Assembly: GCA_963922205.1 (NCBI GenBank)
Contig: CAWUHX010000145.1
Coordinates: 558,001 to 622,000 of the forward strand
DNA length: 64,000 bases
Source: Romanomermis culicivorax
Lineage: Eukaryota > Nematoda > Enoplea > Mermithida > Mermithidae
Direction: 5' to 3'
The position numbers were made by a program, and so were the translations under genes. Shown in pieces: positions 1 to 64,000 of the stretch (the first letter of the stretch is position 1; each line of letters starts with the position of its first letter). Below the pieces are notes generated by a model. The model worked only from the letters and a program-made list of their open reading frames with translations. It was not told the DNA's origin and ran no database searches.

Positions 1-321
1 TCAAGAAATGCACGGCTGCGACAAATGACTGACAGAATTGGAAATCGCATTTAACCTTAAATTTAGTTTCGAATATTGAACATGTCGTATACTATTGACC
101 TTTTTAAAATTTATTTTTGGCAATTAGAATCAAGAGAGGAAAAAGTGCTGTTAATCATCAGGTACTCGCGAAATGAGGATTTCCAAGTGTTCATTCCGAA
201 ATTATATGTATAATAGTGCATTTTTTAGCCGACATCAACAACAAAGAAATTTTTGACATATGCCTACTCTACACTGAAATTTGCATAAATGCAGTAAAAA
301 ATCGAAATTTCACTTATACCT
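1..321. other. Intronic sequence, nothing recognised
   Basis: AT-rich sequence inside or beyond the last visible intron of the minus-strand CSPP1-like gene. I see no exon, repeat or RNA gene here. Confidence 0.5.
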
Positions 322-1016
322 CAGGCCGGTTCTATGAAGCTTCTGCAGTTAACTTCAGCGCTGAAGTTGGCTGGAAATTTTTCTACAAATGAACTTCAGG
401 AGTTCAACCTGCTGATGTTGCAGCTGAAGTTTTATCTGAACTGTAAAATACGTGTGATAGATCAAAATACAAAAATAAGAAGAATATTAATATAGAAAAT
501 ATTAGAAATTTTTTTAACATGATCCATTATAGTAATGCTGCATTTCTAAAATGCTGTTTGAACAAAATTATCACGACATTGTAATGCTGGAAGCATCAGC
601 TTCTTCTTCTAAGTCACCCTTATCATCGTTATCAATCATTATATCATCAAAGTCGAGCAGATGTTTTTGTGCAGCATTATCGTGCAAAACTGCACATGCA
701 ACAATAAAACGGCAGGCTCTGCTTGGCCCCAAGCGAGTTTCGGAATGTAAGCTGTGAAACCATTATTTCAACCGGCCAAATATTTGTTCAATCAAGACCC
801 TTGTTTTCTTGTGGAGCGAATTATGAGTGTTTTGGGAGTGTCCAATTGAATTTCTCTAGAATGTTGATAAAAACTTGACAGCTGAACATGAAACCTCAGC
901 TGCAGAGACTTAAGCTGAACTTCAATAGCTTCATGAACTCCAAATTTTAGCGTCACTGAAGTCTAAGAGCTGAATTTGGCTGAAGCTTTTCAGAACCCAC
1001 ATAAAACCGGCCCCTG
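322..1016. mobile_element. PIF/Harbinger DNA transposon, decayed, with terminal inverted repeats
   Basis: The left end reads CAGGCCGGTTCTATG and the right end, read on the other strand, CAGGGGCCGGTTTTATG; both continue into TTCTG and GCTTCAG words. The 695-bp interval encloses a minus-strand transposase remnant. Inner ends are rich in CTGAAGTT/AACTTCAG words. A clear target duplication was not found. It lies in an intron (or downstream) of the CSPP1-like gene. Confidence 0.75.
571..850 (-). pseudogene. Harbinger transposase (HARBI1-like), C-terminal remnant
   Basis: On the minus strand one frame reads HSQNTHNSLHKKTRVLIEQ, then IFGRLK, a stop, WFHSLHSETRLGPSRACR and FIVACAVLHDNAAQKHL. This is the usual C-terminal end of the PIF/Harbinger DDE transposase: the RVxIEQxFGxLK stretch followed by the ACxxIxACAVLHN stretch. 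It ends in an acidic tail and a TGA at 571-573. The in-frame TAA after GRLK and the missing N-terminal two thirds, including the first catalytic residues, show it is dead. It sits inside the element with inverted ends at 322-1016, which supports the family call. Confidence 0.8.
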
Positions 1017-1299
1017 ATCTCAGGAACTATAACAGATACAGTAAAGTAGAAAATTGCATCGGTAAAGCTCGTTGACACGGAAAATTTTTCCCTCAGAAAG
1101 GTAATCAGATCTCACACTCCGGTTGATCTGTGAGCTGTTAACCTCAGTCAAAGTTCAGAGCTATGTATTTTGTAGGATATTAGAGATGCGTACTTCAGAG
1201 CAACATTAATTGTGGAGCTCAAAATTATGTGCCTCTGCAAGAGGCAGAATTTGGATCTCTGGTCACGACCTGGCCAAGTTAGTCAAAAAATATACGTAC
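1017..1299. other. Intron of the CSPP1-like gene, nothing recognised
   Basis: Sequence just downstream (on the minus strand) of the donor site at 1299-1298. No further exon could be supported. Confidence 0.4.
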
Positions 1300-4200
1300 C
1301 TTTCTTCAAGGCGGCAGGAGCAATCATTTGGCTTTTCCGCGAACTTCTACCACTGACAAGGCTCTGCCTGTCGTACCCTAGTGGAGCGAAAGATTCCGCT
1401 TCATCTATAGTCGGGCTCCTGATTGGTGCTGGAGTCCTCGGCGACTGACTAAACGACGTTGGCGATTCGGCGCCGATTTTCGACAACGGCCGACCGACGT
1501 GCAATCGATCGACGCTGGTCGTCGATCTAATTGGTTTAACCTGAGCAACTTTGTTAACGCCTCTCGACGTTCGAACACTGCCGTCGGCCAACACCACGGG
1601 TGGTTTTTTCTCCCACCATTCCAATTCTTCATTTTTGTCTTCTTGGACGTCGCGTTTCAAGCTCTTGCCGCCGACGTTTTTCAACTTTGTCTCGACGTCC
1701 CAATCTTGAGCATGCCCGTAACGTTTCGCTTCGCGTCGTTTTTCTTCTTCCAATTCGCGTTTTTGTCGTTCCATATAGTCCCGATTCAATGCTTGTTCCC
1801 GGGCACCCCGTTCCCTTTCTTGTTGCAATTCTAACGTTTTTAGGCGCTTATTTTCCTCGATTTGACGTTTCAATTCCATTTTGTAACTTTGACGTCGATC
1901 CAAAACGGGAGCAGCGAGTTCGTTACTGAAAAGGCAGAGTGAAAACTTCACAATGAATTTTTTCGGCATTCAAAGAAACTTTTTTAGAATTATTTTATGC
2001 GGCCTTTTACAATCCTCTGATTTAGCTGGCCATGTAAGAGATAAACCCTGCCGAAAAATCGTTTTTAACCCGTGAAACAGTTCTCTGACTCTTGGAAAAG
2101 ATATTTTTGTCATAGATGATCCTTAGAAACATAGGCCTCAACAACATGTTGAAAACGTCACGAAAATATGTGTCCAAATCCCGAAACGCCCTAAAAAGAT
2201 TCTTTATGGCGCGAAGCATCAGAAATTTTGATTTCATTCACCCTTTCTTGATCAAAATGGATCATTTCAAGCCTAAATGATATTTTTTCATGTTTTGGTC
2301 TGATGATGATAGGGGTCCGAAAGGTCTATCCTGGGATGAATTACCGGATGTATGCAATGAACCAATGATGGAAGAGTTCTCATAGTGCCTCACTTCCTTC
2401 CAAGATGTTTTGATAATCACTGACATATAGGTACGGCTTCCAAGAATCATAAAAAGTGATCTTAGCGTTTGAAAATTCGTAATTATAGTCTGTTTTTCTA
2501 GAAATGCTTCTAAATAACGAAAGTGGAAAGCAAGTAGTATTTCAGATTTTCACGATTATCGGATAAATAAAATGTCGTATAGGACAGGAAATTTGTGAGC
2601 ATACTGACCGCACTTTTAAAAATTTTTCGAGTGAAAAATTTTACGGCAAGAGCTCCATGTATTCGGTTTTGACGATAGTAGTGATTTGTGTCACTTTTCT
2701 ATTTGGAAACATTTTATAAAAACAGACTATAGATTCTTCGTAAGGTGCTTTACCACAAATTTGTCTATTTTCCTGGGATATGCGAGAAGATAATGAAAAT
2801 CCACAAAAATAATCGGTTTTGTCGCCATATTAGCTAGTCTGTGAATTTCAAAAATGCATAAAATTCACAGATAAAATTTCAGTATACTTGTGATCAAATA
2901 AATTTCGATTAAATTGGCTGAAATATTCTTGGACTACATAAATATGAATATGCATATGCTTTCCAGTTTTATTATTCAGAAGCAACTGGAGAAAAACGAA
3001 TTATAAATTATGATCAATAAGATCTTACTTACTCAAAACCCAGTTAACACTTAATTTTTTATCAGAAATCATTACTCCAGCTTGATTTTTTATGTTTTGG
3101 GAAATAGGGTTCCTGAATCAGATAGAGATTGTAATATTATACTATCAACAATGACTTGAGAGATATAACACAAATAACCTGCAAAAATACAATTTTGAAA
3201 TATTATGTCCCAATAATAATGCATGTATATACAGATTCATGGAGAATATCTTGAAGAATGTTTGATGAATCTTCTAGGATATCTTAGAACAGTTTATCTT
3301 ATGAGATATTGTCCAGAAATACGCATGATTCAACAAGATATCTTATGAAACTTCGAAGCATGTTGAATAACCCCCGTGGATCTTATAAGGTCTTAAAAGG
3401 ACAACTGATTGTGTACATCCTACAAGGTGTTATCTTACAATAGTTCTTGTGAGATTTAATTATGTTTTGAAATGTCTAAACAACACACATTCTGATGTAT
3501 AAGTGAAACAATTTTCTCACACGATCATACATTTTCTGATACGACCTGGAAAAAATCTGTCAAAACGCAGGAAAAGCTATAAAATCTTTTAAGCCGTAAG
3601 ATTATTAGCCAGATACGACAAGATTTTATCTGATTTTATAAGAAAATTTATGATCTCAATAAGATTTTATAAGACACAGAACGTGGAATTCTATAAAATA
3701 CGTACACTGTCTTGAACTTTGATGAATTTGTGAGAAGCTTATCTCATGTCAGCCAACTTATTGAAACTGATTTTCCTTTTGTCTATAGTTACTGATTTCA
3801 GGTGTAGGGAAAATTTTGATTGTTTGACAAAAATGAACACTGTAACATAAATCAGTTTGCTTTGGACTATCGAATGCACATTAAAACACATATGATTCCA
3901 GAGTCTACACTTGAAAATCCTCCTTCGTCAGTGGCTTACCCTTTTCCGCCATAAAGCATATTCTCGTCAACGTAATTCCCGTTATGATCAGTCGTCGTAG
4001 TCCCGCTCCTCACTGAACCGTCCCGATTCAGATCGTTATATCCGTTGTCGCTCAAATTCAGGCTATTATTCAAACTGTGTGGTAGATTAGTGTCCAACAT
4101 GGTGTGCCACGACTGTCGCAAGGCACCCCTATCGGTCACCAGGCGCCCGTACCTATCCCTTATGGGGGCGCCAGCTCCTCCGCGCCCGAAACTGTCCAGA

Positions 4201-7200
4201 AAGTCGCAATGTTTGATGGTCTGTTTTGACCCCAAGTCCCAGGCGCTGTCGGACACGTTACCGCATAGCGAAATGGAGGCGGGATTCGGTAGACTATTCA
4301 AGCTGTTCATCGAACCGTGCAAGTGTCGAGTGATGCATTTGGGCTGTTCGATGTTGTTCAGTTTCTGACGAATTTGTATGGTCGGCGGAGGCGGTGGACA
4401 GTTGGGCATGACGTCATACCTGGAATACAGGGGTATTATTGCGCCTGGTGGCCACTCATCTTATAATGTGTGTGATGCAAAAGGAATCTATAGTAACTGG
4501 TTATGACACATAACTTTAGGCAACAGTACGAACCAGGTTTAGGCTTATGCTTAGGCTTAGACTTAGGCATAGGCTTAGACTTAGGCTTAGGCTGAGGCTA
4601 TCATTTAGCAAGCACGTTATACCGTTCATGCCTCCTAACACATTTTACCCTATTGCTGTTGGTACCTTTTGCATTGCACACGTTATAAGATGGGTGGCCA
4701 CCAGATGCTTTAATACCGAATACAGGACATGGATTCATGGCATGCCTGAGGGATTATGAAAAAAAGTTTAGACTGACCCTGTATTCAATGCTTTTTTCGC
4801 AAGGACTGAGTCCTTAAGTTCACGACAAGCAGACTTTGATAAACCTCTGAAACGTTTGGAGAGATAACAAGGTTTTGCACAAGAAAGAAACGTGCCACAA
4901 CTAACACCCTAGATTGTGATATGTTGATTATCGACTTCTATTCGAATTTTGGAACAAACAGACCCATCTAAATATTTCAAGCAAACCCTTACAGTATATG
5001 ATTTTGAAACACATCATTGCCAAGCGTCAAGCCTCATTGAACAGAAAATACTCAAAATATAATATGTCGCCAGCGTTATGATATAGTTTGGTCCTGAATT
5101 CCGGTTGATATTTTGGTTGCGAAAAAAAACTGTTTTCTGTATAATAAGCTCTTTAAGCGATTGTGCCCCGTTACCTCAAGCGTCCCGTTACCCTACGTGC
5201 CCCATTACTTCAAGCGTCCGGTTACTCCAAGTAATGCTATAAATCCCTTTACTCCAAGTAATGTATTTTTTCGCAAAAAAAGGGTGTGCCGTTACTCCAA
5301 CAATGCTATATGAATCTTCTAAAATTTCCTTTAGATACTTTAACACTTTAACATAACAACTTAAACAAACACTTAAGCAAACACAGAAAACGAAAGAGAA
5401 AGAAATATAAGGAAAAGTATAAGACAAAGAAAGAATAGCATAAACGTAAACCAAAACATAAACAAAGACACAGAAAACAAAAAAAAATAATAGTTGAAAA
5501 AGAAAAAAAGTTAAAGGAAATAAAGAACACTGAAAAAATAAAACGAAAAGAAAAACAGTTTGGCGCCGAAACAGCCAGCGCCAGCGTCACCGCCCAAATG
5601 AACCAGTGCCGAAATAGCGGCACCGAAACATGCCCTTCCGTACTTTGCATCGCCTTTACATTAGTCCGTCTTTAGGGAAATCCTTGTGGGAAATGGTTTA
5701 AGGAAATCATTGAAGACCAAGAATATATGCTCGGGTCAGTAATTTGATTATACAGGGTGAGCCAAAAAAGGCGACTGGTGCTGACTTCCATAACTTTTGA
5801 ACGGATAAAGCTCTTCTAATGCGAAATGCTGCATTAGAATGCCCGGTTTACCTTTTCTATAAAGACCAAATTTTATTTTATTAGCATTTATGGTTATTGT
5901 AAAAGTAGAAATTTAGTAAAAGTGGTCATTTTCCAAAAAGTAAAATTTGTGAAGTCAAAGTAAAAGTTGCCCCATTGTGAGAAAAGTTTTGTAAAGCTTT
6001 TTACACCCAATAATACTTAAAAAGTCACCCAGATTTGGAAGTTACACGTAATTTGAAGTCATTAACATCTTGTTTAAATGTGGGCAAAATTTGGCCAAAA
6101 TCAAGAGCTTTTGTTTTGAAATTGGAAAAAAGCAAAATCAATTCTGTCATTGACCAGATCGAAAAACGATTAAAATCACTGGTGAAACAGAAAGTAGGAC
6201 CCACTAAAATGGCTCTCTTGTAGTTTACAGCTGTTATATGGTTCTCATAATCGGACCTATTGTACTTTTCTGTTGTAAAACTTGTGGATTTTGTCAATTT
6301 TTCAAAATTTATTTGCAAAAAAACCGACGTTTTGTATTTTTGATTCTAGTCAATCAATATTGGCGCAATCTGGCTGAAACTTTTCAGTTTTTATGCCAGA
6401 TGTTTTACCTATCGACGGCAGGAAACCGCATTTAGAAAGCTTTACTTATTTGAAAGCTATGGAAGTCAGTGCCGGTCGTTTTTTTTGGCTGACCCTTTAA
6501 CTTTTCAAAGAAATTAAGCACCCTGATTTTTTGATGCAACATTGTAGCGCACTTTACAACATACCTATTTTATACATTATAGGACATGCTATATGTGTTG
6601 GACATGCTATCCAGCAATATGCGTATTGTGTTTACACTATTTGTACAGTATATTTGCATCACAGTGTAACCTTAAAAAATCCTTTTTGAAAATGATTCCG
6701 AGATATTTTGAACGTACGATCTGCGGTTTAGTGCAAAACAAAGAGAAGTGGATGGGCAAAAGTAGTGCAAGTTTTGTGCAATGAAAACTTTCACAAAATT
6801 ATTTAAAAAAAGTCAAATCATCTGCTTTTTGTCATAATTTTGTAAAAAAATTTTAATTGTCAAAAAATTATTTTAAAAATTAGCTATAGATCTAATGAGA
6901 ACAATTATACATATAGTTAGCGTGTAATGTTCATTACAGATCATTTAAATTACAAACTAAACATTTTAACAATGGGTTGAACAATTTTCATCATTTAATG
7001 GAAAAAATTTTCGGGGAAAACTGCAATAACATTTGAACACCTGCTTTCCTTGTTGCCTGCGCAAAAGTGACTGTCAGAGGAAGTTTTAAAATGGGAGTCT
7101 ACGAATTATTCAGACGAGTTATTATACCATTAGTTGAATTTGCACATTGAAATTCTTTTAAATAATTAGCTGAAAAATGATCGTTTCAATCTTATTGCAA

Positions 7201-10200
7201 TTCTAAAAATTTATAGCATTCTTGGAGTAACGGGACACTTCGAGTAAAGGGACACAACGCTTCACGCATTTCAAAATTGACTACACTGAAATTTTTTCAA
7301 TTTACTTCCAATTTTTCTGTTACCGGTACTCAAAAATCTTTTCTTTGAAAATCCCACGTGAAATGTCAATAAATCAACGTTTTACTGCAGTAAAAGAACT
7401 TTTATCGTCCTATACACAATTGGAACTGTCGTAACTCTCAGCTTTTGCTTGAATGTAAATTTTCTGCATACACATCGTGGTGCTCATGAAACCAAGAGAA
7501 GTTTTTGGTCATGGAAAAACTGCAGTTCATTATATCTCAGGAATCATCAATGTCGTCAAACTTTCATTGGTCACGAACAAAATCTCACTGATCGTAATCC
7601 TTTAATGACGTGGACTGATCGCAAAAATTTAGACTTGGAACCGGAATAGTCGTATTCTGAAGGTTTTGCTCTTTCATTTGTGATCTGAGGCACACGTTTT
7701 AAGGTCGAGTTTTCTCCTCTTTTATGATCTTTCGTGGCACATTGTTCAATATTATCTTTTTCAATATGTAATTTTAGATCTCATTTCGGTAATATTATCG
7801 ATTATTATTCAATAACAAGTAAATTAAAATTCCAAGAAACTAATTACGGGGTCATGAAAAAGTATGCGTGGTTGAACAAAGCGCCGAACTGTAAACATTT
7901 TTAATGGAAAATTCGCTGAAAAAATCACGTTTTCAAATTTATTTCTCGTCGTAATTAAGCTTCTCCGACAGCAGATTAGCATTATATATTATCAAATTTT
8001 TTTAATCAAGAAGATAAGAGCAGGTGAGGCTCGAAAATGTCGTATAAACGTCAAGTCATCATCGAAGCATCCAACGCTTCTGTGTGAAAATTCATGTCTA
8101 TGACTTTAAAGATAGATGCACATCAGGATACATTGCATCTTGAAGAACCCTGAGACACAGAAATTTCATTTCAGTATGCATTCCAGTAGATTCGATATTT
8201 GATCAATCATGAAGACATGCACAACAGTTATATAGATTTAATAAGGAACATAGTATGAGAAAAGTCATCTCATCATCATCCTAGGCATACTTCCAATAAC
8301 TGAGGTTTGTATGGGATTCTATTTGAGTTTTCAGATGTGCTTGCGAAACAACATTACCACATTGATGTTTTCAACCAGCCATCTTATAACGTTAAGGGCC
8401 CATCTATACTTTTTTCGCTAAAAAACATACGCAAGCGATTTGCTCTTCAAGTATTGAAGCGATTTCAGAATATAAAACATCGCAAGGTAGATATTAAAAT
8501 TTTCGATCGAAAGATACCTAACACCCTCAACAAGTTTCTGTTGGGCGCTTTAAATCAAGCTTTGACGCAAGAAACGTAAGAAACGCAAGATGCTCACAAA
8601 ATAGCTAATTTCTGCCACACTATGCAATTTTTTTGCAAAATATACTTCACTGGATAGAACTCGTCAAGATCTTTCTTGCGCACAGAGAAAATGAGGGATT
8701 CATTCGATTTTGATAGTTGCAATCACTTGCGACAGATTTTCGAGAAAAAAGTATAGATGGGCCTTAATAATATGCTCTAATGTAGGTCACTAAGTCTACA
8801 TGATCATGAATCAACAACTCCTAAGTCTAGCTTAACCTATATTTCAGCTCAGCTTAGCCTTTGCCTAAGCCAAGCTTGTTGGGCACCCTGTTACTGCTCA
8901 CTTGGCAATCGAAGTCAACATGCAAATCAATGATGGGCGACCAGTAGCGCAGACAAATTTGCATAGCAACGGAGCACCAAAGAAAGAAGAAAATGATTAT
9001 GAAAATCACTTGTTTTTGATTATATTTTTTTGTGTTTATGCCAGCCCCCACCAATGAAGTTTATCCCAGCGTAAGAGTCTGTTGCAGACGTCAAACGAAA
9101 GACAGACCTCTACAGGGGCTCTTCTCTATCGTTCCTTCCGGTGGGTATACATTTTCATCTGGGAGTCTATGAGGTCCACTCTGTGAGGGCCCGTGTGTTA
9201 TTATTTGTTGTTTGTTGCCAGGTCTGGGCGAGAACTGTTGCACTATATCCGAGGCTAAGTCAAGGATAAATTCTAACTAGTTCCCGAACAACAAGCTTAG
9301 TATATGCATAAGCCTAGCTTAGTCTATGCCTAATCCTAGCCTTACCAGTTTATGCTGCTAATCTAAACCTAAACGCAAGAAATAACTAGACTGACTTAAT
9401 ATGTTGGGTTTAGGCTTAGACTCACGCTTAGACTTAGAGGCCAACTATACTTCGCCGTTTGGCGCCGTACGGAGCCATATGGCGCCGAACAGTGCCGTAC
9501 GGCACGTAAGTATAGCAGCTACTTATCATGCACGGCGCGGCACCGTACGGCGAAGTATAGTTGGCCCCTTATGCTGTTTTTTTTATAAATCCTGATGAAT
9601 TGAGGCATGACGAAAAGTTATTTTTTCTATTGCCAAATCTGTTCACATGAAGTTTTTAAGCTCAAAAGTTGTTGAAGGTTAGCTTAAGCAACTCCTATGT
9701 GAAACATTTTTCAGCAGAAAATCGTGGGAAGTGTGAAAAATTACTTGCTTTCTGATTTTATTACTTGCAAGCTTTTCATGGCTTTAGACCGGAACGGAAT
9801 AGTGTTCTTATGCCAAAACTTAGCAAACATCAGACTGTATTTGATAAGTGTCCCGTATGCCCTCGGCTAACTCTTCTGCGATTCATGGGAGATTCCTGAC
9901 TTTTTTCCTGAATGTACTCACTTTAGAATTCTAGCTTGAGCCGACGAAGACGAAGAGTAAACTGTAGGATTCGGCAAGTCCGATTCAGCCGTTTGAGTGC
10001 CCGTCGATTTGAGACAATATTCACTGACGCTCCTGTATTTGGTAACCTTGTAAAGTGTACCGTTCGTTCGCAATCTATCTTCTTTTCCGGTTAGATATCC
10101 GTTTCGAGAATCGGGCATGGGACGTCGAACGGTCGATTTTTCGGTAGGCTTTACATTAACTAGAATAGAAATGTTTCGGATTTTGACGTTTTATGAAGTT

Positions 10201-13200
10201 GGCATACTGTATGTGAAAACAGTATGTTCATTTTGATTGTGACCATCACAGATTTTTTTCCTCAATCGACCATTTTTGAGGAATTTTTCTTTTATGTCAG
10301 ATTGTCGGCCGTGATTATTTTTCCCGAAAATCTCTTAGATTCAGATTATTTTTCAAGAAAATACCTTATTGCTTTATTATTTCCCAACAACGATTGCATT
10401 GTTTCCTTATTTCCTAGTTCTACGTCAAAAATTATGGCAACTTTACGAAAATTAACAGACTTTTTCTGCATTAACCTGAAGAAGAAAAATTCTGAGAATC
10501 TCAGTAGTCATGAGAATGTACATTCTGACAACTTTGACGATCAAATGTAGGTTGAAACATCTGCTCAAGCTGAACCCGAAATTCATGATAACAATGAATT
10601 TGCCGAAACAGTTGTTGATGTATAAGCTCGTGCTTTACAGAATTCTACAATTAATTCAGATGGCGAACAGTCAATTGATCACAGAGATGATGAAGAAATG
10701 CTGCTGGATATGCGCACAAAGGCCCTGCAACACAACAAAACAAAACTGTCATCTCGAATCCATTGGCAACCTGAATTCACTTGGCTAGTAAAGTTATCAA
10801 ATAATGAAGTCAAATGTAGAATATGTGAACAAAACAAATGAATTATTCTCTTGCTTGGCTCTTGTAGACTCACATAAATATTTATTCATAAGCAGGTGAT
10901 AGCTCGAAACTTTTTGAGAAAAATGTCGTTTTTGAGAAACGTTCAAAACACATCAGGAATGATTTTGAACGATTTTTAAGCAAATAAACTGAAAAAATTG
11001 ATTTTTTATCTTGAGGAAAAAATTCGAGGGGTTTTTCCTCAAATGGGCAAAAAGTTTCTGGAAAAACAACACTGGGGACCATTATGTGCTCTGTTAGCGT
11101 CCACACATTTCGTAATAAGTTTAATCAACTCTTTCTTGTGCTGTCGCTCTTTGAATAAATTTAAAGTTGGTATTGACACAAAGTCTGCTAATATCAAATG
11201 CTTACAAATTCAAACATCACCAAAATAGACACTGCCATGAAAATCATTTACAGGCTTTTCCTGTAGAATTTTGAGCATACAAATTTACTTCTTCAGACGA
11301 CGTCTTGTTTATCAGAAAACTATGAAAATATGGAATAGTACTTGTTTTCCAGTTTAATTTTTTGAGAAAACACACTATAGTTCGTGTGATTGATTCGCAC
11401 ATTAATACAGTTTTGACCGTAGGCGGATTCTTATTGAAAAGATTCCTCGGTCATCATTCAAGAGTAAGGATACAAATTCTTGCAGTGAAGTTCCCGTCCG
11501 TAAGTTCGAGAGACTCAGTATGTCATATTTGCATGGGAAAGAGTACAAAAATCTAGCAAATGGATATTTCTTGTTTACCACGGGTTTCGTGCATGAGGGC
11601 ACGCGAAAAAAGTCTGTGAAGTCACATTCTCAGAAAAGTTATTCGTTCCATGAAATCAAACCATAGATTTGTTGGAAAGAATTCTGCAAGCTATATATAA
11701 ATACAAATTGTACCCTAAATCACTTAACATATTAATGATATTTTTACAAATCATAAGAAATCAATAATGTAATATGCTAGAAAATTCTGTAAATTAGAAT
11801 TTTTTAGAATATTACAATTTTTTATCTTTTATTGGAGAACATGCATCTAGCAGAAAAATCCCAACAAACCTCAACATTTAAAATAAGGCATAGACCAGCA
11901 TAACCATTCTCACAAGAGAAACTGATTTTTCGGGTGGAAATTATTAAATCACCCAAAATATAGCGCATTCGATAGCCCAAATCAAGCTGACTAACGGGAC
12001 ACTATTCATTCTTCCTAATATACCTTATTAACAATAAAATTTGCATAAATATACTTAATAATGATAATTTCTATCTCAACAACCAAAGATGCATAATACA
12101 TGGATATGCTGAAAAGTCTTTCCAAGAACTGTAATATTGTTCAGTAACCGGCTTTCTATCTGCAGCATTCTCCGAGATATACAAGCCTGAAATTCAGCAA
12201 CCCTTTGAACGGCTCTATATTGATAACGTTTGCATAATTCTTAGATCTCGTTGTGCTCTATCAATCGCCATTTTCTTCCGTATTTGCCTAGATCATAGGC
12301 GCATTCGTCGCTGCACAGTACTTTTATGCAAATTTTGGTGACGCACACGGATTCATTAAACGATCTAGTAATTTTTCATTTCAGACCATAACACTCACGA
12401 AAAATTAGTGAACACCTCACTTATAAGAAACGCTCATGACTTTATTAGGCGGACTAATGAAAAATGAGAAAATAACAAAACTCATAATAATTAAAAATCA
12501 GTATCAAAAAACTGGAGCCAAGAAACTTCTCAAGTTTCCAATTCAAACTTTACTTGGATATGGTTTCTTATGTCGAGGTAAGTAAAACCGGCCCATAGAC
12601 GCAACAAAAATTGCTTTGTACTAAGGCTGTATTGAAACGGTTAGAATCAAAACCTGTGATCTAGAAGAAATATTAGTTTTTCGAGCATACAACACTCTAG
12701 CCCTTGGATCTCTTTGATAGGTATACTATACGGAGGCTCCTTCATACGGTTGCTGATTTGGAGAAAATACAGGTGTTGAGAGTGGCCAAAGCAGCCACCT
12801 CAACTACGAATTGTTGCAAAAACGAGAGCGCCTTTCCTGCTGCTCGGTTGGCTCAGTTGGTTAGAGCGTGCGGACGGTAGCCGCAAGGTCCTGGGTTCAA
12901 GTCCCAGACCGAGCCTAACTTTTACTGAGGCCCCGAGTAGCGGGAACAGGTTGCCTCAACACAGGCCTCTACCACTGATCAATGTTGGGGTAAGTGAAAC
13001 CAACTTAATAAAAACTCAACAAAAATGACTGGACTTGGAACGGAACCCGTGGGTGGAGTGTCAGTTCTACGGGTCAAAGTGTCATCCAAACATTTCTCAC
13101 TCATCACCCTCAACAGGAAGCTCTTGGTATGGCACTAGTGTTGAATTGTGTTCCGCGAACTTCCACATGGACCAGTATCTGGTTAGGTGTTTGTCCGACC

Positions 13201-13778
13201 TGGACCCAATAAGCATGCTCGGGTTCGGAATCTGTGGTATGGGACAAGCATCGGAACATCACTTCCACAGATGCAATATTCGTTCTCAAAGATCAACACG
13301 GACTTTGATATGGCCACAGTGTTGGAGGATATGTGGTGCCCTAGCCACTACCGCCTGTCACACGTTCGGGCGCCCTAATCTGGGATCAATGAGCATGACC
13401 GGGTTCGGAACCAAGAAGCTGGGCATATGATGCGGGAATAGCGGACGATCACTGGCGCCTACCCCATCCTTACCCCCGAATGCCGCATTGTACATTGGAC
13501 AACCTCGCACACCCGTCAAAGGCTGCGGGTTACCGCGTAGCCAGTAGGGCGTCGTGCGACCTTGTTGCTCGTGCGGCGGTTGCCGAAATTTTTTGGTCAC
13601 GGAGTTGACGCGTGATTGTCGACCGTTTTTAACTTTCGGGCTGCCAAGTTTGGTGACCGATTGATCGCTAGTGGATGGTGATTCCGGTGGCGGTTGAGCG
13701 TCGTTCATTGCTTCACTCTCAGTGGTGGAGCCGGGGTAGACGATTGTAACGGTTGAAATGGGTTTTGTGGCCAAAAAT
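1300..13778 (-). CDS. CSPP1-like centrosome/spindle-pole coiled-coil protein, four internal exons (partial gene)
   Basis: Four minus-strand exons join with matching phases: 13778-13474, 10159-9922, 4419-3940 and 1925-1300. Each is bounded by AG and GT sites (donors GTAAGG, GTGAGT, GTAAGC, GTACGT) and together they encode about 549 residues. The third exon starts with a proline run and contains [19 protein letters not shown], matching the conserved GGGAPLRD-type block of CSPP1. The fourth begins with a charged coiled coil ([17 protein letters not shown], about 70 residues rich in E, R, K and Q) and then a Ser/Pro-rich tail. The first has a PYWLRGNP motif of unknown role. CSPP1 proteins bind microtubules at centrosomes and cilia; that role is inferred from the family. 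CCDC66 is the main alternative. The start codon and 5' exons were not found between 13.8 and 18.5 kb, and the gene runs off the left edge after a phase-1 donor. Introns carry Harbinger, mariner-like and hAT elements. Confidence 0.65.
2484..2731. mobile_element. Mariner-like MITE, TATAGTCTGTTTT family, copy 1
   Basis: The ends read TATAGTCTGTTTTTCTAG and, inverted, CTATAGTCTGTTTTTATA, flanked by TA. A second near full-length copy lies at 44828-45072 with the same internal order, and two partial ends lie near 22855 and 28717. It is non-coding and about 248 bp, inside an intron of the CSPP1-like gene. Confidence 0.75.
2732..3939. other. Intron of the CSPP1-like gene, nothing recognised
   Basis: AT-rich, with many AAGATCTTATAAG-like words around 3240-3700 but no coherent tandem or inverted structure and no coding signal. 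Confidence 0.4.
4432..4717. mobile_element. Short inverted-repeat element with TTAGGC-like core
   Basis: Positions 4432-4484 and 4665-4717 are inverted copies of about 53 bp; both contain CTGGTGGCCAC and CATCTTATAA. The loop between them holds an imperfect TTAGGC array at about 4534-4602. The left arm begins 11 bp outside the acceptor of the 4419-3940 exon of the CSPP1-like gene, so the element forms the end of that intron. Terminal duplications were not resolved. Confidence 0.65.
4718..5152. other. Intron of the CSPP1-like gene, nothing recognised
   Basis: AT-rich, no exon or repeat structure that I can support. Confidence 0.4.
5153..7262. mobile_element. Inverted-repeat element with CCCGTTACTC-AAG phrase arrays
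   Basis: The left end (5153-5310) repeats a phrase like CCCGTTACTCCAAGCGT with small changes and includes CTCCAAGTAATGCTATAAAT. The right end (about 7209-7262) carries the reverse complement of the same phrases, including CTCCAAGAATGCTATAAAT read inverted. That defines an element of about 2.1 kb with subterminal phrase arrays. A mariner-like MITE (5753-6497) is nested in it. No transposase was seen and the exact ends are approximate. Confidence 0.6.
5753..6497. mobile_element. Mariner-like MITE with about 70-bp terminal inverted repeats at a TA site
   Basis: The left end reads CAGGGTGAGCCAAAAAAGGC and then CTGACTTCCATAACTTT; the inverted right end reads AAGGGTCAGCCAAAAAAAAC and then CTGACTTCCATAGCTTT. 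Similarity continues for about 70 bp. TA dinucleotides flank both ends (5751-5752 and 6498-6499), as expected for Tc1/mariner insertions. The interior has only short open frames with no transposase motif, so it is probably non-autonomous. Confidence 0.8.
7263..8395. other. Intron of the CSPP1-like gene, nothing recognised
   Basis: AT-rich non-coding sequence without a structure that I can support. Confidence 0.4.
8396..8764. mobile_element. Harbinger-type MITE, GGCCCATCTATACTT ends, TAA duplication
   Basis: The left end is GGGCCCATCTATACTTTTTT and the inverted right end AGGCCCATCTATACTTTTTT. TAA stands on both sides (8393-8395 and 8765-8767), the 3-bp TWA duplication typical of PIF/Harbinger. 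An open frame over the left half (8307-8579) has no transposase motif and is taken as chance. Confidence 0.75.
8765..9436. repeat. Intron stretch with scattered TTAGGC/GCCTAA-like words
   Basis: Words such as CTTAGCCT, GCCTAAGC and TAGGCTTAGACT recur at about 8827-8880 and 9296-9436, in both orientations and imperfect. They do not form a regular array. Otherwise nothing is recognised. Confidence 0.4.
9437..9568. mobile_element. 132-bp Harbinger-type MITE, GGCCAACTATACTTCGCCGT ends, TTA duplication
   Basis: The left end reads GAGGCCAACTATACTTCGCC and the inverted right end GGGGCCAACTATACTTCGCC. TTA flanks both sides (9434-9436 and 9569-9571). The interior is almost wholly self-complementary, made of GGCGCCGTACGG-type palindromic words, and is GC-rich in AT-rich surroundings. 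Its ends resemble those of the element at 8396-8764, suggesting a related transposase. Confidence 0.8.
9569..9921. other. Intron of the CSPP1-like gene, nothing recognised
   Basis: No exon or repeat structure seen before the donor of the exon at 10159-9922. Confidence 0.4.
10247..11074 (+). mobile_element. hAT-superfamily element with CCTCA/TGAGG subterminal word and a transposase remnant
   Basis: The left end reads CACAGATTTTTTTCCTCAAT and the inverted right end CAGTGTTGTTTTTCCAGAAA. The flanking 8-mers GTGACCAT (10239-10246) and GGGACCAT (11075-11082) match at seven of eight positions, an hAT-type duplication. Subterminal stretches use the word CCTCA...TGAGG, which recurs in elements near 48.5 and 50.1 kb. 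Inside lies a broken transposase reading frame (see 10435-10840), which ties the word-carrying short elements to hAT. It is in an intron of the CSPP1-like gene. Confidence 0.8.
10435..10840 (+). pseudogene. hAT-like transposase, N-terminal remnant with a zinc-finger half
   Basis: One frame starts [19 protein letters not shown], runs through an acidic, low-complexity stretch with two stop codons, and reaches [18 protein letters not shown] followed by KCRICEQNK and a stop. A basic N-terminus with an FF motif, an acidic linker and a W-x-L/V...C-x2-C stretch is the layout of TTF/BED-type fingers at the start of hAT transposases. The catalytic core is absent. Only the C-x2-C half of a zinc site is visible, so the finger type is uncertain. 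Confidence 0.6.
11083..12841. other. Intron of the CSPP1-like gene, no gene seen
   Basis: AT-rich non-coding sequence. AAAACCGGCCCATAG near 12589 resembles the end of the Harbinger family seen at 322-1016 and may be a solitary end. Nothing else is supported. Confidence 0.4.
12842..12914 (+). tRNA. tRNA-like sequence, apparent anticodon GGT; probably the head of a SINE
   Basis: A full cloverleaf can be drawn: acceptor GCTCGGT/ACCGAGC, D arm GCTC/GAGC, anticodon stem TGCGG/CCGCA with loop ACGGTAG, and T arm CTGGG/CCCAG with loop TTCAAGT. The A box (TGGCTCAGTTGG) and B box (GGTTCAAGTCC) of RNA polymerase III are intact. However, position 33 is C instead of the near-universal T, and GGT is not a usual eukaryotic threonine anticodon. 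With the A-rich tail downstream, a SINE head is more likely than a working tRNA gene. Confidence 0.5.
12842..13025 (+). repeat. Candidate tRNA-derived SINE
   Basis: The tRNA-like head with intact A and B boxes is followed by a unique body of about 90 bp (GAGGCCCCGAGTAGCGGGAA onward) and ends in ACTTAATAAAAACTCAACAA, an A-rich tail. No second copy is in the window and no clear target duplication was found, so the family is inferred from architecture only. Confidence 0.5.
13030..13473. other. Higher-GC intron segment with an internal near-repeat
   Basis: Two stretches resemble each other: AAGCATGCTCGGGTTCGGAA near 13211 and GAGCATGACCGGGTTCGGAA near 13388, 17 of 20 identical. Long open frames cross the segment on both strands, but no protein family is recognised and the CSPP1-like exon ends cleanly at 13474. 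It may be an old duplication next to the exon or an unrecognised repeat. Confidence 0.35.
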
Positions 13779-16700
13779 CTAAACTAACGACTGATAATGT
13801 ACAACCAAGTAACAGAGTACTTTGAAAATCAACAAGCCTAAACATAGTAACACAATCAGCCATATTCAGGTTTAACTTTCCAAATCTCTTATATACTATA
13901 TCCTTCAAAGTTTTGTGATGCCAACCTACGGAAAGCTACTACTTTTTGGTGTTAATTTGAACATTATCAACTCAGAAACACAGGTTTTAGTACGGTGATA
14001 TTGAATCTATTCACATTCTTTTTCTGCAACTGTAGTTTTGTCAAACTTCGAATACATTCCTAAATTTCATTTTCTGCTTCGTCGGATCATCTCAATGTTA
14101 TCCTGAATGAAATTTCTAGTCAATTTCGGCAAAGAAATCAAAAGACAAGACATCAAGCCTGTTCAGGTTACTGCATTTCAAGCACCATGTTTTAAAACAC
14201 AGATGGAATATATTTGTAAAAAGTTCATCTTGATGATAAAAATGACGATCACAAATTTCCAGTAGCATACTATTTGGGGAAAAACGCATGAAATACTTGT
14301 GTTTCAGAGTTATCGATATGATTTATGCTAGAAGTTTCAATTACAACGCGTTATCCTTCGGTGAGAAACGTTCGAAAAGCAAAACATGTACCAAACACTA
14401 TGTCTTACAATTTGAAGACAAGCGTCATTGTGTCAGCATCAAATCTTGATATCCAAGTCTGGTGCAGTTTACAAGATTCCAAGTGAAATGAGGTAATGCC
14501 AGATAGAACATAACTGATTTTATAGAATTTGATTAATTGGATTTTTCATCATCATTAAGAAAAATTTCGAGTTTTAAGGTTTGACCAAACTTTAGTCACC
14601 CACAACGCTTCCAAAAATGGAGATACGCCATTTTAAATCATATTTTTAAATAGAACTCAAAAGGATTTACTGATTGACATCCAATTTGTTGCTTTTGGAA
14701 GAAAAACTCCCCGTTCGCCTTGGAAAAAACACTTCCTGGATGAGACCAGAACTCTCAACGCCGATGTACTTCTGAGGCACACACACATGTCTAGTCGTGG
14801 TCATACGTTGGTCGAGAAACAACAGAAATAGTAAAATTTTGGAAGCGTCATTGGGTTTTGCCAAATTGATTAACACAATAGACATTCAGTACTGCCTAAT
14901 AACACTACACAAAGGTAGATTTTGGCGACGTGCTATTTAGCACATCCACATTCTAGAAACGTAAATCAACCTCTGAGTACCAATAGCTCATTGATTCAAG
15001 ACAGGTACAGTAAACACCTACCGTGCGCAATCCAAATTGCCATACATAATTCATAGTTAATAGCACTGGTATGTAGAATTTCCAATCTACTTTTCCTACA
15101 AAACCTACTCATTATTGCTTCCATTAACGACTAAATTATTTTTCCGAGGCGTCGATATCGGAGACGATTTGGTTCTATAAATAGCACAGTTTCCACTAAC
15201 ATGTCCGTTACGTAAATCGTTATCGTAGAATTTGAAAGACGATTGTATGCTGCTATTGTATGAGTAGGTTCTTACCATGACGGATCAAATTCTAGAAAAA
15301 TCGGAGTGTACATCCTCAGGTTCCCAAGAATGCTGCTTTTTACAGTAACAACAATTTTTCCCATGGTGTACGAATAAAAAAGAAACAAAAATTTGTAAAT
15401 CTTCTTGAATCTGATCCCAACATCAGATCAGAAACTGTAAAAAAAATTTGAAAAACAGGATCTTTCTACAAAATTTTCACACACATACTTTAACTGACAT
15501 ATAAACATAATTGCTTGTATGGCGAAGCTAGAAGCATAATCAAAAACACGCTACATTAGCTGTAGCTTCAAAATAACAGCAATGCAAATGTTGTTCTTTC
15601 AACAGGGAGGTATATAAGGCTATACTTTCAATTATGTAACTCTCAGCATAGTATTTTGTGATACCTTTTTTTCAACTTTATATACAAAACGTGCATAATT
15701 TCGCCGGATCACTGAACGGGTACTGTACTTCTAAAATATTATGCAGCGGCAGACACTCTGCCCCTCTCTATCTCCCAAGGTTGATCGATCCTGAGGAAAA
15801 ACGTCGACACCGTTGCTAAGTTGTTTTTCTCATGTGCACCCTCTCTTCGGTTGATCAGACTCATGATGAGAAGTATAGTTGAAGAATGTCGTTGAAAAAA
15901 ATCGATGTGCTGTGTCTCACGGAAGAATCTAGAAAAAATCGTAGAAGGTACAGTTGTGGCAGCCTGAAGCAGGAATTTTGAAATTATTACCTTTTGATGC
16001 TTTAGAATATGCGAAGGAATGACCAGTCTGCTCATTAGTGGCATTTATTCTCTGAAGTTTTTATATTCAGTGGTTTGTCTGTTTAATTTTCGAGATGAAA
16101 TTGACTGCAATATTTTTGTATTCCGCAAACAATCCCTGTGCAGAAAAAAGTCAAATGAATTTTCAGTTTTAGACTGCTAGTGTCATTTTTGTGTCCCAAA
16201 AAAATATTACCTTCGTAAGGAGCATAATGCACCTAATCTGTTAAAGTTGAAGATCATTCAGTGAAATTAAAAAACGTGACTTCGGCGATGGTCGTGAAAC
16301 TGATAGGAGCAGCATATGCTCTCAGCAGAGGCGAATAGTCTTTCACAAATGAGTTACATGGACAAGAAAAAGAAGACGAAAGAAAAAACGGAAGAAGACA
16401 AAGTATCAGACTTTGCAATGAAGAGAAGACATGATAGCAGAAATGGTTCAATTTTGATTACAGAAATTTCTGCAAAACTCATGAAGATTTCAATTTGTAA
16501 AAACGTGGAGAGCTGAATCAGAGTTGAACCGTTACGAACTTGAAAAAGTTTAATGTTTGGGGCGAAGAAAGATGAGAAACCAAAAATTTAAACTCAATGA
16601 AAAGACTTTCGAGTTTGCTGTAGAAAAGTGCTCATGAGCATATCAAACAATGCTCATTTTAAAATATTAGTCACTGCTTCATACACAATCGAATAATCCA

Positions 16701-17189
16701 AAAATGAAAGTTAACTGGAAGTCAAGGTAGCATGGATAATCTGAAGCAAAAACATAGACAAGAGTAATTATGTAAAATGCTTGAAAAGTAAGATGGAATA
16801 AGCAACCAAAATCATGTGAGAAAAAAAACACTAGGTTTACAAAATTAAAGGCCTGTAGTACCTCAACCTCAAGCTATTTCTAGTTTTGTTTGTGTTTATC
16901 AACTATTTACTATTATTTCTCAACTTAGAATTTCGTGCCTGTACTTAAATTACACGATCAGCTGAATTTTGACTTTTTCAGATTTTCAACGAAATTTAAA
17001 CGCCCGTAGATCTGTCAAGAACATAAGCAGAATATTTTCATATTTTAGTCCTCTTCATAAGCCGACTTTCATAAAATGCTTGTTAATTGAAAATGACAGG
17101 AGATATAAGTACTGCCCGGAAAAGTGTTCATGCAAAGTCATTATTGCAGAATTATTTACTCAATAAATTACAAAAACAATCATTTAGTT
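13779..17189. other. Probable 5' part of the CSPP1-like gene; exons not identified
   Basis: The first visible exon needs an upstream exon ending in phase 2, which must lie here or further upstream. A GC-richer minus-strand stretch near 15183-15120 (TKSSPISTPRKNNLVVNG) follows an acceptor-like TTTATAG, but its phase does not fit the next exon. No exon is therefore annotated. Confidence 0.35.
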
Positions 17190-17204
17190 AGTGGGCCCGC
17201 AGAT

Positions 17205-18245
17205 GTGTCCCCAGTACAGCGAAACACACAACATCGAAACTCAAAATAGCGAGACTCAAAACAGCAGAGTCTCAAAACAGCGAAGTCTCAATACTGCAAT
17301 TCTCAAAAAAAGCGAAGTCCCAAAACAGCAATTCTCGAAAGAGCGAATCTCAATACAGCGAAAAGTAAAAAGTTCTACTCATTAGAGTAAACGCACACAT
17401 CATTTTTATAATAAATATGCAAATTAGGTATACTGAAATGATTTTTGCTAGTTGAGATTATTTTTAGTTGCATTTAGCCATCTAAGTTTCACATGCTTTT
17501 GTGCTGCAATTGCAGTAGGTTGCAGTTGCAGTCATAAAAAGTTGCAGTTGCGGTCATAAAAACATTTTTTAAAAAACAATTGAAAGAAACAAAAAAATTA
17601 TCAGGAGGATTTCTGATTAAAATTGTTTTGTATGAAGTTTGATTGCAAACAAAATTAAATTAATGAAATGAATAAAACAAAATGAAATAAGCAAATAAAA
17701 CGAAATGAATAAAATAATCAAGCTGTTAAGGCAGAACAAAAAACAAATAATAAAGAAACGAAAAGTAAAATAATGTAATAAAAAGTAGGGAGAAAATAAA
17801 ACATGAGTAGACAACCTGAAAAAATTGAACAAAAAAACAAAACAAAAAATGGCTTGAAATAGAAAGAATACAAAAGGGAATAAATCAATAAAGCAAAAAA
17901 ACAATATTAATAATAAACAAACCAGAATAAAAAGCTGTAATGTCGTGAAATCACATGCTATAGAGCCATAATGTCAGAAATCTGACGATTGATGTCAAAA
18001 TGTGTGACAACCAGCATCCACCAGATCGAAACGGAGGACCAATTAGGCCATGCACCAAAACGTCTACCCCCACCCCCCCAAATCACCATTTTTAATTCTA
18101 AAGACAATTTATTTTGAAAATTCACCATTTTGAGAATATGTTCTGAGACATCGCTGTTTTGAGACATCGCTGTTTCGAGAATCGTTACATTGAGTCTCAC
18201 TATTTTGAGTTTCACTGTTGTGTGTTGTGATGAATAGGGGTGAAA
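17205..18245. mobile_element. Inverted-repeat element with AAACAGCGAAGTCTC phrase arrays
   Basis: At 17219-17350 a phrase like CAAAACAGCGAAGTCTC recurs about nine times with changes. At 18135-18225 the same phrases occur in reverse complement, including CACACAAC and AAACTCAAAATAG(C/T)GAGACTC. The pair bounds about 1 kb of AT-rich DNA with no transposase. It has the same layout as the elements at 5153-7262 and 25916-26484 but a different phrase. Ends are approximate. Confidence 0.55.
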
Positions 18246-18310
18246 CCGACAAATTTCCGGTCCTACGCGACTCTTGACATTCAGCACGGCAAAAATTTAC
18301 AAGCAAACGC

Positions 18311-18574
18311 ATGCAATTATCACTTCGCTTAAGGACAGCGAAAGCTTGGGGAAGTCAACTTGAACTTTGAATACTCCTAAGTTTGCCAACATTTCGAATC
18401 CTGTTTTTGGTTAGAGCTCAAATAGATCTAATGATTGATACCCAATTCACTGCTTTTCGGAACATAATAATGCCCACTCAAAATGAAAATTCACAATCTT
18501 TATCGAAACCATCCCAAAAGCCTTTAGCTCCCCACACACGAAGGAAGATCACAAGATTCAAGTAAATTTTAATT
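18311..18574. other. Downstream flank of the 5'-nucleotidase gene
   Basis: Expected to hold the 3' untranslated region of the minus-strand gene. No AATAAA is seen on the minus strand in this interval. Confidence 0.35.
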
Positions 18575-21500
18575 TCACAAATGTTCCACGCAATCTAAGC
18601 TGTTCATCAAAATCCTATTCTGAACTGTCATTCTGATCGGCTTAATTTTCTCCATATATTCCAACGCCACGTCGATATCCAAATCGTCGCCCAAATTGTT
18701 CATCAACAATTTTTCGTCGTTCAAAAAACCATAACCGTCTCCTCCGGTGGCCATAAACGTCGTCATCGCGACCAAATATGTACCATCGATTTTCGCTTCT
18801 TCATTTTCTACAATAAATGTCCCGTTTCTCCGACAATTGAAAATACAAGGTACGATCAAGGAGGAAATATTGTGCAAATGATACGAGAAACTGTTATTGT
18901 CTTTGTCACGTCGTTCGCAATCCAAATCGTAGACGATTCGGGCGCCGCTCGAAACTTGTAAAAATTTGCCGTGTCTTGATAGCGTGGAAAATTTTTCGAT
19001 CGATCTTTCGAACATACGGTACAATAAAGATCCGTTCAAACGTAAAACTGTAATTTTATTAGAAAATGGTAAAACGCTGTATAAATTGGACAACGTGATG
19101 TTAGAACCGGCTTTGGCCGAAAATTGTCGAATTCCGCCGCTATTCAAAACTGCAAGACCGAAAATTGGTTCGGTCGGATTAGGTCTGAAAAGAACAAAAT
19201 CGAGCTTATAGATCGGTTTATAAAATTTTTCACTCGATTTACAGTGGATCGTCTGCATCACACGACCAATTTCTCAACACCAAAGAATTTAGAAAATTTC
19301 CCAGTAGTGTAAGCAAGGACTGCAACACTGTCTTTATTGCAGTAATTTTATCACAATTATTTTAAATAAAATCTTGAATGATCATAAACACGAACATAGC
19401 TGGACAGAAACTCCTTTGCTGACAGCCCCGCATCATGAGGTCAATGCCAAAATTTGCAGTATTCTTTCGTTCGAACGCACTTTCTATCGCAAGTTTTTTT
19501 CTATAGCTCATTTAATTTGAAATGATCGACGCAGCGAAAACCAAAAAAAAGTAAATTCAATTTGACACGTTAGTAGAAAACTTCATACAGTAGAAAAAAC
19601 ACTAATTTTTCCGTGATAGGGAAAGTCAATATCATTGAAAGACATCATGCTCATTCACTGTTGATTTGTGCCGATAACTCGAGAAATTTTGACCGCTCAA
19701 TCAGGTTGAAGGAAATTTCGTTCATTTTTCGGTATGTGCACTAGAAAAATCTAAGCATAAATATATGACTTTTAACCCTAGAAACTTACAAGTCAACACT
19801 CAAAACTTCACAAGTTTGCACAGATTTTCCATAGTTATGAACCGATTACTGACCAGGTGCAGCTCAAAATCAGCAGTGCAGGAAGGGCCGAAAGCACAAT
19901 TGCTAATCATTGAACTCGGAATAGTCTACAAGGTATGTTTCACACAACTATTTATCGATTCGCTAAGCAGTAATGAAATAATCGATGATCCATATCAAAT
20001 AGAAAAATTAATGTTTAGTCATTCATGTAGTTTGTACTGTAGCATAAACGGTAATCAAAGATTTTGTTTGTTAAGAGTCACTTTCTGTGAGAATCCTCGC
20101 GAGGTCGGATAATCTAAAAAACAGTTGTCGCCCTGACTTTTGCACATGTTGTCCAGTTTTTGACACGGATTATCACGATAACAATCATTTTATACAAGAA
20201 ATCGTCTTTACAGAGTTATGGGCATGCAAGATTGCGAAAATTTGCATAAAACTGCAAAAATGATTTAGGTTGCATTTTCACGTACCATCCCGTCAGCTTG
20301 CGTTATATTTTGTTCGGTTTTCGAAATGAAAGAGCAGATGTTACGCTACAACTTTGTGTCATATTCAATGCAAAAAATTATCTGTTAATTTTTATGAGCA
20401 AAAGGACGCAGAAATTCTAAAATTTATCAATCAAAACTTCACACATGTTGGCTTACAGTAACCAATCGGGCCAAACTCCAAATTTTGTCAGAGCTGTAGT
20501 GCTTCAAAGTATACGACCTCATTATGCATAACATTGCAATTTTGGTCAGAATCAATATTGGTACAAACATACATCCATATAGGGGGGTCTGGCCCCAAGC
20601 AGACTTTGATTAATCCTCAGCAGATTCTTGCTGACCTCCGGCAGATTTGACCACTCAGCATTGATAAGGAAGATGATGAAGGAAAATGAGAAAAAATGGA
20701 AAGATGTCATAAAAATGACAATGATAACGATTTTTCTTAACAGAGCATACTTGATATCAAGGAAGCGTAAAAACTTAATAAAATTGCTGACCAAGCGGAT
20801 GCTTTCACACTTTGTTATCAAAAAACAAAAAAATTTCCATCCTATCTCGTGTCCTGACTGACCCCCAGCATCAGAAATTACTTTTGGAAAATTAATTAAA
20901 TTATAAACTGTGTGCGACAGAAGCAAAATAATTATATGCAAAAACATCTTGAAAAATCTGAGTCCACGTGTCACAGGGTCAAGACTACAAAAAATCGTCG
21001 GTGTTTCCAAGAAAATCATTTGAAACATTGTAATTAAATAGAACTTTTTTCGAAATTGCTTAACGTTTTTAAGGTTAACCCCCTGGGATGATTCTTACAG
21101 ACATTGATTCCTAAGCAGTAAAATGAGCATGACATTGGAATAATTTTTTGCTGGTATAAGATTTAAACATTATGCATTATGGGAGATGGAGTCATATTTT
21201 CCTTTCCAAGAATACAAATGATTTCAGTGAAAGTAATGCCAAAGTTCTGCCATTGATACTGATCGCATGCAAAATTTCATGTTGCAAACTTCAGTTTCAT
21301 GCCTACAATAATTTTCATCTGAGTTTTCGTCTGATTTCTCAGTAGAATTTTTTTCACACAACAGTTGGTGTATGTTGCAGGACAGAAAATGATTTGAAAA
21401 TCGATACATTCAGAGTTAGACTGCCAACAGTGGAGACTTGTCTACCATTTTGACAGTCAAGCGAATAATATGTAACGAATTAGATCGGTTACTTTGTATG

Positions 21501-24500
21501 CTCATTCTTTTTCAAAAATTCACAATAGAATCATTCTCGACCTGCATTTTCTTTGGCTGGTAGTTATTCATATTAATTTCTTGTAAAAAAGTTTTCTGTT
21601 TATTCTCACTCAGAAGTATTGAATACCATAAGATTCACATGGTATGCTAATTTAGGTTTCCATATTTTCAACAAGATGGTGAATACCGTTTAGAAAGATA
21701 AGCACGTTAAGTGATTTTTTCGGGCAATGATAAGCTCTAAACCCGATGGTGAATACGGCCCTGGGTAATCTTACCGAATGTTAGAAGAATGGCGATGCCT
21801 GAGCTTCCTCTTCATATAATGGAACAAAGAATCGGTAAGGATGTCTCCAATGAGACACTCCCCTGTTCGACAGACGTCGTGCATATTTCCCAGTGGTACC
21901 ATTGTCCTGGCGATAATTTGCTGCTCGGCGAAAGTGATGTTTTGGGCGAAATGATCCAAAATTCTGTGGGAAAGGCGAAGATAGAGAAGCAATTGCGGAA
22001 ATCAGTCGGTAAAAAATCTAACAGCGTTTATGTCGGAAATCCACTCAAGCAACCAGAATACAATCAAGATTTAAACAAAATTTTTGCACATTTCGCCCCA
22101 CAAAATTCTGCTAGTTTTTACCTTAAAATTTCTACATCTTCTTCAAAACCCGTATCAATCAATATTGGATTTCCGGTCCAACGTTTCAAATAACCTTTTC
22201 GGTCGAATTTGACATTTAATAGACCCAAATATTTGCCGTTGGCGTAAGCCTGAACGACCAAACACTTGGAAGTATCGTTGCGTTCGACAACTATGGGATA
22301 CGGACCCTCGGGTTCGTCTACGGGGTCCGGCGGTGTTCCTTCGTACAAGAAAGTATGAGTGTGACCTCCAACTATGATATCGATGTCAGGCAAAAGTCTG
22401 AAACATATTTCGTAGCATATTTCCGCAACGGCCAATCGTCTTAACAGTTTATTTTCACACAATGCTAAGTTCCAATGTGAATCACGATGGGTATAAAACT
22501 GATTCTGCATAAATTGGCAGTATAAAGTTCCCCAATTTTAGTGTGCTAAATTTTCTTTTTGGTTGAGTTTGAGTGAGCCAAACTTCGTTGTATGAAAAAA
22601 TTTACTTTGCTTATAACTTTGCTATTGTCAGCACGGCAGTCAGACTTTATTCTAATTTACAAATTGCTCAATCGCAGACTATTTCTCTTTCTGGTCTGGC
22701 AAGTGAATTTATACGAGACAGGAAGCAATCAGTACCAGAACAACTTCCTGCCTAAGCATGCACGTCACAAATTTTAACATATGATGAGTGTGGATCAACT
22801 TGAACATCTGCTGACATTGCGAACAACTGCCTAGTTTATAGTCTTAGCTTCTCCTATAGTCTGTTTTGTTATAAAATGCTTTTAAATTGAAAAGTGACAA
22901 AAAATAATTACATGCTCTCACAGTAGTTCACCCGAATCTTCTACGGCAAGACTTTTTAGTCAAAAAATAATCAGGATTAATCAAATAGTTTTTCAGCCCT
23001 ATGCGAGACATGGTTCCGTAGAAATTTGTAAAAGTATGAAATAACAATTAATTTCCAATCAAGAACTTGAAGGAAGGCAGACTGTAGTTTGGCAATATCA
23101 ATGGACCCAGGATAATCTACGCATTTAGACATGAAAAACTATATGGAATATCAGTTGAATCTGGCTCATGAACATTGATGACATGGAGCTGACAGAAAGA
23201 GTTTTCTAGAAATTAAAACCCTATGAAAACGCAGGACGGTCAGAGAGCACGGTGTCTACAAATTTTTTCGCTTATTTTTGAAATTCTGACTATGATAAGA
23301 TATTCTGAAATCAAGTGCTGGAAAATACTTTTTGTAGGAAATTTAGACTACACCCTTGAAGATATCCAATAAGCATCATGGATTTGAATATTCAAAAGGA
23401 AAATGTCCCATTGAATATAGAGTAATCCACATAAGCCACAAGCTAGAGTGTTCGGATTTTGCTCACCAGACTTTCTACTCTATAGTTTTTATCTTGAGAT
23501 TTCATACCTCTAGCCACAGTATAGAATTACCAATATTAATCAGTAATCCACTGCTTTTTTCGATACAGATTCTTACTTTATTCATTCCAAAATTAAGTGA
23601 TTAGCTGTATTGCGTTATTACAATGCAACCATACTATAAAACAGTTTAATGAAAATTGAAGGGATTGAACAGTGATCGTCTGGTTCCTGATTTGCAACGT
23701 TCAATTTTTATAATCATGAACAGACGAAATGTGCAAATGAAAAACTGAAATTTCCTAAATGTTTTTTGTATTTCTTTGATGCAGAACGATCCGAGCTTAG
23801 TTTCGAAGCAAATTGAAACCATATTTTCCTAGATAAGGATCTCATTAAGCTTTCGGAAGTGGGCTCTTCATTAATTTTCTGCTGAATTGTTTGATTTCTT
23901 CTGGAATTTAAAAAAAGAACTCATGAAAACCACAAAAATGAGTGGTTTTGCCAAGCAATACCAACCATTGTGTGATTTTGAGAAAATGAGTGGAGTTCTG
24001 ACGCACAAGAATAGAGTAATTATTCTATGTAATGCAAAAAAGTGGAAATACAGATTTCAAATCTGCTATGTTTACTGCAAGGTAACACTTTTCAAGTAGG
24101 CCGATTTTTGGATCATCCTGCATCTTATATCACGGAAATTTATTTATTAGCAAAATGGGTATCATTTGATAGATCTGGGTGAAATTCATCAAAGAATATG
24201 ACTTAAAATAGCGTACTTTTAGTTTTGACGGAGTTATGAGTATATAAGTTTGACTAAAATTTGGTTGACCTCCCTCAGATTTTCCTCCTTGTTGATGCGT
24301 GACAGTCACTAACTTGCACATTTCCACATCTCGTTGAATACCAGAATGTGACAAAATTATAAATTTGTCAACATCGTGTTCCTTTTTTAGTTTTTCGATC
24401 AACGAATTTAGCGAGTCAATTTCGTCCATAAACTTCACTCGTCGGCTAGGTCTTGAAATTTCCGTCGTTTCCGATGCAGTAGTGCCCAAGAAACCGATCG

Positions 24501-26907
24501 TCTTTTCCCCGATTGTCTTCAAAATGTACGCAACGAATGTTCCGTTCAATGATTTGGATTCGGAAGCGTCTATATTGCTATTAATCATTGGAAAATTAAC
24601 GTTGGAGGCGAAATCGGCCAATAATTGATCGCCGTCATCGAATTCGTGGTTACCGATGGCCATTGCGGTATAGTTCAGCTTATTCATGTATGCAGCGATA
24701 GGGGCCCATTTCAAGGTTGTGAACCATATGCTACCTGTAAAAGGAAAAGCGAAGTGGGAACATAGTCAAACATTTCTTCTGATTTCTGAATTCTAGTATT
24801 GAACACAATGTCAAAAAAAATTCGGCGTCAACTAAAACTTCTTCTATACTTCTATTTCTACATCTACATCTACATCTACATCCACTTCCACATCCCTTCC
24901 ACTTCCACTTCCACTTCCACTTTCGCTTCCGCTTCCTCTTGCACTTGCACTTCTACTTCTACTTCTACTTCTACTTCTACTTCTACTTATACTTATACTT
25001 ATACTTATACTTATACTTATACTTATACTTATACTTATACTTATACTTCTTATACTTATACTTATACTTATACTTATACTTATACTTATACTTATACTTA
25101 TACTTATACTTATACTTATACTTATACTTATACTTATACTTATACTTATACTTATACTTATACTTATACTTATACTTATACTTATACTTATACTTATACT
25201 TATACTTATACTTATACTTATACTTATACTTATACTTATACTTATACTTATACTTATACTTATACTTATACTTATACTTATACTTATACTTATACTTATA
25301 CTTATACTTATACTTATACTTATACTTATACTTATACTTATACTTATACTTATACTTATACTTATACTTATACTTATACTTATACTTATACTTATACTTA
25401 TACTTATACTTATACTTATACTTATACTTATACTTATACTTATACTTATACTTATACTTATACTTATACTTATACTTATACTTATACTTATACTTATACT
25501 TATACTTATACTTATACTTATACTTATACTTATACTTATACTTATACTTATACTTATACTTATACTTATACTTATACTTATACTTATACTTATACTTATA
25601 CTTATACTTATACTTATACTTATACTTATACTTATACTTATACTTATACTTATACTTATACTTATACTTATACTTATACTTATACTTATACTTATACTTA
25701 TACTTATACTTATACTTATACTTATACTTATACTTATACTTATACTTATACTTATACTTATACTTATACTTATACTTATACTTATACTTATACTTATACT
25801 TATACTTATACTTATACATATACTTATACTTATACTTATTCTTATATTTATACCTATACTTATAATCTTATTTTTACAGCATTTAATATCTTTTTAAACT
25901 GTGAGTCGACTCATCGAATGTTTCTATTTCTCGAACGTCCCGTTCCTTGAAAGTCTCGATTCTTCGAATAGTGCTTTTAAGATTTTACCTTCAAAGTCCA
26001 GTTTTAGCGAAAGTCCCGATTTCTCGAGATTTTTTTTTCAAAAAATCCCGTTTGCTTGAAAATAAGGTTTAAATTTACCATTTTGTAACATGAAAGTTCT
26101 CACGACATAAAGTTCCCACGGTCTTTTCCACCTCGAAAAGTAAAAAACTGTGGTCAAATCTAAGCATAAGCCTAAGCCTAAGCCTAAGCCCAAAGCATGG
26201 CCATCAACAGAAAAAAACAAAAAAAATTTGAAATTATAGTATTTACGATCAAATTTACAGACGTTTCAAGAAAATCGAACTGTTTGTACATGCACTTTCG
26301 ATGAACTGGGATTTGTGATGCACCAATGTTCGATGAATCATAAATTTTATCTTCTTTTCGAAGAATCGGGACTTTCGAGAAATCGGGAGAGCAAATTCAT
26401 GATGCACTACAGCATGTTTCGAGGAATTGGGAATTTTATCCACTTTTCGAGGAATCGGGACTTTCGAGTAAAGGGGATACAACCCCTTTTCACAGTAAAC
26501 TTTTTAATTTTTAGCTCATAAACTGAAACTTGAGTGCTCCAGAAACACTTGAATTTCAAAATTTGTTCCTTTAAGTCTGAATTTTTAAATTTCATTCGCT
26601 ATGTAAATTTCTAGTTTATACCTTGAAACTGGTCCCCGGCGTCTAAAAGTATCGCATTCTTGTACAATTGGCGGAATTTCTTGACGGCCGTGGCGAGTCG
26701 AGGAGCGCCGCCCCAACACTTGTTATGAAGTCGATTTTTTTCCGTACAAGGTTGCACGTTTTGATTAAAGCTCAAAAATCGGCTATGCACGTCATTCGTA
26801 TGTAAAATAGTCAATTCCAAATCGCCTCCATCGTCATTATTATGGCTGTATAGCGAACGGCCGTATGTTATGAAAATTGTGAGTAAAAATACAGCCTGCG
26901 GACCCAT
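18575..26907 (-). CDS. NT5E: Secreted ecto-5'-nucleotidase/apyrase (CD73-like), complete, five exons
   Basis: Exons 26907-26622, 24734-24314, 22397-22122, 21963-21775 and 19184-18575 join in phase to 594 codons including the TGA stop, about the length of CD73. Residues 1-21 (MGPQAVFLLTIFITYGRSLY) are a signal peptide. The metallophosphatase domain follows: HTNDVHS (D39, H41), DAGDQFQG (D89, D92), GNHEFDDG (N124, H125), SHSG and GGHTHTF. The C-terminal nucleotide-binding domain has NSGGIR, LPFSN and GGDGYGF. Family enzymes release phosphate from extracellular AMP, or from ATP/ADP in secreted apyrases. The protein ends NSLDCVEHL with no hydrophobic tail, so no GPI anchor is expected and the enzyme is probably secreted. 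Which nucleotide it prefers cannot be told. Intron 1 holds a long hexanucleotide satellite. Donors are GTATAA, GTTAGT, GTAAAA and GTAAGA. The symbol is by homology to the family. Confidence 0.93.
19185..20567. other. NT5E: Intron 4 of the 5'-nucleotidase gene, first part
   Basis: AT-rich, no exon or recognised repeat; short open frames here have no family resemblance. Confidence 0.5.
20568..20885. mobile_element. Diverged hAT-type MITE, CATACATCC end, GCAGATT phrase
   Basis: It begins CATACATCCATATAGGGGGG and continues with GCAGACTTTGATTAATCC, GCAGATTCTTGCTGACC and GCAGATTTGACC, the same order as the better preserved copy at 28900-29312. It ends near CCTGACTGACCCCCAGCA and the matching right terminus is lost. 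It lies in intron 4 of the 5'-nucleotidase gene. Confidence 0.65.
20886..21774. other. NT5E: Intron 4 of the 5'-nucleotidase gene, second part
   Basis: Close to the exon, at 21680-21765, the phrase GATGGTGAATAC occurs twice and the stretch ends in GAATACGGCCCTGGG. This resembles the GTATTCAC...GGCC ends of Harbinger elements (compare 57245-58256) and may be a solitary end. The rest is not recognised. Confidence 0.35.
22398..24313. other. NT5E: Intron 2 of the 5'-nucleotidase gene
   Basis: Mostly unrecognised AT-rich DNA. At about 22853-22940 it contains one end of the TATAGTCTGTTTT MITE family (TATAGTCTGTTTTGTTATAA, then GAAAAGTGACAAAA), in the orientation of the right end of the copy at 2484-2731. 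The other end was not found. Confidence 0.5.
24846..25870. repeat. About 1-kb hexanucleotide satellite (TATACT)n with ordered variant zones
   Basis: It opens with CTACAT units (about 24853-24890), moves through CTTCCA units (about 24895-24925) and mixed CTTCCG/CTTGCA units, then CTTCTA units (about 24951-24984), and finally a nearly perfect CTTATA run to about 25856. The run is broken only by one extra CTT near 25046 and a few changes at the right end. The longest pure stretch is about 760 bp, near 127 units. It lies in intron 1 of the 5'-nucleotidase gene and is open in several frames only because no unit contains a stop. Confidence 0.97.
25916..26484. mobile_element. Inverted-repeat element with CTCGAAAGTCCCGATT phrase arrays
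   Basis: Left phrases (25919-26030) such as TTTCTCGAACGTCCCGTTCC and GCGAAAGTCCCGATTTCTCG are met in reverse complement at 26338-26484 (GAATCGGGACTTTCGAG, twice). The interior has a short (TAAGCC)4 run at about 26165-26192. No transposase is seen. It lies in intron 1 of the 5'-nucleotidase gene beside the hexanucleotide satellite. Ends are approximate. Confidence 0.55.
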
Positions 26908-28716
26908 ATAGTTGTTATCACAAATTTTCGATCGATTAATAAGTGTTGCGCGGCGTACTGAACACTGAAATTCGAAATTCGAAACTGATAAGAATCTTGC
27001 CAGAGGTATGCAGGAGACGAACCAATTATTCTGAAAATTTTCAAACGTTTGATTTGTAAAAGATATATGGAAGATGTGAATTCACTTGATAAAAAGTAAA
27101 ACACAATCAGTTTCCGAAATTTCGAGTCCCATTCATTTCAATGTGATATTAATTGTAGATTAGATAAGGCACTATATCGCTGGCTTATGATACATCACAG
27201 AATTAAAACTTACACAACTATGCCAGCCGTAGGAATCCTTTTCAAAACTTCTTATGAAAATTTATGTACGTGGGTCGGTTTCATCAGAGACTCAAGTTTC
27301 AGCAGAGCGGCAGCTTAAGCTATAGCTTAACTGGATGTTATAACACTGCCATTAAGGTGCAGCTCAGCTGCAGCTTAACTTCCCGATATGTTTTGTGCGT
27401 AGGAGGGACTGAGAGACCTTTTTTAGAATATCCAAGTATATTCCGCATTTTTACAACATGCTTTCGGAAACTAGGACTCAAAAAAGCAAACTTGATGTCT
27501 ATTGATGTAAAATCGTCATAGATACACTGAAACCCCAAATCTTAAAAGAAAAAAGCAGTAAATGTACTTTGACGAAAGTCTAGGATTATTCAGATCAATG
27601 GAAACTCTGATATTAACAGACATCGAATTTTAAAATATTCATTCTGAGACTTTTTTGAACTACTACAATGAAAAAAGCCTGGGAAGTTTGACTTATCATA
27701 CAAAATAAAAATAAAAAGACAAATTTTAAGCTGCATTTTTGACGTATCTATACGCAAAGTTTTTAGCATTTTAATTACGTCGAAATTTTCTTATTTAGCC
27801 TAAATAGGAAAATCGTTTATCGTTTGGTAGCATAACATGCACAATAATTTTCACATAAAACACGAAAATTCTCATATCTCTATCAATTTCGGGAATTTAA
27901 AAAAACAATTCGAGCAAATTTTGCATGTGTCTAATGAAATGAAAACTTAATGGAAATTACTAATCTTTTGCTATGAGACTTTAGAGGCTATATCCTCCTT
28001 CCTTATAATAAGGATATTTTGAACGCTGTTTGATGTACTACATTAGAAAGATTTGACTCTGACCTTATCTCTGGCTGATTTACGGAGGATTATGTTGGAG
28101 AGAGCTTTACTAAAGTTGAAAAGCGCTAGTACAATGAGTAAAAAAATCTTAGGGGGATTCAAGACGAACTTACGACGCACAAATGGAATTTCAACACAAT
28201 AGATTTAACTCTGGATAAAAATTTTGTTTATTGATAAGTTCAAAACTATGTATCAATCATATTGATCATCATAAATCATTTATATTCCATAACAACACGA
28301 ACCGACGTGATAAATTTATATTGTTTCACGTTTATGCGATCGACAGGTTTTCATAAGATTCATATTTTTATGGACCAATAAGTTTTTTGAACTAGGAATC
28401 TTATAACTTTGATGCAACAGACCCCAGGCGTTCGAAGTGAAATTTTTCATTCAAGATGGTTCTACCCAGACTATATTTTAAACAGAGGTGCCCGACAAAA
28501 GAAAAATATTTTTCTCATTTCAGTCCGTATGAAAATTTTCTAAATTGAAAAAAGACAAAAACTTTAATCTTGTCGAGATCGTAAACAAGGCTTCTATGAA
28601 AATTTTTACTCAAAAAAATTGACGGTTAGTAATTAACTATGTTAAAAAATTTTTATTCCTTCATAATTGAGCAGTTAGCCGAAAATCGTAAAAATATGAA
28701 ATAAGACTTGCTTTCT
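26908..28716. other. Upstream flank of the 5'-nucleotidase gene, nothing recognised
   Basis: The promoter and 5' untranslated region of the minus-strand 5'-nucleotidase gene should lie at the left end of this stretch, but no defined element was recognised. GGGTCGGTTTCATCAGAG near 27272 resembles the Harbinger end seen at 322 and may be a relic. Confidence 0.35.
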
Positions 28717-28790
28717 ATAGTCTGTTTTTCCTTAAATGTTATGAATAATAGATAAAAAAGTAACGCAATTAATGCTTTATATTTTTACGG
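28717..28790. repeat. Solitary end of the TATAGTCTGTTTT MITE family
   Basis: CTATAGTCTGTTTTTCCTTA followed by AAATGTTATGAATAATAG matches the terminal 40-50 bp of the copies at 2484-2731 and 44828-45072. No partner end was found nearby. Confidence 0.5.
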
Positions 28791-28899
28791 TTTTTGGCCG
28801 AAATACAAGAAATGCATTCTCAAATAATATTCAACCATTTTTTTTTGCGAAAAATTCTATCGTCAAACACTCTTTCAATACAAGCAATATGGTTCTATC

Positions 28900-29312
28900 C
28901 ATACATGCACGTGGGCGGATTGGGGTGGGGGGGGGGGTGACCCCCAGCAGATTTTGATTGATCCCAGCAGATTCTTGCCGACTCCCAGCAGATTTGATCC
29001 AACAGCAATGATTGAGAAGTTGATGAAGAAAAATGTGCAAGAGAGAAGAGAAAGTCGTCATAAAAATGGAAATGATGCTGTAGTTTAACAATTTTTCTAA
29101 GCGAAGCATACTTGATTACAGGGAAGTAAAATCAAAACATTAAAAAGTGCTGTCTAAGCAAATAATTTCACATATATGACTAATACACGTCCACGATGTT
29201 AGGAGACCTTTCTAAGACCTTTCTTTTCTTTATCAAGAACGAAAAAACATTTCCTATTCCACCCACTGTCCTGCCTGATCCGCAGCAGAATTTCTATGCT
29301 GTAACATGTATG
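28900..29312. mobile_element. hAT-type MITE, CATACATG ends, GCAGATT phrase, 8-bp duplication
   Basis: It begins CATACATGCACGTGGGCGG, has a G-run, then the phrase CCCAGCAGATT three times with variation, and ends GCTGTAACATGTATG. The flanking 8-mers GTTCTATC (28892-28899) and GCTCTATC (29313-29320) differ at one base. A diverged copy lies at 20568-20885. Non-coding. Confidence 0.75.
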
Positions 29313-32300
29313 GCTCTATCTATCGAAGAAATATCATTCTATGTGGCAATTAATATCTAGCTTCTTGTTCGACTATTTCCAAGTTTTACATGGTTCTATC
29401 AATTTTTGCCAATTTTATATTTGAAACCAAAAAAGCAGTCTGTTTTTTATTGTTCACAAATGACCGACATTGGTACCATATCGTTTGAACAAGATGAAAC
29501 TCCTATGGTCAAAGCATCAAATTTAGAATCTTAGGATATCCGATTTCGATTGAACAACTATTTAACCACGTTAATATATACTGTAAAAATAGCGCCATAG
29601 GATACCACATCACATATATTTCTTTGCAAATATGCCAGCAAGTCAAAATGATCCAAAACTAATCCCTGAACTACATAGAATCTCGAACAGCGCTTGGAGC
29701 ATGTGCAAAGTTCATGTTCAATCACATGAATTCGATGACGATAACGTTAGTGTGACATGGCACGGAGAACATAGGACGAGAAAAACTCGCACAAACAAGA
29801 ATAGCAGAAACGAAAAAAGTGACACAAAGAGAAAAAGGAATTGGTGTTTAGCTACAACAGTAAAATCTACAGTAAGACGGCATTGATCATCGTGGTCACA
29901 TTCGTATTTCGTTTAATCGATCAAATAGAAAAAGAAAATTAGAAAGTAAAGCTTTTTATTATCCCAAATACACTAGCAGTTTGGAAGTTTCCCACCGTAA
30001 TACGAAGGGTATTCGTTTTTCTTACGTAAATTCTATTTTTCCTGGATTATCCACCAAATATCCCGGTAATTTTCTACTTTTATCCATACGATTTCCAGAG
30101 ATGACCAAAATTTCTGAATTTTGCAACTTTTTGCCTCTTAAGAGGAAACACGACACTTCGCCGTTTTTTGAAAAATTGTCAACTAAAGAATTCAGAATAA
30201 TTTATGTTTGAGCGCTAAAAATGTTATGGCAATTCCATATCGAAATCGGCAAATTGGATTTCTGGTTTCCTTGCGTGCCTGTTTTTTACACCATATAATT
30301 TTCTGTAATTTCATTGTGGATTTACGTTGTCATTTCTAGACAGCCTTCATTTCATGGTTACAAATTCAACCCTGCAAAATTGTACGTTATTTATGATTTT
30401 TCTGTCCAAAATTGCATAAATTTAAGATTTTTGAATCCAAGAGCAATGATGACTACCATGAAGAAATAAATTAGCAACCTATAAAGATATTTGTGTTTCC
30501 CAACTTTCCGACAAATTCGATTTATTACTGATTAGAACTTTTGTACTGGTCCAGAGCAGCTGTTATTACTGCAAAATTCTATAAATGAGGTGAATTCCAT
30601 TGCTCAAAAAATTGATGATGATCGAATGAAAAAAAGCTTAGATTGTCTCTTATGTACATTCACAGATCAGATAGTCCCAAGAAATATTGTCACAATGAAA
30701 TAGTCAAAAAACTTGAAATTGAGATTTTGTGACTGTCTCTATGCTATTGCAAACTATACCACATTGAATCAATTTGGGTTCCCATTTTAAAACTAGAATT
30801 TCAATCTCAGATCAATTCCTCTGTTTAATCTAGATTTTACATACAGGAATTTGAGGAATTGAGAAGGGCATGATCTCAGTTTTTGTGATTCATATTAATT
30901 TTTTCTTTTCCTTTTATTTATCCTAATTATTTTGTTTCTTTTTTATTTCCTTTCTTTTTTTTGTTTTTTCTTCCATCATCTTCTCATATTTCTTTTATTT
31001 TCTTAGTTTCAGTTGTAGAGTTGAGCTTTCTATTCTATTTACCAAACATTTTTTATTCCTATGGTTGTCTAATCAATTTTAAAACGATTAGAGCAGCAGT
31101 CGGAGTTTTGGCAAATGTAGCCTTACTATATTATATTATTATATGTAGACAGAGAAAATCACTTTTTATATTCTTGAAATAGTTGGAAAGAGTAATCATT
31201 AAGGAGTCGAATCTGTATCATTGTGGAAAAAATTTTTGAATGCAATCGAAAGAGTCTTCCATAATTTTGGATAGAAAATTGGCTGCAACCTTGCAGCACG
31301 GATCATTTCAAAATGGATGGAGTATAGTAGCTTCATTCACTTGAATCTTTATTCCTCCTTAGAGTAAGCATTAAATTAAACCCTTAAACCCTAGAGAACT
31401 GGAATGACCATTTTGACTACCTCCTATTTTTTTCTGGTAGCCGAGATGATGCGAAAATAAATAAATTTAGTGAGTGAATCATGCGCAACGAAAAAACCAT
31501 TTTTGAACTGTCTGCGGCAAACTGTGGTATTTCATGCATGATGCATCAAAGTTCAAGCTGTAGTTAATTTTCGGAATGGTAAATTCAGTGATCAAGTTCA
31601 AACCAAGAGAAGTACTAATTATTACAGAAATCAATGAAAACAGGAATTCTGTAATTTATCTATAGTATAAACACTTTCATTACATGGAAATCATGTGTCA
31701 AATTGAACCACTTTTTTGATTTTCACTGCATCTGTCACTTCAAAATGAAATGATCTACAGTAAGATTGCTAGTTATTCTGTGAAACTTCAACTTGATCAG
31801 GCTCAAATTCTTCTCTATATTTTTATTTTTCAATTTCTTAACAGATGAAGCCTTTCCAGAATTGCCATGGACTGAACAATATTGGTGATACAACGAAATT
31901 GAATATATTTCTCAGTCATCTGCTGAATTCAATGCTATGCCTCCACTTCCATGAATAGTGCCCATCTTTTAAGCTTCTACCAATCCATTTGGTCCGCATT
32001 AGTGGGGACAAATGTGGTCAAAGAAGTTGCTTTAACTGTCGAAAATCCTAATGGCATAAAAATTAAATCTGCTCATTTACTATTTGGGTAGTGATTTGTG
32101 TATCAACATGAAAAAAATCTTTGGATCATAATTTCAAGAATTTGATGAAATCAAGAATATGTGCCTGTTATTTCAAACAAGTAATGGAGAACAATTCAGA
32201 AAACTCAAAATATTCCTGTATGGTGGCAATTACTTTTCAAATCACTTGTGGGACATAAAGGTTCATTCATCATACAAAAGCCTTGTCTCTTTTGTCACAT

Positions 32301-33400
32301 CAGGTTGCAGTACCTTGGTAACCTAATAATTGAAAAAATTTCAAACAACCATGCAAATTAAAATCCAACACTCCTAATGCCAATTGTACTGTAGAGCTCT
32401 ATTACCATCAAAAATCCTGATCAATCGATATAATAATAGCTCAACTATTACTTGAAGTAATGTGTGCAATATTGTCATTCCCATCATGCATGTGCAACTA
32501 GGAATAACAGCCAGTTTCTGGTCAATGATATATGATGAATGCTTAAATCACATTCACTCAAACTGAGCATAACAGAGGATAGGCAAAGAAGAAGCATGTT
32601 TTTAGTACCATAATGTTCCCAGCCCATGTATGGTTGCACAATATCAGTGATTTGTGCAATTGTAATTGTTTATGTCTCACGAATAAAGATGTTTTACTGA
32701 GGAAGTCGTTATTTTTCCTCTTCAATAAATAAATATCATAGTTATTCAAATAAACAGAAGACAGTTTCTTGTTTTTTGGGTCCATTTAGTGCACCATCTA
32801 TTCAAGGGTGGAATCTATGCGAAAGCCACATTTGATAAAACTTTGCACAAAATCATGTCACATTTTAATTCCATCTTGCTTTTTATTCTTTCGTGAAATT
32901 TTAAAGGGTAAATAAACAAGCACGTCATTTACCGGAATACAAGTCACTCAAATTTTTATTTTTTTCTCTTCCTCAAGACGATAATCATCGAGTTCTTAAT
33001 AAACATCTTCCATCATGGCACTTGCTATTTTCCTTGAAATATGTAATTTAATCAATTTTTGGTCACTGTGACTTAGCTTCATAGAAACTTAACCAAAAAA
33101 CAATAGAACACACTGAAAACTATTGCATCCGAAAAGGACTTTAAAAAAAACAGAAATTCATCTAATATTTAAGGTTTATATATGAATCTAATAAATGGCG
33201 TACCGTTTGTTAGAGAGGGCCGTTTATCTGAGGACGCTTTTCATTTGAATGTATTCGAAAACAGCTTCTAAATGCCCTTAAGTTTTGCCGTCAATAGATG
33301 TCTCAATTGACCAATCATTATGTTATAATTATTGCGCAGGAATATTGTGAAGGAGAGCGCGTTACTGTATATTCTTTACAGATTGTTTCGTTGCTTCGAA
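29313..33400. other. Intergenic AT-rich DNA, no gene seen
   Basis: No gene or repeat is supported except a possible transposase fossil at 31855-32335. A pyrimidine-rich stretch lies at 30895-31000. Confidence 0.4.
31855..32335 (+). pseudogene. Possible decayed transposase fragment
   Basis: Frame-shifted pieces on the plus strand read FRKLKIFLYGGNY and, in another frame, KSLVGHKGSFIIQKP followed by CLFCHIRLQYLGN. A KIFxxGGxY...L...G...PCLFC layout is reminiscent of transposon proteins with a C-x2-C site, but stops and frameshifts are frequent and I cannot name the family. Confidence 0.25.
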
Positions 33401-33737
33401 TCTCGCTCCGCTCCACTGCACTGTTTGTTTTTTTCCACGAACTTTTTTCCACAAATGTGGAAAGGGGTCAAATTTTTTTTCCACATGTGGAAAAAAAATT
33501 TTTTTCGTCTTAAAATCCTCGTTTTTTGGCTTAAAAATGCTCACAGACGCTTTATCGCACTGTTTTTGAGCTTTTTCAAGCCTTCCGGTGTTTTTAGAGA
33601 AGTTAATTCATTAAAATTGGAGAAAAAATTGAAATGTTCGACTAAGCCTAATCTACAAGCATTGTTGAACAAATTTTCTAGCAAACTATCCAAGAGCATA
33701 ATTGACTTGAATTACACAAGAAACCAATGGTCAAGTC

Positions 33738-35824
33738 CATGGGCGTACGGACACTGGGTGCAGTGGGTGCAATTGCACCCAGTAATCAAATATTGAAATT
33801 TTTTTAGATTCCTTTCAATTCAGATATTTCTGTCACTAAGTACTAACTAGTGCTCGATTAAAAATGTCAAAGCCATCCGCGGGCAATACTTCTATTACGA
33901 AATTCTTCAAGCCAAGGCAACAGAATTCAGCTGCTTCACAGTCCAATAATAAAGGAACTGCAACATCAACAACAGAAAGCACTTAAGAACCCACTGAAGA
34001 CTTGCTATCTGCTTATGACGAAATTAAAAATACAAAGAAGAGTTTAGAATTACGTATTGAATCAGATGTTGATTTTGAAAAGTTATATGGACAATGCAGA
34101 AGTAATGCTGACTTTGCCTTATCAATTAGCTTTTAGAGTAACTAAATATATTGATTAAATTTCAGAGCCAGATTGATTAGATCCTGGCGTTTTTGAAAAT
34201 ATTGCGTTTTATCATGATTTTTTGGGTGGTGCGACTTTTGAGATGTTCAGTGGTGAACTTAGACGATGGAAAGTTGAATGGTGCAAGTGCAACACCAATT
34301 TGAAACAAAGGCCTGAAAGTTTACCTGAAACACTAAAATTATTTGATGGACCTCTAAAAGTATACCACAAATTTTCATTAGCAGTAGTTTTGTATACATT
34401 CTGTGACCTGATTTTAATCTTTTTTAATGAATTTTATCGGACTCTTTTTGCCTTACTCAAAATTTTGTCAACTTATCCAGTCACTACTTCGACACCAGAA
34501 AGAACGTTTAGTATGCTGCAGAGCACCCCATGTGTGGGGTATGGGGGGGGGTATTACCCCCGTCTTAGATTCGGAAATTCATTTACAACCCCAAAAAACA
34601 GCTCACTATAGCAAAAAATTTTGGTAGACCACATCCTCTCCCCAGTAGATTATAGTAATTCGAGAAAAATTGTACAATGTGTGATTCTGAGGAATTACTC
34701 ACCGCTCTTTTTGACACATTTACTGAGCAAATCATAATGGGAAAGTATGCAACTTCTGTGCCATATAGCAATTTTCAGGAAAGGATATTAGCACATTAAT
34801 ATATACTACTTGTAGGCAATCATTATATATATAATTGAGAGATGAAATAATGACTTATGTATATGTGATTTATCAAAAAATCGCCCTCTTGGGAAGAAAA
34901 ACATTATGTTCTTAAAATTCTTCCTCTTCATGCTCTCCTTTCCTTTTCCCCACTTCTGCGTTGGGTCTTCTGTGCGCATATGGTTACCCAAGCTGTGGCA
35001 TACTTCCTGCTATGAGTTGAGACATGTGAGGTCTGTCGACGTGGATCAGGAGTGGTACTTGGTTTCAAACTCGTAGTTCATAGTCTAATGGGATTAATAA
35101 TACTAAAGCCACATTCAGCATCAGGACTTTCAATTGGAAGCACTGTTCCAAGCCTTAGCAGGGATGGAATAAGCCCATACTGCTGGTTCAAATAATGTTT
35201 CCAAAAGTATGTTGTGTCCGATTCTTGAAATGTGCAGGAATCAGTTGGCTTGACAATCTTCAAAGTGTGAATATTCTGTACATATAATTAGTGCATTGAA
35301 GTTGCACGATTGGGAGCCAGAAAAGGGAGATGAAATAGTAAATGTTTTTTGACCGTAAAAAACGTAAACTAGGTGCATTATTGATTTTTGTAAGTTGTAT
35401 GTGGTTAGAGCACTTCAACTCCCCCCTCCTGTGCAAAAAAGCTGGGAGCAAAAAAAAGGTCACGGCATATTTCAAGTACTACCCTTAAAATTTACGATTT
35501 TACCCCTGCCTAAATTTTCGACCTTGGGGACCTCTGGTATGCTGGCTAGGATATTCTGTGAAAAACGAAAGTCAATGACAACAAAGCGTGTTTCAGATCT
35601 TGCTGTTATTTCATACTACTCTAAAGAATCTGGAAATGTTGACATTTCTGATGTCCTCGAAATTTTTGCAGATGTGTCGCGTCGTATTAAGTTGAAATAA
35701 AACGTATTAAGTTACTTAACGTTTATGTGTGACAACAAAAGCATCATTTATAGCTGATTTTATAACAGTAATTTTTTAAATTTTGAATTGCACCCCATAT
35801 GAAAAAATCCTGCGTACGCCTATG
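33738..35824 (+). mobile_element. hAT transposon with perfect 8-bp duplication GTCAAGTC
   Basis: The ends are CATGGGCGTACGGACACTGG and, inverted, CATAGGCGTACGCAGGATTT, both followed by GGGTGCA. GTCAAGTC flanks both sides (33730-33737 and 35825-35832). The related uninterrupted repeat at 45449-46492 carries the empty target as a single GACTTGAC at 46178-46185 on the opposite strand. It carries a broken transposase gene (33864-35700) interrupted by about 1 kb that begins near 34519 with a C/G-rich run. Confidence 0.93.
33864..35700 (+). pseudogene. hAT transposase, broken
   Basis: It starts MSKPSAGNTSITKFFKPRQQ, a ZMYM/TTF-type hAT N-terminus, and hits a stop near 33985; the frame continues as EDLLSAYDEIKNTKKSLELR. 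At 34222-34520 lies a degraded region ending LLKILSTYPVTTSTPERTFS, the hAT dimerisation motif (normally LPVSTASAERxFS). The C-terminus resumes at about 35585 (KRVSDLAVISYYSKE, then DISDVLEIFADVSRRIKLK and a TAA at 35698). Stops, frame changes, a lost catalytic core and an insertion of about 1 kb make it non-functional. Confidence 0.8.
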
Positions 35825-36555
35825 GTCAAGTCCTCTATGATGACAAGTGAAAGCCCAAAAAAGATGGTACTTTCCGGCGCCAAGCGCCGGAAATTTTTTT
35901 GGGTATATTGACATTCTGGGATGCTGGAAAATCATTTTTCCGAACATTTATTTCAAGAATTAGATTCCAATTTAGTGTTCAAGAGTCGTAATTTCTAGAA
36001 TTTTACTTGAAAAATTTTAAAATCTGTAATTTATTTGTAAACTCTCATGAACTTGGTCGAAAATATATGAGTAAGAAGAGTATAAATTTCCGAAAGATAT
36101 TTCCAAGAAGCTTTTGAATTGATTTTACGTTAGCAAAGAAATAATCGCATCATAAATCATAGAGACTTGACGTGTATTGATCTTTCTCAAAAGGAAAAAA
36201 TGCGAATCTTCATTAAATATTATGATAAAATGTCGAAGATTACCAATTAAAACATGAGATACTACGTTTAAGATGATGAAAACTATTATAGATTAAGTGA
36301 TAAATGAAGGTAGACATGATAAAAGCCGCGCCTGAGCTACTTAATGAATAATGATGATTATTAAAGTTATAACCGGCGCGAAGCGCCGGAAAATTTAGAA
36401 ATTCGGACCTCCTAAAATGCACCAAAATGCATCTTTTCAATATGAAAAGCCCAAATTTTTCTTCCACATTTGTGGAAAGACCTCAAAAATTTTTTCCACA
36501 TTCCAGATTTTTTTTCCACATTATAGTGCAAATGTGGAAAAAAAACAGTGCGCTC

Positions 36556-37352
36556 CAGTGTTTTTTTTTTGTGCCAAAACATGGTTTTTGGCACAAAAAA
36601 ATTTGGAATGGCACAAAAAATTTTGGGCGTTTGTGCCAATTGGCACAAATTTTTTGACTAGTCGAATGCCGAATTTCTTTGATTTTTAGTCATTTTAGGG
36701 GCTGAAAACGCAAAATTTTTTCGGCGCTTCGCGCCGAATCAATTACTTAAGTGTAATATTAGTCATGGTGTCAGGAACCTGAAAGAATTGTATTCGAATA
36801 GTAGATTTGTATGATCGCAACAAACTTTGAGGTTGTCAATGATTGAAAAATGAATTAGTTAACTTCTACTCGAAATTTTTATTTTTGGTGTTTGATTCGA
36901 ACAGAAAAATTTACCTGGTTGGCACAATTTTTCTACCAAAAATTTACGCGACGTGACTTCCGTTCTAGTTTTTTCCAGGAAAAATTTTTATGGACATCCG
37001 TAATTTATTTACATCGGTGTTAAGAAGAAATCCGTAGCCGAAAATTAAAGAAAAATATAAAATGCCTGAAAAGTTTTAATCTGAATTCTCGCAGCATCTG
37101 ATTTCTTTCCGAATCGTATAAACTGGTTTCTTCATTAGTTTTTCTTATCGCCCTGACGCGCTTAAGATAGAATAGAGTTGGCACGATTTTTTATGCAAAT
37201 TAGTGCGGCAAAAGTAACCTTTAGTTATATTTTTGTCGAACTTTTGGCATAAAACTTTTTCTAGGCTGGAAAAAATTTTTTGTGCCATTGGCACAATGAT
37301 TTTTGCCCTTGGTGCCGATTGGCGCAAATGTCCATGCACAAAAAAAACGCTG
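36556..37352. mobile_element. B-body hAT-like MITE (word GTGCCAATTGGCAC), copy 1
   Basis: It begins CAGTGTTTTTTTTTTTGTGC and ends GCACAAAAAAAACGCTG. TTTGTGCCAATTGGCACAAA at 36630-36649 is a perfect 20-bp palindrome, with variants (GTGCCATTGGCAC, GTGCCGATTGGCGC) near the right end. The body has a TCGGCGCTTCGCGCCGA hairpin near 36720. It directly follows the A-body element, and TCTCGCTC occurs both at 33401-33408 and 37353-37360, flanking the composite. Further copies lie at 45263, 48020 and 51262. Non-coding. Confidence 0.75.
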
Positions 37353-37363
37353 TCTCGCTCGAT

Positions 37364-38688
37364 CAGGGTTGGCAAGGCTTTGGTTTTTTGGTTTTTGGTT
37401 TTTTTGGTTTTTTAAAAAAACCAAAAAATTGGAAAATCTCTGGTTTTTTGGTTTTTTTCCAAAATCATTGGGAAACTGTTTTTTCACATTAGTTGATCTT
37501 CTAGGCATGTATTGCTGTCTATCTAAATCAACAAAACAATTAATTTAGTTGAATTGACTTCACTACAAAGTAGAAAAAAGTCGTATTTTTATGATACATT
37601 TCGTACACAAAGATGTAATATAAATCAATCGATATCCTTTGTGCAATCTTGCAACCACACATTCAGTACATGAGTCAACTTTGCTATAATTTGCCCACAA
37701 AAAAGTAGACACTAAATCTTTCGTGGAGTGTACTCCGACCATACGGGGTGACATCCATTGATCTGATCCATATCATCTTCAAAATGTTATAAAATATGAT
37801 TGAGTTTAATATACTGAATTTATTGTTACGGTAAGCTTTTTAATTTTCTTAGCTCGAAATTTCAAAATATAAATGAGACAACAATAATAAAATTTTATAC
37901 AGATCAGTTAAGCATACTGTAGGTTAACAAAGAGAGGAGCTTTTGAGTGGTTCATTTTTATGGGACTTGACGTCGCTACTAAGTAGAAAAAATCATACAA
38001 AAATATGTATCTATCATGCAAGCGAGAATAGTATATAAATAAGACCCATTTGCTGTAGTTATAGCTCGCAGACAGATTTGAGAAGCAAAAATTTGGAAAC
38101 TTCTGAAATGTCTATGTGTGACCTTCAACTGCAGTTTGTAATATTAATAACATATGTAATATCAATTTAAAACCCTCTTATCGAAAACGGTATACCTAAA
38201 AATTGTCATTTCAACTTCTCTGTGCATATGTATGTATTATATGTGATGCATTGATACAATTCTGTAGTTGATTTCTTTTGAGTTTTGGTTGCGTACATTG
38301 TGTATTGTATATTTCTCTCTATTTGTAACTTTTCTTCTTTTCCTTGAATTTGCCCCTTACAAATCGCATGCTCTGTTCCATTTTTACTTTTCTTGTGTTC
38401 TTCACTCATGGTTCCTTTTTTATGTGCCCACTATTACTGTATTCCTATTGCTAAATAGGGATTTCCTATAGCATAAAATAATGACATTTCTGATAAGATT
38501 AATACTTCTAGCTGCCATTTTACGGCTCCCTAACTAATCTTAGATGATACAGAGAGCTTCCAGCAGTTTTTTACATAGTTATTTTGATGTACCAAACATT
38601 CTAAAGAATTGAACCACAAAAAAACCACTAAAAACCATTAAAAAACCAAAAAGTCGAAATTTCAAAAGTTTGGTTTTTGCCAACCCTG
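37364..38688. mobile_element. hAT element with CAGGGTTGGCAA ends and perfect duplication CGCTCGAT
   Basis: The left end is CAGGGTTGGCAAGGC and the inverted right end CAGGGTTGGCAAAAACC, a classic hAT terminus. CGCTCGAT stands on both sides (37356-37363 and 38689-38696). Subterminal DNA is runs of GGTTTTTTGG and its complement. The interior (about 37560-38560) has no transposase and is AT-rich. It is probably a non-autonomous relative of the element whose right end is at 48014. Confidence 0.9.
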
Positions 38689-38710
38689 CGCTCGATTGAT
38701 TCAGTAAAGG

Positions 38711-38929
38711 CATACCTGTACTTGGGGGGGGGAGACCCTCCCCAACTTGGCCAACCATGTACCCAACATCACCCAACCCCCCACCAGTTTGGAAAAAATT
38801 AAAAAAATTCGCAAAAAGTGCATGTTTTTTGGCCTTTTTTGGGAAAAATTTCGACTTTTTTCGACCCCCTCCCCCCAAATTTCGGATTTACCCCCCCCCC
38901 CCCAACTGGTCGTAGGTCTTACAGGTATG
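38711..38929. mobile_element. 219-bp hAT-type MITE, CATACCTGTA ends, G/C runs
   Basis: It starts CATACCTGTACTTGGGGGGG and ends GTCTTACAGGTATG. The flanking 8-mers AGTAAAGG (38703-38710) and AGTAAGGG (38930-38937) differ at one base. A second copy, opposite in orientation, sits at 57669-57869 inside a Harbinger transposase remnant; the two share CCAACTTGGCCAACC and the G-runs. Confidence 0.85.
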
Positions 38930-38937
38930 AGTAAGGG

Positions 38938-39446
38938 CGGTGTTGTAAGTTCGTCGCTCGATTAAAGGCCGATTATAATAATCCGCAAAATTTGTGGATT
39001 TTTTGAGTTTCGTTGTGACAAATTTTCTGGCTTAGGCTTAGACTTACTGTTAGGAAGCAGTAAGCGTAAACTACTCACATTTTTTCGACCAATGATTTAT
39101 GAAAGTTCTCGCTCTGCAATCCTTGTGATTACCATCGCCAATCATTTAGCTGAAATGAGGGAGTTAGCCTTAGAAAGCTAATCTTTTTTGATGGAAAAGC
39201 TGAAAAATGTCAACTTTGGACTAGCTATAAGTGTTTTTCTGATAATGATCTAATTTAGTCTAACGTAAAAAATTTTAATTTCTTCGGCACTTTGAGCCAT
39301 ATTACGTTTTATGTTTTAGGCAAAAGTTACCATTTTTCAACCGTTTTCCAGACTTTTGGACGCAAAAAATCAAATTTTTTCGTTGTAATTGTAATAACCC
39401 CTAAAATCTTCGAGCAATTGATGACCCCATGTATAAAAAGTACCCT
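38938..39446. other. Intergenic DNA, nothing recognised
   Basis: A single GGCTTAGGCTTAGACT word lies near 39030. Otherwise AT-rich and unassigned. Confidence 0.4.
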
Positions 39447-39454
39447 GTCCTGAC

Positions 39455-40241
39455 CACTGTTTTTTTCTACATTGCACTATAATGTGCAAAAAAATATGGA
39501 ATGTGTAAAATGTTTTTGAGGTCTTTCCACAAATGTGGAAGAAAAATTTGGGGTTTTAATATTGAAAATATGCATTTTGGTGCATTTTAGGAGGTCCAAA
39601 TCTCAAACTTTTCCGGCGCTTCGCGTCGGCTATAAGTTTCATAATCATTATTATTTATTAACGAGGTCAGGCGCGGCTTTTAGCATGTCTACATTCACTT
39701 ACCATTTAATCTTAGTTTTCATTATCTTAAACGTATTATTTCATGTTTAATTGGCAATCTTGAATATTAATCTTTATATTTAATGACGATATCCGCATTT
39801 TTTCCTTCATAGGTTTTTTGAGAAAGATCAACACGTCAACTTTCTAAACTTTTTTAAGCGTTTATTCCTTTCTTAACGTAAATTGAATTCAAAAGCTTCA
39901 TGCAAGTATTTTTGGAAAATTTCTAAGCTTCTGACTCATAACTTTTCGGCCAAATTTATGAAAGGTTACGAACAAATATGGTTTTAAAATTCTTTTAAAT
40001 GATATATTTCTAGAAATGACGATTTATGAATATAAAATTTAAATCTAATTTTTGAGATATATGATCAGAATGATTATCAGAATGCTTTAAAAAGCTCAAA
40101 AACACCTAAACAAAGCGTTTATGAGCATTTTTAAGCGAAAAAACGAGGATTTTAAGACGAAAAAATTTTTTTTCGACATGTGGAAAAAAATTTGACTTCT
40201 CTCTACATTTATGGAAAAAAGTTCCTGGAAAAAAATAAGTG
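39455..40241. mobile_element. A-body hAT-like MITE (word CCACAAATGTGG), 787 bp, with 8-bp duplication
   Basis: The ends are CACTGTTTTTTTCTAC and, inverted, CACTTATTTTTTTCCAGG. Flanking 8-mers GTCCTGAC (39447-39454) and GTCCTGCC (40242-40249) match at seven of eight positions. The internal order is that of 33417-36550 and 45449-46492: CCACAAATGTGG, GGTGCATTTTAGGAGGTCC, a GGCGCTTCGCGTCGG hairpin and TCAGGCGCGGCTTTTAGCAT. It lies about 400 bp upstream of the ferritin start codon. Confidence 0.85.
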
Positions 40242-40249
40242 GTCCTGCC

Positions 40250-40633
40250 TCGACTTCGGAGCTAGCTCAAAGGTATGGATCAAAGCCTCAAAATTTTAAG
40301 GCGAAAAGGGACTCGGCGAAAATGATGAAAAAATCTCGACTTTGTTTGCGAAGTGTAGCGAGAGCCGAAAAGATCTGTACGGAAAATAACAGTGGTTCAC
40401 ACATCGCAGCATTGTTTTAGTCCCAAATGGGTTGTTTTGAAGAAAATAATTTCGAGAAGCATATTTTTATAAAATTTTCATATGCTCCTTTGCTCTCAGT
40501 CGTATTAATTCTCTACAGCTGACCCTTCGATAATTTATTCGCTCAAGGCAAAACGTAAACAAACTAGCTTGGAATTTGTATTTTTTGGTCTCTGTTTTAT
40601 AGATATTCTGATTCGCTGCGAATTATTGCAACT
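40250..40633 (+). other. Upstream region of ferritin, probable 5' untranslated region
   Basis: An acceptor-like TCTCTGTTTTATAG ends near 40592, so at least the last 40 bp before the start codon are probably the end of a 5' untranslated exon. The upstream exon and promoter were not located. CAGTGG at about 40391 lacks the paired stem of an iron-responsive element. Confidence 0.4.
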
Positions 40634-42869
40634 ATGAATTCTTCATCGATAATTCGTCATAATTACCATCAAGATTGCGAAGCAGCAATCAATAAGCAAA
40701 TTAATTTGGAAATGTACGCCAGCTACGTTTACTTGTCCATGGTCCGTAAAGCCTTTTTTCATTACTATTAAAAAATTGCTCTAACCCACTGTTTTTAACA
40801 AACATGTAGGCTCATCACTTCGAACGTGACGACGTCTGTTTGCCCGGTTTCGCCAAATTTTTCTCTAAATCGAGCGACGAAGAACGTGAACACGCTCAAA
40901 AATTAATGGGTTTGCAAAATAAACGCGGCGGTCGTATCGTTTTGCAGAATATTCAGGTCAGTTTGGTGATTTTGGGTCTCGTTTTGACATCCGAATTTTC
41001 ACGCTGTCGTCATGTCTGACGTCTTAGCATAGTTTTGTGTTATGCCTATTTATTCTGGATTCTAAAATTTTACGTTGTTCTGGTCGAGGCTTTTTTCCGC
41101 ACAGTGTGGACTTTTTTCTGCCTGTGCGGAAAATTTCTACGTTTTCTGTACAGAACTGAAATTTTTTGAGCGTTTCTGCTGCTGGCACTCATAAAAAGGT
41201 GAGTTTTGATTCAATTTAGAAGCTCAAAATCACAAACTTTCCCGGCGCTTCCCTCCGGAAATGACAGTAATTTATAATATGCACTAAAAATTATGCTGAA
41301 GCACAGAAAAAAAAGGTTTGGCTTCATTTCTCAGTTATTCTTGATTGCTTCCATGAATTTTCTATGTCTCATCTCATATTAGAGCGAGTCAAAGTCGACG
41401 CTTCTTTCGATAATATCGTAAGAATAAGAATTTTCGCAATGAATATTAATTTGTTGATTTATAAAATCTAAACCGAGAATATAACAAATTATCTTTAAAA
41501 TACATTTTCTAACATTTCATCAGCTCCTGTGTTCGAAAATTTTCCGAAAAAGTTCAACATTTATGATTCCCGTGATTTGAAGTTCCTTTTTTAATTTATC
41601 AATCGGTTAGGATTTTGTTAGAAATTAAGATTCTTTATTGACCTTCTTAAATTCTTTCTCTCTCATGAAGTTAACTTTTTGAACACAAAGTTTTTCATTG
41701 GGAAACGATGACTACATGATTTTCGATTGAAAATATAAAGCTTGTATTTTAGAGATTAGGGTTGAAAAGACTCATTTTCCAACAGTTTAGAATATCACAA
41801 TCTAAAAATTGAATACATTAAAATCTGTAAATCTTCAGCTCTAATTACAGGAATGCCAGCAGCAATTATTTTTTTTGCTCGATCATTCTGAAATGATGTT
41901 GATTTATAAAAACGGACACTTTTGAACATTTTCGTGGTAATCTACAATTTTCGCTCGTTTCGCGCATGTTTCAAATGATTTCAATTGGAAACGGAAAAAA
42001 TTTTCGTGTATGAAAAAAATTTCCGCACGATGCGGATAATGGCATACGGAAAAAATCCTGGTTCCATTCGAATTCTTAAAAAACGCTTTTTCTGAGCTTT
42101 TTCGACAATGTCAGATTTTTTTCGTGTAAGAATGATGTTCATGATTTTCCATGGGCATGTCTTTCTCGGACTTTCGTTTTCAAACATTTTAGAAACCTGA
42201 ACGCGACGAATGGGGTAGTGGTTTGGAAGCAATGCAAGCAGCTTTAGCTTTGGAACGCAACGTGAACCAATCTTTGATCGATTTGCATAAATTGGCAGCC
42301 CAGCACGAAGATCCGCATGTAAATAAAGTTTTATGTAGAGTCATTTTAGTATCGATCATCAGGCTGAATTTCCATCACCAAATTCAACTAATTTTATTTC
42401 TACTTCTAATTTTGCATGTTTTCGGTTAATGTCACCGGGACGTTCTCATGTGAGTGATTCCCAAGTGAACGATTTCTAAGTGAGCGATTCCCAATTGAGC
42501 GATTCTCATGTGAGCGGCTCAATTGGGGATTCGCTCACTTGGTAACAGACCATGTCACCCATTCCGAACTCGAAGTTTCATTTTTTTAGGATTTAACAGA
42601 GCTAAAAATCGGCCAGAAGTTTCGTTCGACTATATAAATGAAATGCATTTTTTGATTATAAATCTGCCCAATCTGCTGTCTTCTGGTGGTTATATTTTGT
42701 CTTATACTATTCTGTTTTTTAGTTGTGCGACTTCTTGGAAGCTCATTTCTTGAACGAACAAGTCGACTCGATCAAGCAAATCGCATGTTACGTCACCAAT
42801 TTGAAACGCGCCGGACCCGGTTTGGGCGAATATATGTTCGACAAAGAAACCTTGCACGGCGATAAGTAG
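40634..42869 (+). CDS. Ferritin heavy-chain-like subunit, complete, four exons
   Basis: Exons 40634-40741, 40810-40956, 42193-42318 and 42723-42869 join in phase 0 to 175 residues plus TAG. The protein lacks a signal peptide, so it is the cytosolic type. Ferroxidase residues of H chains are all present: E26 and Y33 ([11 protein letters not shown]), E61 and H64 (DEEREHA), the E of LERNVNQSL and the Q of LNEQVDSI. It ends [18 protein letters not shown], typical of invertebrate soma ferritins. The product should oxidise Fe(II) and store iron in a 24-subunit shell. Donors are GTCCGT (weak), GTCAGT and GTAAAT, plus one intron in the 5' untranslated region. Intron 2 holds a CCGCAC-word element and intron 3 an inverted phrase repeat. 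No iron-responsive element was recognised near the coding start. Confidence 0.95.
41083..42063. mobile_element. hAT-like MITE with CCGCAC/GTGCGG word in ferritin intron 2
   Basis: The left end carries CTTTTTTCCGCACAGTGTGG and CTGTGCGGAAAATTT; the right end carries TTTCCGCACGATGCGGA and ACGGAAAAAATCCTGG. The inner text AGAAGCTCAAAATCACAAAC followed by CCCGGCGCTTCCCTCCGG matches the A body (AGGTCCAAATCTCAAACTTT, CCGGCGCTTCGCG). The layout is that of the CCACATGTGG elements with another word. No target duplication was resolved, so the ends are approximate. Confidence 0.6.
42435..42556. repeat. Inverted phrase repeat, AGTGAGCGATTCCCAA, in ferritin intron 3
   Basis: Four direct variants of AAGTGAGCGATTCCCAATTG are followed by their reverse complement GCTCAATTGGGGATTCGCTC, making a small foldback. 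It is a compact example of the phrase style seen in the elements at 5153, 17205 and 25916. Confidence 0.6.
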
Positions 42870-43582
42870 ATTTATGTATCCTAAACTGAAACGCCGGTAT
42901 ATTTGGAAAATACTTATTTTTTTCTGTTTTCGACGATGAGACTTGATTATTTTTTCTACACTTTTCCATTTTCAACATTCGAGTCTCGTTAATCTTGTTT
43001 AGTCTGTGTTTATACATATCTGGCATGCACTAAAAAAATTTCAAAGTTGAAATCATACGAATGACTTGGAGAATTTTTGTTGTTGGAAGATTCGCTCAAT
43101 TTATTTCTTTCCATCTTTCGTTTTCTCGTGTGCATGCGTGATGATATGCTTATAGTGCTATAGAATCACTTTTTTCTAAATTTGTATCAGTTTTGTTGAA
43201 TCATATGTGACAGTCTCTACGGTTCGTCTAATTTTTTTCTAACGGTTATAGTAAGAAATTCCAGTTTCAGTTCGTTCATCGCATTTGTCGTTTAAATTCA
43301 TTTTTCATTAGATAGAACCAAACAGGATTTCGAGAAGGACAAATTATAGCCAACTTTTTGGGAGTCCTGTGATTTCGAAAAGTTGTGCGCTTTTTTTCTG
43401 TTCACCGTTCGATATTGATCCCTACTGATTACTTAGCTATACATAAACGATGTGCTATATCATGCACAAAATGAATGTGTTGATTCAAAACGAACGCATG
43501 TATTGATTGAAGGTTTTTTCCAAACCCAAAGTATGTCTGGTTTTCGTGAAATTCTTCCAATTCGGAAGTCGTTTCTAATAAA
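42870..43582 (+). other. Probable ferritin 3' untranslated region with AATAAA signal
   Basis: The first clear poly(A) signal downstream of the stop is AATAAA at 43577-43582 (context TTTCTAATAAAGTTTTAC). Nothing else is recognised in the stretch. Confidence 0.45.
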
Positions 43583-44827
43583 GTTTTACACTAAAATTTT
43601 TCATTTAAAAAAACGCTGAGAGTACTTATTTTCGATCCAATGATGTGATATAAGGTTCAGCCGAAATTCGTAAATGTTTCAAATTTACGTCCGTTCCAGC
43701 GTTTCTGAAAGCATACTACTGTTCAAGACACAATTTCTGGTAGAATTTAACTCTCTTATAAGTAAAAAATTGAACCCACCTGAAAATCACATATCTTGAT
43801 GCGTTGAGAACGAAAATGATATCCATTTGGTCTGAAATTCAAAACTCGCATCGCTACAAAGACAAAAATTGAAAATTTTCGATTTTTTCAATTTTTTCAA
43901 TTTTTAGCATACATTTCTTTCAACTTTTGCAGGTTTAGGTGCGTCAGACATCGTGTTCTGTAAATTTACTCCTTATTAGACGAATGAATGGGCTACAATT
44001 TACTGAGATTTATTAGTGTAAAATGTGTACTAATAGTACAACGGTGCTCGAGCCATCAAATTTTGAGATGAAAACATGCAATTTTTTCCACAAAAGTCAC
44101 CATATCTACTGCTAAAGCTCAGGAGCACAAAAATTTCCCAATGCAATAATTAATTTACAATATCTTCTCCCTGCTGACAAAAAATTACAAAAATCTACGT
44201 GATGCTAAGGGGGTCGGTCGCAGGACTTGGAGTTTGAATAACATCATATAATGGAATTTTCTGACAATTGCAACCTCCATTGTGGGCGAATCACAACTTT
44301 ATAAATTTCAAAAATGAGACATTGTAACAAGTTTCGTATGCTGAATATTAAGATAATTCTTATCTTGCATAAAAAATAGAACTCACAAAATTAAAGTATC
44401 CCATAGTTGTGAATTCTCGTATTTTTTAGTTTTTTTTTATCTATTTATTTACGAGACTTGAAATGTTTCGGCCCACGCATAAAGCGACTTCGTAGTTAAG
44501 CATTCATTAGATGCGAAATATAATGCTCTATAATTTTGTATAAACATATTTTTCCTGTTCCGCATTTTACCTTTTTCAGGAAGTTTTAGAAGAATGTAAA
44601 AGGTTTGTAAAATCTGTTTTAAGCAGAAATGACTGTATCTACTACTAAAATTTATAAGGACGGAAAGTTTCCCTATGCAGTGAATAGTTCACAATGTCTT
44701 TTACAAAAAAACACGCAATTTCACGTACGGCTAGTGGGCTCAATCTACAAAAAAACTGCTGCACCAAATATGTGATATTCAGGTGGGGTTAATTTTTACT
44801 CATTACAGCCTGTATAAGGAAACTACG
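43583..44827. other. Intergenic DNA, nothing recognised
   Basis: AT-rich DNA between ferritin and the MITE at 44828, without coding or repeat structure that I can support. Confidence 0.4.
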
Positions 44828-45072
44828 TATAGTCTGTTTTCTTGAAATGCTACTAAATAATGAAAGTGGAAAGCAAATAGTATTTCAGATCTTCACGGTT
44901 TTCTCTCAAACGATATAACATATAGGACTGGAAATTTGTGAGCACACTGACCTAACCCTTGACAATTTTTTGAGTTAAAAATTTTAGGGTAAGAGCTCCA
45001 TGTAAAGGATTTTGATGATAGTACTAATTTGTGTCACTTTTCTATTTGGAAGCATTATAAAAAACAGACTAT
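44828..45072. mobile_element. Mariner-like MITE, TATAGTCTGTTTT family, copy 2
   Basis: Ends TATAGTCTGTTTTCTTGAAA and, inverted, TATAGTCTGTTTTTTATAAT. Internal words GAAAGTGGAAAGCAAATAGT, GGAAATTTGTGAGCACACTG and AAGAGCTCCATGTA match copy 1 at 2484-2731 in the same order. Confidence 0.8.
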
Positions 45073-45262
45073 AAATTAGTTCCAAAATTTTGATCGTAAA
45101 GATCCCGATTTCATGAATTGATCTATTGGATTCGTTTGTAATCATTTCCGTTCCGCTTCGCGCAGCATTGACAAAACGCAAAGTATGTACTAGATGATTT
45201 TTATATATGCATATCAAATGTATATTTACTGTATTTCTTATCTGGTTTTTTTTGGTTCCGTA

Positions 45263-45448
45263 CCAGTGTTTTTTTTGGGCCGAAACATGGTTTTTGGCAC
45301 AAAAAAATTTTGAGCGTTTGTGCCAATGGGCACAAATTTTTTGACTGGTCTAAGGCTAAATTTCCTTGATTTTTAGTCATTTTAAGGGCTGAAAACGCAA
45401 AATTTTCTCGGAGCTTCGCGCCGATTCAATGGGTTTAATATTGACTAT
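45263..45448. mobile_element. B-body hAT-like MITE, left part (word GTGCCAATGGGCAC)
   Basis: CAGTGTTTTTTTTGGGCCG, GTTTTTGGCACAAAAAAATT, TTTGTGCCAATGGGCACAAA and the TCGGAGCTTCGCGCCGA hairpin follow the order of 36556-37352. The right part is missing; an A-body element begins at 45449. Confidence 0.65.
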
Positions 45449-46492
45449 TCACTGTTTTTTTTTCCACGAACTTTTTTCCACAAATGTGGAAAGAAGTCAA
45501 TTTTTTTTCCGCATGTGGAAAAAAAATTTTTCCACATTTGCACTATAATGTGGAAAAAAAATCTGGAATGTGGAAAAAATTTTTGAGGTCTTTCCACAAA
45601 TGTGGAAGAAAAATTTGGGGTTTTAGGAGGTCCAAATCTCAAAATTTTCCAATCATCATTATTCATTAAGTAGCTCAGGTGCGGCTTTTATCATGTCTAC
45701 CTTCATTTATCACTTAATTTATAATAGTTTTCATCATCTTAAACGTAGTATCTCATGTTTTAATTGGTCATCTTCAACATTTTATCATAATATTTAATGA
45801 AGATTCGCATTTTTTCCTTTTGAGAAAGATCAATACGTCAAGTCTCTATGCTTTACGATGCGATTATTTCTTTGCTAACGTAAAATCAATTCAAAAGCTT
45901 CATGGAAATATCTTTCGGAAATTTATACTCTTCTTACTCATATATTTTCGACCAAGTTCATGAGAGTTTACAAATAAATTACAGATTTTAAAATTTTTCA
46001 AGTAAAATTCTAGAGATTACGACTCTTGAACACAAAATTGGAATCTATTTCTTGAAATAAATGTTCGGAAAATTGATTTTCCAGCATCCCAGAATGTCAA
46101 TATACCCAAAAAAATTTCCGGCGCTTGGCGCCGGAAAGATTCCCATCTTTTTTGGGCTTTCACTTGTCATCATAGAGGACTTGACCATCGATTTCTCATG
46201 CAATTCGAAGTCAATTATGCTCTTGGATAGTTTGTTAGAAAATTTGTTCCACAATGCTTGTTGGTTAGGCTTTAAAAGCGAACTTTAAATTTTTTCTTCG
46301 ATTTTAATGAATTAACTTCTCTAAAAACACCGGAAGGCAGTAAAAAGCTCAAAAACAGTGCGATAAAGCGTCTGTGAGTATTTTTTAGCCAAAAACGAAA
46401 ATTTTAAGACGAAAAAAAATTTTTTCCACATGTGGAAAAAATTTGACCCCTTTCCACATTTGTGGAAAAAAGTTCGAGGAAAAAAACAGCGC
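45449..46492. mobile_element. A-body hAT-like MITE (word CCACATGTGG), full-length, inverted relative to 33417-36550
   Basis: The left end is CACTGTTTTTTTTTCCACGA and the inverted right end CGCTGTTTTTTTCCTCGAAC; both go on with ACTTTTTTCCACAAATGTGG for an inverted repeat of about 85 bp. The body runs through TTAGGAGGTCC, CAGGTGCGGCTTTTATCATG, the GGCGCTTGGCGCC hairpin near 46120 and AGAGGACTTGACCATCG, the empty target of the hAT transposon at 33738. No flanking duplication is clear. Non-coding. Confidence 0.8.
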
Positions 46493-46975
46493 GACAGAGT
46501 TAAGATGAGATCACACAACAAACAAATCAAATGCTATCGTAAATTTTCAATTCAGGAGACTTCTTAACTTTATTCGATTCGGTTCATATGACTATTCTGT
46601 TGAGTTGACTTATTCTAATCAAAAAGCTAAGGATTATTATTTAGTAAATTTAACTTATGTTTGAATTTTCTTTTGGGTGAAGTTGATTTGATTCTGTAGT
46701 TTATCTGAACATTTGGCAGATTTTACTGACCATGAGTCACTGAGCAGTGCTGGTGAGCAATACACAGCATTACTTGTGACTGCTGAAGTCTGCTGACAGC
46801 CATCAGCATTTGGTGAGATGACTTGAGCAGCCCTAAAATTTTGAGGGAGACAGCAGACCCACTGGAGAAAGAGGCAGCTGACGGATTTTTAGGTCCAAAA
46901 ATGGGTTGAAAATAGACCACCAACCACCAAGTATTCTGGTTGAAGGGCTGTAAGCAGTATGAATGTTGAAGAAAG
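46493..46975. other. Intergenic DNA, nothing firmly recognised
   Basis: At 46725-46880 words such as GAGCAGTGCTGGTGAGCAAT and CTGCTGACAGCCATCAGCAT recur imperfectly, but neither a boundary nor a family could be set. Confidence 0.35.
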
Positions 46976-47410
46976 AGAAAGAAAGAAAGAAATTTATTAA
47001 ATGCGAATAAATACAAGAGTAAATACGACTAATACAGAAAAGCTCATGGACGTGACAAAAGCACGTGCGAATTGAGCTTTAAAAAATGACTCAATTTAGA
47101 CCGAAAACAGGGCATATTATTCGAACGAAAGATATCATTGGGTAGGGAATTCCAAACATCAATATTTCGCGAGCAAAAATCATGTTTTAAAGCGCTAGAG
47201 TTATATTTCGATTTATACAATTTAAATAAGTTAGACGCGCGATAATTGAATGGACTCAAAGTGAAAAATAAGTCGGGTGGAATAACTTTAAATTTCAAAA
47301 TTAAGAATATGTAAGATAGGTCGATACACGTCGAAAAGTAAGATAGGTCGATACAGGTCGAAGAAAGAAACATCAAACTTTTTTTCAGCCTGTAAAAACA
47401 CAATTTACAG
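46976..47410 (-). mobile_element. LINE 3' end, 5'-truncated, with TTTC tail
   Basis: On the minus strand a reverse-transcriptase C-terminal frame (47403-47044) is followed by a short 3' untranslated region ending in GCATTTAATAAATTTC and a (TTTC)n tail at 46976-46992. A second copy of the same 3' end lies at 48226-48384, so the tail is the true 3' end of the family. Confidence 0.75.
47044..47403 (-). pseudogene. Non-LTR retrotransposon ORF2, C-terminal fragment
   Basis: The frame reads FFTLSPFNYRASNLFKLYKS, HDFCSRNIDVWNSLPNDIFR and PCFRSKLSHFLKL. This is the end of ORF2 in CR1/L2-like LINEs, where a LF(K)xxxx...FFSxRxxxxWNSLPxxV...FKxxL stretch follows the reverse transcriptase. STCIDLSY occurs twice in a row from a 27-bp tandem duplication. 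The reverse transcriptase itself is missing. The exact clade cannot be set. Confidence 0.7.
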
Positions 47411-47457
47411 GCAACTCAATGAATAAATGATCTCGGCAAGTGAAAGTGATGAAAAAA

Positions 47458-48014
47458 ATATGTTTTGTTACAAAATGCTGGAGAGCGGCCAAAAATCTGC
47501 TATGCAATATTGTTTGACGGAAGGCAAAACGTGGCTCTCGTACAAAAAATCGCCTTGAAAGTATGTTTTTTGAGACTATTAATGGCGAGCAAGCGAAATT
47601 TATTTTGTCATGTTATAATCACGTGTTTTCCATTTTGGTGTCCACTGCGTCATCAGAGCGTTATTTTTCAACATTTGGCTTTGTTCACAGCAAATTGCAT
47701 AATCGATTGCCATCTGCATCAGTCGAAAAGCTAGTCTTCATAAAATTCAATGCCAAAAATTTTTTTGGTGGTGCATTAATATATGATTTTATTTGTTATG
47801 ATAAGGAATATGTATTTTTGCTTAAAAAAAGGAAAAATGATATGAGAATGTTTTGCATTATGAAGAATAAAACTTAAGATATGTTTATTTGCTTTTCTTT
47901 CATATACTTAACTCAGATCCACTATTCTGAGATAAAAAAACTCTGATTAAACCCAGAAAAACCCATAAAACCCCCAAATTCGAAATTTTAAAAATGGATT
48001 TTTTCCCAACCCTG
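47458..48014 (+). mobile_element. hAT element, right part, CAGGGTTGG-type end
   Basis: A transposase C-terminus (47563-47877) is followed by GGTTTTT-type subterminal DNA in reverse orientation and the end TTTTTTCCCAACCCTG, matching the termini of 37364-38688. The left end was not found; the LINE fragment lies directly upstream. Confidence 0.7.
47563..47877 (+). pseudogene. hAT transposase, dimerisation domain fragment
   Basis: The frame reads SILVSTASSERYFSTFGFVH, SKLHNRLPSASVEKLVFIKF. The ASSERxFSxFGxIHSKxRNRL...VEKLVFI pattern is the C-terminal dimerisation domain of hAT transposases of the DUF659/ZMYM-like group. Upstream coding is in another frame (47465-47560) or absent, so the copy is dead. 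Confidence 0.8.
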
Positions 48015-48492
48015 AAGGAGGCCGAAAAGTAAAGGAAAACTTCGTGACAAAAAGTCTATAAAAATATCTGAATTTTCGCAGCATTTAATTTCTTTTCGGA
48101 TCGTAGAAACCGTTTTTTAGATCAGTTTTTCTTATCTCGCTGACGTGGTTAGAGAAAATAGAGCAGGCACAATTTTTATGCAAATGAATGCGGTGAAAGT
48201 ATCTTTAGTTAGTTTTTATCAAACTTGAAAGAAAGACAGAAAAGAAATTTATTAAATGCAAAGAAATGCAAGAAATATGAATAATACAGAAAAGCTCATG
48301 GACATGACAAAAGCACGTGCGAATTGAGCTTTAAAAAATGACTCAATTTAGATCAAAAACAGAGCATATTGTTATAACTTTTGGCACAAAACAGTTTTAT
48401 GGTTTTCAGTACGTTTTTAGAGTGAAAAAATTTTTTGCGCCATTGGCACAAATTTTTTTGACCTTTTGTGCCAATTGGCACAAATGTCCGTG
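48015..48492. mobile_element. B-body hAT-like MITE, right part (word GTGCCAATTGGCAC), split by a LINE
   Basis: Text from CTGAATTTTCGCAGCATTTA to the end GTGCACAAAAAAACGCTG follows the right half of 36556-37352. A LINE 3' end (48226-48384) lies between TTTTTATCAAACTT and AACTTTTGGCACAAAAC, where copy 1 reads continuously. Confidence 0.75.
48226..48384 (-). mobile_element. LINE 3' end, second copy
   Basis: AAAGCTCATGGACATGACAA and AAAAGCACGTGCGAATTGAG match 47041-47070 nearly base for base. The minus-strand tail is the same GCATTTAATAAATTTC plus TTTC-like repeats. AACTT on both sides is a possible short target duplication. Confidence 0.75.
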
Positions 48493-48530
48493 CACAAAAA
48501 AACGCTGTTCTGTACCAGCCAACCACAGTT

Positions 48531-48840
48531 TTTTTCCTCAATCGACGCTTTTTGACGAACTTTTTTTGAAATTGACGAAAATTTTTTTGATGGTTTCCAG
48601 TTTTTTTCCTCAATCGATGCTTTTTGAGGAACTGTTTTTGAAATTGAAGAAAATTTTTTTGTTGGTTTCCTGTCTGGAGATGCATTTTACGTGTTATAAA
48701 ACCGAAAATTGTCGAAATTTTCCGGCATCGAGCCAAATTTTAATCAAATTTATTTTAATTAATACCTTTTCTTCTTATTTCAATGCGCGGCTAGAAAATT
48801 TCATTCCAGCCAATGCTTATAGCTTTTAATTATCAATATA
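48531..48840. mobile_element. CCTCA-word hAT-like element with a tandem duplication
   Basis: CAGTTTTTTTCCTCAATCGA followed by CTTTTTGAcGAACT...GAAATTGACGAAAATTTTTTT occurs twice in tandem, about 65 bp each (48531-48600, 48598-48665). The same opening is seen in the hAT element at 10247. The right end was not found. Confidence 0.5.
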
Positions 48841-49219
48841 TTATAAAGAAATGTTTGATCCTGTGTCGTTTTTTTGAAAATTTGACGAAAAGCAAGATTT
48901 TTCTCGGTTTATTTTCCCAAAGTCTTTTTGCGGTCTTTAAAAAGATTTTGACATTTGCGTGATTAAAACTTTTCGAGTCCAAGTGGGTATTCCTTCTGGT
49001 TGAAGAATCAAAATTCTTGGTTGCGTCCCTAGTTTTTGAATTGTAGTCTGCCCGACTGAAAATTCACTGAAAAATTAAACCTTCTGTCTAGGAAATAAAA
49101 GCTGTAAAATTTTTCTCACCAGGCGCCGAACAGATCACTCATACCAATCTTTCCATTTTCCCTTCAAAACTCTTGAAAAAATGGAAATTGAAAAATATTG
49201 AAAATGAAAATATTGAAAA
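48841..49219. other. Intergenic DNA, nothing recognised
   Basis: No gene or repeat structure supported. Confidence 0.35.
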
Positions 49220-49302
49220 ATCTATTGGAAATGGAAATTGAAGACATCATTCTGCGATTTTAAAACTTCTTTTCATGAATATCTGTTGGAGAGATTTATT
49301 AG
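49220..49302. repeat. A-body fragment shared with 50860-50955
   Basis: GAAGACATCATTCT, TGCGATTTTA(A/G)AACTTCT and ATATCTGTTGGAGAGATTTA are shared by both loci; at 50955 the text runs on into the A body (TTTTCCAGCATTTTAGAATA), so this is a fragment of that repeat. Confidence 0.55.
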
Positions 49303-49475
49303 GGTAGCCCTAGGGACCCTCAAAAGTATGGGGGTCTCTAGGGCTACCCTATGGCTAGCCATAGGATTGGAAAATTCTGGGGGGAGGGCGGTGACCCAAT
49401 GGCTAGCCATATGGTCGACGATTTCTGGGGGGGGGTTCCCATAGCACTTCCCCCCAATTACATGTATGGCTCAGG
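49303..49475. mobile_element. J-family hAT-type MITE (word CCTATGGCTAGCCATAGG), right part
   Basis: It contains the perfect 18-bp palindrome CCTATGGCTAGCCATAGG at 49348-49365, AATGGCTAGCCATATGGTCG, G-runs and the terminus CCCCCCAATTACATGTATG. The left half is missing compared with 62096-62496. Confidence 0.7.
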
Positions 49476-50045
49476 CGCGGCTTTTGCATGTCTACCTTCA
49501 CTTTACATTCAATCTTTTATCATTTTCATCATCTTAGACGTATTATTTCATGTTTAATCGGCAATCTTGAATAATTTATATTTTTATATTTAATGAAGAT
49601 CCGCATTTTTTTCTCCACAGATTTTTTGAGAGAGGTCATCACGTCAACTTTCTAAACTCTTTTGAACGTTTGTTCTTTTTTTAACTTAATTGACTTCAAA
49701 AGCTTCGTGAAAGTGTTTTTGGAAAATTTCTACGCTTCTGACTCGTAGCTTTTCGGCCAAATTTAAGGTTACGATCAAATTGATGGTTTTAAAATTTTTT
49801 GAATGATAAATTTCTAGAAATTACGATTTATGAACACAAAATTTAAGTCTAATTTTTCAGATAATATGTTCAGAATGATTATCAGAATGCTTAAAAAACT
49901 CAAAAATACTCAAATGAATTGTTTATGAGCATTTTCAAGCGAAAAAAACGAGGATTTTAAGACGAAAAAATTTTTTTTCCATATGTGGAAAAAATTTGAC
50001 CTCTTTCCACATTTGTGGAAAAAAGTTCGTGGAAAAAACAGTTGT
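49476..50045. mobile_element. A-body hAT-like MITE (word CCACATTTGTGG), partial
   Basis: From TCAGGCGCGGCTTTTGCATG through AGGATTTTAAGACGAAAAAA to CCATATGTGGAAAAAATTTG, CCACATTTGTGG and the end GTGGAAAAAACAG, in the order of 39455-40241. The other end is replaced by the J element. Confidence 0.7.
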
Positions 50046-50075
50046 ACCAGCGTTTTTTTTGCGCACATACCCACC

Positions 50076-51060
50076 GTTTTTTCTCAAATGGGGTCTTTTG
50101 AGGAAGAAAATTTCGAAATGAGGAAAAGAATTGGGTATGGTTTTCATTGTGGAAAAAATTTTGGGGGATTCAGAACCGAAAAGATGCGTTTTGGTGGACT
50201 TGAAAGGGTCAAAATATCAAAATTTTCAGGCGCTTCGCGCTGGTCATGGGTATAATGCATACATGTAATTGGGGGGAAGTGCTATGGGAACCCCCCCAGA
50301 AATTGTCGACCATATGGCTAGCCATTGGGCGACCCCCCCAGGATTTCAATCCTATGGCTAGTCATATGGTAGCCCTAGGGACCCCCATAGTTTTAATCGG
50401 AAAAATACTGAAAAAAGTCATTTTTTTCCATGAAAAATGACAATTTTTGAACAAAAAATGGTCAAAAACGTCGATTTTCTCGGCGCTTCGCGCCATAAGT
50501 ACATATTTTATCATTTTTAGACAAAAATTACTACTTTTTAAACCGTTTTTTCGGACATTTTTCGTGGAAAAAATTGAATTTTTTTTCCTTCAGGGACCCC
50601 TCCCCCCAAAATTTTGGGAATTACTGACCCCCGGCCCCAAAAAAGTGCTCCAACCCCCCCCCCAGACCTCGGAGCTCCGTTACATGTATGGTATAATGGT
50701 AACTATTTTCTAACAGGCGCGGCCGTTAGCATATATACTTCGACTTACTGATTAATGCTCAACAGTTTCTATCAATCAAGTTAGCTCCTTCCATTTTCTA
50801 ATCGTTGACAGTCAATTATGTTGCCGAAAATAGAGATTTCTCTCAACAAACGCTTGCAACCTAAACTTTTGCGTTTATTGAAGATGGGAATCGAAGACAT
50901 CATTCTAGGCTGCGATTTTAGAACTTCTGTCACGAATATCTGTTGGAGAGATTTATTTTCCAGCATTTTAGAATATAAAAACCCGAAAATTTTTCCGGCG
51001 CTTTATCTTTTATATTTGGTATATTTGGTCGCGGTAACGGTTCCTGAAGCTACTGGGTGA
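50076..51060. mobile_element. A-body repeat with CTCAAA/TTTGAGG word, interrupted by a J element
   Basis: CCGTTTTTTCTCAAATGGGG and CTTTTGAGGAAG at 50078-50110 replace the CCACATGTGG word, while the following text (AAAGATGCGTTTTGGTGGAC, AAAATTTTCAGGCGCTTCGC) is A body. After the J element (50258-50690) the body resumes with AACAGGCGCGGCCGTTAGCA and reaches CCGGCGCTTTATC near 50996. An 80-codon open frame at 50818-51060 belongs to this repeat. Confidence 0.6.
50258..50690. mobile_element. J-family hAT-type MITE, complete, perfect duplication GTATAATG
   Basis: It begins CATACATGTAATTGGGGGGA and ends GAGCTCCGTTACATGTATG. GTATAATG flanks both sides (50250-50257 and 50691-50698). Inside are CCATATGGCTAGCCATTGGG, CCTATGGCTAGTCATATGG and a GGCGCTTCGCGCC hairpin. 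It is the reverse orientation of 62096-62496. Confidence 0.92.
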
Positions 51061-51261
51061 GCACGAGACCACGGTCTTTTGAAACTTTCTGTTTGATTGC
51101 ATGTAATAGTACTGGCATATTCATAATCGGCATCACAAATTTTCCCATAACATAGTCACAAATATGCGAATTCCGCAAAAAAATTTTAGTCGGAAATATG
51201 CAAATTTGGAAAAATTTTGGAAAAAAATTTCGTACCCCCTAAACTCCGTAAGTGCCCAATG

Positions 51262-52060
51262 TAACACAACGTTTTTTGTGCACGGACATTTGTGCCAATT
51301 GGCACAAGAGGCCAGAAAAATTTGTGCCAATGGTACCAAAAAAAATTTTCCTCTAGAAACATACTGAAAACTGCGGAAATATTTTAGGCCAAAAGTTTGA
51401 CAAAAATATACCTCATTAAAGTTCCGTTTAACGCATTCCTTTTTCATAAAAATTGTGCCCAATCTATTTTTCTGCTTGTCAGTGAGATAAGAAAAAACTG
51501 TGCAAGAAAATAGTTCACGGCGACTAAAAAAAATGGAATGTTGAGAAAATTTAAATAACTGTAGAATTGTTCTGGAAGTTCAAATTGATTCAATTTTCGA
51601 CTGCGAATAAGTATCTATATAATGTGAAGACTAGAGAAAATAAAGTCGGAAATTGAGTAAGTTTTCGCTCGAAAGATTGTAGCAACGATATCGATTTTTC
51701 TATGTAAATCAGCCAAACACAAAAAGTAAGAATTTCAGTTTTAAATCCGAATCTGAATGAACAGAGAATATTCAGAATTTCTTTTCATTCATCAGTCATT
51801 GACAGCTTATAAAGTTTGCTGCAACGATACTAATACACTGTTCGAAGTGGAATCGTTCGCGTTCCGGTCAAATATACAAATAGGAAATTATATTGATTCG
51901 CTTGGCGCAAAGCGCCGAAAAAATTATGCATTTTCAGCCCCTGAAACGCCTAAAATCAAGGAAATTTGATGTTTAACCATCCAAGAATTTTGCATAAACG
52001 CTCAACATTTTTTGTGCCATTCCACATTTTTTGTGCCAAAAACCATGTTTTTGAATGAAA
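51262..52060. mobile_element. B-body hAT-like MITE (word GTGCCAATTGGCAC), inverted copy
   Basis: It opens AACGTTTTTTGTGCACGGAC, TTTGTGCCAATTGGCACAAG, and runs in reverse order of 36556-37352 to the GGCGCAAAGCGCC hairpin near 51905 and TTTTTGTGCCAAAAACCATG near 52023. The right terminus is replaced by TTGGCGAATGC-type palindromes. Confidence 0.7.
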
Positions 52061-52061
52061 A

Positions 52062-52145
52062 AATGTTGGCGAATGCAAATTGGCAAATTTGGCATTCGCC
52101 AATTTTTTGGCAAATGGCAGGCAAATGAAAATTTTTTGGGCGAAC
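52062..52145. repeat. Palindromic words TTGGCGAATGC / GCATTCGCCAA
   Basis: TTGGCGAATGC and GCATTCGCCAA form 11-bp arms around AAATTGGCAAATTTG, followed by AATTTTTTGGCAAATGGCAG. It looks like the subterminal end of yet another word family fused to the B element. Confidence 0.5.
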
Positions 52146-52149
52146 GAAA

Positions 52150-53205
52150 TTGAGGTAGTCATTTGTACATGTACAAACGTCTCTTCCCCGTTTAGGGAAG
52201 AAAATTTTGGGGATAAGGTACAGAAAATATGCATTTTGGTGGATTTTAGAAGTTCATAATCTCAAATTTTCTGGCGCTTCGCGCCGGTTTTAACTTTAAT
52301 AATCATTATTATGCATTACCTAGCTCAAACGCGGCTTTCAGATTGTCTTCCTTCACCTATCATGTAATGTACAATAGTTTTCATCACTTCAAACGTGTAT
52401 TATCTCATGTTTTAAGTGGTACTGTTTCAAGTGTCTTCAATATTTTATCATGTTTAAGTGGTCTTCAATATTTTATCTTGATATTTAATGGAGATTCACA
52501 GTTTTTCAGTGGAACATTTCTTGAGAAATATCGATACGTCAAGTCTGTAAACTTATGAAGCGATTATTCCTTTCTCAATGTAAAATCAATTCGGAGGCTT
52601 CATGGAAGTAGTTTTCAGAAATTTCTACTCTTCTAGTCATATCTTTTCAACCTCATATCTTTTCAGCCAAGTTAATGAGAGTTAACGAATAAATTACTGC
52701 TTTAAAAATTTTTCAAATAATGAAATTCTAAAAATTACGACTTTTGAACACTAAATTCGGATCTAATTCTTGAAATGAATGTTTGGAAAATTGATTTTCT
52801 AGCATCGCCGAATGTCAATACACAAAAAAATTTTCTGGCGCTTCGCGCCGGAAGGATTAAGATCTTTTTTGGGCTTTCATTTGTCATCATGGAGGACTTA
52901 ACCATCGGTTTATCATATCATGCAAATTCATCATGCTACTGAATAGTTTTCTAGACAAATTGTTCCACAATGCTTGCAAATTAGACTTGAAAATTTCAAT
53001 TTTTTGCTCAATTATAATGAGTTTTTTGTCATGAATAAAATTTGAAAATTACACCGATTTGGTTATTAGTCTTTGGCCATGACATAGAGGAACACAGGTA
53101 ACTTATTTATACCTATTTTTGCTACATATGTACAAATTGTACAAATGAAATATTGGCTGTCGTTTGTACATGTGCAAATGGGTCATGTACAAAAAAAAGC
53201 CTGGT
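52150..53205. mobile_element. A-body hAT-like element with GTACATGTAC word
   Basis: TTTGTACATGTACAAA (52162-52177) is a perfect palindrome, mirrored near 53162-53190 by TTTGTACATGTGCAAA and GTCATGTACAAAAAAAAG. Between them is A body: GCATTTTGGTGGATTTTAGA, the TTCTGGCGCTTCGCGCCGG hairpin, TAGCTCAAACGCGGCTTTCA and AAAATTTTCTGGCGCTTCGC near 52827. Same body, different word. Confidence 0.65.
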
Positions 53206-53382
53206 TGTCAGACTGGCATTTTCGATGCCAGATCTGGCACTGTTTGTAATGGTCTGGCATTTAACCGGCATTGTTCGAATCTGGCATTAAATGTGGTATA
53301 ATGTTCTGATTTTTGGCATAATTTCCTGATTTTTGACATAATTGTGGCATTATTTGAAAAGAAGTTTCTACAGGCTATAAGT
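53206..53382. repeat. TGGCAT/ATGCCA word cluster
   Basis: CTGGCATTTTCGATGCCAG is palindromic; GATCTGGCAC, GGTCTGGCATTTAACCGGCA and CTGGCATTAAATG repeat the word. It probably is the end of another word family; limits are unclear. Confidence 0.4.
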
Positions 53383-53875
53383 CACTGTTTTTACCCTGTG
53401 CCTTTTCCCCATATGGGGAAGGGGTCAAAAATTTGTTCCCCATTTTCACCTAGACGTTTTTTCGCTTAAAAATACTTATAGACGCTATATTTCAGTGTTT
53501 TTGATCTTTTTCAAGCCTGGTGTTTTTAGAACCGTTAATTCATTAAAATTGAGGACAAATTGAAATTTTCGAGTTTGAAGTCTAGTTTACGGGCATTGTG
53601 GAACAAATTTTACAGAAAACTATCCAAGAGTATAATAACTTTGCATTAGATAATAAATTGACGGTTAACTTCTCTATGATGACAAGTGAGATTTTAAAAC
53701 AGATGTTTTTGACAATTTTTTCAGCTATTGACATTCTAGGGCGCTGGAAAATCAATTTTCGGAACATATTTCAATAATTTAATTCAAATTTTCTGTTCAA
53801 AATTCGTAACTCATTTGTAAATTCTCGCGAACTTGACCGAAAAGAATGTAACTCAATTATGATTAATTTTATCAC
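53383..53875. mobile_element. A-body hAT-like MITE with CCCCATATGGGG word
   Basis: It starts CACTGTTTTTACCCTGTGCC and carries the palindrome TTCCCCATATGGGGAA at 53405-53420 where A elements have CCACATGTGG. The next text (GTGTTTTTAGAACCGTTAAT, CTATCCAAGAGTATAATAAC, CTCTATGATGACAAGTGAGA) is the same body as 33540-35860. The right end is replaced by another element. Confidence 0.7.
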
Positions 53876-53879
53876 CTGC

Positions 53880-54125
53880 ACATATACATGCACATAGGGG
53901 GTAGGTGGTAAACCTCCGGCCACCCCCCCCCCTGGCCCAAAAAAAATCGGCAAAACACACCCCTGACATTTTTCCAAGAAAGGTTTTTTGATTATTTTTG
54001 TGCATATTTTGTATGAAAAACAGGCTTTCAGATGTTTTTTCCATTTTTTGGCTCACCCACCTCCCTACCCTTTGAAAAAAGAGTCCATGGACCCTCCCCC
54101 TGGAAAATTCTTGCCGTGCATGTCT
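53880..54125. mobile_element. Probable hAT-type MITE with C/G runs, ACATGCAC ends
   Basis: It opens near ATACATGCACATAGGGGGTA and closes near CTTGCCGTGCATGTCTGCAG, with C-runs inside. The ends resemble the CATACATGCAC type at 28900. No clear duplication was found. It ends about 170 bp before the Ku70 start codon. Confidence 0.5.
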
Positions 54126-54292
54126 GCAGCCCTACTAGTACCCTTCATATCGTTGTTTAGAAAGAAATTCATGGTATGCTCATTCTTTTCTATTATTTTC
54201 TGTTTATTTCAGAAATTTTGCGTTTCTGCGGATCAAAATTCAAAACTTCCGATTTCAGCGCCATTGGTTTACCGTATATATGATAAAAGAAA

Positions 54293-57200
54293 ATGGATCC
54301 TCATAGGTGGAATTTTGTCGACGAAGACGTCGAAGAAGAGTTTCTTGTCGAGGTTAGTCTGATTTTCTTTTCTCTATAGACGTTCTATTGGGTAAAATTT
54401 AGGAAAAATTCGGTCGTGACAGCATAATTTGCGTTATTGATTGCAGCGAACCAATGTTTATGGTCAAATCGGAAGACGGATTTACGCATTTCGAGTTAGC
54501 ATTAAAGGTCAATCTACTGTACTTCGTGATCTATTTCGAATATTATACTCTTGCTGTATTATATTCTATAGGTTGTTCTCAGTCTTTACAATCGTAAATG
54601 CTTGACCAACGAACGTGATTATCTTGGAATTTTGTTTTACAACACGGTAAGTCTTTCTTTGTAATTGTGCAGGACTGTCTTGGGAAACTGTTCGCCTAAG
54701 GCGCTATCCTACGGTACGGGTCTTTTGTGTTGGCTAAAATTAGTATCATATTTCAGAATTTCAATGTTTAAAAACCGCAGAGTCCAGTTCTCAGTAAAGA
54801 CGCTCCATTAGATCCACCTCCTTGAAAATTTACAGATTTAAAACTACATTCGGATCGTTTATTTCTCTCGCTCTCAATCAGCCGGGTATAGAAAATTCTA
54901 AAAATGCAAATTTCCCTGGAAGCAGTATAATCAGGTCTGTAGGCAGGAGGGATGAAGGGCCATGCCCCCCCGAATGTTTGAAGTGTTAAAAGAGCGTTTG
55001 GTTTTTTTTCAAGTCAAGTCAGAAATGCTAATTTTATGGTAAATTGTGTGAAAAAAATGTGTGCCCCGCCATACATGTAACGGAGCCCCAGGTCTGGGGG
55101 GAGGTTGGACGACTTTTTTTGGGCTGGGGGTCAGTAATTCCGAAAATTTTGGGGGGAGGAGTCTCTCAAGGAAAAACATCGATTTTTTTCTCAAAAAAGG
55201 CCGAAAATTGTTCAAAAAATATTAATTTTTCTCTAAAAAGACCGAAAGAATGTATTCATGGCACGAAGCGCCCAGAAAATTCACATTTTCGACAATTTTT
55301 TGTTCAAAGATTGAATTTTTCATCAAAAAATCAACATTTTCCACTATTTTTCCGTATGGAGGTTCCTATGGCTACCATATGGCTAGCCATTGGATTGGAG
55401 AATCCTGGGGGGCGGTCGCCCAATGGCCAGCCACTGGCTACAGGCTTGAGTATAATATACTCATACTTTAAACAGTGCTGCTCATGATTGTCAAAATTCG
55501 TCATTGCAGTTTAGAAACCAGAATTGAAGTCTCTAGTTCGATCAGTTTATAGTACCATGATATTTTTACAACAATACTAAATTTTGACAGTCGAACATGA
55601 TTCATTAATTAATTTTGAAAGAAATGATGTAAGAATAGATATCAAAATGAAGTAGTTTATATAGCGTATAGTGCAGGATATACTGCAACAGCTATGTATG
55701 TGTGGGAATTTAAGATGATAAATGACGGTATTATTTTAACAAATTTTAAAAATTTTAACACCTTAATTTGACCAGCTGAAATACACTAGGCTTTTTAGAT
55801 AGCTCGTTTTTCATCTCCATCACCCAACGTCAGAAAGTTAGGTAGTCTTCAAAAATTTATACCTAATGTTTTTTCAGAAACATATAAAAAATACGCACAA
55901 TTTCGAAAGTATTTATGTTTTCCAAGAATTGGGCATGCCGGGTGCCGAACGGGTAAAAGAAATTGAAAAATTAATAAATAGTGAGTAATATTTTTCTTAA
56001 AATAATCATGAGATTAGTTTAATAACGAATTGATTCATAGAAAATATGGATATAAGACAAAATTTCAAAGAAAAATTCGGATTCGCCGATTCAAAAATGG
56101 ACGAAGTTTTATGGATATGTGCAACGATGTTTAACAATAGGTTTCGGAGAAATAATTACCTTTCTCCACTGGATTATATTCTAATTTCCTTCTTTTTCAA
56201 GCGGTTTGAAAGAGGGTGTCAAAAGGATCTTCGTTTTCACGAATTGCGATAATCCTCATAAAAATGATTTGGAACGACAGGTAAGAAAACCGTCCGATAA
56301 CTTCTCAGAACGAATCTTAAAATTTAGATTTTTCTTTCAAGAGAAAAGTTCAGCAAAAAGTTCAAGATCTAAAAGAACAAATGATCAGTATTGAACTTTT
56401 GCCCGTCGGAAATCATTTCTCGTGGGAAAATTTTTATTCGGTAAGTTTCATATCAATCGCATTTTATGTCGGAAATTTTCCTGTTTATTCAAAATTCTTA
56501 AAAAATTTTCCTATATGTTTATAATTTTTGCAACAATATGACTTTATTCCATGATTCTATATATTCCAGCAATTGATATACGAAGATGATCAATCGGTCA
56601 AGCCCAATCCTGCCGATCGTTTGGAAGAACTGATGGACAGGTGACTCATAATGTGAATGTTTACTAGTCGTGTAGCGGAATATCGATTCGGGTTCCGACG
56701 TCTAGAATTTTTGTTATATTGTTTCCGCTTCTTACATCACTTAAATCCTTCATATTCTTCGTATATTGAGTCTTATTCATTCATGATTCAGAAGCACAAA
56801 CTACTGCCTGATCATGTTGAATAATCAATGATCAGCTGCTATATATTCAATGAATAGTGCAGATGAAGAAGGATGGGCTATTAAACAGCATATGAAAAAG
56901 TCATATCCTTCTTAAGAGTCAGTTAGGTATCCACAAAATTTTGTTATTTCTGCGAAAAATTTTCGAGAAATTTTATTCCTTTCTGTCATTCTCAGCTGCA
57001 ACAATTTTATTCGTCACTATGTTTTCTCATTGATTTATCCTAAAATATGCTCAAAATCCAAAAATTGTGGATTTTTCTGTAAACAGGTATATGCAAATAA
57101 TTAGAGAAAATCTACAGCATGAAACAGGCTTTTTTAGTGATTTCAGGGGCCTGGGCCCCTAAAAATTTGTAAATGGCACTTGAAATTTAGGTATAGGAGA

Positions 57201-60200
57201 GCCAGATTGCTCCTAGAATTTTGATTAATATAGTTATAATGTTAGGCCCATATTCACAATCGCGTGTTAGCGGCGTGTTAGGCTGAGACGGTGTTAAATT
57301 TTGGCTAACACGGTGCTAAGTTTTATCCCCGTATTCACAATCGCGTGTTAGGGTCGAAAAATGGAAAAGTTAACACGGCGTTCTAAACCTACCAGTTTTA
57401 GCGGCGTGTTAGCAGTAGTCTGTTTGTTAATTTTTCCAATTGTCATGGATATTATTGACCTATTGGATCATCTTGATGAAAGTGAAGAAATAGTACATCC
57501 TATTCGTCACTTTTGGAATAGGGCCAATTCATTTGAGGGCTACGATGACGTTACCTTTAAATCAAGATACAAATTCTCGAAAAATGGTGCCCGAGACTTG
57601 ATTGCGCTTCTCGAGGATCAATTAGAAACTTCTGGTCGAAATCATGCGATTCCTCCAGCACTTCAGCTCATACCTGTAAGAGGAGTGGCCAGTTGGGAGG
57701 GGGTGTAAATCCGAAATTTGGGGGGAGGGGGTCGAAAAAAATCGAAATTTTTCCCAAAAAACATACACTTTTTTGCAAATTTTTTAATTTTTTCCAAACT
57801 GGGGGGGTTGGGTATATGGTTGGCCAAGTTGGGGGCTGTCCCCCCAACCCCCCAAGTACACGTTGTATGCCAGCTTAACACAAAATCATAAGTTTTATTC
57901 ATGAAAATTAACTACTCATCAAATGACTGTTCAAACTCAAATATTACATACTGAAAAAAGCTGGCATTGTTGAAAAACCTTGTTGACATTGACCACAATG
58001 TTTTATTTTTTTCCTGTTATATCTTTTTTCATATTAAAAAACATGCTTGAGCTTATTCTGCCACCCTGTTACAAAAGTAACACGGTGATAACGAAAGTAA
58101 CACGGTGGTAACACGGTGTTGGCTAACACGGACTTCACACGCTATTGTGAATACGAGGTGATACTTGACACTGTGTTTGCTCGAACGCCGTGTTAGCGAA
58201 CACGGTGTTAAGTCCTAACACCGTATTGACTTAACACGCGATTGTGAATACGGGCCATAGTGTTCCGATTCGGAAATTCCAAGTTGTTTGATTCCGTTTC
58301 GTTTCCGGGTACGGTACGGTTCCGTTGCACCTTCATCGTTCACATAATTTTTTACTCTCTTCGCAGCGCCAAAATTTCCAGAGTGTTTGCACATCAAATA
58401 CTTTCAAAAAATCAATCTTTACGCAACTTGGCTAATTAGTCTGTTAAACTTTATATTTTCCAGAACATTCCGAAAGCAATACAAAAAACGAGCCATGGCC
58501 ACGATACCGTTCGTTTTGGCGCCTGGTTTTGAAATGTCATGCTCTCTGTACGGATTACATTTACTATCACGGCCGTGCGCAGGATTTTTTCATGGGGGGG
58601 GCGGACTAGGTTTTTTACTGAATAGCCCCAAAAAATGTTGATTTTATACGGATATACTGTGTGCATGCTGCCTCAATGGGGGCCCCCGCCCCCCTTGTGC
58701 ACGGCCCTGTTTACTATATATGCCAGCCTGTAGCCAGGAATTTTTTTTGGGGGGGGGGACTATTTTTTTCACTTAATTTACTGTAAAACTGACATTTCTA
58801 ACTTGACCTTTTCTTGAAGAAAACAAAAACCAAAGGTCCACCTTTGCCTTTTTTTAACGCCTGGAACATTTCGGCGGGCATGACCCCCCAACCCGCCCTG
58901 CCTACAGGCCTTAATATATGTATTCTGCATATATACAAATTCTTTATTCTATATCAGATACAATTTGATCGCGTCAGCCAAAATTCCTACACCTCTAAAA
59001 TTAGACAAGTCGACGAACGAAGAAGTTAAAACTTATAAAACGTTCGTCGATACAGTAGGATTTTTATTTACGCATCTATAACGCAAAATTTTCATCCCAA
59101 TTCACCCGTTTAGGAAACGGGTGAAAAATTATTTCCTTTTGAATTGAAAAGGTTTCAAACTTACGGCGGTGCCAATATAGCCATGGAGCAAGACGAAATT
59201 GAACAATTGAGAATGTTGTATCCGCCAGGTTAGCGTTATGTAGCAGCATATATATTCGTTGAATTTTCCATTGAGAGATTTTTTCGTTTAGGATTAACGC
59301 TGCTTGGTATTCAGCATAAAAATTTCTTAAAGCCGTCATATTATGTTAAGCAAAGCATGTTTATGTATCCGAATGAAGCGGTGAGTCCACTTTATCAGAT
59401 TCGTTTTTTTTTGTTCTGAAAAGTCGATTTTTTGTTCCATATCAAGAACAAAATTCGTGTTTTGATTGCAGTTTTAAAACACGATTTTGAGTTCTTAATG
59501 CAATTTTAGTTTCGTGAAAAGTAGTGCTTGGAAAAAAAAATTTGTAAAAAAATTCAAACGGATAATCGAAATGAATTGTTTGTTTGCCATTATTTTTCTG
59601 ATAACAAATATTCATTGTGGTCAGAAATTAAATTTTTATATAAAATTTCGAGTAACGTATATTGGGCAGGTCGAAAATGTTTCAAATCTCTTTTTCTGCT
59701 CAGAATGTGAAAGGAAGTTCGGCTTTATTCCGTTGCCTGCTGGAAAGATGTCAAGCCAAGGATATGGTGATTATTTGCCGACTAATCGCCCGAACAAATA
59801 TGGCGCCAAGATTAGTTGCCTTGTTACCTCAAGTAAACAAATTTATAAGGTGTTTTACAAAGGTTACTCTAAGTTTTGCATTGGTCTACTAGTTAGGAAA
59901 AGATTTCTCCAATTTGTGTAAATTTTTTTTTGGAAACCACTGAAATTGCGAAAATGGATAGGCGTTTTTCTAGGCTTGCCCTGTAAAATTCTAATAAAGG
60001 ATTTGAAACAATGCCATGATTTATTGTTCCAATTCGGTATTTGTAGAAACATGTCTTTCTCATTTTTATAATTTCGACAAATTTTGTTGTTGAATGAATT
60101 TTAACATTCTAGAAGGTTCTTCACACTCCATACATTGACTGTATAGAATGGTATAGATCAGTCAGTCACATTTATGTCAAACTTTCGCAGCCCGAAGCTC

Positions 60201-63200
60201 GATCAAAAATAGAGATAATTATGTTATTTTTTGAACAGGCGATGCTTATGCACAAAAATATACAACAAATGCATGAAAAATCATCATATAAAATAATGAA
60301 AATTATATAGTTTATTTATAGCCCTTACAGAGCTTTAGGGAACAAAATGAAAAGAAGAATAATTACCTAAAAGGATTTATCGGATATTTTTATATCCGAT
60401 AAAAGGATATTTTTAAAATTAAACCTAAAAGCTACCTACGAACACTTATTACGGGTGTCCTGAGCATACTTTAAAACACGTAGGTACATTTATCGACTGA
60501 TATCCAATTTACTGTATTTTTTTCTTAAAAAAATTTCGTTCATACACACCGCATGAAAAATTCGCAATACTCCCTGGTTTTACAATTCTAATTCCGTTTG
60601 AATCTTTTGTAACGTCATTTTATGAATTTTCCTACGTTAGTTGGAACAACTAGACGCCAAAGGATTCCAAGACCAGCCGCCTGGTTTTCACGTCATATTT
60701 CTTCCATTTGCCGACGACGTGCGCGATTTGACTCATAAAATTATGCATGAAGAACGCCCTAAAGCCGACGATCTTCAAATCGCTAAAGCGAAAGAAATTG
60801 TAGAAAAATTGACCATCGATTACGATCCCGATACGATAGCTAATCCTGGTAAACTATTTTTTAGCCAATCTATAAATCAAGCAGTTTTCATTGGCAAAAC
60901 TTCCTAAAATTTTCTCCCTGTAACTTGTTTTCTTATTTATGTAGTTGGCTCGATAATCCGCTTTGTATCGCTCTCCGCGTGTTTTTTGTTTGTTTTTATT
61001 CTGTATAATTTTGATAATTCGACAAACTGATAAATCTCCTCCATAAGTAAGGGACTTGATTTTGAAAAATTGTGTGTGAATTTTTAGGATGCTATAGAAA
61101 AATCAGATGAATTTTCTATTTGTTGTTCTCAAAATTTTTTCCGAATTTCATCCGTATATACTAATCCATTTTTAGTGCTTCAAACACATTACCGGGCGAT
61201 AGAAGCGTTCGCTTTGGAAAGAGAAGATATGGAAGAAGTTGCTGATCACACGAGTGAGTCAAAACCTGGTCGTAAAAATAAGATTCATTTCAGACGGCCC
61301 AATAGGGAGGATATGAGGTGGTATTAGCCCTACCTAAAGTCATAGAAATTGATCACTGATTGCCTAACTTGAATGAACCATTTAGTAGACATTTAGATAC
61401 ACTACCTCCACAAATTTTCAACTTTACCCCTATCTGAAAAATCTGGTTCGTTTCATCCTAAAATTGTGCTGCTGGCCTTTTTATGTTCAGTCTAGCAGAG
61501 CCGATCGGATTGACTGAATTTTCTCGCTAGAAGTTGACTCACTGTTCACAAACATGTATTCGAAATGCGCAATTAATCCTTGTTGAGAAAATATAGTTCT
61601 TTGAAACCTTTGAATCTTCAATCATAATCGTTAGACACACTTTCTGATAACTTCGACCTATGATGACTCAATTAATTATACCTAAAAATCAAATATTTTA
61701 GGTAGTTTTATAGGCTAAATATCATAGCGGCACTTTTCTTGCACAAAAGTCCATATTTGCAGTCCCCGCAACCCAAAGTTTCAAATTTTTCAATGTTTCG
61801 AAATTTTTTGGCCTGTGCACAGGATCGAGGATATCTCAATCTCGGAAAGACATTACCGTTTAGTCGAAAAGTCAAATCATTCTATTCAGAAGACTATCCT
61901 GTACAATTTGGTGTTAACAACTTTCATTGTGGGCTTTTGGCGAAACTGAAAAATACAAAATACAAGACGTAAAAATACCCAAAAAGTCAATTGAAGTGCT
62001 CACCGGGCATTTTCCTTTAAGATACGGCAAATTTTTTTGTAATCCTGCTGCTAATTTAGATCAAAGCTTCGATCAAATTTGCACACCCTCTTTGGCATAC
62101 ATGTAACGGAGCTCCGAGGTCTGGGGGGGGGGGGTCAGTAATTCCCAAAATTTTGGGGGGAGGGGTCCCTGAAGGAAAAAAAATTCGATTTTTTCCATGA
62201 AAAATGTCCGAAAAACGGTTTAAAAAGTAGTAATTTTTGTCTAAAAAATGATAAAATATGTACTTATGGCGCGAAACGCCGAGAAAATTGACGTTTTTGA
62301 CCATTTTTTGTTCAAAAACTGACATTTTTCAGTATTTTTCCGACTAAAACTATGGGGGTCCCTAGGGCTACCATATGGCTAGCCATAGGATTGGAAAATC
62401 CTGGGGGGGGGGTCGCCCAATGGCTAGCCATATGGTCGACGATTTCTGGGGGGGGGGGTTCCCATAGCACTTCCCCCCCCCCCAATTACATGTATGCTCT
62501 TTGGAGCTGTGGAACAAATTTTTAACTCTTGACGAAGCCGTTTGAATCAGAAAGTTGGATTTATGTATCAGAAAAAATAAAAATCCATCACAACATTTAT
62601 TTTCAAAATTAACGATTATATGGGATCATCATCGCCTGCCACAAATGCAGTGCAGTGTTGATATGCTTTTCAACAAGACAAAGGTCAAGAAAGGGGTCAA
62701 AGTACGTGGAAAATTTCATAGGTTCAACCGCAGTGTAACTCATATGATGATTGAAAAAAATTGAAAATTTTTTATCAAAATCACTGAAATCCAGTTATAG
62801 TTCGACTTCTATTTATGAGAAAACGACGAAAGTTATTCTGATGCCTTTTTCTGCTCCGGAAGCACCCAAAAGTCTACTATTCCTCCTTTAATTTTTTTAC
62901 CTAAGTTGACTTAGGGCGTCTTGAATTTAGTTATACCTCGTAAGTCGTCATCACCTGCTCATTGATTGAGAATTTAGTGCGCTTGACAAAATTCCTGTTT
63001 TAAATTACGGTAGGTACAGACCCCTGCTCCTCCCCAGACGGAGATGTAAGGGTTTTGGAAACTTTTCGTATTATTTTCGACGCTCGTCTGTGATGTAGTA
63101 GAACTCCGAGGTCCGACGCTGAAGAGACTATTTTGTGGGTGGAGTCATTAGCTGCCCATAATTTAGGCGGCGTCATTGAAAGGGAAAAATTCAATTTTTC

Positions 63201-63870
63201 TGCCTACACAGTTAGCAGAATGCGTTTTATGGCGTGAGGCGTCAAGAGATTGAAGTTTTTGATTATTTTCGAGCTACAAACTGACTTTTTCTTCAGATTT
63301 TGACCAAAAAATGGATTTCCTATGGCTAGCCGTATAGTTGACGATTTCTGGGAGGGGTATCAGAAGTTATCCCCCTACTGACGTATATGGCTGTCTGTGG
63401 CGTTGTCATTCCCAAGTTCATTTAGTGAATGGTTTCGATGATTACCCCCTATTATTTTTGGTTATTTATAAAAGATATGGACAATTTATACAAAGTGAAT
63501 GAAACGTCAAATTTTTCAATTGCAAGTTCTTATTTTAGAGCCTAACAATGATTGGATCTCAAGAAAAGCCGGTCAAGCTATACACGAATTTACGAGAATG
63601 ATTTTCCCGGACGATTATGTTCCCGAGAATAATGCGCCGCGAAAAAGGGCAAGTTTATTTCCTGATTTCATTGTTTGCGGAAAAACTCAATAGTTTTTTA
63701 GTGTTAAAATGCGTCATGTTCTAAGGATAATCCAATAATTATCTCCGTTCACTAACGAAACTCGCAATTTTTAGGTAGTAGGATCCGCAACGGGCGCAAC
63801 AGTCAAAAAATCGAAAAATTTCGATGAAAAAGAAGAAATCAATTTGGAAGAAGAAGCTAAATCAAATAAG
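54293..63870 (+). CDS. XRCC6: Ku70 (XRCC6) DNA-repair subunit, seventeen exons, 3' end beyond window
   Basis: Exons: 54293-54352, 54403-54507, 54572-54646, 55878-55980, 56041-56140, 56202-56280, 56342-56440, 56570-56640, 58464-58547, 58958-59054, 59114-59228, 59292-59380, 59704-59832, 60641-60848, 61176-61253, 63539-63648, 63775-63870. All phases agree, giving 566 codons without a stop. The von Willebrand-type N-terminal domain starts GRDSIICVIDCSEPMF (residue 24 on) and includes VLWICATMFNN and KRIFVFTNCDNPHKND. The Ku core follows (FRKQYKKRAMATIPFVL, YNLIASAKIP, GLTLLGI, SSALFRCLLERC), then PPGFHVIFLPFADDVRDL and the C-terminal arm AIHEFTRMIFPDDYVPE. A basic/acidic linker begins before the edge; the SAP domain expected in Ku70 must lie outside. 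With Ku80 it binds broken DNA ends in non-homologous end joining. Intron 16 uses a GC donor; exon 5 and exon 9 donors (GTTTCG, GTACGG) are weak. Introns 3, 8, 9 and 15 hold mobile elements. Confidence 0.95.
54932..55448. mobile_element. Chimeric hAT-type MITE in Ku70 intron 3, perfect duplication AGTATAAT
   Basis: The ends are CAGGTCTGTAGGCAGG and, inverted, CAAGCCTGTAGCCAG, as in the element at 58724-58913. AGTATAAT flanks both sides (54924-54931 and 55449-55456). From 55072 the interior is J family (CATACATGTAACGGAGCCCC, TATGGCTAGCCATTGG), but the J right terminus is missing. Confidence 0.9.
55457..55877. other. XRCC6: Rest of Ku70 intron 3
   Basis: AT-rich intron without recognised features before the exon at 55878. 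Confidence 0.5.
57445..57668 (+). pseudogene. Harbinger transposase (HARBI1-like), N-terminal fragment
   Basis: The frame reads MDIIDLLDHLDESEE, RANSFEGYDDVTFKSRYKFS and KNGARDLIALLEDQLE, then RNHAIPPALQL. The Y-D-D-x-x-F-x-x-R-Y-x-F-S-K...L...LE...R..AIPP.LQL pattern is the start of HARBI1-like transposases. The frame is cut at 57668 by a MITE, and beyond 57870 there is no further transposase, so most of the gene has been deleted. Confidence 0.8.
57669..57869. mobile_element. hAT-type MITE, CATACCTGTA ends, nested in the Harbinger transposase
   Basis: It begins CATACCTGTAAGAGGAGTGG and ends GTACACGTTGTATG. It is the reverse orientation of 38711-38929 (shared AAATTTGGGGGGAGGGGGTC, TTGGCCAAGTTGGGGG). 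The flanks CTTCAGCT and CCAGCTTA share CAGCT, a degraded duplication. Confidence 0.75.
58568..58709. mobile_element. 142-bp hAT-type MITE in Ku70 intron 9, perfect duplication TTTACTAT
   Basis: The ends are CACGGCCGTGCGCAGG and, inverted, CAGGGCCGTGCACAAGG. TTTACTAT flanks both sides (58560-58567 and 58710-58717). It starts 20 bp after the end of exon 9. Confidence 0.93.
58724..58913. mobile_element. 190-bp hAT-type MITE in Ku70 intron 9
   Basis: The ends are CAGCCTGTAGCCAGG and, inverted, AAGGCCTGTAGGCAGGG. The flanking 8-mers are ATATATGC (58716-58723) and ATATATGT (58914-58921). It has a G-run near the left end and a C-run near the right. It nearly abuts the MITE at 58568-58709. Confidence 0.8.
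59833..60640. other. XRCC6: Ku70 intron 13, nothing recognised
   Basis: AT-rich intron. GGATATTTTTATATCC-like words near 60383-60412 are palindromic but single. Confidence 0.5.
61254..62087. other. XRCC6: Ku70 intron 15, left part
   Basis: No exon or repeat recognised; an open frame at 61739-61972 has no family resemblance. Confidence 0.45.
62096..62496. mobile_element. J-family hAT-type MITE, complete, perfect duplication CTCTTTGG, in Ku70 intron 15
   Basis: It begins CATACATGTAACGGAGCTCC and ends CCCCCAATTACATGTATG. CTCTTTGG flanks both sides (62088-62095 and 62497-62504). Inside are long G-runs, a GGCGCGAAACGCC hairpin near 62269, CCATATGGCTAGCCATAGG and AATGGCTAGCCATATGGTCG. It is the best preserved copy in the plus orientation. 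Confidence 0.95.
62505..63000. other. XRCC6: Ku70 intron 15, middle part
   Basis: No recognised feature. Confidence 0.4.
63005..63392. mobile_element. J-family MITE, old diverged copy
   Basis: Text such as GAACTCCGAGGTCCGACG, GGCGTGAGGCGTCAAGAGAT, CCTATGGCTAGCCGTATAGT and CGATTTCTGGGAGGGGTATC follows the order of 62096-62496 with many changes and shortened G-runs. The ends are no longer clear. Confidence 0.6.
63649..63654 (+). other. XRCC6: GC-type splice donor of Ku70 intron 16
   Basis: The exon ends AAAAGG and the intron starts GCAAGT, the strong consensus of GC-AG introns; the acceptor TTTTTAG ends at 63774. No GT near this position keeps the frame into the next exon (VVGSATGATVKKSKNFDEKE). 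Confidence 0.75.
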
Positions 63871-64000
63871 GTAAAATTCGACATTGAAAAATATTGTTGA
63901 TCGAACAAAGAACTTTCCGTACTAATTACCGCATTTATTTTAATAGAATCCGCACCAAAAAGTTGAATATTTTTATAGAATGTGACCTCTAATTGAAACA

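Follow-up and report, generated by a model that had tools for sequence, protein, structure and literature searches.

Elements at the locus

The analysed window comprises 64,000 nucleotides (positions 558,001 to 622,000 of contig CAWUHX010000145.1) from the genome of the mosquito-killing nematode Romanomermis culicivorax, which is assembled to 359.1 Mb in 595 contigs; the ferritin is 99% identical. It contains elements of several word families (Table 1), which judged by their sequence are hAT-type MITEs. The copies at 33419-36550, 39455-40241, 45450-46490, ~49466-50043, ~52110-53203 and 53384-53809 are linked by self-BLAST at ~70-93% identity and end in CCAC/GTGG (A, Ap), GTAC (E) or CCCC/GGGG (F). 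The common internal text that a first-pass annotation had reported for six elements was thereby recovered, except for the one at 50076: family D has a strong match in the left module (E 9e-33) and a weak one in the body (E ~4e-8). Inside this D element the region 50257-50690 matches other repeats at 55069-55433 and 62096-62497 in the self-BLAST and is therefore foreign.

Table 1. Transposon features in the window and their words
Coordinates	Strand	Feature	Word	Remarks
33419..36550	-	family A element	CCAC/GTGG	TIR CACTG; right end at low coordinate
~33737-35822		nested hAT remnant of another kind		interrupts the A element at 33419-36550
36556..37352	+	family B element	GTGCC/GGCAC	TIR CAGTG...CGCTG
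39455..40241	+	family Ap element	CCAC	8-bp duplication GTCCTGAC/GTCCTGCC
41090..42060	+	family C element, decayed	CCGCAC/GTGCGG	in ferritin intron
45264..48508	+	second family B element		duplication TTCCGTAC/TTCTGTAC
45450..45531	-	extra right-end module		stacked outside left end of next A copy
45527..46490	+	family A element	CCAC
49466..50043	+	family Ap element, right part	CCAC
50072..51060	+	family D element	CCTC/GAGG (family word)	TIR CACCG; left module 50072-50252
51272..52063	-	third family B element	GTGCC
52110..53203	+	family E element	GTAC; outermost left word GCC/GGC	left terminus decayed
53384..53850	-	family F element, right end and part of body	CCCC/GGGG

Some earlier readings of single copies were corrected. 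The CTCAAA word noted at 50076 belongs to a decayed copy and is not the word of family D; the GTAC element begins near 52110 instead of 52150; and the CCAC copy preceding the listed element at 50076-51060 had been missed in the interval 33401..53880. The stretch 45449-46492, described as one element, does hold an A element, but its outermost part is the stacked right end, which is 89% identical to 46413-46486 in inverted orientation and 93% to 33419-33503. The long A element at 33419-36550 represents a 1-kb element plus the nested remnant, with a trace of a hAT dimerisation domain at 34177-34608 under the Pfam cut-off. Besides other repeats, the A copy at 45450-46490 breaks up the second B element.

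The hAT type proposed earlier is supported by 8-bp target-site duplications with at most one mismatch, found in 35 of the 47 end pairs tested from 82 (the rest had malformed termini or one flank repeated). In the same 47 pairs, 6-bp duplications occurred once and those of 7, 9 or 10 bp never, while shuffled end pairing gave a mean of 0.12 and a maximum of 2 for 8 bp. The duplications were distributed over families A (14/17), E (13/16), D (3/3), C (1/1), B (4/8) and F (0/2); at the further F loci L070, L071 and L072, 8-bp repeats were seen by eye. In the Ac branch of hAT elements the duplication consensus is nTnnnnAn, and a moderate preference of this kind was found: 22 of the 35 duplications have T at position 2, and 19 have A at position 7. 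The TIRs of hAT elements are short and begin with C-A-x-x-G, with A or G usual at position 3. The starts CACTG, CACCG, CAGTG/CAGCG and CAGGG, the last one in the better copies of family C, fit this pattern. CACTG deviates from the usual base at position 3, and some right ends of family E read CAGGC.

Element lengths of 0.6-1.3 kb, one 2.06-kb composite excepted, agree with the size criterion for MITEs, whose non-coding status was judged from one ORF list. Each family query returned 1346-6781 first-look candidates, relatives counted in; the word families are high-copy, genome-wide families and not isolated oddities. The copies analysed are the best-scoring 40 of thousands of candidates (for family B, the best 40 of 3970).

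Words, frame and register

Six words were sampled genome-wide, CCAC, CCCC, CCTC, CCGC, GTGCC and GTAC, and a seventh, AGCC, was found in one element alone. Each end carries four or five half-word copies in a fixed register, mostly beside a T- or A-run, and several of them pair up as palindromes. The half-words mostly agree inside a family, and between families a different word stands at the same places. At the right end one register is common to seven families if one mismatch per half-word is allowed, and the half-words at +0 and +14, which have the same orientation, show the same word with at most one mismatch in all seven. The early observation of several subterminal words on one scaffold is supported. 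The frame of C-A-S-N-G, T-run, word, spacer and word is real, and the sites are far from random expectation, with 1038 frame matches versus 0 in the reversed control and 1477 versus 0 for a second pattern. The paired arrangement of T-run, word and A-run fits, by sequence alone, the site layout of the Hermes BED finger.

Among the matches listed of the 1038, the palindrome arms agree in 97 of 100 (middle base A/T in 67, C/G in 30), and 69 of the 100 sites listed are perfect palindromes over 4+4 bases. Direct repeats at left +18/+38, which are unable to pair with each other, also agree in 97 of 100 among the matches listed of the 1477 (31 GTGG, 66 GAGG); these counts run over copies with common descent and not over independent events. 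Among 452 half-site cells, 349 hold the own word of the family, 14 that of another family and 89 are decayed. Decay is heavy in family F (34 own, 19 decayed, 9 other), and at the right +0 site of family B the full GTGCC is absent in 9/9. In family D, CCAC persists at right +15 in 2/3 copies and GTGG at an inner left site in 1/3, hence the concert is incomplete.

Within families, the words are no better conserved than the remaining end columns, as seen in A (.975 versus.978 and.976), F (.772 versus.860 and.803) and Ap (.777 versus.913 and.900). Between A and F, identity amounts to.58 in the word columns versus.74-.76 elsewhere in the ends, so that from family to family the words evolve more quickly than the sequence around them. 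When a broad frame pattern was used to list new words, AT satellites dominated the result (1333 matches versus 1155 in the control); one clear new word, GCC/GGC at C1:807489, appeared among the 100 places listed. A search for two full CCACATGTGG words in one pattern returned 0 matches.

Homology of ends between families

The left modules, from the terminus to the GGCGC hairpin, are homologous across six word families, in the GTAC family for the inner part only. An HMM of the A, Ap and F left modules, run against 2 D, 2 E, 4 C and 5 B loci, matched D with E 9e-33, E with 1e-25 (inner part only), C with 6e-22 and B with 2e-11 (one B locus, L094, reached 3e-4 only), while the best of 11 shuffled sequences reached 0.096. 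The right-module HMM matches D and C, and B weakly; the right end of E gave no match to that of A, so that at this end E shares the register alone. The B body gave no match to the A body, but the left module of B is homologous.

The word differs at corresponding positions within otherwise similar ends in A, F, D, C, B and the single G copy. Across words, HMM and alignment show similar ends for A, Ap, F, D, C and B, so these words changed inside the ends. The agreement of palindrome arms and direct repeats among the listed matches, together with the shared register, argues that most words changed in place and concertedly. The case named beforehand as contradicting exchangeable words, mutation within one continuous family, comes close to what was found as far as the similar ends are concerned, but the change is concerted across eight to ten half-sites.

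Mosaic families A and E

At least one family, A, looks like an assembly in which the body of one family sits between the ends of another. Its ends are ~93% identical to those of Ap, and its body is nearer to some CCCC elements: median identity of A to Ap is.943 (left),.917 (right) and.795 (body), that to the near F copies.748,.774 and.839, the end values computed without word columns. Body and end trees conflict for family A, which supports the expectation that bodies of one clade are joined to several words. AU tests reject a single history (p=0.008 for the body and 4e-5 for the ends), the clades tested having been chosen after the first body tree was viewed. Forcing A and F together in the ends gave p 0.52, which is uninformative because A and Ap ends are intermixed, and a test of A with F_L072 was used in its place. 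The affinity of the A body to F rests on the three copies L069, L071 and L072, with L070 less sure; in the trees, distant F bodies are no closer to A than Ap bodies are. The 61-row body tree held at most 14 A rows, and the ends tree 6 F and 4 Ap rows with sufficient end sequence. The module analysis covered 15/30 A loci (most of those excluded either had an irregular end or were near-copies lying in one shared flank) and 8/12 F loci (the others being without an end). A body swap between matching ends would be the simplest event, because both ends agree and one interior replacement suffices instead of two end swaps.

In family E, new outer ends lie outside a relic CCCC-type site in the left end. 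The new left end extends ~50-80 bp outside the F-like relic, and ~180 bp of the right end are without match; the inner left end is nearer to F (.81) than to A (.73), a median that includes the mis-cut row L048. Family E is the sole family whose ends look acquired from outside.

Origin of the word families

The first-pass annotation was largely right on the pattern and partly on the route. It proposed that a body which gains ends with another word founds a new family. Gain of whole ends agrees with the ends of E, with the right end stacked on a left end in one window copy and with the conflict between ends and body of A. As the main route, however, it is rather unlikely, since the words of A, F, D, C, B and G changed in place within ends that are similar across words, and since in A, where both ends agree, a single interior replacement needs fewer events. 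Plain drift in one continuous family, homogenised by short-range template switching and without selection for recognition, could account for CCNC words one base apart, the mixed sites in D, an inverted duplication of the word-bearing stretch in copy L118 and word columns in A, Ap and F conserved no better than their neighbours. Yet unselected homogenisation is not expected to preserve the register and the matching of two ends, and the A-F identity falls in the word columns (.58 versus.74-.76), which makes this explanation unlikely.

The words might also act as DNA or RNA hairpins, in which matching changes of the arms are compensatory and keep the stem. Palindromes flanked by T- and A-runs, perfect in 69/100 listed sites, and the arm agreement of 97/100 among matches listed would fit. 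Nevertheless, we regard it as improbable, because the direct repeats at left +18/+38 agree equally (97/100 among matches listed) without pairing, the right +0/+14 half-words of seven families, equally oriented, show the same word with at most one mismatch, and stem upkeep does not predict a single word per family across separate stems. Finally, unrelated hAT families with look-alike AT-rich ends would explain why the B body and the right end of E lack a match to A; this is hardly credible, as the left-module E-values (9e-33 for D to 2e-11 for B versus 0.096 for the best shuffled sequence) contradict it for that module.

We consider it fairly probable that the ends represent address labels whose sites follow a BED-finger transposase, in combination with ectopic gap repair. 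The half-words are candidate sites at which the BED zinc finger of a partner transposase would bind, and in them the A/T-run would supply the constant part of affinity and shape and the 4-6 bp core the family-specific part. If the core specificity of the transposase shifts, only site-matched copies would continue moving, and therefore a whole family would appear to switch words in concert; the register would persist, as the geometry of the transposase multimer would dictate it. DNA-binding domains would co-vary with the words. In a second process, the gap left after excision between matching ends would be repaired from the interior of another family, which might have given family A its Ap-type ends and CCCC-type body, whereas family E may have arisen by foreign ends stacked outside old ones. 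Among 150 hAT domain matches scored from 1837 candidates, the 3' flanks of 20 were inspected and 0/20 carried word-family ends as their own; these flanks displayed other word sets. The hAT fragments inside the fetched loci yielded no partner transposase. Possible, though doubtful, is a recognition code in which the four CC-N-C families (N = A, C, T, G), sharing one scaffold and one register, correspond to BED fingers differing at one base-reading residue. If true, families would split upon change of that single contact, and mutually exclusive hAT systems would be ready-made in one genome.

Relation to known systems

In Hermes, two subterminal repeats that form a quasi-palindrome are bound by the BED domains, which for high affinity also require AT-rich DNA alongside, and a perfect palindrome after the TIR is noted for Tol2 (PMC10368747). 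Our ends resemble the Hermes left end in the quasi-palindromic repeats near the TIR with an AT-rich neighbour; Hermes is one element with its motif, whereas here a single genome has seven words that share a register on similar ends. The transposases of Herves, Tag1 and Ac bind their own short subterminal motifs, and the Herves motif is repeated at both ends, with tested single-base variants binding less well; the differences there lie between separate elements of different species and not within one scaffold (PMC3143072). Kept family ends with differing interiors are also found in P-element MITEs of Anopheles gambiae, for which ectopic gap repair was proposed; these belong to the P superfamily, and the sections concerned describe no word series or two-tree conflict (PMC1562414). 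Coral CMITEs likewise combine a conserved interior with TIRs that are less conserved, and several transposases may mobilise them, but they are piggyBac-like, and no subterminal word series is described in the corresponding part of the report (PMC2872659).

A joint change of specificity in a transposase and its many sites is difficult to observe, as families normally differ along their whole length. In Romanomermis culicivorax well over a thousand sites, listed or counted, show a changing word in a constant frame, and the material includes partly switched sites and two mosaic families. It hence offers a series in which transposase-DNA recognition and the origin of new non-autonomous families can be tested, and allows the study of how transposons alter the sites that their enzymes recognise.

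Results

Sampled families and their hAT character

The hAT-type MITEs of the window, joined by self-comparison (matches of about 70-93% identity), repeat a short palindromic word in their subterminal ends and were lettered accordingly: A and Ap (CCAC/GTGG), F (CCCC/GGGG), D (CCTC/GAGG), C (CCGCAC/GTGCGG), B (GTGCC/GGCAC), E (GTAC) and G (AGCC/GGCT), the last known from one element inside locus L064. R. culicivorax is a mermithid nematode parasitising mosquito larvae. Its genome was searched over 359,112,060 bases in 595 contigs, and the best 40 first-look candidates were scored for A (of 5222), E (of 6781), F (of 3405), D (of 1686), C (of 1346), B (of 3970) and Ap (of 6414), all seven candidate counts taking in relatives from other families. 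The copies sampled are the top-scoring part of these candidates; 30 loci were read for A and 30 for E (each including the window's own copy), 12 for F, 7 for D, 6 for C and 10 for B, and the Ap sample comprises 3 fetched loci and two window copies. The published long-read assembly, v2, is stated to comprise 595 scaffolds and 359.1 Mb (PMC10879605).

The termini, followed by a T-run, are CACTG in A, Ap and F, CACCG in D, CAGTG/CAGCG in B, CAGGG in C, and CAGTG with CAGGC or CAGGG in E. Flanks matched over 8 bp (at most one mismatch) in 35 of 47 pairs, with none matching at 7, 9 or 10 bp, one at 6 bp, and a mean of 0.12 matches (maximum 2) when the pairing was shuffled. The 8-bp matches were found in 14/17 pairs of A, 13/16 of E, 3/3 of D, 1/1 of C, 4/8 of B and 0/2 of F, and 8-bp repeats were seen by eye at three other F loci (L070, L071, L072). 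Position 2 of the duplication is T in 22 of the 35 and position 7 is A in 19, moderate preferences that fit nTnnnnAn, the pattern of the Ac branch of hAT elements.

Features located in the window
Feature	Position	Remark
Ferritin gene, exons	~40630-42870	protein 99% identical, full length, to R. culicivorax UniRef entry
Hairpin GGCGC-NNN-GCGCC, copies	35876-35888, 36375-36387, 36723-36735, 46120-46132, 50229-50240, 50482-50494, 51904-51916, 52273-52285, 52837-52849	
hAT C-terminal dimerisation domain remnant	47518-47874	PF05699, E 4e-9

Among the window's other contents, a long tandem array at 24828-25871, with several frames open, lies between exons of one gene, which we take to resemble a 5'-nucleotidase. 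At 48526-48673 a T-run/CCTCAATCGA repeat is duplicated in tandem and is perhaps another word family. The tabulated hairpin recurs in the described families, often where end module meets body, and is also present in another repeat (50482).

A common register in related ends

Counted from the end of the T-run, right-end half-words lie at +0, +14/+15, +21 to +23 and +45 to +48 in A, F, D, C, B, E and G, a register that holds in the seven families with one mismatch per half-word allowed; such a mismatch is carried by the consensus half-words of B and G at +0, of E at +15 and of D at +15, +21 and +45. At the left end the positions are 0, 18-19, 38-39, 62 and 69-71 in A, D and B. The three-copy consensus of F has 0, 35, 57 and 65, the second position being absent, and C deviates (0, 9, 29, 52).

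A profile HMM of the left module, built on A/Ap/F from the terminus to the hairpin CCGGCGCTTCGCGCCGG, matched D (E-value 9e-33), E (1e-25, inner part only), C (6e-22) and B (2e-11); none of 11 shuffled controls did better than 0.096. The right-module HMM matched D (9e-8), C (5e-6) and B (4e-4) and gave no match to the E right end, and the body HMM matched E (1e-166) and short stretches only of D and C (about 4e-8), with no match to B. These module matches of D, C, B and E, together with the alignment, indicate that the bases between the words are related though the words differ.

Agreement of words within copies and families

The pattern TTTT-N6-AT-N4-AAAGGGGTCAAA had 1038 genome matches, against 0 for the reversed control. 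Among the 100 matches listed, 97 have corresponding middle bases in both arms (67 A/T, the CCAC type, and 30 C/G, the CCCC type), and 69 are perfect 4+4 palindromes. A second pattern, for two left-end direct repeats, gave 1477 matches (control 0), and the 100 listed, counted by eye, comprise 31 GTGG/GTGG, 66 GAGG/GAGG and 3 mixed pairs. Since direct repeats are unable to pair into a mutual stem, their agreement is left unexplained by stem maintenance alone; because the counted copies share descent, all these figures measure family purity rather than independent switches.

Half-site cells of the sampled copies, scored leniently, with a shift of about 4 bases allowed in each direction, and for E by the right end only, hold the family's own word in 349 of 452 cases, another family's in 14 and neither in 89. 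Family D is mixed, with CCAC at the right +15 site in 2/3 copies and GTGG in the inner left arm in 1/3, and these sites look like an unfinished word switch. Between A and F, identity is.58 in word columns and.74-.76 in other end columns. Inside families the words are not better conserved than their neighbours, with.975 vs.978 and.976 in A,.772 vs.860 and.803 in F, and.777 vs.913 and.900 in Ap. Neutral decay is expected of MITE copies once inserted, so within-family word conservation neither excludes nor supports selection at transposition.

Probable exchange of modules in families A and E

The first-pass annotation had proposed one hAT MITE lineage with a constant body and exchangeable words as putative transposase recognition sites. 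Of this proposal, comparison of body and end trees of the sampled copies supports the joining of related bodies to different words, as the two trees conflict for family A. In a midpoint-rooted tree of 61 bodies A falls among F copies, Ap stands apart, and E forms one clade with two unassigned copies, whereas the ends tree splits F from A+Ap with 100/100 support. A single A+Ap clade is rejected by the body data (p-AU 0.0082, or 0.0046 once the long row F_L064 is dropped). Two groupings are rejected by the ends data, A plus F_L072 (p 4e-5) and A plus both F_L072 and F_L070 (p 1.6e-4). Because the tested clades were picked after the first body tree, none of these p-values is fully independent. 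When the ends are compared without their word columns, A and Ap share.943 identity in the left module,.917 in the right and.795 in the body; for A and the nearer F copies (L069, L070, L071, L072) the ends give.748 and.774 and the body.839. Firm body neighbours of A are the three F copies L069, L071 and L072 (98/98); the placement of the L070 body is less sure, and the remaining F bodies are farther away. By eye, the similarity of A switches near the hairpin on the left and, on the right, within the 150 bp or so that precede the right module. Family A is accordingly best interpreted as a mosaic, with ends of the Ap type and a body of the F type.

In family E the inner left site and the body still resemble those of F. 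New sequence makes up its outer left end, where the HMM match starts 52-61 bp in and the inner site lies near 80 bp, and about 180 bp at the right end. The inner left module has.81 identity to F and.73 to A (medians including one badly cut row). A stacked end occurs at window 45450-45531. Near the left end of locus L118, a word-bearing stretch is duplicated locally in inverted orientation, as from template switching.

Transposases and other word-bearing scaffolds

Domains of hAT type are common in the genome (150 scored of 1837 candidates), and none of 20 fetched hAT 3' flanks carries the studied MITE ends as its own. The PF05699 remnant sits inside an interrupted B element (45264-48508), and repeats of the AAACCC type lie downstream. 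Another hAT scaffold (CAGGGTTGGCAAAAACC or a variant close to it) is present at window 37377-38690 and ~47900-48020 and at L078, L113 and L115, and by eye its copies seem to carry AAACCA, AAACCC or AAACCT words, differing by one base. At L096-L112, inspection by eye found several hAT transposase genes followed by other dense words (GGATCC, GGATATCC, GGGTACCC, GGTTAACC, TTCGTCGACGAA), in several cases ahead of a terminus like GCATCCCTA. A further GTAC-word element, seen by eye at L010 (3540-3700) just past a hAT coding end, has register 0/14/20/46 and other spacer text.

Discussion

Family-specific subterminal motifs are known already, as are replaced MITE interiors. The Hermes study describes cooperative binding of BED domains to a quasi-palindromic pair of subterminal repeats, for which AT-rich DNA next to the core motif is needed, and remarks on a perfect palindrome after the TIR of Tol2 (PMC10368747). 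The Herves study reports that the transposase requires a repeated subterminal motif, with tested single-base variants bound less well, and cites the Tag1 motifs (PMC3143072); the T-run and variable core of the MITE words are in keeping with what the two papers say of motif binding. For P-element MITEs, one report proposes ectopic gap repair as the route of interior replacement (PMC1562414). A search of titles and opening abstracts, taking in few subscription journals, found no description of a single MITE scaffold on which a set of subterminal words has been exchanged.

Collectively, these MITEs have ends that are kin, a register that stays fixed, for the most part a single word in each family, a mosaic family A and new outer ends in E. 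The words are putative BED-finger sites, as a T-run with a variable core in MITE ends would suit recognition by such fingers, and replacement of the interior by ectopic gap repair would make both ends of A agree with each other.
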